64,000 nucleotides of DNA. Source: Crossaster papposus (lineage: Eukaryota; Echinodermata; Asteroidea; Velatida; Solasteridae). Where the stretch lies: positions 1,488,001-1,552,000 of the forward strand of contig JBAIAA010000262.1 in NCBI GenBank assembly GCA_037893245.1. Reading direction: 5' to 3'. This document shows positions 1-64,000 of this stretch, piece after piece; within the stretch, counting starts at the first letter, position 1, and the number at the start of each line of letters is the position of its first letter. Position numbers and translations under genes: made by a program. The notes below the pieces were generated by a model, which made no database searches, was not told where the DNA came from, and saw nothing but the letters and a program-made list of their open reading frames with translations.

Positions 1-9
1 AAAACTCTT

Positions 10-81
10 TAGCAGAGCGAGGTTTTGGTCCTCGGACATCTGGGTTATGGGACCAGCACGCTCACACTGCTCCACTCTACT
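10..81 (-). pseudogene. Type-D tRNA-iMet-like module (representative)
   Basis: This is the first of many D modules. It is a 72-nt iMet relative with a CAT anticodon, but the anticodon stem is changed (CTGGT opposite CCCAG), the D-arm is altered (GTGGAGCAGTGTG), and the T-loop reads ACCAAAA instead of ATCGAAA, so the Pol III B box is damaged. The T-stem itself still pairs. It is followed by the long AT-rich spacer and then a C module. A tRNA pseudogene is the best reading. Confidence 0.75.
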
Positions 82-183
82 TCATGTACATTTAGAAACA
101 GCAAACAAAATGAAAGCAGACATTCTAAAAACATTCTAAAATATGTATTAAATTTGAATAACAGTGAAGCAAAAATACCTCTT

Positions 184-255
184 TAGCAGAGCGAGGTTTT
201 GGTCTTCGGACCTCTGGGTTATGGGCCCTGCACGCTCCCACTGCAACACTCTGCG
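184..255 (-). pseudogene. Type-C tRNA-iMet-like module (representative)
   Basis: This is the first of many C modules. It keeps the acceptor stem and anticodon stem-loop (CAT here) of iMet. It carries a TTGC D-stem strand that no longer pairs fully, an A:C mismatch in the T-stem, and the ACCAAAA T-loop that breaks the B box. C modules elsewhere have a CTT anticodon (for example 739-810) or CGT (for example 1295-1366). The short spacer on its plus-strand right side carries the GAAAATGAAATC motif used at recombinant junctions. Confidence 0.75.
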
Positions 256-304
256 TAACTATTTTTAATGAAAATGAAATCACTATCAAGGAAATAATTA
301 TTCT

Positions 305-376
305 GAGCAGACCGAGGTTGTGGTCATCCGAACTCTCGGTTACTGACCAAGAAAGTGTCTACTTCGTCACTCTGAG
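305..376 (-). pseudogene. Type-B module, old tRNA-iMet derivative (representative)
   Basis: Laid without gaps against the intact iMet of this window, this module matches about 50 of 72 positions by my hand count, including AGAGTG at the 5' side, GTAACC around the anticodon 3' side, and the CTGCT acceptor end. The anticodon position reads AGT, the first acceptor pair and the pair next to the D-arm are lost, and the B box reads GACCACAACC. B modules are the most numerous kind, and a subtype with AATATCGG in place of AACTCTCGG occurs throughout. Both 1.6-kb mobile elements are inserted in B modules. Confidence 0.7.
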
Positions 377-1120
377 TCGAGTACCTCAAGTCTTACCAAA
401 AACTTGTTAGCAGAGCGAAATGAAATAAAAATGAAATCACTATCAAGGACATAATTATCCTGAGCACACCGAGGTTGTGGTCATCCGAAATATCGGTTAC
501 TGGCCAAGAAAGTGTCTACTTCGTCACTCTGAGTCGGGTACCTCAAGTCATACCAAAAACGTGTTAGCAGAGCGAGGTTTCGATCTCTGGACATCTGGGT
601 TAAGGGCCCAGCACGCTTCCACTGCGCCACTCTACTTCATGTAAATTTAGAAACAGCAAACAAAATGAAAGCAGACATTCTAGAAACATTCTCAAATATT
701 TATTAAATTTGAATAACAGTGAAGCAAAAATATCTCTTTAGCAGAGCGAGGTTTTGGTCTTCGGACCTCTGGGTTAAGGGCCCAGCACGCTCCAACTGCA
801 ACACTCTGCGTAACTATTTTTAATGAAAATGAAATCACTATCAAGGAAATAATTATTCTGAGCAGACCGAGGTTGTGGTCATCCGAACTCTCGGTTACTG
901 ACCAAGAAAGTGTCTACTTCGTCACTCTGAGTCGAGTACCTCAAGTCATACCAAAAACTTGTTAGCAGAGCGAAATGAAAATGAAAATGAAATCACTATC
1001 AAGGACATAGTTATCCTGAGCAGACCGAGGTTGTGGTCATCCGAACTCTCGGTTACTTACCAAGAAAGTGTCTACTTCGTCACTCTGAATCGAGTACCTC
1101 AAGTCATACCAAAAACTTGT

Positions 1121-1192
1121 TAGCAGAGCGAGGTTTCGATCCTCGGACCACTGGGTTATGGGCCCAGCACGCTTCCACTGCGCCACTCTACT
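1121..1192 (-). tRNA. Initiator tRNA-Met, type F (CAT)
   Basis: Type F differs from the intact iMet by C3 to T in the acceptor stem (a G:U wobble, AGTAGAG/CTCTGCT) and A44 to T in the variable region. All stems can still pair, and the A and B boxes and CAT loop are unchanged. The five-T stop is present. It could be functional or a very young pseudogene. Confidence 0.82.
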
Positions 1193-1518
1193 TCATGTAA
1201 AGTTAGAAACAGCAAACAAAATGAAAGCAGACATTCTAAAAACATTCTAAAATATTTATTAAATTTGAATAACAGTTAAGCAAATATACCTCTTTAGCAG
1301 AGCGAGGTTTTGGTCTTCGGACCTCTAGGTTACGGGCCCAGCACGCTCCCACTGCAACACTCTGCGTAACTATCTTTCCTGAAAATGAAATCACTATCAC
1401 GGAAATAATTATCCTGAGCAGACCGAGGTTGTGGTCATCCGAACTCTCGGTTACTTACCAAGAAATTGTCTACTTCGTCACTCTGAGTCGAGTACCTCAA
1501 GTCATACCAAAAACTTGT

Positions 1519-1590
1519 TAGCAGAGCGAGGTTTCGATCCTCGGACCTCTGGGTTATGGGCCCAGCACGCTTCCACTGCGCCACTCTGCT
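1519..1590 (-). tRNA. Initiator tRNA-Met (CAT), intact
   Basis: This is an exact 72-nt initiator tRNA-Met, decoding AUG at translation start. On the minus strand the acceptor stem is AGCAGAG/CTCTGCT with discriminator A. The D-arm starts GCGC, the anticodon arm is CTGGG-CCCATAA-CCCAG with C at position 33, and the T-arm is CGAGG-ATCGAAA-CCTCG. A1:U72, three consecutive G:C pairs and A54/A60 are initiator hallmarks. The internal A box (TGGCGCAGTGG) and B box (GATCGAAACC) fit RNA polymerase III. A five-T stop lies 5 nt past the 3' end (plus-strand AAAAA at 1509-1513). CCA is not encoded and there is no intron. Whether it is transcribed inside a satellite cannot be told from sequence. Confidence 0.92.
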
Positions 1591-2804
1591 TCATGTGAAT
1601 TTAGAAACAGAAAACAAAATTAAAGCAGACATTCTAAAAACATTCTAAAATATGTATTACATGGGAATAACAGTGAAGCAAACAAAAACTCTTTAGCAGA
1701 GCGAGGTTTTGGTCCTCGGACATCTGGGTTATGGGACCAGCACGCTCACACTGCTCCACTCTACTTCATGTACATTTAGAAACAGCAAACAAAATGAAAG
1801 CAGACATTCTAAAAACATTCTAAAATATGTATTAAATTTGAATAACAGTGAAGCAAAAATACCTCTTTAGCAGAGCGAGGTTTTGGTCTTCGGACCTCTG
1901 GGTTATGGGCCCTGCACGCTCCCACTGCAACACTCTGCGTAACTATTTTTAATGAAAATGAAATCACTATCAAGGAAATAATTATTCTGAGCAGACCGAG
2001 GTTGTGGTCATCCGAACTCTCGGTTACTGACCAAGAAAGTGTCTACTTCGTCACTCTGAGTCGAGTACCTCAAGTCATACCAAAAACTTGTTAGCAGAGC
2101 GAAATGAAATAAAAATGAAATCACTATCAAGGACATAATTATCCTGAGCACACCGAGGTTGTGGTCATCCGAAATATCGGTTACTGGCCAAGAAAGTGTC
2201 TACTTCGTCACTCTGAGTCGGGTACCTCAAGTCATACCAAAAACGTGTTAGCAGAGCGAGGTTTCGATCTCTGGACATCTGGGTTAAGGGCCCAGCACGC
2301 TTCCACTGCGCCACTCTACTTCATGTAAATTTAGAAACAGCAAACAAAATGAAAGCAGACATTCTAGAAACATTCTCAAATATTTATTAAATTTGAATAA
2401 CAGTGAAGCAAAAATATCTCTTTAGCAGAGCGAGGTTTTGGTCTTCGGACCTCTGGGTTAAGGGCCCAGCACGCTCCAACTGCAACACTCTGCGTAACTA
2501 TTTTTAATGAAAATGAAATCACTATCAAGGAAATAATTATTCTGAGCAGACCGAGGTTGTGGTCATCCGAACTCTCGGTTACTGACCAAGAAAGTGTCTA
2601 CTTCGTCACTCTGAGTCGAGTACCTCAAGTCATACCAAAAACTTGTTAGCAGAGCGAAATGAAAATGAAAATGAAATCACTATCAAGGACATAGTTATCC
2701 TGAGCAGACCGAGGTTGTGGTCATCCGAACTCTCGGTTACTTACCAAGAAAGTGTCTACTTCGTCACTCTGAATCGAGTACCTCAAGTCATACCAAAAAC
2801 TTGT

Positions 2805-2876
2805 TAGCAGAGCGAGGTTTCGATCCTCGGACCACTGGGTTATGGGCCCAGCACGCTTCCACTGCGCCACTCTACT
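2805..2876 (-). tRNA. Initiator tRNA-Met, type F (CAT)
   Basis: Same sequence as the type-F copy at 1121, one 1684-bp unit further on. Confidence 0.82.
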
Positions 2877-3202
2877 TCATGTAAAGTTAGAAACAGCAAA
2901 CAAAATGAAAGCAGACATTCTAAAAACATTCTAAAATATTTATTAAATTTGAATAACAGTTAAGCAAATATACCTCTTTAGCAGAGCGAGGTTTTGGTCT
3001 TCGGACCTCTGGGTTACGGGCCCAGCACGCTCCCACTGCAACACTCTGCGTAACTATCTTTCCTGAAAATGAAATCACTATCACGGAAATAATTATCCTG
3101 AGCAGACCGAGGTTGTGGTCATCCGAACTCTCGGTTACTTACCAAGAAATTGTCTACTTCGTCACTCTGAGTCGAGTACCTCAAGTCATACCAAAAACTT
3201 GT

Positions 3203-3274
3203 TAGCAGAGCGAGGTTTCGATCCTCGGACCTCTGGGTTATGGGCCCAGCACGCTTCCACTGCGCCACTCTGCT
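3203..3274 (-). tRNA. Initiator tRNA-Met (CAT), intact
   Basis: The 72 nt are identical to the copy at 1519, of which it is the 1684-bp higher-order-repeat counterpart. The five-T stop is retained. Confidence 0.92.
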
Positions 3275-4489
3275 TCATGTGAATTTAGAAACAGAAAACA
3301 AAATTAAAGCAGACATTCTAAAAACATTCTAAAATATGTATTACATGGGAATAACAGTGAAGCAAACAAAAACTCTTTAGCAGAGCGAGGTTTTGGTCCT
3401 CGGACATCTGGGTTATGGGACCAGCACGCTCACACTGCTCCACTCTACTTCATGTACATTTAGAAACAGCAAACAAAATGAAAGCAGACATTCTAAAAAC
3501 ATTCTAAAATATGTATTAAATTTGAATAACAGTGAAGCAAAAATACCTCTTTAGCAGAGCGAGGTTTTGGTCTTCGGACCTCTGGGTTATGGGCCCTGCA
3601 CGCTCCCACTGCAACACTCTGCGTAACTATTTTTTAATGAAAATGAAATCACTATCAAGGAAATAATTATTCTGAGCAGACCGAGGTTGTGGTCATCCGA
3701 ACTCTCGGTTACTGACCAAGAAAGTGTCTACTTCGTCACTCTGAGTCGAGTACCTCAAGTCATACCAAAAACTTGTTAGCAGAGCGAAATGAAATAAAAA
3801 TGAAATCACTATCAAGGACATAATTATCCTGAGCACACCGAGGTTGTGGTCATCCGAAATATCGGTTACTGGCCAAGAAAGTGTCTACTTCGTCACTCTG
3901 AGTCGGGTACCTCAAGTCATACCAAAAACGTGTTAGCAGAGCGAGGTTTCGATCTCTGGACATCTGGGTTAAGGGCCCAGCACGCTTCCCCTGCGCCACT
4001 CTACTTCATGTAAATTTAGAAACAGCAAACAAAATGAAAGCAGACATTCTAGAAACATTCTAAAATATTTATTAAATTTGAATAACAGTGAAGCAAAAAT
4101 ATCTCTTTAGCAGAGCGAGGTTTTGGTCTTCGGACCTCTGGGTTAAGGGCCCAGCACGCTCCAACTGCAACACTCTGCGTAACTATTTTTAATGAAAATG
4201 AAATCACTATCAAGGAAATAATTATTTTGAGCAGACCGAGGTTGTGGTCATCCGAACTCTCGGTTACTGACCAAGAAAGTGTCTACTTCGTCACTCTGAG
4301 TCGAGTACCTCAAGTCATACCAAAAACTTGTTAGCAGAGCGAAATGAAAATGAAAATGAAATCACTATCAAGGACATAGTTATCCTGAGCAGACCGAGGT
4401 TGTGGTCATCCGAACTCTCGGTTACTTACCAAGAAAGTGTCTACTTCGTCACTCTGAATCGAGTACCTCAAGTCATACCAAAAATTTGT

Positions 4490-4561
4490 TAGCAGAGCGA
4501 GGTTTCGATCCTCGGACCACTGGGTTATGGGCCCAGCACGCTTCCACTGCGCCACTCTACT
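4490..4561 (-). tRNA. Initiator tRNA-Met, type F (CAT)
   Basis: Body as at 1121. The downstream flank reads AAATTTTTGG on the minus strand, so the five-T stop is kept but shifted in context. Confidence 0.8.
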
Positions 4562-6155
4562 TCATGTAAAGTTAGAAACAGCAAACAAAATGACAGCAGA
4601 CATTCTAAAAACATTCTAAAATATTTATTAAATTTGAATAACAGTTAAGCAAAAATCCCTCTTTAGCAGAGCGAGGTTTTGGTCTTCGGACCTCTGGGTT
4701 ATGGGCCCAGCACGCTCCCACTGCAACACTCTGCGTAACTATTTTTAATGAAAATGAAATCACTATCAAGGAAATAATTATCCTGAGCAGACCGAGGTTG
4801 TGGTCATCCGAACTCTCGGTTACTGACCAAGAAAGTGTCTACTTCGTCACTCTGAGTCGAGTACCTCAAGTCATACCAAAAACTTGTTAGCAGAGCGAAA
4901 TGAAATAAAAATGAAATCACTATCAAGGACATAATTATCCTGAGCACACCGAGGTTGTGGTCATCCGAAATATCGGTTACTGGCCAAGAAAGTGTCTACT
5001 TCGTCACTCTGAGTCGGGTACCTCAAGTCATACCAAAAACGTGTTAGCAGAGCGAGGTTTCGATTTCTGGACATCTGGGTTAAGGGCCCAGCACGCTTCC
5101 ACTGCGCCACTCTACTTCATGTAAATTTAGAAACAGCAAACAAAATGAAAGCAGACATTCTAGAAACATTCTAAAATATTTATTAAATTTGAATAACAGT
5201 GAAGCAAAAATACCTCTTTAGCAGAGCGAGGTTTTGGTCTTCGGACCTCTGGGTTATGGGCCCTGCACGCTCCCACTGCAACACTCTGCGTAACTATTTT
5301 TAATGAAAATGAAACCACTATCAAGGAAATAATTATTCTGAGCAGACCGAGGTTGTGGTCATCCGAACTCTCGGTTACTGACCAAGAAAGTGTCTACTTC
5401 GTCACTCTGAGTCGAGTACCTCAAGTCATACCAAAAACTTGTTAGCAGAGCGAAATTAAATAAAAATGAAATCACTATCAAGGACATAATTATCCTGAGC
5501 ACACCGAGGTTGTGGTCATCCGAAATATCGGTTACTGGCCAAGAAAGTGTCTACTTCGTCACTCTGAGTCGGGTACCTCAAGTCATACCAAAAACGTGTT
5601 AGCAGAGCGAGGTTTCGATCTCTGGACATCTGGGTTAAGGGCCCAGCACGCTTCCACTGCGCCACTCTACTTCATGTAAATTTAGAAACAGCAAACAAAA
5701 TGAAAGCAGACATTCTAGAAACATTCTCAAATATTTATTAAATTTGAATAACAGTGAAGCAAAAATATCTCTTTAGCAGAGCGAGGTTTTGGTCTTCGGA
5801 CCTCTGGGTTAAGGGCCCAGCACGCTCCAACTGCAACACTCTGCGTAACTATTTTTAATGAAAATGAAATCACTATCAAGGAAATAATTATTCTGAGCAG
5901 ACCGAGGTTGTGGTCATCCGAACTCTCGGTTACTGACCAAGAAAGTGTCTACTTCGTCACTCTGAGTCGAGTACCTCAAGTCATACCAAAAACTTGTTAG
6001 CAGAGCGAAATGAAAATGAAAATGAAATCACTATCAAGGACATAGTTATCCTGAGCAGACCGAGGTTGTGGTCATCCGAACTCTCGGTAACTTACCAAGA
6101 AAGTGTCTACTTCGTCACTCTGAATCGAGTACCTCAAGTCATACCAAAAACTTGA

Positions 6156-6227
6156 TAGCAGAGCGAGGTTTCGATCCTCGGACCACTGGGTTATGGGCCT
6201 AGCACGCTTCCACTGCGCCACTCTACT
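6156..6227 (-). pseudogene. Type-F tRNA-iMet with broken anticodon stem
   Basis: It carries a private change (plus-strand GGGCCTAGCAC) that puts an A:C mismatch in the anticodon stem, plus a changed 3' flank (CTTGATAGC). It is probably inactive. Confidence 0.7.
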
Positions 6228-6553
6228 TCATGTAAAGTTAGAAACAGCAAACAAAATGAAAGCAGACATTCTAAAAACATTCTAAAATATTTATTAAATT
6301 TGAATAACAGTTAAGCAAATATACCTCTTTAGCAGAGCGAGATTTTGGTCTTCGGACCTCTGGGTTACGGGCCCAGCACGCTCCCACTGCAACACTCTGC
6401 GTAACTAATTTTAATGAAAATGAAATCACTATCAAGGAAATAATTATCCTGAGCAGACCGAGGTTGTGGTCATCCGAACTCTCGGTTACTTACCAAGAAA
6501 GTGTCTACTTCGTCACTCTGAGTCGAGTACCTCAAGTCATACCAAAAACTTGT

Positions 6554-6625
6554 TAGCAGAGCGAGGTTTCGATCCTCGGACCTCTGGGTTATGGGCCCAG
6601 CACGCTTCCACTGCGCCACTCTGCT
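6554..6625 (-). tRNA. Initiator tRNA-Met (CAT), intact
   Basis: The 72 nt are identical to the copy at 1519 and the five-T stop is present. Its upstream flank (plus-strand right side) reads AAACAGCAAAC rather than the AAACAGAAAAC of its neighbours, marking it as a different sublineage. Confidence 0.92.
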
Positions 6626-7284
6626 TCATGTGAATTTAGAAACAGCAAACAAAATTAAAGCAGACATTCTATAAACATTCTAAAATATGTATTACATGGG
6701 AATAACAGTGAAGCAAACAAAAACTCTTTAGCAGAGCGAGGTTTTGGTCCTCGGACATCTGGGTTATGGGACCAGCACGCTCACACTGCTCCACTCTACT
6801 TCATGTACATTTAGAAACAGCAAACAAAATGAAAGCAGACATTCTAAAAACATTCTAAAATATGTATTAAATTTGAATAACAGTGAAGCAAAAATACCTC
6901 TTTAGCAGAGCGAGGTTTTGGTCTTCGGACCTCTGGGTTATGGGCCCAGCACGCTCCCATTGCAACACTCTGCGTAACTATTTTTAATGAAAATGAAATC
7001 ACTATCAAGGCAATAATTATTCTGAGCAGACCGAGGTTGTGGTCATCCGAACTCTCGGTTACTGACCAAGAAAGTGTCTACTTCGTCACTCTGAGTCGAG
7101 TACCTCAAGTCATACCAAAAACTTGTTAGCAGAGCGAAATGAAAATGAAAATGAAATCACTATCAAGGACATAGTTATCCTGAGCAGACCGAGGTTGTGG
7201 TCTTCCGAACTCTCGGTTACTTACCAAGAAAGTGTCTACTTCGTCACTCTGAATCGAGTACCTCAAGTCATACCAAAAACTTGT

Positions 7285-7356
7285 TAGCAGAGCGAGGTTT
7301 CGATCCTCGGACCACTGGGTTATGGGCCCAGCACGCTTCCACTGCGCCACTCTACT
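7285..7356 (-). tRNA. Initiator tRNA-Met, type F (CAT)
   Basis: Body and five-T stop as at 1121. The B module beside it has a private TCTTCCG in place of TCATCCG. Confidence 0.82.
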
Positions 7357-7682
7357 TCATGTAAAGTTAGAAACAGCAAACAAAATGAAAGCAGACATTC
7401 TAAAAACATTCTAAAATATTTATTAAATTTGAATAACAGTTAAGCAAATATACCTCTTTAGCAGAGCGAGGTTTTGGTCTTCGGACCTCTGGGTTACGGG
7501 CCCAGCACGCTCCCACTGCAACACTCTGCGTAACTATCTTTCCTGAAAATGAAATCACTATCACGGAAATAATTATCCTGAGCAGACCGAGGTTGTGGTC
7601 ATCCGAACTCTCGGTTACTTACCAAGAAATTGTCTACTTCGTCACTCTGAGTCGAGTACCTCAAGTCATACCAAAAACTTGT

Positions 7683-7754
7683 TAGCAGAGCGAGGTTTCG
7701 ATCCTCGGACCTCTGGGTTATGGGCCCAGCACGCTTCCACTGCGCCACTCTGCT
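7683..7754 (-). tRNA. Initiator tRNA-Met (CAT), intact
   Basis: The 72 nt are identical to the copy at 1519 and the five-T stop is present. It lies between a B module of the GAAATTGTCTAC subtype and a D module, the same context as at 1519. Confidence 0.92.
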
Positions 7755-8413
7755 TCATGTGAATTTAGAAACAGAAAACAAAATTAAAGCAGACATTCTA
7801 AAAACATTCTAAAATATGTATTACATGGGAATAACAGTGAAGCAAACAAAAACTCTTTAGCAGAGCGAGGTTTTGGTCCTCGGACATCTGGGTTATGGGA
7901 CCAGCACGCTCACACTGCTCCACTCTACTTCATGTACATTTAGAAACAGCAAACAAAATGAAAGCAGACATTCTAAAAACATTCTAAAATATGTATTAAA
8001 TTTGAATAACAGTTAAGCAAAAATCCCTCTTTAGCAGAGCGAGGTTTTGGTCTTCGGACCTCTGGGTTATGGGCCCAGCACGCTCTCACTGCAACACTCT
8101 GCGTAACTATTTTTAATGAAAATGAAATCACTATCAAGGAAATACTTATTCTGAGCAGACCGAGGTTGTGGTCATCCGAACTCTCGGTTACTGACCAAGA
8201 AAGTGTCTACTTCGTCACTCTGAGTCGAGTACCTCAAGTCATACCAAAAACTTGTTAGCAGAGCGAAATGAAAATGAAAATGAAATCACTATCAAGGACA
8301 TAGTTATCCTGAGCAGACCGAGGTTGTGGTCATCCGAACTCTCGGTTACTTACCAAGAAAGTGTCTACTTCGTCACTCTGAATCGAGTACCTCAAGTCAT
8401 ACCAAAAACTTGT

Positions 8414-8485
8414 TAGCAGAGCGAGGTTTCGATCCTCGGACCACTGGGTTATGGGCCCAGCACGCTTCCACTGCGCCACTCTACT
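8414..8485 (-). tRNA. Initiator tRNA-Met, type F (CAT)
   Basis: Body and stop as at 1121. This is the last F copy before the mobile element at 8748. Confidence 0.82.
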
Positions 8486-8752
8486 TCATGTAAAGTTAGA
8501 AACAGCAAACAAAATGAAAGCAGACATTCTAAAAACATTCTAAAATATTTATTAAATTTGAATAACAGTTAAGCAAATATACCTCTTTAGCAGAGCGAGG
8601 TTTTGGTCTTCGGACCTCTGGGTTACGGGCCCAGCACGCTCCCACTGCAACACTCTGCGTAACTATCTTTCCTGAAAATGAAATCACTATCACGGAAATA
8701 ATTATCCTGAGCAGACCGAGGTTGTGGTCATCCGAACTCTCGGTTACGTTAA

Positions 8753-8859
8753 GGAGAAATGACGAAAAAGTGGACATTCTTTGATTCGAATGGGCGAGGA
8801 CGCGCAGCGTCCGAGCCCAATTTGAATCAAAGAATGTCCACCTTTTGAGTCGTTTCTCC
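8753..8859. repeat. Terminal hairpin of copy 1
   Basis: This is a long near-perfect inverted repeat with arms of about 50 bp running from GGAGAAATGACG to CGTTTCTCC, with the loop around the GGACGC/GCGTCC centre near 8805. A few mismatches are present (for example GAAAAAG opposite CCTTTTGAG). It sits 5 bp from the element end. Confidence 0.9.
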
Positions 8860-8862
8860 GAC

Positions 8863-8871
8863 TTAAACTAC
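8863..8871. repeat. Subterminal inverted repeat of copy 1 (inner arm)
   Basis: TTAAACTAC, the inverted complement of the right tip GTAGTTTAA at 10384-10392. It forms the asymmetric terminal inverted repeat. Confidence 0.8.
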
Positions 8872-9384
8872 GTCCCTTTTACACCCATTGTCAATATTTA
8901 AAAGGAACAACAAGTGTCAATTCTTACTAATGCTTTAAAGTATGAGACGATTTAATTACATTGTTCAGTGGTGCAAGCTACTAAGGAATGTGAAAGCTTT
9001 GTCCTGTCTAGTCTCCGTGTTGCGTAACCAAACAAGTGAATAAAGGTTGGGTAAAATGAGGGTGTTTAAAATGCCCAGTACATTCGACTTCGAAGTCATT
9101 TGATGCCATACATTGTTGTGCGTCGGGTGTGTCTCTGCTAACTCCGCTAATATGTCTTCCAGTGAGGATCCGTACATATTTTTGAGTAGGAATACGTTGG
9201 GAGATATGTTGTGTCACTTCAAGAACTGACTCGCCAATTTATTTTGATGGTGATTTACACCAGTATTTTGGGACATATTCGATGAGGATTTTATACTCCA
9301 ATGAGGATTTATACTAAAGCGGCAAATTCAGAGGTGAAGAAACTTCCTACTACTCGTGGCTGATTTGGACCCCTAACGGATCAG

Positions 9385-10018
9385 GTAATGATGGAAAATA
9401 AGCAAGAAAAGGAAACAAGAACTTGTTATTCCCAACATTTGGCTTAGCTCTCATCAGCAGCTCATTTTGGCTTAATATTTTTACCAATTTTAGCCCTTTT
9501 TATGGTGTAACAATATCGTCAGTAGTCATTATTCCGTGTCGAAAGTATACCAGCCTTTTGTTAAACCCTGAACGGTTTCATTATCACACGTCAAACCAGA
9601 CTCGGAACAAAACTAATTTCTGTTGGTTTTTCTGCCGTTTTTGCTACACAGGTATACGACAGGACAGGACAACATGGGCGAGTTAGCGAATGTAAAGTAC
9701 ATGTACGTGTTGTACGTATACCAGCCCTTTTAAAGTTGTGCATTATAGTAGTACTTTTTAGGACCTTCGAACGTATGACATAACTATGACCTATCTCCGT
9801 CGAAAATTATTCCCATTTACAAGAAATGTACATATTTTAAATTGCAAACCATCGCTTCGACCTTGCTAATAAAAAGGTTTATCCTCCATTTGTTTTCTTA
9901 GTGGTAATAAGTTCTTGGGCCATTTTCATTTTCGAATGTTTTAGACAAACCTTGATGCAATTTGTTACATGCGGTTTGGCGCATCCATCTTATTTTATTT
10001 TTGTTGTTGATATCCCAG
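9385..10018 (+). other. Intron-like segment in copy 1
   Basis: It begins GTAATG after CAG and ends with a T-rich tract and ATATCCCAG. Joining its flanks keeps an open frame from at least 9318 through the exon-like segment at 10019. No branch point or transcript evidence is available, so this is a hypothesis that the element carries captured gene sequence. Confidence 0.25.
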
Positions 10019-10125
10019 GTTGTGGCAAATCTGTGCAACAAGGCTTTTGGACGAACCACTCCATACGATCGAGCATGGCAGCATCTCGTCTCTACAACAA
10101 GGGCTTCGGTGGCCAGAACCAGTGA
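10019..10125 (+). other. Exon-like open frame in copy 1
   Basis: The frame following the ATATCCCAG acceptor-like site encodes GCGKSVQQGFW near its start and ends at a TGA at 10123-10125. The TGA lies in a 38-bp segment absent from the other element copy; there the same frame stays open through an arginine/lysine-rich tail. I do not recognise the protein. It may be a captured host exon or chance. Confidence 0.25.
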
Positions 10126-10251
10126 GGATCATAGGAGAGCAGTCAGCCGGGCTTAAACTGCATAAGCGCGTCGACACGGCAAAGAGACCTCCAAGACAAT
10201 TAACTGTTGAAAGCTCTAAAGAAACTGTCAACATAGCTCTTACTAAGTTGT

Positions 10252-10257
10252 AATAAA
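10252..10257 (+). promoter_or_regulatory. Possible polyadenylation signal (AATAAA)
   Basis: AATAAA directly overlaps a TAA stop at 10251-10253, downstream of the exon-like frame. It suits a captured 3' gene end but is weak evidence in AT-rich DNA. Confidence 0.25.
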
Positions 10258-10316
10258 TATAACAATAGCAATTTCTGTGTCCACTGAGTCGTTCTTTTTC
10301 TGTTAATTCTTAAAAT

Positions 10317-10338
10317 AATGTACAGTTAACTGTACATT
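10317..10338. repeat. 22-bp perfect palindrome in copy 1
   Basis: AATGTACAGTT and its complement, centred on GTTAAC. In the second element copy the palindrome is longer (12688-12717). Function unknown; it could be a protein-binding or hairpin site near the hairpin-less end of the element. Confidence 0.8.
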
Positions 10339-10370
10339 CTTTAAAATAATCGACACTTTTCTGAATAGAG

Positions 10371-10378
10371 TGACGTCA
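10371..10378. promoter_or_regulatory. TGACGTCA palindrome (CRE-like) in copy 1
   Basis: TGACGTCA is the known consensus of CREB/ATF sites. It lies 14 bp from the element tip and is present in both copies. It may be a terminal recognition site or a coincidence. Confidence 0.35.
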
Positions 10379-10383
10379 CAAGA

Positions 10384-10392
10384 GTAGTTTAA
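10384..10392. repeat. Terminal inverted repeat of copy 1 (outer arm)
   Basis: GTAGTTTAA at the extreme end of the element, pairing with 8863-8871. Confidence 0.8.
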
Positions 10393-10456
10393 TTACCAAG
10401 AAATTGTCTACTTCGTCACTCTGAGTCGAGTACCTCAAGTCATACCAAAAACTTGT

Positions 10457-10528
10457 TAGCAGAGCGAGGTTTCGATCCTCGGACCTCTGGGATATGGGCC
10501 CAGCACGCTTCCACTGCGCCACTCTGCT
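10457..10528 (-). tRNA. Initiator tRNA-Met, one-base variant
   Basis: It differs from the intact copy at one site, with A38 of the anticodon loop changed to T (loop CCCATAT). It is the first A module right of the mobile element that ends at 10392; the intervening sequence is the right half of the interrupted B module. The five-T stop is present. Confidence 0.75.
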
Positions 10529-12297
10529 TCATGTGAATTTAGAAACAGAAAACAAAATTAAAGCAGACATTCTAAAAACATTCTAAAATATGTATTACAT
10601 GGGAATAACAGTGAAGCAAACAAAAACTCTTTAGCAGAGCGAGGTTTTGGTCCTCGGACATCTGGGTTATGGGACCAGCACGCTCACACTGCTCCACTCT
10701 ACTTCATGTACATTTAGAAACAGCAAACAAAATGAAAGCAGACATTCTAAAAACATTCTAAAATATGTATTAAATTTTAATAACAGTGAAGCAAAAATAC
10801 CTCTTTAGCAGAGCGAAGTTTTGGTCTTCGGACCTCTGGGTTATGGGCCCTGCACGCTCCCACTGCAACACTCTGCGTAACTATTTTTAATGAAAATGAA
10901 ATCACTATCAAGGAAATAATTATTCTGAGCAGACCGAGGTTGTGGTCATCCGAACTCTCGGTTACTGACCAAGAAAGTGTCTACTTCGTCACTCTGAGTC
11001 GAGTACCTCAAGTCATACCAAAAACTTGTTAGCAGAGCGAAATGAAATAAAAATGAAATCACTATCAAGGACATAATTATCCTGAGCACACCGAGGTTGT
11101 GGTCATCCGAAATATCGGTTACTGGCCAAGAAAGTGTCTACTTCGTCACTCTGAGTCGGGTACCTCAAGTCATACCAAAAACGTGTTAGCAGAGCGAGGT
11201 TTCGATCTCTGGACATCTGGGTTAAGGGCCCAGCACGCTTCCACTGCGCCACTCTACTTCATGTAAATTTAGAAACAGCAAACAAAATGAAAGCAGACAT
11301 TCTAGAAACATTCTAAAATATTTATTAAATTTGAATAACAGTGAAGCAAAAATACCTCTTTAGCAGAGCGAGGTTTTGGTCTTCGGACCTCTGGGTTATG
11401 GGCCCTGCACGCTCCCACTGCAACACTCTGCGTAACTATTTTTAATGAAAATGAAATCACTATCAAGGAAATAATTATTCTGAGCAGACCGAGGTTGTGG
11501 TCATCCGAACTCTCGGTTACTGACCAAGAAAGTGTCTACTTCGTCACTCTGAGTCGAGTACCTCAAGTCATACCAAAAACTTGTTAGCAGAGCGAAATGA
11601 AATAAAAATGAAATCACTATCAAGGACATAATTATCCTGAGCACACCGAGGTTGTGGTCATCCGAAATATCGGTTACTGGCCAAGAAAGTGTCTACTTCG
11701 TCACTCTGAGTCGGGTACCTCAAGTCATACCAAAAACGTGTTAGCAGAGCGAGGTTTCGATCTCTGGACATCTGGGTTAAGGGCCCAGCACGCTTCCACT
11801 GCGCCACTCTACTTCATGTAAATTTAGAAACAGCAAACAAAATGAAAGCAGACATTCTAGAACCATTCTCAAATATTTATTAAATTTGAATAACAGTGAA
11901 GCAAAAATATCTCTTTAGCAGAGCGAGGTTTTGATCTTCGGACCTCTGGGTTAAGGGCCCAGCACGCTCCAACTGCAACACTCTGCGTAACTATTTTTAA
12001 TGAAAATGAAATCACTATCAAGGAAATAATTATTCTGAGCAGACCGAGGTTGTGGTCATCCGAACTCTCGGTTACTGACCAAGAAAGTGTCTACTTCGTC
12101 ACTCTGAGTCGAGTACCTCAAGTCATACCAACAATTTGTTAGCAGAGCGAAATGAAAATGAAAATGAAATCACTATCAAGGACATAGTTATCCTGAGCAG
12201 ACCGAGGTTGTGGTCATCCGAACTCTCGGTTACTTACCAAGAAAGTGTCTACTTCGTCACTCTGAATCGAGTACCTCAAGTCATACCAAAAACTTGT

Positions 12298-12369
12298 TAG
12301 CAGAGCGAGGTTTCGATCCTCGGACCACTGGGTTATGGGCCCAGCACGCTTCCACTGCGCCACTCTACT
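12298..12369 (-). tRNA. Initiator tRNA-Met, type F (CAT)
   Basis: Body and stop as at 1121. This is the last F copy before the second mobile element at 12638, mirroring the context at 8414. Confidence 0.82.
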
Positions 12370-12637
12370 TCATGTAAAGTTAGAAACAGCAAACAAAATG
12401 AAAGCAGACATTCTAAAAACATTCTAAAATATTTATTAAATTTGAATAACAGTTAAGCAAATATACCTCTTTAGCAGAGCGAGGTTTTGGTCTTCGGACC
12501 TCTGGGTTACGGGCCCAGCACGCTCCCACTGCAACACTCTGCGTAACTATCTTTCCTGAAAATGAAATCACTATCACGGAAATAATTATCCTGAGCAGAC
12601 CGAGGTTGTGGTCATCCGAACTCTCGGTTACTTACCA

Positions 12638-12646
12638 TTAAACTAC
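12638..12646. repeat. Terminal inverted repeat of copy 2 (outer arm)
   Basis: TTAAACTAC at the left tip; its inverted partner GTAGTTTAA is at 14123-14131, just inside the hairpin. Confidence 0.8.
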
Positions 12647-12687
12647 TCTTGTGACGTCACTCTATTCAGAAAAGTGTCGATTATTTT

Positions 12688-12717
12688 AAAGAATGTACAG
12701 TTAACTGTACATTCTTT
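12688..12717. repeat. 30-bp perfect palindrome in copy 2
   Basis: This runs from AAAGAATGTACAG to CTGTACATTCTTT around GTTAAC. It is longer and cleaner than the corresponding site in copy 1, which has lost outer pairing through small changes. Confidence 0.8.
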
Positions 12718-12793
12718 TAAGAATTAACAGAAAAAGAACGACTCAGTGGACACAGAAATTGCTATTGTTATATTTATTACAACTTAGTAAGAG

Positions 12794-13096
12794 CTATATG
12801 TTGACAGTTTCTTTAGAGCTTTCAACAGTTAATTGTCTTGAAGGTCTCTTTGCCGTGTCGACGCGCTTATGCGGTTTCTGGCCACCGAAGCCCTTGTTGT
12901 AGAGACGAGATGCTGCCATGCTCGATCGTATGGAGTGGTTCGTCCAAAAGCCTTGTTGCACAGATTTGCCACAACCTGGGATATCAACAATAACAAAAAT
13001 AAAATAAGATGGATGCACCAAACCGCATGTAACAAATTGCATCAAGGTTTGTCTAAAACATTCGAAAATGAAAATGGCCCAAGAAATTATTACCAC
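12794..13096 (-). other. Exon-like open frame in copy 2
   Basis: An open frame without an ATG start spans the intron-like tail and the exon-like segment. After KGFGGQ it continues into a basic stretch (KPHKRVDTAKRPSRQ) because the 38-bp stop-containing segment of copy 1 is absent. It stops at a TAG created by the extra AT; copy 1 instead reads NIALTKL and then TAA at the equivalent place. Each copy therefore has its own disruption. No family recognised. Confidence 0.25.
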
Positions 13097-14122
13097 TAAG
13101 AAAACAAATGGAGGATAAACCTTTTTATTAGCAAGGTCGAAGCGATGGTTTGCAATTTAAAATATGTACATTTCTTGTAAATGGGAATAATTTTCGACGG
13201 AGATAGGTCATAGTTATGTCATACGTTCGAAGGTCCTAAAAAGTACTACTAATGCACAACTTTAAAAGGGCTGGTATACGTATAACACGTACATGTACTT
13301 TACATTCGCTAACTCGCCCATGTTGTCCTGTCCTGTCGTATACCTGTGTAGCAAAAACGGCAGAAAAACCAACAGAAATTAGTTTTGTTCCGAGTCTGGT
13401 TTGACGTGTGATAATGAAACCGTTCAGGGTTTAACAAAAGGCTGGTATACTTTCGACACGGAATAATGACTACTGAAGATATTGTTACACCATAAAAAGG
13501 GCTAAAATTGGTAAAAATATTAAGCCAAAATGAGCTGCTGATGAGAGCTAAGCCAAATGTTGGGAATAACAAGTTCTTGTTTCCTTTTCTTGCTTATTTT
13601 CCATCATTACCTGATCCGTTAGGGGTCCAAATCAGCCACGAGTAGTAGGAAGTTTCTTCACCTCTGAATTTGCCGCTTTAGTATAAATCCTCATTGGAGT
13701 ATAAATCCTCATCGAATATGTCCCAAAATACTGGTGTAAATCACCATCAAAATAAATTGGCGAGTCAGTTCTTGAAGTGACACAACATATCTCCCAACGT
13801 ATTCCTACTCAAAAATATGTACGGATCCTCACTGGAAGACATATTAGCGGAGTTAGCAGAGACACACCCGACGCACAACAATGTATGGCATCAAATGACT
13901 TCGAAGTCGAATGTACTGGGCATTTTAAACACCCTCATTTTACCCAACCTTTATTCACTTGTTTGGTTACGCAACACGGAGACTAGACAGGACAAAGCTT
14001 TCACATTCCTTAGTAGCTTGCACCACTGAACAATGGAATTAAATCGTCTCATACTTTAAAGCATTAGTAAGAATTGACACTTGTTGTTCCTTTTAAATAT
14101 TGACAATGGGTGTAAAAGGGAC

Positions 14123-14131
14123 GTAGTTTAA
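14123..14131. repeat. Subterminal inverted repeat of copy 2 (inner arm)
   Basis: GTAGTTTAA, 3 bp inside the hairpin, inverted relative to the left tip at 12638-12646. Confidence 0.8.
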
Positions 14132-14134
14132 GTC

Positions 14135-14241
14135 GGAGAAACGACTCAAAAGGTGGACATTCTTTGATTCAAATTGGGCTCGGACGCTGCGCGTCCTCGC
14201 CCATTCGAATCAAAGAATGTCCACTTTTTCGTCATTTCTCC
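14135..14241. repeat. Terminal hairpin of copy 2
   Basis: A 107-bp near-perfect inverted repeat, same length and sequence as in copy 1, 5 bp from the right end. Confidence 0.9.
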
Positions 14242-14462
14242 TTAACAGAAATTGTCTACTTCGTCACTCTGAGTCGAGTACCTCAAGTCATACCAACAAC
14301 TTGTTAGCAGAGCGAAATGAAAATGAAAATGAAATCACTATCAAGGACATAGTTATCCTGAGCAGACCGAGGTTGTGGTCATCCGAACTCTCGGTTACTT
14401 ACCAAGAAAGTGTCTACTTCGTCACTCTGAATCGAGTACCTCAAGTCATACCAAAAACTTGT

Positions 14463-14534
14463 TAGCAGAGCGAGGTTTCGATCCTCGGACCACTGGGTTA
14501 TGGGCCCAGCACGCTTCCACTGCGCCACTCTACT
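14463..14534 (-). tRNA. Initiator tRNA-Met, type F (CAT)
   Basis: Body and stop as at 1121. It is the first F copy after the second element and is duplicated at 18768 (offset 4305). Confidence 0.82.
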
Positions 14535-14860
14535 TCATGTAAAGTTAGAAACAGCAAACAAAATGAAAGCAGACATTCTAAAAACATTCTAAAATATTTA
14601 TTAAATTTGAATAACAGTTAAGCAAATATACCTCTTTAGCAGAGCGAGGTTTTGGTCTTCGGACCTCTGGGTTACGGGCCCAGCACGCTCCCACTGCAAC
14701 ACTCTGCGTAACTATCTTTCCTGAAAATGAAATCACTATCACGGAAATAATTATCCTGAGCAGACCGAGGTTGTGGTCATCCGAACTCTCGGTTACTTAC
14801 CAAGAAATTGTCTACTTCGTCACTCTGAGTCAAGTACCTCAAGTCATACCAAAAACTTGT

Positions 14861-14932
14861 TAGCAGAGCGAGGTTTCGATCCTCGGACCTCTGGGTTATG
14901 GGCCCAGCACGCTTCCACTGCGCCACTCTGCT
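14861..14932 (-). tRNA. Initiator tRNA-Met (CAT), intact
   Basis: The 72-nt sequence is exact and the five-T stop is present. It is duplicated 4305 bp downstream at 19166. Confidence 0.92.
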
Positions 14933-16146
14933 TCATGTGAATTTAGAAACAGAAAACAAAATTAAAGCAGACATTCTAAAAACATTCTAAAATATGTATT
15001 ACATGGGAATAACAGTGAAGCAAACAAAAACTCTTTAGCAGAGCGAGGTTTTGGTCCTCGGACATCTGGGTTATGGGACCAGCACGCTCACACTGCTCCA
15101 CTCTACTTCATGTACATTTAGAAACAGCAAACAAAATGAAAGCAGACTTTCTAAAAACATTCTAAAATATGTATTAAATTTGAATAACAGTGAAGCAAAA
15201 ATACCTCTTTAGCAGAGCGAGGTTTTGGTCTTCGGACCTCTGGGTTATGGGCCCTGCACGCTCCCACTGCAACACTCTGCGTAACTATTTTTAATGAAAA
15301 TGAAATCACTATCAAGGAAATAATTATTCTGAGCAGACCGAGGTTGTGGTCATCCGAACTCTTGGTTACTGACCAAGAAAGTGTCTACTTCGTCACTCTG
15401 AGTCGAGTACCTCAAGTCATACCAAAAACTTGTTAGCAGAGCGAAATGAAATAAAAATGAAATCACTATCAAGGACATAATTATCCTGAGCACACCGAGG
15501 TTGTGGTCATCCGAAATATCGGTTACTGGCCAAGAAAGTGTCTACTTCGTCACTCTGAGTCGGGTACCTCAAGTCATACCAAAAACGTGTTAGCAGAGCG
15601 AGGTTTCGATCTCTGGACATCTGGGTTAAGGGCCCAGCACGCTTCCACTGCGCCACTCTACTTCATGTAAATTTAGAAACAGCAAACAAAATGAAAGCAG
15701 ACATTCTAGAAACATTCTAAAATATTTATTAAATTTGAATAACAGTGAAGCAAAAATATCTCTTTAGCAGAGCGAGGTTTTGGTCTTCGGACCTCTGGGT
15801 TAAGGGCCCAGCACGCTCCAACTGCAACACTCTGCGTAACTATTTTTAATGAAAATAAAATCACTATCAAGGAAATAATTATTTTGAGCAGACCGAGGTT
15901 GTGGTCATCCGAACTCTCGGTTACTGACCAAGAAAGTGTATACTTCGTCACTCTGAGTCGAGTACCTCAAGTCATACCAAAAACTTGTTAGGAGAGCGAA
16001 ATGAAAATGAAAATGAAATCACTATCAAGGACATAGTTATCCTGAGCAGACCGAGGTTGTGGTCATCCGAACTCTCGGTTACTTACCAAGAAAGTGTCTA
16101 CTTCGTCACTCTGAATCGAGTACCTCAAGTCATACCAAAAATTTGT

Positions 16147-16218
16147 TAGCAGAGCGAGGTTTCGATCCTCGGACCACTGGGTTATGGGCCCAGCACGCTT
16201 CCACTGCGCCACTCTACT
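16147..16218 (-). tRNA. Initiator tRNA-Met, type F (CAT)
   Basis: Body as at 1121, with the AAATTTTTGG flank also seen at 4490 and 20452. These three copies also share AAATGACAGC in the spacer, so they form one sublineage. Confidence 0.82.
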
Positions 16219-16544
16219 TCATGTAAAGTTAGAAACAGCAAACAAAATGACAGCAGACATTCTAAAAACATTCTAAAATATTTATTAAATTTGAATAACA
16301 GTTAAGCAAATATACCTCTTTAGCAGAGCGAGGTTTTGGTCTTCGGACCTCTGGGTTACGGGCCCAGCACGCTCCCACTGCAACACTCTGCGTAACTATC
16401 TTTCCTGAAAATGAAATCACTATCACGGAAATAATTATCCTGAGCAGACCGAGGTTGTGGTCATCCGAACTCTCGGTTACTTACCAAGAAATTGTCTACT
16501 TCGTCACTCTGAGTCGAGTACCTCAAGTCATACCAAAAACTTGT

Positions 16545-16616
16545 TAGCAGAGCGAGGTTTCGATCCTCGGACCTCTGGGTTATGGGCCCAGCACGCTTCC
16601 ACTGCGCCACTCTGCT
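16545..16616 (-). tRNA. Initiator tRNA-Met (CAT), intact
   Basis: The 72-nt sequence is exact and the five-T stop is present. The upstream flank has a private change (TTTACAAACAG). Confidence 0.92.
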
Positions 16617-17275
16617 TCATGTGAATTTACAAACAGAAAACAAAATTAAAGCAGACATTCTAAAAACATTCTAAAATATGTATTACATGGGAATAACAGT
16701 GAAGCAAACAAAAACTCTTTAGCAGAGCGAGGTTTTGGTCCTCGGACATCTGGGTTATGGGACCAGCACGCTCACACTGCTCCACTCTACTTCATGTACA
16801 TTTAGAAACAGCAAACAAAATGAAAGCAGACGTTCTAAAAACATTCTAAAATATGTATTAAATTTGAATAACAGTGAAGCAAAAATACCTCTTTAGCAGA
16901 GCGAGGTTTTGGTCTTCGGACCTCTGGGTTATGGGCCCTGCACGCTCCCACTGCAACACTCTGCGTAACTATTTTTAATGAAAATGAAATCACTATCAAG
17001 GAAATAATTATTCTGAGCAGACCGAGATTGTGGTCATCCGAACTCTCGGTTACTGACCAAGAAAGTGTCTACTTCGTCACTCTGAGTCGAGTACCTCAAG
17101 TCATACCAAAAACTTGTTAGCAGAGCGAAATGAAAATGAAAATGAAATCACTATCAAGGACATAGTTATCCTGAGCAGACCGAGGTTGTGGTCATCCGAA
17201 CTCTCGGTTACTGACCAAGAAAGTGTCTACTTCGTCACTCTGAGTCGAGTACCTCAAGTCATACCAAAAACTTGT

Positions 17276-17347
17276 TAGCAGAGGGAGGTTTCGATCCTCG
17301 GACCTCTGGGTTATGGGCCCAGCACGCTCCCACTGCAACACTCTGCG
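17276..17347 (-). pseudogene. Hybrid A/C tRNA-iMet module
   Basis: The 3' half (T-arm, B box and CAT loop) is type A and the 5' half (D-arm TTGC, CGCAGAG start) is type C, directly continued by the C spacer. It also has GAGGGAGG in the acceptor 3' strand. This is an unequal crossover within the tRNA body and marks a repeat-register change. Confidence 0.7.
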
Positions 17348-18767
17348 TAACTATTTTTAATGAAAATGAAATCACTATCAAGGAAATAATTATCCTGAGC
17401 AGACCGAGGTTGTGGTCATCCGAACTCTCGGTTACTGACCAAGAAAGTGTCTACTTCGTCACTCTGAGTCGAGTACCTCAAGTCATACCAAAAACTTGTT
17501 AGCAGAGCGAAATGAAATAAAAATGAAATCACTATCAAGGACATAATTATCCTGAGCACACCGAGGTTGTGGTCATCCGAAATATCGGTTACTGGCCAAG
17601 AAAGTGTCTACTTCGTCACTCTGAGTCGGGTACCTCAAGTCATACCAAAAACGTGTTAGCAGAGCGAGGTTTCGATCTCTGGACATCTGGGTTAAGGGCC
17701 CAGCACGCTTCCACTGCGCCACTCTACTTCATGTAAATTTAGAAACAGCAAACAAAATGAAAGCAGACATTCTAGAAACATTCTAAAATATTTATTAAAT
17801 TTGAATAACAGTGAAGCAAAAATACCTCTTTAGCAGAGCGAGGTTTTGGTCTTCGGACCTCTGGGTTATGGGCCCTGCACGCTCCCACTGCAACACTCTG
17901 CGTAACTATTTTTAATGAAAATGAAATCACTATCAAGGAAATAATTATTCTGAGCAGACCGAGGTTGTGGTCATCCGAACTCTCGGTTACTGACCAAGAA
18001 AGTGTCTACTTCGTCACTCTGAGTCGAGTACCTCAAGTCATACCAAAAACTTGTTAGCAGAGCGAAATGAAATAAAAATGAAATCACTATCAAGGACATA
18101 ATTATCCTGAGCACACCGAGGTTGTGGTCATCCGAAATATCGGTTACTGGCCAAGAAAGTGTCTACTTCGTCACTCTGAGTCGGGTACCTCAAGTCATAC
18201 CAAAAACGTGTTAGCAGAGCGAGGTTTCGATCTCTGGACATCTGGGTTAAGGGCCCAGCACGCTTCCACTGCGCCACTCTACTTCATGTAAATTTAGAAA
18301 CAGCAAACAAAATGAAAGCAGACATTCTAGAAACATTCTCAAATATTTATTAAATTTGAATAACAGTGAAGCAAAAATATCTCTTTAGCAGAGCGAGGTT
18401 TTGGTCTTCGGACCTCTGGGTTAAGGGCCCAGCACGCTCCAACTGCAACACTCTGCGTAACTATTTTTAATGAAAATGAAATCACTATCAAGGAAATAAT
18501 TATTCTGAGCAGACCGAGGTTGTGGTCATCCGAACTCTCGGTTACTGACCAAGAAAGTGTCTACTTCGTCACTCTGAGTCGAGTACCTCAAGTCATACCA
18601 ACAACTTGTTAGCAGAGCGAAATGAAAATGAAAATGAAATCACTATCAAGGACATAGTTATCCTGAGCAGACCGAGGTTGTGGTCATCCGAACTCTCGGT
18701 TACTTACCAAGAAAGTGTCTACTTCGTCACTCTGAATCGAGTACCTCAAGTCATACCAAAAACTTGT

Positions 18768-18839
18768 TAGCAGAGCGAGGTTTCGATCCTCGGACCACTG
18801 GGTTATGGGCCCAGCACGCTTCCACTGCGCCACTCTACT
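18768..18839 (-). tRNA. Initiator tRNA-Met, type F (CAT)
   Basis: Body and stop as at 1121. It matches the copies at 12298 (offset 6470) and 14463 (offset 4305). Confidence 0.82.
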
Positions 18840-19165
18840 TCATGTAAAGTTAGAAACAGCAAACAAAATGAAAGCAGACATTCTAAAAACATTCTAAAAT
18901 ATTTATTAAATTTGAATAACAGTTAAGCAAATATACCTCTTTAGCAGAGCGAGGTTTTGGTCTTCGGACCTCTGGGTTACGGGCCCAGCACGCTCCCACT
19001 GCAACACTCTGCGTAACTATCTTTCCTGAAAATGAAATCACTATCACGGAAATAATTATCCTGAGCAGACCGAGGTTGTGGTCATCCGAACTCTCGGTTA
19101 CTTACCAAGAAATTGTCTACTTCGTCACTCTGAGTCGAGTACCTCAAGTCATACCAAAAACTTGT

Positions 19166-19237
19166 TAGCAGAGCGAGGTTTCGATCCTCGGACCTCTGGG
19201 TTATGGGCCCAGCACGCTTCCACTGCGCCACTCTGCT
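19166..19237 (-). tRNA. Initiator tRNA-Met (CAT), intact
   Basis: The 72-nt sequence is exact, the five-T stop is present, and it is the 4305-bp-offset counterpart of the copy at 14861. Confidence 0.92.
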
Positions 19238-20451
19238 TCATGTGAATTTAGAAACAGAAAACAAAATTAAAGCAGACATTCTAAAAACATTCTAAAATAT
19301 GTATTACATGGGAATAACAGTGAAGCAAACAAAAACTCTTTAGCAGAGCGAGGTTTTGGTCCTCGGACATCTGGGTTATGGGACCAGCACGCTCACACTG
19401 CTCCACTCTACTTCATGTACATTTAGAAACAGCAAACAAAATGAAAGCAGACTTTCTAAAAACATTCTAAAATATGTATTAAATTTGAATAACAGTGAAG
19501 CAAAAATACCTCTTTAGCAGAGCGAGGTTTTGGTCTTCGGACCTCTGGGTTATGGGCCCTGCACGCTCCCACTGCAACACTCTGCGTAACTATTTTTAAT
19601 GAAAATGAAATCACTATCAAGGAAATAATTATTCTGAGCAGACCGAGGTTGTGGTCATCCGAACTCTTGGTTACTGACCAAGAAAGTGTCTACTTCGTCA
19701 CTCTGAGTCGAGTACCTCAAGTCATACCAAAAACTTGTTAGCAGAGCGAAATGAAATAAAAATGAAATCACTATCAAGGACATAATTATCCTGAGCACAC
19801 CGAGGTTGTGGTCATCCGAAATATCGGTTACTGGCCAAGAAAGTGTCTACTTCGTCACTCTGAGTCGGGTACCTCAAGTCATACCAAAAACGTGTTAGCA
19901 GAGCGAGGTTTCGATCTCTGGACATCTGGGTTAAGGGCCCAGCACGCTTCCACTGCGCCACTCTACTTCATGTAAATTTAGAAACAGCAAACAAAATGAA
20001 AGCAGACATTCTAGAAACATTCTAAAATATTTATTAAATTTGAATAACAGTGAAGCAAAAATATCTCTTTAGCAGAGCGAGGTTTTGGTCTTCGGACCTC
20101 TGGGTTAAGGGCCCAGCACGCTCCAACTGCAACACTCTGCGTAACTATTTTTAATGAAAATGAAATCACTATCAAGGAAATAATTATTTTGAGCAGACCG
20201 AGGTTGTGGTCATCCGAACTCTCGGTTACTGACCAAGAAAGTGTATGCTTTGTCACTCTGAGTCGAGTACCTCAAGTCATACCAAAAACTTGTTAGGAGA
20301 GCGAAATGAAAATGAAAATGAAATCACTATCAAGGACATAGTTATCCTGAGCAGACCGAGGTGGTGGTCATCCGAACTCTCGGTTACTTACCAAGAAAGT
20401 GTCTACTTCGTCACTCTGAATCGAGTACCTCAAGTCATACCAAAAATTTGT

Positions 20452-20523
20452 TAGCAGAGCGAGGTTTCGATCCTCGGACCACTGGGTTATGGGCCCAGCA
20501 CGCTTCCACTGCGCCACTCTACT
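20452..20523 (-). tRNA. Initiator tRNA-Met, type F (CAT)
   Basis: It is the 4305-bp counterpart of the copy at 16147, with the same AAATTTTTGG flank. Confidence 0.82.
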
Positions 20524-20849
20524 TCATGTAAAGTTAGAAACAGCAAACAAAATGACAGCAGACATTCTAAAAACATTCTAAAATATTTATTAAATTTGAA
20601 TAACAGTTAAGCAAAAATCCCTCTTTAGCAGAGCGAGGTTTTGGTCTTCGGACCTCTGGGTTATGGGCCCAGCACGCTCCCACTGCAACACTCTGCGTAA
20701 CTATTTTTAATGAAAATGAAATCACTATCAAGGAAATAATTATCCTGAGCAGACCGAGGTTGTGGTCATCCGAACTCTCGGTTACTGACCAAGAAAGTGT
20801 CTACTTCGTCACTCTGAGTCGAGTACCTCAAGTCATACCAAAATCTTGT

Positions 20850-20921
20850 TAGCAGAGCGAGGTTTCGATCCTCGGACCTCTGGGTTATGGGCCCAGCACG
20901 CTTCCACTGCGCCACTCTGCT
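20850..20921 (-). tRNA. Initiator tRNA-Met (CAT), intact, weakened stop
   Basis: The 72-nt sequence is exact. The downstream stop is reduced to four Ts (plus-strand CCAAAATC), which is minimal for Pol III. It lies 4305 bp from the copy at 16545. Confidence 0.9.
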
Positions 20922-21579
20922 TCATGTGAATTTAGAAACAGCAAACAAAATTAAAGCAGACATTCTAAAAACATTCTAAAATATGTATTACATTTGAATA
21001 ACAGTGAAGCAAACAAAACTCTTTAGCAGAGCGAGGTTTTGGTCCTCGGACATCTGGGTTATGGGCCCAGAACGCTCACACTGCTCCACTCCACTTCATG
21101 TACATTTAGAAACAGCAAACAAAATGAAGGCAGACATTCTAAAAACATTCTAAAATATGTATTAAATTTGAATAACAGTGAAGCAAAAATACCTCTTTAG
21201 CAGAGCGAGGTTTTGGTCTTCGGACCTCTGGGTTATGGGCCCAGCACGCTCCCACTGCAACACTCTGCGTAACTATTTTTAATGAAAATGAAATCACTAT
21301 CAAGGCAATAATTATTCTGAGCAGACCGAGGTTGTGGTCATCCGAACTCTCGGTTACTGACCAAGAAAGTGTCTACTTCGTCACTCTGAGTCGAGTACCT
21401 CAAGTCATACCAAAAACTTGTTAGCAGAGCGAAATGAAAATGAAAATGAAATCACTATCAAGGACATAGTTATCCTGAGCAGACCGAGGTTGTGGTCATC
21501 CGAACTCTCGGTTACTTACCAAGAAAGTGTCTACTTCGTCACTCTGAATCGAGTACCTCAAGTCATACCAAAAACTTGT

Positions 21580-21651
21580 TAGCAGAGCGAGGTTTCGATC
21601 CTCGGACCACTGGGTTATGGGCCCAGCACGCTTCCACTGCGCCACTCTACT
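21580..21651 (-). tRNA. Initiator tRNA-Met, type F (CAT)
   Basis: Body and stop as at 1121. Confidence 0.82.
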
Positions 21652-21977
21652 TCATGTAAAGTTAGAAACAGCAAACAAAATGAAAGCAGACATTCTAAAA
21701 ACATTCTAAAATATTTATTAAATTTGAATAACAGTTAAGCAAATATACCTCTTTAGCAGAGCGAGGTTTTGGTCTTCGGACCTCTGGGTTACGGGCCCAG
21801 CACGCTCCCACTGCAACACTCTGCGTAACTATCTTTCCTGAAAATGAAATCACTATCACGGAAATAATTATCCTGAGCAGACCGAGGTTGTGGTCATCCG
21901 AACTCTCGGTTACTTACCAAGAAATTGTCTACTTCGTCACTCTGAGTCGAGTACCTCAAGTCATACCAAATACTTGT

Positions 21978-22049
21978 TAGCAGAGCGAGGTTTCGATCCT
22001 CGGACCTCTGGGTTATGGGCCCAGCACGCTTCCACTGCGCCACTCTGCT
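21978..22049 (-). tRNA. Initiator tRNA-Met (CAT), intact, stop lost
   Basis: The 72-nt sequence is exact, but the stop is interrupted (plus-strand CCAAATAC, three Ts only), so a transcript would run into the neighbouring B module. Confidence 0.88.
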
Positions 22050-23263
22050 TCATGTGAATTGAGAAACAGAAAACAAAATTAAAGCAGACATTCTAAAAAC
22101 ATTCTAAAATATGTATTACATGGGAATAACAGTGAAGCAAACAAAAACTCTTTAGCAGAGCGAGGTTTTGGTCCTCGGACATCTGGGTTATGGGACCAGC
22201 ACGCTCACACTGCTCCACTCTACTTCATGTATATTTAGAAACAGCAAACAAAATGAAAGCAGACATTCTAAAAACATTCAAAAATATGTATTAAATTTGA
22301 ATAACAGTGAAGCAAAAATACCTCTTTAGCAGAGCGAGGTTTTGGTCTTCGGACCTCTGGGTTATGGGCCCTGCACGCTCCCACTGCAACACTCTGCGTA
22401 ACTATTTTTAATGAAAATGAAATCACTATCAAGGAAATAATTATTCTGAGCAGACCGAGGTTGTGGTCATCCGAACTCTCGGTTACTGACCAAGAAAGTG
22501 TCTACTTCGTCACTCTGAGTCGAGTACCTCAAGTCATACCAAAAACTTGTTAGCAGAGCGAAATGAAATAAAAATGAAATCACTATCAAGGACATAATTA
22601 TCCTGAGCACAACGAGGTTGTGGTCATCCGAAATATCGGTTACTGGCCAAGAAAGTGTCTACTTCGTCACTCTGAGTCGGGTACCTCAAGTCATACCAAA
22701 AACGTGTTAGCAGAGCAAGGTTTCGATCTCTGGACATCTGGGTTAAGGGCCCAGCACGCTTCCACTGCGCCACTCTACTTCATGTAAATTTAGAAACAGC
22801 AAACAAAATGAAAGCAGACATTCTAGAAACATTCTAAAATATTTATTAAATTTGAATAACAGTGAAGCAAAAATACCTCTTTAGCAGAGCGAGGTTTTGG
22901 TCTTCGGACCTCTGGGTTAAGGGCCCAGCACGCTCCAACTGCAACACTCTGCGTAACTATTTTTAATGAAAATGAAATCACTATCAAGGAAATAATTATT
23001 TTGAGCAGACCGAGGTTGTGGTCATCCGAACTCTCGGTTACTGACCAAGAAAGTGTCTACTTTGTCACTCTGAGTCGAGTACCTCAAGTCATACCAAAAA
23101 CTTGTTAGCAGAGCGAAATGAAAATGAAAATGAAATCACTATCAAGGACATAGTTATCCTGAGCAGACCGAGGTTGTGGTCATCCGAACTCTCGGTTACT
23201 TACCAAGAAAGTGTCTACTTCGTCACTCTGAATCGAGTACCTCAAGTCATACCAAAAACTTGT

Positions 23264-23335
23264 TAGCAGAGCGAGGTTTCGATCCTCGGACCACTGGGTT
23301 ATGGGCCCAGCACGCTTCCACTGCGCCACTCTACT
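23264..23335 (-). tRNA. Initiator tRNA-Met, type F (CAT)
   Basis: Body and stop as at 1121. The following spacer has a private AAAATATATATT stretch. Confidence 0.82.
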
Positions 23336-24374
23336 TCATGTAAAGTTAGAAACAGCAAACAAAATGAAAGCAGACATTCTAAAAACATTCTAAAATATAT
23401 ATTAAATTTGAATAACAGTGAAGCAAAAATACCTCTTTAGCAGAGCGAGGTTTTGGTCTTCGGACCTCTGGGTTATGGGCCCTGCACGCTCCCACTGCAA
23501 CACTCTGCGTAACTATTTTTAATGAAAATGAAATCACTATCAAGGAAATAATTATTCTGAGCAGACCGAGGTTGTGGTCATCCGAACTCTCGGTTACTGA
23601 CCAAGAAAGTGTCTACTTCGTCACTCTGAGTCGAGTACCTCAAGTCATACCAAAAACTTGTTAGCAGAGCGAAATGAAATAAAAATGAAATCACTATCAA
23701 GGACATAATTATCCTGAGCACACCGAGGTTGTGGTCATCCGAAATATCGGTTACTGGCCAAGAAAGTGTCTACTTCGTCACTCTGAGTCGGGTACCTCAA
23801 GTCATACCAAAAACGTGTTAGCAGAGCGAGGTTTCGATCTCTGGACATCTGGGTTAAGGGCCCAGCACGCTTCCTCTGCGCCACTCTACTTCATGTAAAT
23901 TTAGAAACAGCAAACAAAATGAAAGCAGACATTCTAGAAACATTCTAAAATATTTATTAAATTTGAATAACAGTGAAGCAAAAATACCTCTTTAGCAGAG
24001 CGAGGTTTTGGTCTTCGGACCTCTGGGTTAAGGGCCCAGCACGCTCCAACTGCAACACTCTGCGTAACTATTTTTAATGAAAATGAAATCACTATCAAGG
24101 AAATAATTATTTTGAGCAGACCGAGGTTGTGGTCATCCGAACTCTCGGTTACTGACCAAGAAAGTGTCTACTTCGTCACTCTGAGTCGAGTACCTCAAGT
24201 CATACCAAAAACTTGTTAGCAGAGCGAAATGAAAATGAAAATGAAATCACTATCAAGGACATAGTTATCCTGAGCAGACCGAGGTTGTGGTCATCCGAAC
24301 TCTCGGTTACTTACCAAGAAAGTGTCTACTTCGTCACTCTGAATCGAGTACCTCAAGTCATACCAAAAACTTGT

Positions 24375-24446
24375 TAGCAGAGCGAGGTTTCGATCCTCGG
24401 ACCACTGGGTTATGGGCCCAGCACGCTTCCACTGCGCCACTCTACT
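24375..24446 (-). tRNA. Initiator tRNA-Met, type F (CAT)
   Basis: Body and stop as at 1121. Confidence 0.82.
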
Positions 24447-25170
24447 TCATGTAAAGTTAGAAACAGCAAACAAAATGAAAGCAGACATTCTAAAAACATT
24501 CTAAAATATTTATTAAATTTGAATAACAGTTAAGCAAAAATCCCTCTTTAGCAGAGCGAGGTTTTGGTCTTCGGACCTCTGGGTTATGGGCCCAGCACGC
24601 TCCCACTGCAACACTCTGCGTAACTATTTTTAATGAAAATGAAATCACTAACAAGGAAATAATTATCCTGAGCAGACCGAGGTTGTGGTCATCCGAACTC
24701 TCGGTTACTGACCAAGAAAGTGTCTACTTCGTCACTCTGAGTCGAGTACCTCAAGTCATACCAAAAACTTGTTAGCAGAGCGAGGTTTCGATCCTCGGAC
24801 CTCTGGGCTATGGGCCCAGCACGCTTTAACTGCGCCACTCTGCTTCATGTGAATTTAGAAACAGCAAACAAAATGAAAGCAGTCATTCTAAAAACATTCT
24901 AAAATATTTATTAAATTTGAATAACAGTGAAGCAAAAATACCTCTTTAGCAGAGCGAGGTTTTGGTCTTCGGACCTCTGGGTTATGGGCCCAGCACGCTC
25001 CCACTGCAACACTCTGCGTAACTATTTTTAATGAAAATGAAATCACTATCAAGGAAATAATTATTCTGAGCAGACCGAGGTTGTGGTCATCCGAACTCTC
25101 GGTTACTGACCAAGAAAGTGTCTACTTCGTCACTCTGAGTCGAGTACCTCAAGTCATACCAAAAACTTGT

Positions 25171-25242
25171 TAGCAAAGCGAGGTTTCGATCCTCGGACCT
25201 CTGGGTTATGGGCCCAGCACGCTTCCACTGCGCCACTCTGCT
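25171..25242 (-). tRNA. Initiator tRNA-Met, acceptor wobble variant
   Basis: It is identical to intact iMet except for one base in the 3' acceptor strand (CTTTGCT), which makes a G:U wobble. CAT loop, boxes and five-T stop are intact. Confidence 0.75.
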
Positions 25243-25900
25243 TCATGTGAATTTAGAAACAGCAAACAAAATTAAAGCAGACATTCTAAAAACATTCTAA
25301 AATATGTATTACATTTGAATAACAGTGAAGCAAACAAAACTCTTTAGCAGAGCGAGGTTTTGGTCCTCGAACATCTGGGTTATGGGCCCAGCACGCTCAC
25401 ACTGCTCCACTCTACTTCATGTACATTTAGAAACAGCAAACAAAATGAAGGCAGACATTCTAAAAACATTCTAAAATATGTATTAAATTTGAATAACAGT
25501 GAAGCAAAAATACCTCTTTAGCAGAGCGATGTTTTGGTCTTCGGACCTCTGGGTTATGGGCCCAGCACGCTCCCACTGCAACACTCTGCGTAACTATTTT
25601 TAATGAAAATGAAATCACTATCAAGGAAATAATTATTCTGAGCAGACCGAGGTTGTGGTCATCCGAACTCTCGGTTACTGACCAAGAAAGTGTCTACTTC
25701 GTCACTCTGAGTCGAGTACCTCAAGTCATACCAAAAACTTGTTAGCAGAGCGAAATGAAAATGAAAATGAAATCACTATCAAGGACATAGTTATCCTGAG
25801 CAGACCGAGGTTGTGGTCATCCGAACTCTCGGTTACTTACCAAGAAAGTGTCTACTTCGTCACTCTGAATCGAGTACCTCAAGTCATACCAAAAACTTGT

Positions 25901-25972
25901 TAGCAGAGCGAGGTTTAGATCCTCGGACCACTGGGTTATGGGCCCAGCACGCTTCCACTGCGCCACTCTACT
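25901..25972 (-). pseudogene. Type-F tRNA-iMet with mutated B box
   Basis: The plus strand reads GGTTTAGATCC, making the B box GATCTAAACC and changing the invariant G57-equivalent position. Pol III promoter strength should be reduced. Confidence 0.7.
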
Positions 25973-27005
25973 TCATGTAAAGTTAGAAACAGCAAACAAA
26001 ATGAAAGCAGACATTCTAAAAACATTCTAAAATATTTATTAAATTTGAATAACAGTTAAGCAAATATACCTCTTTAGCAGAGCGAGGTTTTGGTCTTCGG
26101 ACCTCTGGGTTATGGGCCCAGCACGCTCCCACTGCAACACTCTGCGTAACTATTTTTAATGAAAATGAAATCACTATCAAGGAAATAATTATTCTGAGCA
26201 GACCGAGGTTGTGGTCATCCGAACTCTCGGTTACTGACCAAGAAAGTGTCTACTTCTTCACTCTGAGTCGAGTACCTCAAGTCATACCAAAAACTTGTTA
26301 GCAGAGCGAAATGAAAATGAAAATGAAATCACTATCAAGGACATAATTATCCTGAGTAGACCGAGGTTGTGGTCATCCGAAATATCGGTTACTGGCCAAG
26401 AAAGTGTCTACTTCGTCACTCTGAGTCGGGTACCTCAAGTCATACCAAAAACGTGTTAGCAGAGCGAGGTTTCGATCTTTGGACATCTGGGATAAAGCCC
26501 AGCACGGTTCCACTGCGCCACTCTACTTCATGTAAAGTTAGAAACATCAAACAAAATGAAAGCAGACATTCTAGAAACATTCTAAAATATTTATTAAATT
26601 TGAATAACAGTGAAGCAAAAATACCTCTTTAGCAGAACGAGGTTTTGGTCCTCGGACATCTGGGTTATGGGCCCAGCACGCTCCCACTGCAACACTCTGC
26701 GTAACTATTTTTAATGAAAATGAAATCACTATCAAGGAAATAATTATTCTGAGCAGACCGAGGTTGTGGTCATCCGAACTCTCGGTTACTGACCAAGAAA
26801 GTGTCTACTTCGACACTCTGAGTCGAGTACCTCAAGTCATACCAAAAACTTGTTAGCAGAGCGAAATGAAAATGAAATCACTATCAAGGACATAGTTATC
26901 CTGAGCAGACCGAGGTTGTGGTCATCCGAACTCTCGGTTACTTACCAAGAAAGTGTCTACTTTGTCACTCTGAATCGAGTACCTCAAGTCATACCAAAAA
27001 CTTGT

Positions 27006-27077
27006 TAGCAGAGCGAGGTTTCGATCCTCGGACCACTGGGTTATGGGCCCAGCACGCTTCCACTGCGCCACTCTACT
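27006..27077 (-). tRNA. Initiator tRNA-Met, type F (CAT)
   Basis: Body and stop as at 1121. It has a 2036-bp duplicate at 29042. Confidence 0.82.
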
Positions 27078-29041
27078 TCATGTAAAGTTAGAAACAGCAA
27101 ACAAAATGAAAGCAGACATTCTAAAAACATTCTAAAATATTTATTAAATTTGAATAACAGTTAAGCAAAAATCCCTCTTTAGCAGAGCGAGGTTTTGGTC
27201 TTCGGACCTCTGGGTTATGGGCCCAGCACGCTCCCACTGCAACACTCTGCGTAACTATTTTTAATGAAAATGAAATCACTATCAAGGAAATAATTATCCT
27301 GAGCAGACCGAGGTTGTGGTCATCCGAACTCTCGGTTACTGACCAAGAAAGTGTCTACTTCGTCACTCTGAGTCGAGTACCTCAAGTCATACCAAAAACT
27401 TGTTAGCAGAGCGAGGTTTCGATCCTCGGACCTCTGGGCTATGGGCCCAGCACGCTTTCACTGCGCCACTCTGCTTCATGTGAATTTAGAAACAGCAAAC
27501 AAAATGAAAGCAGTCATTCTAAAAACATTCTAAAATATTTATTAAATTTGAATAACAGTGAAGCAAAAATACCTCTTTAGCAGAGCGAGGTTTTGGTCTT
27601 CGGACCTCTGGGTTATGGGCCCAGCACGCTCCCACTGCAACACTCTGCGTAACTATTTTTAATGAAAATGAAATCACTATCAAGGAAATAATTATTCTGA
27701 GCAGACCGAGGTTGTGGTCATCCGAACTCTCGGTTACTGACCAAGAAAGTGTCTACTTCGTCACTCTGAGTCAAGTACCTCAAGTCATACCAAAAACTTG
27801 TTAGCAGAGCGAAATGAAAATGAAAATGAAATCACTATCAAGGACATAATTATCCTGAGCAGACCGAGGTTGTGGTCATCCGAAATATCGGTTACTGGCC
27901 AAGAAAGTGTCTACATCGTCACTCTGAGTCGGGTACCTCAAGTCATACCAAAAACGTGTTAACAGAGCGAGGTTTCGATCTTTGGACATCTGGGTTAAGG
28001 CCCAGCACGCTTCCACTGCGCCACTCTACTTCTTGTAAAGTTGGAAACAGCAAACAAAATGAAAGCAGACATTCTAAAAACATTCTAAAATATTTATTAA
28101 ATTTGAATAACAGTTAAGCAAAAATCCCTCTTTAGCAGAGCGAGGTTTTGGTCTTCGGACCTCTGGGTTATGGGCCCAGCACGCTCCCACTGCAACACTC
28201 TGCGTAACTGTTTTTAATGAAAATGAAATCACTATCAAGGAAATAATTATCCTGAGCAGACCGAGGTTGTGGTCATCCGAACTCTCGGTTACTGACCAAG
28301 AAAGTGTCTACTTCGTCACTCTGAGTCGAGTACCTCAAGTCATACCAAAAACTTGTTAGCACTATCGAGGACATAGTTATCCTGAGCAGACCGAGGTTGT
28401 GGTCATCCGAAATATCGGTTACTGGCCAAGAAAGTGTCTACTTCGTCACTCTGAGTCGGGTACCTCAAGTCATACCAAAAACGTGTTAGCAGAGCGAGGT
28501 TTCGATCTTTGGACATCTGGGTTAAGGCCCAGCACGCTTTCACTGCGCCACTCTGCTTCATGTGAATTTAGAAACAGCAAACAAAATGAAAGCAGTCATT
28601 CTAAAAACATTGTAAAATATTTATTACATTTGAATAACAGTGAAGCAAAAATACCTATTTAGCAGAGCGAGGTTTTGGTCTTCGGACCTCTGGGTTATGG
28701 GCCCAGCACGCTCCCACTGCAACACTCTGCGTAACTATTTTTAATGAAAATGAAATCACTATCAAGGAAATAATTATTCTGAGCAGACCGAGGTTGTGGT
28801 CATCCGAACTCTCGGTTACTGACCAAGAAAGTGTCTACTTCGTCACTCTGAGTCGAGTACCTCAAGTCATACCAAAAACTTGTTAGCAGAGCGAAATGAA
28901 AATGAAAATGAAATCACTATCAAGGACATAATTATCCTGAGCAGACCGAGGTTGTGGTCATCCGAACTCTCGGTTACTTACCAAGAAAGTGTCTACTTTG
29001 TCACTCTGAATCGAGTACCTCAAGTCATACCAAAAACTTGT

Positions 29042-29113
29042 TAGCAGAGCGAGGTTTCGATCCTCGGACCACTGGGTTATGGGCCCAGCACGCTTCCACT
29101 GCGCCACTCTACT
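29042..29113 (-). tRNA. Initiator tRNA-Met, type F (CAT)
   Basis: This is the last type-F copy in the window; further right the position is filled by 6-nt-loop or hybrid modules. Confidence 0.82.
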
Positions 29114-30689
29114 TCATGTAAAGTTAGAAACAGCAAACAAAATGAAAGCAGACATTCTAAAAACATTCTAAAATATTTATTAAATTTGAATAACAGTTAA
29201 GCAAAAATCCCTCTTTAGCAGAGCGAGGTTTTGGTCTTCAGACCTTTGGGTTATGGGCCCACCACGCTCCCACTGCAACACTCTGCGTAACTATTTTTAA
29301 TGAAAATGAAATCACTATCAAGGAAATAATTATCCTGAGCAGACCGAGGTTGTGGTCATCCGAACTCTCGGTTACTGACCAAGAAAGTGTCTACTTCGTC
29401 ACTCTGAGTCGAGTACCTCAAGTCATACCAAAAACTTGTTAGCAGAGCGAGGTTTCGATCCTCGGACCTCTGGGCTATGGGCCCAGCACGCTTTCACTGC
29501 GCCACTCTGCTTCATGTGAATTTAGAAACAGCAAACAAAATGAAAGCAGTCATTCTAAAAACATTCTAAAATATTTATTAAATTTGAATAACAGTGAAGC
29601 AAAAATACCTCTTTAGCAGAGCGAGGTTTTGGTCTTCGGACCTCTGGGTTATGGGCCCAGCACGCTCCCACTGCAACACTCTGCGTAACTATTTTTAATG
29701 AAAATGAAATCACTATCAAGGAAATAATTATTCTGAGCAGACCGAGGTTGTGGTCATCCGAACTCTCGGTTACTGACCAAGAAAGTGTCTACTTCGTCAC
29801 TCTGAGTCAAGTACCTCAAGTCATACCAAAAACTTGTTAGCAGAGCGAAATGAAAATGAAAATGAAATCACTATCAAGGACATAATTATCCTGAGCAGAC
29901 CGAGGTTGTGGTCATCCGAAATATCGGTTACTGGCCAAGAAAGTGTCTACATCGTCACTCTGAGTCGGGTACCTCAAGTCATACCAAAAACGTGTTAGCA
30001 GAGCGAGGTTTCGATCTTTGGACATCTGGGTTAAGGCCCAGCACGCTTCCACTGCGCCACTCTACTTCTTGTAAAGTTGGAAACAGCAAACAAAATGAAA
30101 GCAGACATTCTAAAAACATTCTAAAATATTTATTAAATTTGAATAACAGTTAAGCAAAAATCCCTCTTTAGCAGAGCGAGGTTTTGGTCTTCGGACCTCT
30201 GGGTTATGGGCCCAGCACGCTCCCACTGCAACACTCTGCGTAACTGTTTTTTATTGAAAATGAAATCACTATCAAGGAAATAATTATCCTGAGCAGACCG
30301 AGGTTGTGGTCATCCGAACTCTCGGTTACTGACCAAGAAAGTGTCTACTTCGTCACTCTGAGTCGAGTACCTCAAGTCATACCAAAAACTTGTTAGCACT
30401 ATCGAGGACATAGTTATCCTGAGCAGACCGAGGTTGTGGTCATCCGAAATATCGGTTACTGGCCAAGAAAGTGTCTACTTCGTTACTCTGAGTCGGGTAC
30501 CTCAAGTCATACCAAAAACGTGTTAGCAGAGCGAGGTTTCGATCTTTGGACATCTGGGTTAAGGCCCAGCACGCTTTCACTGCGCCACTCTGCTTCATGT
30601 GAATTTAGAAACAGCAAACAAAATGAAAGCAGTCATTCTAAAAACATTGTAAAATATTTATTACATTTGAATAACAGTGAAGCAAAAAT

Positions 30690-33615
30690 ACCTCTTTAGC
30701 AGAGCGAGGTTTTGGTCTTCGGACCTCTGGGTTATGGGCCCAGCACGCTCCCACTGCAACACTCTGCGTAACTATTTTTAATGAAAATGAAATCACTATC
30801 AAGGAAATAATTATTCTGAGCAGACCGAGGTTGTGGTCATCCGAACTCTCGGTTACTGACCAAGAAAGTGTCTACTTCGTCACTCTGAGTCGAGTACCTC
30901 AAGTCATACCAAAAACTTGTTAGCAGAGCGAAATGAAAATGAAAATGAAATCACTATCAAGGACATAATTATCCTGAGCAGACCGAGGTTGTGGTCATCC
31001 GAAATATCGGTTACTGGCCAAGAAAGTGTCTACTTCGTCACTCTGAGTCGGGTACCTCAAGTCATACCAAAAACGTGTTAGCAGAGCGAGGTTTCGATCT
31101 TTGGACATCTGGGTTAAAGCCCAGCACGCTTCCACTGCGCCACTCTACTTCATGTAAAGTTAGAAACAGCAAACAAAATGAAAGCAGACATTCTAAAAAA
31201 CATTCTAAAATATTTATTAAATTTGAATAACAGTTAAGCAAAAAATCCCTCTTTAGCAGAACGAGGTTTTGGTCCTCGGACATCTGGGTTATGGGCCCAG
31301 CACGCTCCCACTGCAACACTCTGCGTAACTATTTTTAATGAAAATGAAATCACTATCAAGGAAATAATTATTCTGAGCAGACCGAGGTTGTGGTCATCCG
31401 AACTCTCGGTTACTGACCAAGAAAGTGTCTACTTCGTCACTCTGAGTCGAGTACCTCAAGTCATACCAAAAACTTGTTAGCACTATCAAGGACATAGTTA
31501 TCCTGAGCAGACCGAGGTTGTGGTCATCCGAAATATCGGTTACTGGCCAAGAAAGTGTCTACTTCGTCACTCTGAGTCGGGTACCTCAAGTCATACCAAA
31601 AACGTGTTAGCAGAGCGAGGTTTCGATCTTTGGACATCTGGGTTAAGGCCCAGCACGCTTCCACTGCGCCACTCTACTTCATGTAAAGTTAGAAACAGCA
31701 AACAAAATGAATGCAGACATTCTAAAAACATTCTAAAATATTTATTAAATTTGAATAACAGTTAAGCAAAAATTCCTCTTTAGCAGAGCGAGGTTTTGGT
31801 CTTCGGACCTCTGGGTTATGGGCCCAGCACGCTCCCACTGCAACACTCTGCGTAACTATTTTTAATGAAAATGAAATCACTATCAAGGAAATAATTATTC
31901 TGAGCAGACCGAGGTTGTGGTCATCCGAACTCTCGGTTACTGACCAAGAAAGTGTCTACTTCGTCACTCTGAGTCGAGTACCTCAAGTCATACCAAAAAC
32001 TTGTTAGCAGAGCGAAATGAAAATGAAAATGAAATCACTATCAAGGACATAATTATCCTGAGCAGACCGAGGTTGTGGTCATCCGAAATATCGGTTACTG
32101 GCCAAGAAAGTGTCTACTTCGTCACTCTGAGTCGGGTACCTCAAGTCATACCAAAAACGTGTTAGCAGAGCGAGGTTTCGATCTTTGGACATCTGGGTTA
32201 AAGCCCAGCACGCTTCCACTGCGCCACTCTACTTCATGTAAAGTTAGAAACAGCAAACAAAATGAAAGCAGACATTCTAAAAAACATTCTAAAATATTTA
32301 TTAAATTTGAATAACAGTTAAGCAAAAAATCCCTCTTTAGCAGAACGAGGTTTTGGTCCTCGGACATCTGGGTTATGGGCCCAGCACGCTCCCACTGCAA
32401 CACTCTGCGTAACTATTTTTAATGAAAATGAAATCACTATCAAGGAAATAATTATTCTGAGCAGACCGAGGTTGTGGTCATCCGAACTCTCGGTTACTGA
32501 CCAAGAAAGTGTCTACTTCGTCACTCTGAGTCGAGTACCTCAAGTCATACCAAAAACTTGTTAGCACTATCAAGGACATAGTTATCCTGAGCAGACCGAG
32601 GTTGTGGTCATCCGAAATATCGGTTACTGGCCAAGAAAGTGTCTACTTCGTCACTCTGAGTCGGGTACCTCAAGTCATACCAAAAACGTGTTAGCAGAGC
32701 GAGGTTTCGATCTTTGGACATCTGGGTTAAGGCCCAGCACGCTTCCACTGCGCCACTCTACTTCATGTAAAGTTAGAAACAGCAAACAAAATGAATGCAG
32801 ACATTCTAAAAACATTCTAAAATATTTATTAAATTTGAATAACAGTTAAGCAAAAATCCCTCTTTAGCAGAGCGAGGTTTTGGTCTTCGGACCTCTGGGT
32901 TATGGGCCCAGCACGCTCCCACTGCAACACTCTGCGTAACTATTTTTAATGAAAATGAAATCACTATCAAGGAAATAATTATTCTGAGCAGACCGAGGTT
33001 GTGGTCATCCGAACTCTCGGTTACTGACCAAGAAAGTGTCTACTTCGTCACTCTGAGTCGAGTACCTCAAGTCATACCAAAAACTTGTTAGCAGAGCGAA
33101 ATGAAAATGAAAATGAAATCACTATCAAGGACATAATTATCCTGAGCAGACCGAGGTTGTGGTCATCCGAAATATCGGTTACTGGCCAAGAAAGTGTCTA
33201 CTTCGTCACTCTGAGTCGGGTACCTCAAGTCATACCAAAAACGTGTTAGCAGAGCGAGGTTTCGATCTTTGGACATCTGGGTTAAAGCCCAGCACGCTTC
33301 CACTGCGCCACTCTACTTCATGTAAAGTTAGAAACAGCAAACAAAATGAAAGCAGACATTCTAAAAAACATTCTAAAATATTTATTAAATTTGAATAACA
33401 GTTAAGCAAAAAATCCCTCTTTAGCAGAACGAGGTTTTGGTCCTCGGACATCTGGGTTATGGGCCCAGCACGCTCCCACTGCAACACTCTGCGTAACTAT
33501 TTTTAATGAAAATGAAATCACTATCAAGGAAATAATTATTCTGAGCAGACCGAGGTTGTGGTCATCCGAACTCTCGGTTACTGACCAAGAAAGTGTCTAC
33601 TTCGTCACTCTGAGT
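30690..33615. repeat. Higher-order repeat, 1084-bp period, about 2.7 copies
   Basis: 6-nt-loop modules at 31079, 32163 and 33247 and at 31608 and 32692 are exactly 1084 apart. Copies differ by only a few bases over most of the unit (for example AAATTCCTC versus AAATCCCTC), implying very recent amplification or gene conversion. Confidence 0.88.
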
Positions 33616-34776
33616 CGGGTACCTCAAGTCATACCAAAAACGTGTTAGCAGAGCGAGGTTTCGATGTTTGGACATCTGGGTTAAAGCCCAGCACGCTTCC
33701 ACTGCGCCACTCTACTTCATGTAAAGTTAGAAACAGCAAACAAAATGAAAGCAGACATTCTAAAAACATTCTAAAATATTTATTAAATTTGAATAACAGT
33801 TAAGCAAAAATCCATCTTTAGCAGAACGAGGTTTTGGTCCTCGGACATCTGGGTTATGGGCCCAGCACGCTCACACTGCTCCACTCTACTTCATGTAAAT
33901 TTAGAAACAGCAATCAAAATGAAAGCAGACATTCTAAAAACATTCTAAAATATTTATTAAATTTGAATAACAGTTAAGCAAAAATCCCTCTTTAGCAGAA
34001 CGAGGTTTTGGTCCTCGGACATCTGGGTTATGGGCCCAGCACGCTCCCACTGCAACACTCTGCGTAACTATTTTTAATGAAAATGAAATCACTATCAAGG
34101 AAATAATTATTCTGAGCAGACCGAGGTTGTGGTCATCCGAACTCTCGGTTACTGACCAAGAAAGTGTCTACTTCGTCACTCTGAGTCGAGTACCTCAAGT
34201 CATACCAAAAACTTGTTAGCAGAGCGAAATGAAAATGAAAATGAAATCACTATCAAGGACATAATTATCCTGAGCAGCCGTGGTTGTGGTCATCCGAAAT
34301 ATCGGTTACTGGCCAAGAAAGTGTCTACTTCGTCACTCTGAGTCGGGTACATCAAGTCATACCAAAAACGTGTTAGCAGAGCGAGGTTTCGATCTTTAGA
34401 CATCTGGGTTAAAGCCCAGCACGCTTCCACTGCGCCACTCTACTTCATGTAAAGTTAGAAACAGCAAACAAAATGAAAGCAGACATTCTAAAAAACATTC
34501 TAAAATATTTATTAAATTTGAATAACAGTTAAGCAAAAAATCCCTCTTTAGCAGAACGAGGTTTTGGTCCTCGGACATCTGGGTTATGGGCCCAGCAGGC
34601 TCCCACTGCAACACTCTGCGTAACTATTTTTAATGAAAATGAAATCACTATCAAGGAAATAATTATTCTGAGCAGACCGAGGTTGTGGTCATCCGAACTC
34701 TCGGTTACTGACCAAGACAGTGTCTACTTCGTCACTCTGAGTCGAGTACCTCAAGTCATACCAAAAACTTGTTAGC

Positions 34777-36350
34777 ACTATCAAGGACATAGTTATCCTG
34801 AGCAGACCGAGGTTGTGGTCATCCGAAATATCGGTTACTGGCCAAGAAAGTGTCTACTTCGTCACTCTGAGTCGGGTACCTCAAGTCATACCAAAAACGT
34901 GTTAGCAGAGCGAGGTTTCGATCTTTGGACATCTGGGTTAAGGCCCAGCACGCTTCCACTGCGCCACTCTACTTCATGTAAAGTTAGAAACAGCAAACAA
35001 AATGAAGCAGACATTCTAAAAACATTCTAAAATATTTATTAAATTTGAATAACAGTTAAGCAAAAATCCCTCTTTAGCAGAGCGAGGTTTTGGTCTTCGG
35101 ACCTCTGGGTTATGGGCCCAGCACGCTCCCACTGCAACACTCTGCGTAACTATTTTTAATGAAAATGAAATCACTATCAAGGAAATAATTATTCTGAGCA
35201 GACCGAGGTTGTGGTCATCCGAACTCTCGGTTACTGACCAAGAAAGTGTCTACTTCGTCACTCTGAGTCGAGTACCTCAAGTCATACCAAAAACTTGTTA
35301 GCACTATCAAGGACATAGTTATCCTGAGCAGACCGAGGTTGTGGTCATCCGAAATATCGGTTACTGGCCAAGAAAGTGTCTACTTCGTCACTCTGAGTCG
35401 GGTACCTCAAGTCATACCAAAAACGTGTTAGCAGAGCGAGGTTTCGATCTTTGGACATCTGGGTTAAGGCCCAGCACGCTTCCACTGCGCCACTCTACTT
35501 CATGTAAAGTTAGAAACAGCAAACAAAATGAAGCAGACATTCTAAAAACATTCTAAAATATTTATTAAATTTGAATAACAGTTAAGCAAAAATCCCTCTT
35601 TAGCAGAGCGAGGTTTTGGTCTTCGGACCTCTGGGTTATGGGCCCAGCACGCTCCCACTGCAACACTCTGCGTAACTATTTTTAATGAAAATGAAATCAC
35701 TATCAAGGAAATAATTATTCTGAGCAGACCGAGGTTGTGGTCATCCGAACTCTCGGTTACTGACCAAGAAAGTGTCTACTTCGTCACTCTGAGTCGAGTA
35801 CCTCAAGTCATACCAAAATCTTGTTAGCACTATCAAGGACATAGTTATCCTGAGCAGACCGAGGTTGTGGTCATCCGAAATATCGGTTACTGGCCAAGAA
35901 AGTGTCTACTTCGTCACTCTCAGTCGGGTACCTCAAGTCATACCAAAAACGTGTTAGTAGAGCGAGGTTTCGATCTTTGGACATCTGGGTTAAGGCCCAG
36001 CACGCTTCCACTGCGCCAGTCTACTTCATGTAAAGTTAGAAACAGCAAACAAAATAAAAGCAGACATTCTAAAAACATTCTAAAATATTTATTAAATTTG
36101 AATAACAGTTAAGCAAAAATCCCTCTTTAGCAGAGCGAGGTTTTGGTCTTCGGACCTCTGGGTTATGCGCCCAGCACGCTCCCACTGCAACACTCTGCGT
36201 AACTATTTTTAATGAAAATGAAATCACTATCAAGGAAATAATTATCCTGAGCAGACCGAGGTTGTGGTCATCCGAACTCTCGGTTACTGACCAAGAAAGT
36301 GTCTACTTCGTCACTCTGAGTCGAGTACCTCAAGTCATACCAAAAACTTG
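34777..36350. repeat. Higher-order repeat, 526-bp period, three copies
   Basis: 6-nt-loop modules at 34903, 35429 and 35955 are spaced 526 bp. The first two units share a one-base deletion (AATGAAGCAG) absent from the third. Confidence 0.85.
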
Positions 36351-36906
36351 TTATCAGAGCGAAATGAAAATGAAAATGAAATCACTATCAAGGACATAAT
36401 TTTCCTGAGCAGACCGAGGTTGTGGTCATCCGAAATATCGGTTACTGGCCAAGAAAGTGTCTACTTCGTCACTCTGAGTCGGGTACCTCAAGTCATACCA
36501 AAAACGTGTTAGCAGAGCGAGGTTTCGATCTTTGGACATCTGGGTTAAGGCCCAGCACGCTTCCACTGCGCCACTCTACTTCATGTAAAGTTAGAAACAG
36601 CAAACAAAATGAAAGCAGACATTCTAAAAACATTCTAAAATATTTATTACATTTGAATAACAGTTAAGCAAAAATCCCTCTTTAGCAGAGCGAGGTTTTG
36701 GTCTTCGGACCTCTGGGTTATGGGCCCAGCACGCTCCCACTGCAACACTCTGCGTAACTATTTTTAATGAAAATGAAATCACTATCAAGGAAATAATTAT
36801 CCTGAGCAGACCGAGGTTGCGGTCATCCGAACTCTCGGTTACTGACCAAGAAAGTGTCAACTTCGTCACTCTGAGTCGAGTACCTCAAGTCATACCAAAA
36901 ACTTGT

Positions 36907-36978
36907 TAGCAGAGCGAGGTTTCGATCCTCGGACCTCTGGGTTATGGGCCCAGCACGCTTCCACTGCGCCACTCTGCT
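36907..36978 (-). tRNA. Initiator tRNA-Met (CAT), intact
   Basis: The 72-nt sequence is exact with the five-T stop, the only exact copy between 22 kb and 44 kb. Its 1480-bp duplicate at 38387 carries an acceptor mismatch, and its 4276-bp counterpart at 41183 carries a D-stem change. Confidence 0.92.
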
Positions 36979-38386
36979 TCATGTGAATTTAGAAACAGCA
37001 AACAAAATGAAAGCAGTCATTCTAAAAACATTCTAAAATATTTATTAAATTTGAATAACAGTGAAGCAAAAATACCTCTTTAGCAGAGCGAGGTTTTGGT
37101 CTTCGTACCTCTGGGTTATGGGCCCAGCACGCTCCCACTGCAACACTCTGCGTAACTATTTTTAATGAAAATGAAATCACTATCAAGGAAATAATTATTC
37201 TGAGCAGACCGAGGTTGTGGTCATCCGAACTCTCGGTTACTGACCAAGAAAGTGTCTACTTCGTCACTCTGAGTCGAGTACCTCAAGTCATACCAAAAAC
37301 TTGTTAGCACTATCAAGGACATAGTTATCCTGAGCAGACCGAGGTTGTGGTCATCCGAAATATCGGTTACTGGCCAAGAAAGTGTCTACTTCGTCACTCT
37401 CAGTCGGGTACCTCAAGTCATACCAAAAACGTGTTAGTAGAGCGAGGTTTCGATCTTTGGACATCTGGGTTAAGGCCCAGCACGCTTCCACTGCGCCAGT
37501 CTACTTCATGTAAAGTTAGAAACAGCAAACAAAATGAAAGCAGACATTCTAAAAACATTCTAAAATATTTATTAAATTTGAATAACAGTTAAGCAAAAAT
37601 CCCTCTTTAGCAGAGCGAGGTTTTGGTCTTCGGACCTCTGGGTTATGCGCCCAGCACGCTCCCACTGCAACACTCTGCGTAACTATTTTTAATGAAAATG
37701 AAATCACTATCAAGGAAATAATTATCCTGAGCAGACCGAGGTTGTGGTCATCCGAACTCTCGGTTACTGACCAAGAAAGTGTCTACTTCGTCACTCTGAG
37801 TCGAGTACCTCAAGTCATACCAAAAACTTGTTATCAGAGCGAAATGAAAATGAAAATGAAATCACTATCAAGGACATAATTTTCCTGAGCAGACCGAGGT
37901 TGTGGTCATCCGAAATATCGGTTACTGGCCAAGAAAGTGTCTACTTCGTCACTCTGAGTCGGGTACCTCAAGTCATACCAAAAACGTGTTAGCAGAGCGA
38001 GGTTTCGATCTTTGGACATCTGGGTTAAGGCCCAGCACGCTTCCACTGCGCCACTCTACTTCATGTAAAGTTAGAAACAGCAAACAAAATGAAAGCAGAC
38101 ATTCTAAAAACATTCTAAAATATTTATTACATTTGAATAACAGTTAAGCAAAAATCCCTCTTTAGCAGAGCGAGGTTTTGGTCTTCGGACCTCTGGGTTA
38201 TGGGCCCAGCACGCTCCCACTGCAACACTCTGCGTAACTATTTTTAATGAAAATGAAATCACTATCAAGGAAATAATTATCCTGAGCAGACCGAGGTTGC
38301 GGTCATCCGAACTCTCGGTTACTGACCAAGAAAGTGTCAACTTCGTCACTCTGAGTCGAGTACCTCAAGTCATACCAAAAACTTGT

Positions 38387-38458
38387 TAGCTGAGCGAGGT
38401 TTCGATCCTCGGACCTCTGGGTTATGGGCCCAGCACGCTTCCACTGCGCCACTCTGCT
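38387..38458 (-). pseudogene. tRNA-iMet with acceptor mismatch
   Basis: The 1480-bp duplicate of the exact copy at 36907. The acceptor 3' strand reads CTCAGCT, giving an A:A mismatch. Confidence 0.65.
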
Positions 38459-41182
38459 TCATGTGAATTTAGAAACAGAAAACAAAATGAAAGCAGTCAT
38501 TCTAAAAACATTCTAAAATATTTATTAAATTTGAATAACAGTGAAGCAAAAATACCTCTTTAGCAGAGCGAGGTTTTGGTCTTCGTACCTCTGGGTTATG
38601 GGCCCAGCACGCTCCCACTGCAACACTCTGCGTAACTATTTTTAATGAAAATGAAATCACTATCAAGGAAATAATTATTCTGAGCAGACCGAGGTTGTGG
38701 TCATCCGAACTCTCGGTTACTGACCAAGAAAGTGTCTACTTCGTCACTCTGAGTCGAGTACCTCAAGTCATACCAAAAACGTGTTAACAGAGCGAGGTTT
38801 CGATCTTTGGACATCTGGGTTAAGGCCCAGCACGCTTCCACGGGGCCACTCTACTTCATGTAAAGTTAGAAACAGCAATCAAAATGAAAGCAGACATTCT
38901 AAAAACATTCTAAAATATGTATTACATTTGAATAACAGTGAAGCAAAAATACCTCTTTAGCAGAACGAGGTTTTGGTCCTCGGACATCTGGGTTATGGGC
39001 CCAGCACGCTCACACTGCTCCACTCTACTTCATGTAAATTTAGAAACAGCAATCAAAATGAAAGCAGACATTCTAAAAACATTCTAAAATATTTATTAAA
39101 TTTGAATAACAGTTAAGCAAAAATCCCTCTTTAGCAGAACGAGGTTTTGGTCCTCGGACATCTGGGTTATGGGCCCAGCACGCTCACACTGCTCCACTCT
39201 ACTTCATGTAAATTTAGAAACAGCAATCAAAACGAAAGCAGACATTCTAAAAACATTCTAAAATATTTATTAAATTTGAATAACAGTGAAGCAAAAATAC
39301 CTCTTTAGCAGAGCGAGGTTTTGGTCTTCGGATCTCTGGGTTATGGGCCCAGCACGTTCCCACTGCAACACTCTGCGTAACTATTTTAAATGAAAATGAA
39401 ATCACTATCAAGGAAATAATTATTCTGAACAGACCGAGGTTGTGGTCATCCGAACTCTCGGTTACTTACCACGAAAGTGTCTACTTCGTCACTCTGAATC
39501 GAGTACCTCAAGTCATACAAAAAACTTGTTAGCAGAGCGAGGTTTCGATCCTCGGACCTCTGGGTTATGGGCCCAGCACGCTCACACTGCTCCACTCTAC
39601 TTCATGTAAATTTAGAAATAGCAATCAAAATGAAAGCAGACATTCTAAAAACATTCTAAAATATGTATTACATTTGAATAACAGTGAAGCAAAAATACCT
39701 CTTTAGCAGAACGAGGTTTTGGTCCTCGGACATCTGGGTTATGGGCCCAGCACGCTCACACTGCTCCACTCTACTTCATGTAAATTTAGAAACAGCAATC
39801 AAAATGAAAGCAGACATTCTAAAAACATTCTAAAATATTTATTACATTTGAATAACAGTGAAGAAAAATACCTCTTTAGCAGAGCGAGGTTTTGGTCTTC
39901 GGATCTCTGGGTTATGGGCCCTGCACGCTCCCACTGCAACACTCTGCGTAACTCTTTTTAATGAAAATGAAATCACTATCAAGGAAATAATTATTCTGAG
40001 CAGACCGAGGTTGTGGTCATCCGAACTCTCGGTTACTGACCAAGAAAGTGTCTACTTCGTCACTCTGAGTCGAGTACCTCAAGTCATACCAAAAACTTGT
40101 TAGCACTATCATGGACATAGTTATCCTGAGCAGACCGAGGTTGTGGTCATCCGAAATATCGGTTACTGGCCAAGAAAGTGTCTACTTCGTCACTCTGAGT
40201 CGGGTACCTCAAGTCATACCAAAAACGTGTTAGCAGAGCGAGGTTTCGATCTTTGGACATCTGGGTTAAGGCCCAGCACGCTTCCACTGCGCCACTCTAC
40301 TTCATGTAAAGTTAGAAACAGCAAACAAAATGAAAGCAGACATTCTAAAAACATTCTAAAAGATGTATTAAATTTGAATAACAGTTAAGCAAAAATCCCT
40401 CTTTAGCAGAGCGAGGTTTTGGTCTTCGGACCTCTGGGTTATGGGCCCAGCACGCTCCCACTGCAACAATCTGCGTAACTATTTTTAATGAAAATGAAAT
40501 CACTATCAAGGAAATAATTATCCTGAGCAGACCGAGGTTGTGGTCATCCGAACTCTCGGTTACTGACCAAGAAAGTGTCTACTTCGTCACTCTGAGTCGA
40601 GTACCTCAAGTCATACCAAAAACTTGTTATCAGAGCGAAATGAAAATGAAAATGAAATCACTATCAAGGACATAATTTTCCTGAGCAGACCGAGGTTGTG
40701 GTCATCCGAAATATCGGTTACTGGCCAAGAAAGTGTCTACTTCGTCACTCTGAGTCGGGTACCTCAAGTCATACCAAAAACGTGTTAGCAGAGCGAGGTT
40801 TCGATCTTTGGACATCTGGGTTAAGGCCCAGCACGCTTCCACTGCGCCACTCTACTTCATGTAAAGTTAGAAACAGCAAACAAAATGAAAGCAGACATTC
40901 TAAAAACATTCTAAAATATTTATTACATTTGAATAACAGTTAAGCAAAAATCCCTCTTTAGCAGAGCGAGGTTTTGGTCTTCGGACCTCTGGGTTATGGG
41001 CCCAGCACGCTCCCACTGCAACACTCTGCGTAACTATTTTTAATGAAAATGAAATCACTATCAAGGAAATAATTATCCTGAGCAGACCGAGGTTGCGGTC
41101 ATCCGAACTCTCGGTTACTGACCAAGAAAGTGTCTACTTCGTCACTCTGAGTCGAGTACCTCAAGTCATACCAAAAACTTGT

Positions 41183-41254
41183 TAGCAGAGCGAGGTTTCG
41201 ATCCTCGGACCTCTGGGTTATGGGCCCAGCACGCTTCCACTGCGGCACTCTGCT
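41183..41254 (-). tRNA. Initiator tRNA-Met, position-10 variant
   Basis: It differs from the intact copy by G10 to C in the D-stem (plus-strand TGCGGCAC). The rest, including the five-T stop, is intact. Confidence 0.7.
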
Positions 41255-44028
41255 TCATGTGAATTTAGAAACAGCAAACAAAATGAAAGCAGTCATTCTA
41301 AAAACATTCTAAAATATTTATTAAATTTGAATAACAGGGAAGCAAAAATACCTCTTTAGCAGAGCGAGGTTTTGGTCTTCGGACCTCTGGGTTATGGGCC
41401 CAGCACGCTCCCACTGCAACACTCTGCGTAACTATTTTTAATGAAAATGAAATCACTATCAAGGAAATAATTATTCTGAGCAGACCGAGGTTGTGGTCAT
41501 CCGAACTCTCGGTTACTGACCAAGAAAGTGTCTACTTCGTCACTCTGAGTCGAGTACCTCAAGTCATACCAAAAACGTGTTAGCAGAGCGAGGTTTCGAT
41601 CTTTGGACATCTGGGTTAAGGCCCAGCACGCTTCCACTGCGCCACTCTACTTCATGTAAAGTTAGAAACAGCAAACAAAATAAAAGCAGACATTCTAAAA
41701 ACATTCTAAAATATTTATTAAATTTGAATAACAGTTAAGCAAAAATCCCTCTTTAGCAGAACGAGGTTTTGGTCCTCGAACATCTGGGTTATGGGCCCAG
41801 CACGCTCACACTGCTCCACTCTACTTCATGTAAATTTAGAAACAGCAATCAAAACGAAAGCAGACATTCTAAAAACATTCTAAAATATTTATTAAATTTG
41901 AATAACAGTGAAGCAAAAATACATCTTTAGCAGAGCGAGGTTTTGGTCTTCGGATCTCTGGGTTATGGGCCCAGCACGTTCCCACTGCAACACTCTGCGT
42001 AACTATTTTAAATGAAAATGAAATCACTATCAAGGAAATAATTATTCTGAGCAGACCGAGGTTGTGGTCATCCGAACTCTCGGTTACTTACCAAGAAAGT
42101 GTCTACTTCGTCACTCTGAATCGAGTACCTCAAGTCATACAAAAAACTTGTTAGCAGAGCGAGGTTTCGATCATCGGACCTCTGGGTTATGGGCCCAGCA
42201 CGCTCACACTGCTCCACTCTACTTCATGTAAATTTAAAAACAGCAATCAAAATGAAAGCAGACATTCTAAAAACATTCTAAAATATGTATTACATTTCAA
42301 TAACAGTGAAGCAAAAATACCTCTTTAGCAGAACGAGGTTTTGGTCCTCGGACATCTGGGTTATGGGCCCAGCACGCTCACACTGCTCCACTCTACTTCA
42401 TGTAAATTTAGAAACAGCAATCAAAATGAAAGCAGACATTCTAAAAACATTCTAAAATATTTATTACATTTGAATAACAGTGAAGCAAAAATACCTCTTT
42501 AGCAGAGCGAGGTTTTGGTCTTCGGATCTCTGGGTTATGGGCCCTGCACGCTCCCACTGCAACACTCTGCGTAACTATTTATAATGAAAATGAAATCACT
42601 ATCAAGGAAATAATTATTCTGAGCAGACCGAGGTTGTGGTCATCCGAACTCTCGGTTACTGACCAAGAAAGTGTCTACTTCGTCACTCTGAGTCGAGTAC
42701 CTCAAGTCATACCAAAAACTTGTTAGCAGAGCGAAATGAAAAAATGAAAATGAAATCACTATCAGGGACATAATTATCCTGAGCAGACCGAGGTTGTGGT
42801 CATCCGAAATATCGGTTACTGGCCAAGAAACTGTCTACTTCGTCACTCTGAGTCGGGTACCTCAAGTCATACCAAAAACGTGTTAGCAGAGCGAGGTTTC
42901 GATCTTTGGACATCTGGGTTAAGGCCCAGCACGCTTCCACTGCGCCACTCTACTTCATGTAAAGTTAGAAACAGCAAACAAAATGAAAGCAGACATTCTA
43001 AAAACATTCTAAAATATTTATTAAATTTGAATAACAGTTAAGCAAAACTCCCTCTTTAGCAGAACGAGGTTTTGGTCCTCGGACATCTGGGTTATGGGCC
43101 CAGCACGCTCACATTGCTCCACTCTACTTCATGTAAATTTAGAAACAGCAATCAAAATGAAAGCAGACATTCTAAAAACATTCTAAAATATTTATTAAAT
43201 TTGAATAACAGTGAAGCAAAAATACCTCTTTAGCAGAGCGAGGTTTTGGTCTTCGGACCTCTGGGTTATGGGCCCAGCACGCTCACACTGCAACACTCTG
43301 CGTAACTATTTTAAATGAAAATGAAATCACTATCAAGGAAATAATTATTCTGAGCAGACCGAGGTTGTGGTCATCCGAACTCTCGGTTACTTACCAAGAA
43401 AGTGTCTACTTCGTCACTCTGAATCGAGTACCTCAAGTCATACCAAAAACTTGTTAGCAGAGCGAGGTTTCGATCCTCGGACCTCTGGGTTATGGGCCCA
43501 GCACGCTCACACTGCTCCACTCTACTTCATGTAAATTTAGAAACAGAAATCAAAATGAAAGCAGACATTCTAAAAACATTCTAAAATATGTATTACATTT
43601 GAATAACAGTGAAGCAAAAATACCTCTTTAGCAGAACGAGGTTTTGGTCCTGGGACATCTGGGTTATGGGCCCAGCACGCTCACACTGCTCCACTCTACT
43701 TCATGTAAATTTAGAAACAGCAATCAAAATGAAAGCAGACATTCTAAAAACATTCTAAAATATTTATTACATTTGAATAACAGTGAAGCAAAAATACCTC
43801 TTTAGCAGAGCGAGGGTTTGGTCTTCCGACCTCTGGGTTATGGGCCCAGCACGCTCCCACTGTACCACTCTGCGTAACTATTTTTGTAATGAAAATGAAA
43901 TCACTATCAAGGAAATAATTATTCTGAGCAGACCGAGGTTGTGGTCATCCGAACTCTCGGTTACTGACCAAGAAAGTGTCTACTTCGTCACTCTGAGTCG
44001 AGTACCTCAAGTCATACCAAAAACTTGT

Positions 44029-44100
44029 TAGCAGAGCGAGGTTTCGATCCTCGGACCTCTGGGTTATGGGCCCAGCACGCTTCCACTGCGCCACTCTGCT
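44029..44100 (-). tRNA. Initiator tRNA-Met (CAT), intact
   Basis: The 72-nt sequence is exact and the five-T stop is present. Its C neighbours carry the unusual ACTGTACCACTCTG D-arm variant seen again after 53.7 kb. Confidence 0.92.
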
Positions 44101-44428
44101 TCATGTGAATTTAGAAACAGCAAACAAAATGAAAGCAGACATTCTAAAAACATTCTAAAATATTTATTACATTTGAATAACTGTGAAGCAAAAATACCTC
44201 TTTAGCAGAGCGAGGTTTTGGTCTTCGGACCTCTGGGTTATGGGCCCAGCACGCTCCCACTGTACCACTCTGCGTAACTATTTTTGTAATGAAAATGAAA
44301 TCACTATCAAGGACATAATTATCCTGAGCAGACCGAGGTTGTGGTCATCCGAAATATCGGTTACTGGCCAAGAAAGTGTCTACTTCGTCACTCTGAGTCG
44401 AGTACCTCAAGTCATATCAAAAACGTGT

Positions 44429-44500
44429 TAGCAGAGCGAGGTTTCGATCTTCGGACCTCTGGGTTAAGGGCCCAGCACGCTTCCACTGCGCCACTCTACT
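44429..44500 (-). pseudogene. iMet body with CTT anticodon and one T-stem mismatch
   Basis: The loop is CCCTTAA, and the T-stem strand CGAAG has one A:C mismatch. It is intermediate between type E and the copy at 54321. Confidence 0.6.
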
Positions 44501-44826
44501 TCATGTAAAGTTAGAAACAGCAAACAAAATGAAAGCAGACATTCTAAAAACATTCTAAAATATTGATTACATTTGAATAACAGTTAAACAAAAATACCTC
44601 TTTAGCAGAGCGAGGTTTTGGTCTTCGGACCTCTGGGTTATGGGACCAGCACGCTCCCACTGCAACACTCTGCGTAACAATCTTTCCTGAAAATGAAATC
44701 ACTATCAAGGAAATAATTATCCTGAGCACACCGAGGTTGTGGTCATCCGAACTCTCGGTTACTGACCAAGAAAGTGTCTACTTCGTCACTCTGAGTCGAG
44801 TACCTCAAGTCATACCAAAAACTTGT

Positions 44827-47800
44827 TAGCAGAGCGAGGTTTCGATCATCGGACCTCTGGGTTATGGGCCCAGCACGCTTCCACTGCGCCACTCTGCTTC
44901 ATGTGAATTTAGAAACAGAAAACAAAATTAAAGCAGACATTCTAAAAACATTCTAAAATATGTATTACATTTGAATAACAGTGAAGCAAAACAAACTCTT
45001 CAGCAGAGCGAGGTTTTGGTCCTCGGACATCTGGGTTATGGGACCAGCACGCTCCCACTGCAACACTCTGCGTAACAATCTTTCCTGAAAATGAAATCAC
45101 TATCAAGGAAATAATTATCCTGAGCACACCGAGGTTGTGGTCATCCGAACTCTGGGTTACTGACCAAGAAAGTGTCTACTTCGTCACTCTAAGTCGAGTA
45201 CCTCAAGTCATACCAAAAACTTGTTAGCAGAGCGAGGTTTCGATCATCGGACCTCTGGGTTATGGGCCCAGCACGCTTCCACTGCGCCACTCTGCTTCAT
45301 GTGAATTTAGAAACAGAAAACAAAATTAAAGCAGACATTCTAAAAACATTCTAAAATATGTATTACATTTGAATAACAGTGAAGCAAAACAAACTCTTCA
45401 GCAGAGCGAGGTTTTGGTCCTCGGACATCTGGGTTATGGGCCCAGCACGCTCACACTGCAACACTCTGCGTAACTATTTTTAATGAAAATGAAATCACTA
45501 TCAAGAAAATAATTATTCTGAGCAGACCGAGGTTGTGGTCATCCGAACTCTCGGTTACTGACCAAGAAAGTGTCTACTTCGTCACTCTGAGTCGAGTACC
45601 TCAAGTCATACCAAGAACTTGTTAGCATAGCGAGGTTTCGATCCTCGGACCTCTGGGTTATGGGCCCAGCACGCTTCCACTGCGCCACTCTGCTTCATGT
45701 GAATTTAGAAACAGAAAACAAAATTAAAGCAGACATTCTAAAAACATTCTAAAATATGTATTACATTGGAATAACAGTGAAGCAAAAAAAATCTTTAGCA
45801 GAGCGAGGTTTTGGTCCTCGGACATCTGGATTATTGGCCCAGAACGCTCACACTGCTCAGCTCTACTTCATGTACATTTAGAAACAGCAATCAAAATGAA
45901 AGCAGACATTCTAAAAACATTCTAAAATATTTATTACATTTGAATAACAGTGAAGCAAAAATACCTCTTTAGCAGAGCGAGGTTTTGGTCTTCGGACCTC
46001 TGGGTTATGCGCCCAGCACGCTCCCACTGCAACACTCTGCGTAACTATTTTTAATGAAAATGAAATCACTATCAAGGAAATAATTATCCTGAGCACACCG
46101 AGGTTGTGGTCATCCGAACTCTCGGTTACTGACCAAGAAAGTGTCTACTTCGTCACTCTGAGTCGAGTACCTCAAGTCATACCAAAAACTTGTTAGCAGA
46201 GCGAGGTTTCGATCATCGGACCTCTGGGTTATGGGCCCAGCACGCTTCCACTGCGCCACTCTGCTTCATGTGAATTTAGAAACAGAAAACAAAATTAAAG
46301 CAGACATTCTAAAAACATTCTAAAATATGTATTACATTTGAATAACAGTGAAGCAAAACAAACTCTTCAGCAGAGCGAGGTTTTGGTCCTCGGACATCTG
46401 GGTTATGGGCCCAGCACGCTCACACTGCAACACTCTGCGTAACTATTTTTAATGAAAATGAAATCACTATCAAGAAAATAATTATTCTGAGCAGACCGAG
46501 GTTGTGGTCATCCGAACTCTCGGTTACTGACCAAGAAAGTGTCTACTTCGTCACTCTGAGTCGAGTACCTCAAGTCATACCAAGAACTTGTTAGCATAGC
46601 GAGGTTTCGATCCTCGGACCTCTGGGTTATGGGCCCAGCACGCTTCCACTGCGCCACTCTGCTTCATGTGAATTTAGAAACAGAAAACAAAATTAAAGCA
46701 GACATTCTAAAAACATTCTAAAATATGTATTACATTGAAATAACAGTGAAGCAAAAAAAATCTTTAGCAGAGCGAGGTTTTGGTCCTCGGACATCTGGGT
46801 TATTGGCCCAGAACGCTCACACTGCTCCACTCTACTTCATGTACATTTAGAAACAGCAATCAAAATGAAAGCAGACATTCTAAAAACATTCAAAAATATT
46901 TATTACATTTGAATAACAGTGAAGCAAAAATACCTCTTTAGCAGAGCGAGGTTTTGGTCTTCCGACCTCTGGGTTATGGGCCCAGCACGCTCACACTGCA
47001 ACACTCTGCGTAACTATTTTTAATGAAAATGAAATCACTATCAAGGAAATAATTATTCTGAGCAGACCGAGGTTGTGGTCATCTGAACTCTCGGTTACTG
47101 ACCAAGAAAGTGTCTACTTCGTCACTCTGAGTCGAGTACCTCAAGTCATACCAAGAACTTGTTAGCATAGCGAGGTTTCGATCCTCGGACCTCTGGGTTA
47201 TGGGCCCAGCACGCTTCCACTGCGCCACTCTGCTTCATGTGAATTTAGAAACAGAAAACAAAATTAAAGCAGACATTCTAAAAACATTCTAAAATATGTA
47301 TTACATTGGAATAACAGTGAAGCAAAAAAAATCTTTAGCAGAGCGAGGTTTTGGTCCTCGGACATCTGGGTTATTGGCCCAGAACGCTCACACTGCTCCA
47401 CTCTACTTCATGTACATTTAGAAACAGCAATCAAAATGAAAGCAGACATTCTAAAAACATTCAAAAATATTTATTACATTTGAATAACAGTGAAGCAAAA
47501 ATACCTCTTTAGCAGAGCGAGGTTTTGGTCTTCCGACCTCTGGGTTATGGGCCCAGCACGCTCACACTGCAACACTCTGCGTAACTATTTTTAATGAAAA
47601 TGAAATCACTATCAAGGAAATAATTATTCTGAGCAGACCGAGGTTGTGGTCATCCGAACTCTCGGTTACTGACCAAGAAAGTGTCTACTTCGTCACTCTG
47701 AGTCGAGTACCTCAAGTCATACCAAGAACTTGTTAGCAGAGCGAGGTTTCGATCCTCGGACCTCTGGGTTATGGGCCCAGTACGCTTCCACTGCGCCACT

Positions 47801-50800
47801 CTGCTTCATGTGAATTTAGAAACAGAAAACAAAATTAAAGCTGACATTCTAAAAACATTCTAAAATATGTATTACATTGGAATAACAGTGAAGCAAAAAC
47901 AATCTTTAGCAGAGCGAGGTTTTGGTCCTCGGACATCTGGGTTATGGGCCCAGCACGCTTCCACTGCGCCACTCTGCTTCATGTGAATTTAGAAACAGAA
48001 AACAAAATTAAAGCAGACATTCTAAAAACATTCTAAAATATGTATTACATTGGAATAACAGTGAAGCAAAAAAATCTTTAGCAGAGCGAGGTTTTGGTCC
48101 TCGGACATCTGGGTTATTGGCCCAGAACGCTCACACTGCTCCACTCTACTTCATGTACATTTAGAAACAGCAATCAAAATGAAAGCAGACATTCTAAAAA
48201 CATTCTAAAATATTTATTACATTTGAATAACAGTGAAGCAAAAATACCTCTTTAGCAGAGCGAGGTTTTGGTCTTCGGACCTCTGGGTTATGCGCCCAGC
48301 ACGCTCCCACTGCAACACTCTGCGTAACTATTTTTAATGAAAATGAAATCACTATCAAGGAAATAATTATCCTGAGCACACCGAGGTTGTGGTCATCCGA
48401 ACTCTCGGTTACTGACCAAGAAAGTGTCTACTTCGTCACTCTGAGTCGAGTACCTCAAGTCATACCAAAAACTTGTTAGCAGAGCGAGGTTTCGATCATC
48501 GGACCTCTGGGTTATGGGCCCAGCACGCTTCCACTGCGCCACTCTGCTTCATGTGAATTTAGAAACAGAAAACAAAATTAAAGCAGACATTCTAAAAACA
48601 TTCTAAAATATGTATTACATTTGAATAACAGTGAAGCAAAACAAACTCTTCAGCAGAGCGAGGTTTTGGTCCTCGGACATCTGGGTTATGGGCCCAGCAC
48701 GCTCACACTGCAACACTCTGCGTAACTATTTTTAATGAAAATGAAATCACTATCAAGAAAATAATTATTCTGAGCAGACCGAGGTTGTGGTCATCCGAAC
48801 TCTCGGTTACTGACCAAGAAAGTGTCTACTTCGTCACTCTGAGTCGAGTACCTCAAGTCATACCAAGAACTTGTTAGCATAGCGAGGTTTCGATCCTCGG
48901 ACCTCTGGGTTATGGGCCCAGCACGCTTCCACTGCGCCACTCTGCTTCATGTGAATTTAGAAACAGAAAACAAAATTAAAGCAGACATTCTAAAAACATT
49001 CTAAAATATGTATTACATTGGAATAACAGTGAAGCAAAAAAAATCTTTAGCAGAGCGAGGTTTTGGTCCTCGGACATCTGGGTTATTGGCCCAGAACGCT
49101 CACACTGCTCCACTCTACTTCATGTACATTTAGAAACAGCAATCAAAATGAAAGCAGACATTCTAAAAACATTCAAAAATATTTATTACATTTGAATAAC
49201 AGTGAAGCAAAAATACCTCTTTAGCAGAGCGAGGTTTTGGTCTTCCGACCTCTGGGTTATGGGCCCAGCACGCTCACACTGCAACACTCTGCGTAACTAT
49301 TTTTAATGAAAATGAAATCACTATCAAGGAAATAATTATTCTGAGCAGACCGAGGTTGTGGTCATCCGAACTCTCGGTTACTGACCAAGAAAGTGTCTAC
49401 TTCGTCACTCTGAGTCGAGTACCTCAAGTCATACCAAGAACTTGTTAGCATAGCGAGGTTTCGATCCTCGGACCTCTGGGTTATGGGCCCAGCACGCTTC
49501 CACTGCGCCACTCTGCTTCATGTGAATTTAGAAACAGAAAACAAAATTAAAGCAGACATTCTAAAAACATTCTAAAATATGTATTACATTGGAATAACAG
49601 TGAAGCAAAAAAAATCTTTAGCAGAGCGAGGTTTTGGTCCTCGGACATCTGGGTTATTGGCCCAGAACGCTCACACTGCTCCACTCTACTTCATGTACAT
49701 TTAGAAACAGCAATCAAAATGAAAGCAGACATTCTAAAAACATTCAAAAATATTTATTACATTTGAATAACAGTGAAGCAAAAATACCTCTTTAGCAGAG
49801 CGAGGTTTTGGTCTTCCGACCTCTGGGTTATGGGCCCAGCACGCTCACACTGCAACACTCTGCGTAACTATTTTTAATGAAAATGAAATCACTATCAAGG
49901 AAATAATTATTCTGAGCAGACCGAGGTTGTGGTCATCCGAACTCTCGGTTACTGACCAAGAAAGTGTCTACTTCGTCACTCTGAGTCGAGTACCTCAAGT
50001 CATACCAAGAACTTGTTAGCAGAGCGAGGTTTCGATCCTCGGACCTCTGGGTTATGGGCCCAGTACGCTTCCACTGCGCCACTCTGCTTCATGTGAATTT
50101 AGAAACAGAAAACAAAATTAAAGCTGACATTCTAAAAACATTCTAAAATATGTATTACATTGGAATAACAGTGAAGCAAAAACAATCTTTAGCAGAGCGA
50201 GGTTTTGGTCCTCGGACATCTGGGTTATGGGCCCAGCACGCTTCCACTGCGCCACTCTGCTTCATGTGAATTTAGAAACAGAAAACAAAATTAAAGCAGA
50301 CATTCTAAAAACATTCTAAAATATGTATTACATTGGAATAACAGTGAAGCAAAAAAATCTTTAGCAGAGCGAGGTTTTGGTCCTCGGACATCTGGGTTAT
50401 TGGCCCAGAACGCTCACACTGCTCCACTCTACTTCATGTACATTTAGAAACAGCAATCAAAATGAAAGCAGACATTCTAAAAACATTCTAAAATATTTAT
50501 TACATTTGAATAACAGTGAAGCAAAAATACCTCTTTAGCAGAGCGAGGTTTTGGTCTTCGGACCTCTGGGTTATGGGCCCAGCACGCTCCCACTGCAACA
50601 CTCTGCGTAACTATTTTTAATGAAAATGAAATCACTATCAAGGAAATAATTATCCTGAGCACACCGAGGTTGTGGTCATCCGAACTCTCGGTTACTGACC
50701 AAGAAAGTGTCTACTTCGTCACTCTGAGTCGAGTACCTCAAGTCATACCAAAAACTTGTTAGCAGAGCGAGGTTTCGATCATCGGACCTCTGGGTTATGG

Positions 50801-50831
50801 GCCCAGCACGCTTCCACTGCGCCACTCTGCT
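44827..50831 (-). pseudogene. tRNA-iMet with T-stem mismatch (5 copies)
   Basis: Copies at 44827, 45225, 46194, 48477 and 50760 differ from intact iMet by one base (plus-strand GATCATCGG), giving a T:C mismatch in the T-stem. The last three occupy the same slot of the 2283-bp repeat. The five-T stop is kept. Confidence 0.7.
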
Positions 50832-51800
50832 TCATGTGAATTTAGAAACAGAAAACAAAATTAAAGCAGACATTCTAAAAACATTCTAAAATATGTATTA
50901 CATTTGAATAACAGTGAAGCAAAACAAACTCTTCAGCAGAGCGAGGTTTTGGTCCTCGGACATCTGGGTTATGGGCCCAGCACGCTCACACTGCAACACT
51001 CTGCGTAACTATTTTTAATGAAAATGAAATCACTATCAAGAAAATAATTATTCTGAGCAGACCGAGGTTGTGGTCATCCGAACTCTCGGTTACTGACCAA
51101 GAAAGTGTCTACTTCGTCACTCTGAGTCGAGTACCTCAAGTCATACCAAGAACTTGTTAGCATAGCGAGGTTTCGATCCTCGGACCTCTGGGTTATGGGC
51201 CCAGCACGCTTTCACTGCGCCACTCTGCTTCATGTGAATTTAGAAACAGAAAACAAAATTAAAGCAGACATTCTAAAAACATTCTAAAATATGTATTACA
51301 TTGGAATAACAGTGAAGCAAAAAAAATCTTTAGCAGAGCGAGGTTTTGGTCCTCGGACATCTGGGTTATTGGCCCAGAACGCTCACACTGCTCCACTCTA
51401 CTTCATGTACATTTAGAAACAGCAATCAAAATGAAAGCAGACATTCTAAAAACATTCAAAAATATTTATTACATTTGAATAACAGTGAAGCAAAAATACC
51501 TCTTTAGCAGAGCGAGGTTTTGGTCTTCCGACCTCTGGGTTATGGGCCCAGCACGCTCACACTGCAACACTCTGCGTAACTATTTTTAATGAAAATGAAA
51601 TCACTATCAAGGAAATAATTATTCTGAGCAGACCGAGGTTGTGGTCATCCGAACTCTCGGTTACTGACCAAGAAAGTGTCTACTTCGTCACTCTGAGTCG
51701 AGTACCTCAAGTCATACCAAGAACTTGTTAGCATAGCGAGGTTTCGATCCTCGGACCTCTGGGTTATGGGCCCAGCACGCTTCCACTGCGCCACTCTGCT
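45623..51800 (-). pseudogene. tRNA-iMet with acceptor mismatch and no stop (7 copies)
   Basis: Copies at 45623, 46592, 47163, 48875, 49446, 51158 and 51729 carry plus-strand TAGCATAGCG (G:A mismatch in the acceptor stem) together with CCAAGAAC, which destroys the Pol III stop. Spacing of 571 bp within groups (46592 to 47163, 48875 to 49446, 51158 to 51729) and 2283 bp between groups shows nested amplification. The copy at 51158 has an extra D-loop change. Confidence 0.7.
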
Positions 51801-51876
51801 TCATGTGAATTTAGAAACAGAAAACAAAATTAAAGCAGACATTCTAAAAACATTCTAAAATATGTATTACATTGGA

Positions 51877-51888
51877 TTAATAAATACC
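51877..51888. repeat. Terminal inverted repeat of the 305-bp element (outer arm)
   Basis: TTAATAAATACC, perfectly inverted at 51999-52010 beside the hairpin. Confidence 0.85.
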
Positions 51889-51998
51889 TAGGAGAGTTCA
51901 AAGCTTCTGATTGGTCGAGACTCGATCACGTGGAGGGCATTACCACGCAGTAATTGACCGGGCTTTCAAAAATTCACTGTTTTTCCCCTAAAACAAAA

Positions 51999-52010
51999 GG
52001 TATTTATTAA
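51999..52010. repeat. Subterminal inverted repeat of the 305-bp element (inner arm)
   Basis: GGTATTTATTAA, one base inside the hairpin, partner of the left tip. Confidence 0.85.
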
Positions 52011-52011
52011 A

Positions 52012-52178
52012 GGAAATAACAGGGTGAGTACCCGATCATTACTGCGTGATAATTGACCGGGTTGGGCGATGACCGCTGGTAATAGACCTCGCCTTCGGCT
52101 CGGTCTATTACCATTGGTCATCGCCCAACCCGGTCAATTATCACGCAGTAATGACCGGGTACTCACCCTGTTATTTCC
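52012..52178. repeat. Long terminal hairpin of the 305-bp element
   Basis: Arms of roughly 77 bp run from GGAAATAACAGGG to CCCTGTTATTTCC with only a few mismatches (for example GATC opposite GACC, and GCT opposite ATT near the apex); the loop lies around GCCTTCGGC. A related stretch, CACGCAGTAATTGACCGGG, also occurs outside the hairpin at about 51934. Confidence 0.9.
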
Positions 52179-54320
52179 TAAATAACAGTGAAGCAAAAAA
52201 AATCTTTAGCAGAGCGAGGTTTTGGTCCTCGGACATCTGGGTTATTGGCCCAGAACGCTCACACTGCTCCACTCTACTTCATGTACATTTAGAAACAGCA
52301 ATCAAAATGAAAGCAGACATTCTAAAAACATTCAAAAATATTTATTACATTTGAATAACAGTGAAGCAAAAATACCTCTTTAGCAGAGCGAGGTTTTGGT
52401 CTTCCGACCTCTGGGTTATGGGCCCAGCACGCTCACACTGCAACACTCTGCGTAACTATTTTTAATGAAAATGAAATCACTATCAAGGAAATAATTATTC
52501 TGAGCAGACCGAGGTTGTGGTCATCCGAACACTCGGTTACTGACCAAGAAAGTGTCTACTTCGTCACTCTGAGTCGAGTACCTCAAGTCATACCAAGAAC
52601 TTGTTAGCAGAGCGAGGTTTCGATCCTCGGACCTCTGGGTTATGGGCCCAGTACGCTTCCACTGCGCCACTCTGCTTCATGTGAATTTAGAAACAGAAAA
52701 CAAAATTAAAGCTGACATTCTAAAAACATTCTAAAATATGTATTACATTGGAATAACAGTGAAGCAAAAACAATCTTTAGCAGAGCGAGGTTTTGGTCCT
52801 CGGACATCTGGGTTATGGGCCCAGCACGCTTCCACTGCGCCACTCTGCTTCATGTGAATTTAGAAACAGAAAACAAAATTAAAGCAGACATTCTAAAAAC
52901 ATTCTAAAATATGTATTACATTGGAATAACAGTGAAGCAAAAAAATCTTTAGCAGAGCGAGGTTTTGGTCCTCGGACATCTGGGTTATTGGCCCAGAACG
53001 CTCACACTGCTCCACTCTACTTCATGTACATTTAGAAACAGCAATCAAAATGAAAGCAGACATTCTAAAAACATTCTAAAATATTTATTACATTTGAATA
53101 ACAGTGAAGCAAAAATACCTCTTTAGCAGAGCGAGGTTTTGGTCTTCGGACCTCTGGGTTATGGGCCCAGCACGCTCCCACTGCAACACTCTGCGTAACT
53201 ATTTTTAATGAAAATGAAATCACTATCAAGGAAATAATTATTCTGAGCAGACCGAGGTTGTGGTCATCCGAACTCTCGGTTACTGACCAAGAAAGTGTCT
53301 ACTTCGTCACTCTGAGTCGAGTACCTCAAGTCATACCAAGAACTTGTTAGCAGAGCGAGGTTTCGATCCTCGGACCTCTGGGTTATGGGCCCAGTACGCT
53401 TCCACTGCGCCACTCTGCTTCATGTGAATTTAGAAACAGAAAACAAAATTAAAGCAGACATTCTAAAAACATTCTAAAATATGTATTACATTGGAATAAC
53501 AGTGAAGCAAAAACAATCTTTAGCAGAGCGAGGTTTTGGTCTTCGGAAATCTGGGTTATTGGCCCAGCACGCTCACACTGCTCCACTGTACTTCATGTAC
53601 ATTTAGAAACAGCAATCAAAATGAAAGCAGACATTCTAAAAACATTCTAAAATATTTATTACATTTGAATAACAGTGAAGCAAAAATACCTCTTTAGCAG
53701 AGCGAGGTTTTGGTCTTCCGACCTCTGGGTTATGGGCCCAGCACGCTCCCACTGTACCACTCTGCGTAACTATTTTTGTAATGAAAATGAAATCACTATC
53801 AAGGAAATAATTATTCTGAGCAGACCGAGGTTGTGGTCATCCGAACTCTCAGTTACTGACCAAGAAAGTGTCTACTTCGTCACTCTGAGTCGAGTACCAC
53901 AAGTCATACCAAAAACTTGTTAGCCGAGCGAGGTTTCGATCCTCGGACCTCTGGGTTATGGGCCCAGCACGCTTCCACTGCGCCACTCTGCTTCATGTGA
54001 ATTTAGAAACAGCAAACAAAATGAAAGCAGACATTCTAAAAACATTCTAAAATATTTATTACATTTGAATAACAGTGAAGCAAAAATACCTCTTTAGCAG
54101 AGCGAGGTTTTGGTCTTCGGACCTCTGGGTTATGGGCCCAGCACGCTCCCACTGTACCACTCTGCGTAACTATTTGTGTAATGAAAATGAAATCACTATC
54201 AAGGACATAATTATCCTGAGCAGACCGAGGTTGTGGTCATCCGAAATATCGGTTACTGGCCAAGAAAGTGTCTACTTCGTCACTCTGAGTCGAGTACCTC
54301 AAGTCATACCAAAAACTTGT

Positions 54321-54392
54321 TAGCAGAGCGAGGTTTCGATCCTCGGACCTCTGGGTTAAGGGCCCAGCACGCTTCCACTGCGCCACTCTACT
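54321..54392 (-). tRNA. Initiator-type tRNA body with CTT anticodon, all stems paired
   Basis: Unlike type E, this copy keeps the full T-arm (CGAGG-ATCGAAA-CCTCG), the A and B boxes, the anticodon stem CTGGG/CCCAG and a five-T stop, yet its loop reads CCCTTAA. The result is a foldable initiator tRNA body whose anticodon would read AAG (lysine codon). The acceptor has the same G:U wobble as type F. Alternatives are a recombinant pseudogene between types E and A. Whether it is expressed or charged is unknown. Confidence 0.7.
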
Positions 54393-55116
54393 TCATGTAA
54401 AGTTAGAAACAGCAAACAAAATGAAAGCGGACATTCTAAAAACATTCTAAAATATTTATTAAATTTGAATAACAGTTAAACAAAAATACCTCTTTAGCAG
54501 AGCGAGGTTTTGGTCTTCGGACCTCTGGGTTATGGGACCAGCACGCTCCCACTGCAACACTCTGCCTAACAGTCTTTCCTGAAAATGAAATCACTATCAA
54601 GGAAATAATTATCCTGAGCACACCGAGGTTGTGGTCATCCGAACTCTCGGTTACTGACCAAGAAAGTGTCTACTTCGTCACTCTGAGTCGAGTACCTCAA
54701 GTCATACCAAAAACTTGTTAGCAGAGCGAGGTTTCGATCCTCTGACCTCTGGGTTATGGGCCCAGCACGCTTCCACTGCGCCACTCTGCTTCATGTGAAT
54801 TTAGAAACAGAAAACAAAATTAAAGCAGACATTCTAAAAACATTCTAAAATATGTATTACATTTGAATAACAGTGAAGCAAAACAAACTCTTCAGCAGAG
54901 CGAGGTTTTGGTCCTCGGACATCTGGGTTATGGGCCCAGCACGCTCACATTGCAACACTCTGCGTAACTATTTTTAATGAAAATGAAATCACTATCAAGA
55001 AAATAATTATTCTGAGCAGACCGAGGTTGTGGTCATCCGAACTCTCGGTTACTGACCAAGAAAGTGTCTACTTCGTCACTCTGAGTCGAGTACCTCAAGT
55101 CATACCAAGAACTTGT

Positions 55117-55188
55117 TAGCAGAGCGAGGTTTCGATCCTCGGACCTCTGGGTTATGGGCCCAGCACGCTTCCACTGCGCCACTCTGCT
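55117..55188 (-). tRNA. Initiator tRNA-Met (CAT), intact, stop lost
   Basis: The 72-nt sequence is exact, but the downstream run is broken by one substitution (plus-strand CCAAGAAC), leaving no T4 or longer within about 10 nt. Confidence 0.88.
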
Positions 55189-57229
55189 TCATGTGAATTT
55201 AGAAACAGAAAACAAAATTAAAGCAGACATTCTAAAAACATTCTAAAATATGTATTACATTGGAATAACAGTGAAGCAAAAAAAATCTTTAGCAGAGCGA
55301 GGTTTTGGTCCTCGGACATCTGGGTTATTGGCCCAGCACGCTCACACTGCTCCACTCTACTTCATGTACATTTAGAAACAGCAATCAAAATGAAAGCAGA
55401 CATTCTAAAAACATTCTAAAATATTTATTACATTTGAATAACAGTGAAGCAAAAATACCTCTTTAGCAGAGCGAGGTTTTGGTCTTCCGACCTCTGGGTT
55501 ATGGGCCCAGCACGCTCCCACTGTACCACTCTGCGTAACTATTTTTGTAATGAAAATGAAATCACTATCAAGGAAATAATTATTCTGAGCAGACCGAGGT
55601 TGTGGTCATCCGAACTCTCGGTTACTTACCAAGAAAGTGTCTACTTTGTCACTCTGAATCGAGTACCTCAAGTCATACAAAAAACTTGTTAGCAGAGCGA
55701 GGTTTCGATCCTCGGACCTCTGGGTTATGGGCCCAGCACGCTCATACTGCTCCACTCTACTTCATGTAAATTTAGAAACAGCAATCAAAATGAAAGCAGA
55801 CATTCTAAAAACATTCTAAAATATGTATTACATTTGAATAACAGTGAAGCAAAAATACCTCTTTAGCAGAACGAGGTTTTGGTCCTCGGACATCTGGGTT
55901 ATGGGCCCAGCACGCTCACACTGCTCCACTCTACTTCATGTAAATTTAGAAACAGCAATCAAAATGAAAGCAGACATTCTAAAAACATTCTAAAATATTT
56001 ATTACATTTGAATAACAGTGAAGCAAAAATACCTCTTTAGCAGAGCGAGGTTTTGGTCTTCGGATCTCTGGGTTATGGGCCCTGCACGCTCCCACTGCAA
56101 CACTCTGCGTAACTATTTTTAATGAAAATGAAATCACTATCAAGGACATAATTATCCTGAGCAGACCGAGGTTGTGGTCATCCGAAATATCGGTTACTGG
56201 CCAAGAAAGTGTCTACTTCGTCACTCTGAGTCGGGTACCTCAAGTCATACCAAAAACGTGTTAGCAGAGCGAGGTTTCGATCTTTGGACATCTGGGTTAA
56301 GGCCCAGCACGCTTCCACTGCGCCACTCTACTTCATGTAAAGTTAGAAACAGCAAACAAAATGAAAGCAGACATTCTAAAAACATTCTAAAATATTTATT
56401 AAATTTGAATAACAGTGAAGCAAAAATACCTCTTTAGCAGAGCGAGGTTTTGGTCTTCGGACCTCTGGGTTATGGGCCCAGCACGTTCCCACTGCAACAC
56501 TCTGCGTAACTATTTTAAATGAAAATGAAATCACTATCAAGGAAATAATTATTCTGAGCAGACCGAGGTTGTGGTCATCCGAACTCTCGGTTACTTACCA
56601 AGAAAGTGTCTACTTCGTCACTCTGAATCGAGTACCTCAAGTCATACCAAAAACTTGTTAGCAGAGCGAGGTTTCGATCTTTGGACATCTGGGTTAAGGC
56701 CCAGCACGCTTCCACTGCGCCACTCTGCTTCATGTGAATTTAGAAACAGAAAACAAAATTAAAGCAGACATTCTAAAAACATTCTAAAATATGTATTACA
56801 TTTGAATAACAGTGAAGCAAAACAAACTCTTCAGCAGAGCGAGGTTTTGGTCCTCGGACATCTGGGTTATTGGCCCAGCACGCTCACACTGCTCCACTCT
56901 ACTTCATGTACATTTAGAAACAGCAAACAAAATGAAAGCAGACATTCTAAAAACATTCTAAAATATGTATTACATTTGAATAACAGTTAAGCAAATATAC
57001 CTCTTTAGCAGAGCGAGGTTTTGTACTTCGGACCTCTGGGTTACGGGCCCAGCACGCTCCCACTGCAACACTCTGGGTAACTATCTTTCCTGAAAATGAA
57101 ATCACTACCAAGGAAATAATTATCCTGAGCAGACCGAGGTTGTGGTCATCCGAACTCTCGGTTACTGACCAAGAAAGTGTCTACTTCGTCACTCTGAGTC
57201 GAGTACCTCAAGTCATACCAAAAACTTGT

Positions 57230-57301
57230 TAGCAGAGCGAGGTTTCGATCCTCGGACCTCTGGGTTATGGGCCCAGCACGCTCCCACTGCGCCACTCTGC
57301 T
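57230..57301 (-). tRNA. Initiator tRNA-Met (CAT), D-loop variant
   Basis: It differs from the intact copy by one D-loop base (AGTGGGA in place of AGTGGAA). All stems, the boxes, the CAT loop and the five-T stop are intact, so it is as plausible a gene as the exact copies. Confidence 0.82.
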
Positions 57302-59571
57302 TCATGTGAATTTAGAAACAGAAAACAAAATTAAAGCAGACATTCTAAAAACATTCTAAAATATGTATTACATTTGAATAACAGTGAAGCAAAAATACCT
57401 CTTTAGCAGAACGAGGTTTTGGTCCTCGGACATCTGGGTTATGGGCCCAGCACGCTCCCACTGCTCCACTCTACTTCATGTACATTTAGAAACAGCAAAC
57501 AAAATGAAAGCAGACATTCTAAAAACATTCTAAAATATGTATTACATTTGAATAACAGTTAAGCAAATATACCTCTTTAGCAGAGCGAGGTTTTGGACTT
57601 CGGACCTCTTGTTTAAGGGCCCAGCACGCTCCCACTGAAACACTCTGGGTAACTATCTTTCCTGAAAATGAAATCACTACCAAGGAAATAATTATCCTGA
57701 GCAGACCGAGGTTGTGGTCATCCGAACTCTCGGTTACTTACCAAGAAAGTGTCTACTTCGTCACTCTGAGTCGAGTACCTCAAGTCATACCAAAAACTTG
57801 TTAGCAGAGCGAGGTTTCGATCCTCGGACATCTTGGTTAAGGGCCCAGCACGCTTCCACTGCGCCACTCTACTTCATGTAAAGTTAGAAACAGCAAACAA
57901 AATGAAAGCAGACATTCTAAAAACATTCTAAAATATTTATTAAATTTGAATAACAGTTAAGCAAAAATCACTCTTTAGCAGAGCGAGGTTTTGGTCTTCG
58001 GACCTCTGGGTTATGGGCCCAGCACGCTCCCACTGCAACACTCTGCGTAACTGTTTTTAATGAAAATGAAATCACTATCAAGGAAATAATTATCCTGAGC
58101 AGACCGAGGTTGTGGTCATCCGAACTCTCGGTTACTGACCAAGAAAGTGTCTACTTCGTCACTCTGAGTCGAGTACCTCAAGTCATACCAAAAACTTGTT
58201 AGCAGAGCGAGGTTTCTATCCTTCGACCTCTGGGTTATGGGCCCAGCACGCTTCCACTGCGCCACTCTGCTTCATGTGAATTTAGAAACAGAAAACAAAA
58301 TGAAAGCAGACATTCTAAAAACATTCTAAAATATTTATTACATTTGAATAACAGTGAAGCAAAAATACCTCTTTAGCAGAGCGAGGTTTTGATCTTCGGA
58401 CCTCTGGGTTATGGGCCCAGCACGCTCCCACTGCAACACTCTGCGTAACTAATTTTAATGAAAATGAAATCACTATCAAGGAAATACTTATTCTGAGCAG
58501 ATCGAGGTTGTGGTCATCCGAACTCTCGGTTACTGACCAAGAAAGTGTCTACTTCGTCACTCTGAGTCGAGTACCTCAAGTCATACCAAAAACTTGTTAG
58601 CAGAGCGAGGTTTCGATCCTCGGACCTCTGGGTTATGGGCCCAGCAGGCTTCCACTGCGCCACTCTGCTTCATGTGAATTTAGAAACAGAAAACAAAATT
58701 AAAGGAGACATTCTAAAAACATTCTAAAATATGTATTACATTTGAATAACAGTGAAGCAAAAATACCTCTTTAGCAGAACGAGGTTTTGGTCCTCGGACA
58801 TCTGGGTTATGGGCCCAGCACGCTCCCACTGCTCCACTCTACTTCATGTACATTTAGAAACAGCAAACAAAATGAAAGCAGACATTCTAAAAACATTCTA
58901 AAATATGTATTACATTTGAATAACAGTTAAGCAAAAATACCTCTTTAGCAGAGCGAGGTTTTGGTCTTCCGACCTCTGGGTTATGGGCCCAGCACGCTCC
59001 CACTGTACCACTCTGCGTAACTATTTTTGTAATGAAAATGAAATCACTATCAAGGAAATAATTATTCTGAGCAGACCGAGGTTGTGGTCATCCGAACTCT
59101 CAGTTACTGACCAAGAAAGTGTCTACTTCGTCACTCTGAGTCGAGTACCTCAAGTCATACCAAAAACTTGTTAGCCGAGCGAGGTTTCGATCCTCGGACC
59201 TCTGGGTTATGGGCCCAGCACGCTTCCACTGCGCCACTCTGCTTCATGTGAATTTAGAAACAGCAAACAAAATGAAAGCAGACATTCTAAAAACATTCTA
59301 AAATATTTATTACATTTGAATAACAGTGAAGCAAAAATACCTCTTTAGCAGAGCGAGGTTTTGGTCTTCGGACCTCTGGGTTATGGGCCCAGCACGCTCC
59401 CACTGTACCACTCTGCGTAACTATTTGTGTAATGAAAATGAAATCACTATCAAGGACATAATTATCCTGAGCAGACCGAGGTTGTGGTCATCCGAAATAT
59501 CGGTTACTGGCCAAGAAAGTGTCTACTTCGTCACTCTGAGTCGAGTACCTCAAGTCATACCAAAAACTTGT

Positions 59572-59643
59572 TAGCAGAGCGAGGTTTCGATCCTCGGACC
59601 TCTGGGTTAAGGGCCCAGCACGCTTCCACTGCGCCACTCTACT
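59572..59643 (-). tRNA. Initiator-type tRNA body with CTT anticodon, all stems paired
   Basis: This is the exact 5251-bp duplicate of the copy at 54321, including the five-T stop. Confidence 0.7.
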
Positions 59644-60367
59644 TCATGTAAAGTTAGAAACAGCAAACAAAATGAAAGCGGACATTCTAAAAACATTCTA
59701 AAATATTTATTAAATTTGAATAACAGTTAAACAAAAATACCTCTTTAGCAGAGCGAGGTTTTGGTCTTCGGACCTCTGGGTTATGGGACCAGCACGCTCC
59801 CACTGCAACACTCTGCCTAACAGTCTTTCCTGAAAATGAAATCACTATCAAGGAAATAATTATCCTGAGCACACCGAGGTTGTGGTCATCCGAACTCTCG
59901 GTTACTGACCAAGAAAGTGTCTACTTCGTCACTCTGAGTCGAGTACCTCAAGTCATACCAAAAACTTGTTAGCAGAGCGAGGTTTCGATCCTCTGACCTC
60001 TGGGTTATGGGCCCAGCACGCTTCCACTGCGCCACTCTGCTTCATGTGAATTTAGAAACAGAAAACAAAATTAAAGCAGACATTCTAAAAACATTCTAAA
60101 ATATGTATTACATTTGAATAACAGTGAAGCAAAACAAACTCTTCAGCAGAGCGAGGTTTTGGTCCTCGGACATCTGGGTTATGGGCCCAGCACGCTCACA
60201 TTGCAACACTCTGCGTAACTATTTTTAATGAAAATGAAATCACTATCAAGAAAATAATTATTCTGAGCAGACCGAGGTTGTGGTCATCCGAACTCTCGGT
60301 TACTGACCAAGAAAGTGTCTACTTCGTCACTCTGAGTCGAGTACCTCAAGTCATACCAAGAACTTGT

Positions 60368-60439
60368 TAGCAGAGCGAGGTTTCGATCCTCGGACCTCTG
60401 GGTTATGGGCCCAGCACGCTTCCACTGCGCCACTCTGCT
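60368..60439 (-). tRNA. Initiator tRNA-Met (CAT), intact, stop lost
   Basis: This is the exact 5251-bp duplicate of the copy at 55117, with the same broken downstream T-run. Confidence 0.88.
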
Positions 60440-62480
60440 TCATGTGAATTTAGAAACAGAAAACAAAATTAAAGCAGACATTCTAAAAACATTCTAAAAT
60501 ATGTATTACATTGGAATAACAGTGAAGCAAAAAAAATCTTTAGCAGAGCGAGGTTTTGGTCCTCGGACATCTGGGTTATTGGCCCAGCACGCTCACACTG
60601 CTCCACTCTACTTCATGTACATTTAGAAACAGCAATCAAAATGAAAGCAGACATTCTAAAAACATTCTAAAATATTTATTACATTTGAATAACAGTGAAG
60701 CAAAAATACCTCTTTAGCAGAGCGAGGTTTTGGTCTTCCGACCTCTGGGTTATGGGCCCAGCACGCTCCCACTGTACCACTCTGCGTAACTATTTTTGTA
60801 ATGAAAATGAAATCACTATCAAGGAAATAATTATTCTGAGCAGACCGAGGTTGTGGTCATCCGAACTCTCGGTTACTTACCAAGAAAGTGTCTACTTTGT
60901 CACTCTGAATCGAGTACCTCAAGTCATACAAAAAACTTGTTAGCAGAGCGAGGTTTCGATCCTCGGACCTCTGGGTTATGGGCCCAGCACGCTCATACTG
61001 CTCCACTCTACTTCATGTAAATTTAGAAACAGCAATCAAAATGAAAGCAGACATTCTAAAAACATTCTAAAATATGTATTACATTTGAATAACAGTGAAG
61101 CAAAAATACCTCTTTAGCAGAACGAGGTTTTGGTCCTCGGACATCTGGGTTATGGGCCCAGCACGCTCACACTGCTCCACTCTACTTCATGTAAATTTAG
61201 AAACAGCAATCAAAATGAAAGCAGACATTCTAAAAACATTCTAAAATATTTATTACATTTGAATAACAGTGAAGCAAAAATACCTCTTTAGCAGAGCGAG
61301 GTTTTGGTCTTCGGATCTCTGGGTTATGGGCCCTGCACGCTCCCACTGCAACACTCTGCGTAACTATTTTTAATGAAAATGAAATCACTATCAAGGACAT
61401 AATTATCCTGAGCAGACCGAGGTTGTGGTCATCCGAAATATCGGTTACTTACCAAGAAAGTGTCTACTTCGTCACTCTGAATCGAGTACCTCAAGTCATA
61501 CCAAAAACTTGTTAGCAGAGCGAGGTTTCGATCTTTGGACATCTGGGTTAAGGCCCAGCACGCTTCCACTGCGCCACTCTACTTCATGTAAAGTTAGAAA
61601 CAGCAAACAAAATGAAAGCAGACATTCTAAAAACATTCTAAAATATTTATTAAATTTGAATAACAGTGAAGCAAAAATACCTCTTTAGCAGAGCGAGGTT
61701 TTGGTCTTCGGACCTCTGGGTTATGGGCCCAGCACGTTCCCACTGCAACACTCTGCGTAACTATTTTAAATGAAAATGAAATCACTATCAAGGAAATAAT
61801 TATTCTGAGCAGACCGAGGTTGTGGTCATCCGAACTCTCGGTTACTTACCAAGAAAGTGTCTACTTCGTCACTCTGAATCGAGTACCTCAAGTCATACCA
61901 AAAACTTGTTAGCAGAGCGAGGTTTCGATCTTTGGACATCTGGGTTAAGGCCCAGCACGCTTCCACTGCGCCACTCTGCTTCATGTGAATTTAGAAACAG
62001 AAAACAAAATTAAAGCAGACATTCTAAAAACATTCTAAAATATGTATTACATTTGAATAACAGTGAAGCAAAACAAACTCTTCAGCAGAGCGAGGTTTTG
62101 GTCCTCGGACATCTGGGTTATTGGCCCAGCACGCTCACACTGCTCCACTCTACTTCATGTACATTTAGAAACAGCAAACAAAATGAAAGCAGACATTCTA
62201 AAAACATTCTAAAATATGTATTACATTTGAATAACAGTTAAGCAAATATACCTCTTTAGCAGAGCGAGGTTTTGTACTTCGGACCTCTGGGTTACGGGCC
62301 CAGCACGCTCCCACTGCAACACTCTGGGTAACTATCTTTCCTGAAAATGAAATCACTACCAAGGAAATAATTATCCTGAGCAGACCGAGGTTGTGGTCAT
62401 CCGAACTCTCGGTTACTGACCAAGAAAGTGTCTACTTCGTCACTCTGAGTCGAGTACCTCAAGTCATACCAAAAACTTGT

Positions 62481-62552
62481 TAGCAGAGCGAGGTTTCGAT
62501 CCTCGGACCTCTGGGTTATGGGCCCAGCACGCTCCCACTGCGCCACTCTGCT
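62481..62552 (-). tRNA. Initiator tRNA-Met (CAT), D-loop variant
   Basis: This is the 5251-bp duplicate of the copy at 57230, with the same single D-loop change. Confidence 0.82.
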
Positions 62553-64000
62553 TCATGTGAATTTAGAAACAGAAAACAAAATTAAAGCAGACATTCTAAA
62601 AACATTCTAAAATATGTATTACATTTGAATAACAGTGAAGCAAAAATACCTCTTTAGCAGAACGAGGTTTTGGTCCTCGGACATCTGGGTTATGGGCCCA
62701 GCACGCTCCCACTGCTCCACTCTACTTCATGTACATTTAGAAACAGCAAACAAAATGAAAGCAGACATTCTAAAAACATTCTAAAATATGTATTACATTT
62801 GAATAACAGTTAAGCAAATATACCTCTTTAGCAGAGCGAGGTTTTGGACTTCGGACCTCTTGGTTAAGGGCCCAGCACGCTCCCACTGAAACACTCTGGG
62901 TACCTATCTTTCCTGAAAATGAAATCACTACCAAGGAAATAATTATCCTGAGCAGACCGAGGTTGTGGTCATCCGAACTCTCGGTTACTTACCAAGAAAG
63001 TGTCTACTTCGTCACTCTGAGTCGAGTACCTCAAGTCATACCAAAAACTTGTTAGCAGAGCGAGGTTTCGATCCTCGGACATCTTGGTTAAGGGCCCAGC
63101 ACGCTTCCACTGCGCCACTCTACTTCATGTAAAGTTAGAAACAGCAAACAAAATGAAAGCAGACATTCTAAAAACATTCTAAAATATTTATTAAATTTGA
63201 ATAACAGTTAAGCAAAAATCACTCTTTAGCAGAGCGAGGTTTTGGTCTTCGGACCTCTGGGTTATGGGCCCAGCACGCTCCCACTGCAACACTCTGCGTA
63301 ACTGTTTTTAATGAAAATGAAATCACTATCAAGGAAATAATTATCCTGAGCAGACCGAGGTTGTGGTCATCCGAACTCTCGGTTACTGACCAAGAAAGTG
63401 TCTACTTCGTCACTCTGAGTCGAGTACCTCAAGTCATACCAAAAACTTGTTAGCAGAGCGAGGTTTCTATCCTTCGACCTCTGGGTTATGGGCCCAGCAC
63501 GCTTCCACTGCGCCACTCTGCTTCATGTGAATTTAGAAACAGAAAACAAAATGAAAGCAGACATTCTAAAAACATTCTAAAATATTTATTACATTTGAAT
63601 AACAGTGAAGCAAAAATACCTCTTTAGCAGAGCGAGGTTTTGATCTTCGGACCTCTGGGTTATGGGCCCAGCACGCTCCCACTGCAACACTCTGCGTAAC
63701 TAATTTTAATGAAAATGAAATCACTATCAAGGAAATACTTATTCTGAGCAGATCGAGGTTGTGGTCATCCGAACTCTCGGTTACTGACCAAGAAAGTGTC
63801 TACTTCGTCACTCTGAGTCGAGTACCTCAAGTCATACCAAAAACTTGTTAGCAGAGCGAGGTTTCGATCCTCGGACCTCTGGGTTATGGGCCCAGCAGGC
63901 TTCCACTGCGCCACTCTGCTTCATGTGAATTTAGAAACAGAAAACAAAATTAAAGGAGACATTCTAAAAACATTCTAAAATATGTATTACATTTGAATAA

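Follow-up and report, generated by a model that had tools for sequence, protein, structure and literature searches.

The window, by which is meant the whole 64-kb stretch of DNA analysed here, consists of modules derived from initiator tRNA-Met (iMet), interrupted by three insertions. The data presented below argue that an iMet locus, together with its decayed paralogues, was probably amplified into a higher-order satellite of approximately 9 Mb that is now mostly silent. In this way, a gene for an essential RNA, the promoter of which lies within the repeat unit, would have become a megabase higher-order satellite.

Module composition and unit structure

Searches of the window with nhmmer were seeded with one iMet and with one diverged module. 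Each seed gave 433 matches, on the minus strand only, and merging of the hits yielded 436 iMet-derived modules, all on that strand. The satellite (1..64000) has its transcription sense on the minus strand. The merged modules comprise 270 iMet-like (T) and 166 diverged (D) copies. Outside the insertions, which account for approximately 3.6 kb of the 64 kb, the mean module pitch is approximately 139 bp, and tRNA-derived modules make up about half of the array (72/139 nt). The window contains no N. The original prediction had described iMet relatives throughout, apart from three insertions, with about 140 bp per module and on the order of 400 modules; these figures agree well with the measurements. 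It had also proposed three spacer types, but four main spacer lengths (34, 46, 86 and 102 nt) were measured. The 86-nt spacer is a fusion in which a 46-type spacer is joined to the remaining 3′ part of an iMet module and the 34-nt spacer.

It is apparent that the modules follow a simple grammar, P-D(1-2)-T(1-2), which accounts for 429 of the 436: one near-intact iMet is followed by one or two D modules and then by one or two iMet-like copies, the promoter boxes of these closing copies being mostly damaged. A representative unit, on the minus strand, opens at position 1 with an M module (1519..1590) that is 72 nt long, identical to the genes of an ordinary iMet cluster on contig C885, and scores 58.7 bits with the Rfam tRNA model. 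It has a CAT anticodon, the iMet A and B boxes, and a TTTTT run 6–10 nt beyond its 3′ end. That run lies in the 34-nt spacer (1485..1518) leading from M to a D module (1413..1484), a strongly diverged iMet relative. A 46-nt spacer (1367..1412) then leads to a C module (1295..1366), an iMet copy in which the A and B boxes are damaged (ACCAAAACC in place of ATCGAAACC), and a 102-nt spacer (1193..1294) leads from C (or, in other cases, B) to the next unit. The satellite-specific trailer sequence is ACAAGTTTTT. The C and B consensus sequences lack a B box, and C, B and K differ from the 72-nt M consensus at 7, 6 and 5 positions, respectively.

Three pairs of tandem higher-order units were identified on the minus strand: at 565..3932 (1,684 bp each, 99.88% identical), 46000..50565 (2,283 bp each, 99.91%) and 53124..63625 (5,251 bp each, 99.45%). 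With related monomers running head to tail over a long distance in near-identical multimers, the array is by structure a higher-order satellite; with tRNA genes head to tail as its units, it is by structure also a tandem tRNA gene array. The grammar and the near-identical blocks bear out the earlier description of a giant compound satellite with higher-order units, and the extent of the array, presented below, exceeds what had been claimed.

The first insertion (8748..10392) is a 1,645-bp element that interrupts a D module, the flanks of which rejoin exactly, with no target duplication. The second (12638..14246) is an inverted copy of this element, likewise with no target duplication; it matches the first at 99.2% over 1,373 nt and at 97.9% over another 240 nt. 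The third (51874..52177, bounds approximate) is an element of approximately 300 bp with a long palindrome, situated inside a 102-nt-type spacer. A blastn search of phage sequences with the first 8 kb of the 64 kb matched only Campylobacter phage (8 records, 80–81% identity); the similarity is confined to a tRNA-sized stretch, and these matches were set aside as irrelevant to the array.

tRNA homology and gene-like features of the modules

Alignment of the D seed with iMet paired 50 of 72 positions, with a score of 78. The scores of 1,000 shuffles averaged 30.2 (s.d. 4.4) and reached at most 49, so the likeness is not due to chance. The gathering score of the Rfam tRNA model was passed at 161 places in the window (150 of them listed), which in number corresponds to 37% of 436. 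ARAGORN called 89 tRNAs in the window, every one of them in a T-type module; calls were made in none of the 166 D modules, none of the 106 C modules and only 1 of the 39 B modules, and C and D together represent 272 of the 436. Covariance scoring, proposed earlier as the check on tRNA homology, thus backs only part of the array: the 161 places are tRNA-like today, and the other modules are tRNA-derived by alignment only.

Eukaryotic initiator tRNAs are marked by an A1:U72 pair, an anticodon stem with three G:C pairs, A54 with A60, a CAT anticodon and an intact B-box core. All five features were kept in 168 of 386 position-1 modules, taken from stretches chosen by position, and in 64 of the 270 T modules in the window. 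At least one feature, or the 72-nt length, was missing in 218 of the 386, while 55 were identical to the C885 gene. Judged by sequence, the position-1 modules with all five features would qualify as initiator tRNA-Met genes, a designation that holds for those copies only. Among 370 position-1 modules having an intact B-box core, 322 were followed by a run of four or more T residues within 25 nt, and many position-1 modules could therefore be transcribed. One pattern representing iMet with an alternative T stem gave no matches.

Genome-wide extent and variability of the array

The array extends well beyond the window. In samples, it was found on the window's own 3.16-Mb contig (C262) from approximately 0.1 to 2.6 Mb, on C146 at 2.9–3.0, 4.3–4.44 and 5.44–6.5 Mb, in both cases with gaps, and on C13, giving three array contigs among those sampled. 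It occurs in both orientations on two of the three, and in two subfamilies, the copies of which carry scattered differences and insertions. Exact-pattern counts gave 1,281 copies of the perfect 72-nt iMet and 7,292 copies of its 3′ 50 nt genome-wide, from which a rough satellite total of ~9 Mb was obtained. These results suggest that iMet-derived copies, intact and decayed, number in the tens of thousands, over megabases. Five of the 1,281 perfect copies form the C885 cluster of identical genes, the flanks of which are unrelated to the satellite, the likeness ending at the tRNA edges; the M consensus matches the C885 gene at every one of the 72 positions. The suggestion of an amplified tRNA locus is thus supported, on a larger scale than was put forward.

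Blocks that are 99.4–99.9% identical are difficult to assemble, and in the 1.02-Gb assembly a locus may be represented by both of its haplotypes, in which case the counts would be twofold too high. False expansion is nevertheless highly improbable, given the scattered differences, insertions and two subfamilies among the copies, the presence of the array on three sampled contigs, two of them with both orientations, and the absence of N from the 28 loci checked as well as from the window. A SINE origin, which would be expected to leave dispersed copies with a tail and target duplications, was also considered. Exact matches to the 5′ part with a non-array base at flank position −1 or −3 (n=40) lay on C146 and C262 (35) or in the C885 cluster (5), and this search, which covered exact matches, listed array contigs and that cluster only. 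On contig C479, tRNA-Lys(TTT) forms an array of its own, with 572-bp units; amplification of tRNA loci has thus occurred repeatedly in this genome. The mitochondrial code suggests that the genome is that of an echinoderm, and the order of the mitochondrial tRNA genes that it is probably that of a sea star.

In aligned window-type position-1 copies, nucleotide diversity (pi) in the tRNA body was 0.0620, compared with 0.0704 on the upstream side and 0.0480 on the downstream side (P 0.49 by permutation); body values for the C, D and B modules were 0.040, 0.049 and 0.055, respectively. As the body is as variable as the spacers, no selection for tRNA function is seen in the window-type copies. By this measure, the tRNA genes of the array do not appear to be kept functional by selection, and the C, B and D modules are decayed. 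A contrary result came from a fixed-offset count over both subfamilies, in which body pi was 0.081 versus 0.151 and 0.182 in the flanks, with 0 of 10,000 permutations as low. This was attributed to subfamily differences and flank indels; since the signal is gone in the aligned window-type copies, constraint on position 1 is not claimed. An aligned count of 455 position-1 copies, representing both subfamilies plus loci from the exact iMet search, gave 0.083 for the body, 0.104 upstream and 0.060 downstream. Lower body values were obtained in copies chosen because their anticodon and B box are intact (0.0345, n=169; 0.051 with flanks of 0.090 and 0.039, n=284, M/m), a choice that itself favours low values. 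Also weighing against the explanation preferred below, the M consensus, although identical to the C885 gene, differs from B at 4 positions of the 102-nt spacer that lies upstream. By consensus reading these would have arisen on the M side, the M spacer having changed and the M body not, which fits constraint on M before the expansion but may also fit re-seeding or some later constraint.

With so many perfect iMet copies, a selected increase in iMet dosage might be considered, and the genome-wide counts of the perfect sequence (1,281) and of its 3′ 50 nt (7,292) are consistent with it. That explanation is very doubtful, however, as the window-type copies lack body constraint, the 272 C and D modules give no ARAGORN tRNA and the B modules give just one in 39.

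Variability in the B box was 0.035, versus a body mean of 0.062, but 22 of 154 equal-length windows across module and flanks were as low, and the same stretch in C modules, most of which lack a B box, gave 0.033. For the A box, 41 of 153 windows were as low. Constraint on the promoter boxes was accordingly rejected, and the earlier idea of a very large TFIIIC-binding chromatin boundary finds no support. These results also bear on a (peri)centromeric role, in which tRNA boxes would aid chromosome structure through loading of TFIIIC, condensin or cohesin. A megabase higher-order array would suit such a role, as would the 67-, 86- and 217-bp satellites on the array contigs, the 217-bp array having been sampled between iMet arrays on C146. 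That 217-bp satellite is, however, an equally good centromere candidate, and with C and B lacking a B box and B-box variability unexceptional, the role is rather improbable. A centromeric or heterochromatic nature of the satellite is plausible.

An oocyte-type reservoir, in which intact M genes would be opened and transcribed in oogenesis to stock eggs while C885 serves the body, also appears unlikely. The perfect copies, the retention of all five initiator features in 168 of 386 sampled modules and the T runs in 322 of 370 are supportive of it. The tRNA body is, however, as variable as the spacers in window-type copies, 218 of the 386 miss a feature or the 72-nt length, and the array has brought the C, B and D modules with it. 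The mature sequence, moreover, gives no sign of a switch to a maternal isodecoder, since the M copies of the satellite and the genes of C885 encode an identical tRNA. There is only a slim chance that more than 1,000 intact iMet genes reside in a heterochromatic satellite opened in oocytes only, with the five-gene cluster used otherwise; translation initiation in the egg would then depend on satellite DNA.

Amplification of an iMet locus with decayed paralogues is the explanation preferred here. The starting point would have been a local iMet locus with one intact gene (M) and paralogues that no longer worked as tRNAs (C and B, along with D, which is older), amplified as a block, via unequal exchange and block duplication, to roughly 9 Mb. 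The iMet used in translation presumably comes mainly from the C885 cluster, most satellite copies probably being silenced in heterochromatin, and the satellite may persist as ordinary DNA, mostly selfish or neutral. Questions are thereby raised concerning the silencing of more than 1,000 perfect Pol III genes for the translation-initiation tRNA, any germ-line use of them, and the effect of internal promoters on satellite spread.

Comparison with known systems

Tandem tRNA arrays are already known; no initiator-tRNA higher-order satellite was found in the literature searched, which takes in a minority of subscription journals. Alpha-satellite-like arrays share the organisation described here, with diverged monomers in near-identical higher-order units, but their monomers are not tRNA-derived. 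The 3.18-kb tandem tRNA repeat of Xenopus laevis, present in hundreds of copies, is likewise an animal tandem tDNA that includes initiator Met genes; it differs in having several different functional tRNAs per unit. In another published system, most tRNA genes, of many types, lie in clusters that are highly repetitive, most notably on a chromosome arm rich in heterochromatin, with isolated genes elsewhere; that system is tied to maternally deposited tRNAs, whereas one initiator tRNA and its decayed relatives are involved here. Entamoeba arrays are functional sets of several tRNAs, in contrast to one tRNA and its pseudogenes. The SYY and P clusters of Arabidopsis comprise Ser, Tyr and Pro elongator tRNAs, on a far smaller scale than here.

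The Arabidopsis clusters resemble the present array in being tandem tRNA genes, theirs in heterochromatin-linked DNA, and are silenced in most tissues and reactivated in specific cells (PMC12308677). They are not known to form a higher-order satellite of one initiator tRNA's decayed paralogues. Entamoeba tRNA genes form tandem arrays, and Nematostella has more than 17,000 tRNA genes and pseudogenes, 89% of them clustered, with neighbours that mostly differ in amino acid, in contrast to the single tRNA family here (PMC2888827). At human 1q23.3, tRNA genes lie in a copy-number-variable tandem repeat with a 7.3-kb unit and 9–43 copies per allele, but occupy less than 6% of the unit (PMC4041453), compared with about half of the array here. 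Annotations of the sea star Asterias amurensis list 14,926 and 6,779 tRNAs (PMC10625585, PMC11090083), and these totals suggest that like arrays may sit unremarked in existing annotations.

Modules, units and higher-order blocks

Two seeds were taken from the window (C262, 1488001–1552000) of the Crossaster papposus assembly (1.023 Gb, 1,841 contigs), one (T) an intact initiator tRNA-Met (iMet) sequence and the other (D) a diverged module. Each seed matched 433 places in the window, on the minus strand throughout, and merging of the T and D matches gave 436 modules, 270 of T-type and 166 of D-type. In an alignment of D with iMet, 50 of 72 positions were identical, with a score of 78 versus a mean of 30.2 and a maximum of 49 for 1,000 shuffles; D is thus a true relative of iMet. 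The Rfam tRNA model identified 161 places above its curated score in the window, and ARAGORN reported 89 tRNAs there. With class letters assigned by sequence marks in the scripts, these 89 comprised 60 of 62 near-intact iMet modules (M), 19 of 42 of their decayed form (K), six of seven m, three of 14 x, one of 39 B, none of 106 C and none of 166 D (B and C being iMet copies with damaged boxes). A stretch 80–81% identical to the window iMet (1519–1590 and like modules) was also observed in eight Campylobacter phage records (CP8, CPX, F336 and others), two of which label it tRNA-Met.

In the sense of transcription, the modules run M or K, 34 nt, D, an optional 86 nt and D, 46 nt, C, 102 nt, and an optional B and 102 nt. 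The corresponding pattern, P D(1–2) T(1–2), with P the first module (position 1), accounts for 113 units and 429 of the 436 window modules; outside it were four extra T modules and one T-less unit (one P, two D). By consensus, the 86-nt spacer is composite: a 46-type spacer plus what is left of an iMet module at its 3′ end, with that module's 34-nt spacer. Tandem higher-order pairs were found of 1,684 bp (99.88% identity), 2,283 bp (99.91%) and 5,251 bp (99.45%), and two more candidate pairs aligned over only 1,315 nt (99.8%) and 965 nt (98.5%). Blocks that are 99.4–99.9% identical suggest unequal exchange and block duplication within the tandem tRNA-derived repeats, by which the units would have been made and homogenised.

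Insertions were also observed. Two oppositely oriented copies of a 1.6-kb element, possibly Helentron-like or another duplication-free transposon, are present (8748–10392 and 12638–14246), with no target-site duplication; the element has a long hairpin close to one of its ends and a short palindrome close to the opposite end. A MITE-like insertion of ~300 bp with a long palindrome lies at ~51874–52177, within a 102-nt-type spacer.

Extent and genomic setting of the array

Besides the window, 45 stretches of its contig, C262 (3,155,417 bp), were sampled. Between 0.1 and 2.6 Mb the array was present in every sample but those at 0.2, 0.25 and 1.70 Mb, with only three modules at 1.35 Mb; both orientations occur on this contig. 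No array was present in the samples at 0–0.06 Mb or in those beyond 2.65 Mb, a region with 67-bp and 86-bp satellites. On C146, it was found in samples at 2.9–3.0, 4.3–4.44 and 5.44–6.5 Mb; there are gaps, and the sample at 6.2 Mb has a single module. Samples from 4.0–5.2 Mb are filled by, or include, a 217-bp satellite. A second subfamily, with units of ~401/802 bp and position-1 modules that carry GGCAT at their 5′ end as a marker, was identified on C13, as well as on C262 at 0.1–0.8 Mb and C146 at 2.9–3.0 Mb. Among the pattern matches listed, at least three contigs carry arrays. The iMet satellite is located alongside other satellites and repeats, which on these contigs have periods of 67, 86, 217, 178/356 and 126/254 bp (loci L045–L048, C262 2.65–3.155 Mb; L055–L061, C146 4.0–5.2 Mb; L009, L025 and L027).

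Exact whole-genome counts were 7,292 for the iMet 3′ 50-mer, 1,281 for the full iMet 72-mer, 3,299 for a D 32-mer and 14,408 for the GGCAT marker; reversed-pattern controls gave no matches for any of these four patterns. In samples, window-type array has 400 full-length marks and 1,356 D marks per Mb, and GGCAT-type array has 62 marks in 27 kb. Division of counts by densities gives rough genome-wide sizes of ~2.4–3.2 Mb and ~6.3 Mb, respectively. Together the two types would amount to ~9 Mb, 0.9% of the assembly, and some 60,000 modules, rough values in which a diploid assembly could double-count loci.

Position-1 copies and ordinary iMet genes

Both iMet boxes, A and B, are present in the M consensus (GGATCGAAACC). 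The consensuses of C and B have ACCAAAACC and A-box changes, and the D consensus differs throughout. In the window and sampled loci, four or more consecutive T occur no further than 25 nt from the 3′ end in 322 of 370 position-1 modules whose B-box core is intact; the same holds for 280 of 304 C, 132 of 133 B and 73 of 552 D modules.

Across an alignment of 308 position-1 copies of window type, pi averaged 0.0704 upstream, 0.0620 in the body and 0.0480 downstream (permutation P 0.49); body values for C, B and D were 0.040, 0.055 and 0.049. The A box (0.043) and B box (0.035) of position-1 copies fell below the body mean, but these values are unexceptional: among windows of matching length, 41 of 153 were as low as the A box and 22 of 154 as low as the B box, and the B-box stretch of C modules was equally low (0.033). 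A fixed-offset count over both subfamilies gave a body pi of 0.081 versus 0.151 and 0.182 in the flanks, with none of 10,000 permutations as low. This result runs counter to that of the aligned copies and is put down to subfamily differences and flank indels. In copies selected for having both anticodon and B box intact, body pi was 0.0345; such selection itself favours low values.

Non-array iMet genes were sought through the 5′ part of iMet, requiring either that −1 not be A or, where −1 is A, that −3 not be T, a search that would miss genes with array-like bases at both positions or an altered 5′ part. It listed 40 places, of which C885 (563–574 kb) has five and the array contigs C146 and C262 have 35. 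Over 72 nt, the five C885 genes match one another and the M consensus exactly. Their flanks are unlike the satellite, with similarity ending where the tRNA does. One of the five has a T9 run. One pattern for iMet with another T stem gave no matches. Partial or decayed iMet-like matches were seen near the cluster (L076 573–641; L086 3193–3233 and 5806–5853).

A survey of 386 position-1 modules, from stretches taken by position (the window, L009–L067 and L077–L085), some sited at earlier search matches, found 332 of 72 nt, 168 with five initiator features and 55 identical to the C885 gene. Consensus bodies differ from that gene by zero (M), five (K), six (B) and seven (C) changes, and the M and B consensuses differ at four of 102 upstream spacer positions. 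Taken together, the pi values, feature survey and consensus comparison can be read as indicating that M was a working gene when block expansion began and has drifted since; alternatively, M may have been re-seeded from real iMet genes.

Other tRNA arrays and comparison with known systems

The loose first pass of a whole-genome tRNA family search returned 213,984 candidates, hinting at very many tRNA-like sequences in the genome; among the 63 scored, many ranked tRNAs were on C479. In a 5-kb sample of that contig (79–84 kb), 572-bp units with a 99% match carry nine tRNA-Lys(TTT) genes, one tRNA per unit in the samples. Two more such genes were found in a 1.5-kb sample at 400 kb and none in that at 250 kb. 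A 3-kb sample of C424 (1.3225 Mb) has four, in 770/654-bp units. These array genes are intact-looking. With the iMet and tRNA-Lys(TTT) arrays, this genome has undergone at least two independent amplifications of tRNA loci.

Two other contigs deserve mention. COX1 on C1841, in the echinoderm mitochondrial code, reads with canonical residues; preceding it are Leu(taa), Tyr and Leu(tag) on the minus strand and Gln on the plus strand, an arrangement that fits the sea-star order. C8 (L068, L070 and L071) has COX1-family matches with no internal stops, one in a 682-codon open frame, and high-scoring tRNAs; it resembles the genome of a bacterium, either a symbiont or a contaminant, within the assembly.

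Most satellite copies are probably silent, as suggested by the lack of constraint and by the Arabidopsis SYY tRNA cluster, which is reported to be silenced (PMC12308677). The rival with the greatest consequence is use of the satellite iMet copies in the germ line, for which zebrafish offers a precedent (PMC11417395). No description of an initiator-tRNA higher-order satellite was found in searches of an open-access library. Two published assemblies of Asterias amurensis have 14,926 and 6,779 tRNAs, the passages giving these counts containing no comment on arrays (PMC10625585, PMC11090083). Tandem tRNA arrays and clusters as such are already known (PMC2888827, PMC4041453, PMC12308677, PMC11417395).
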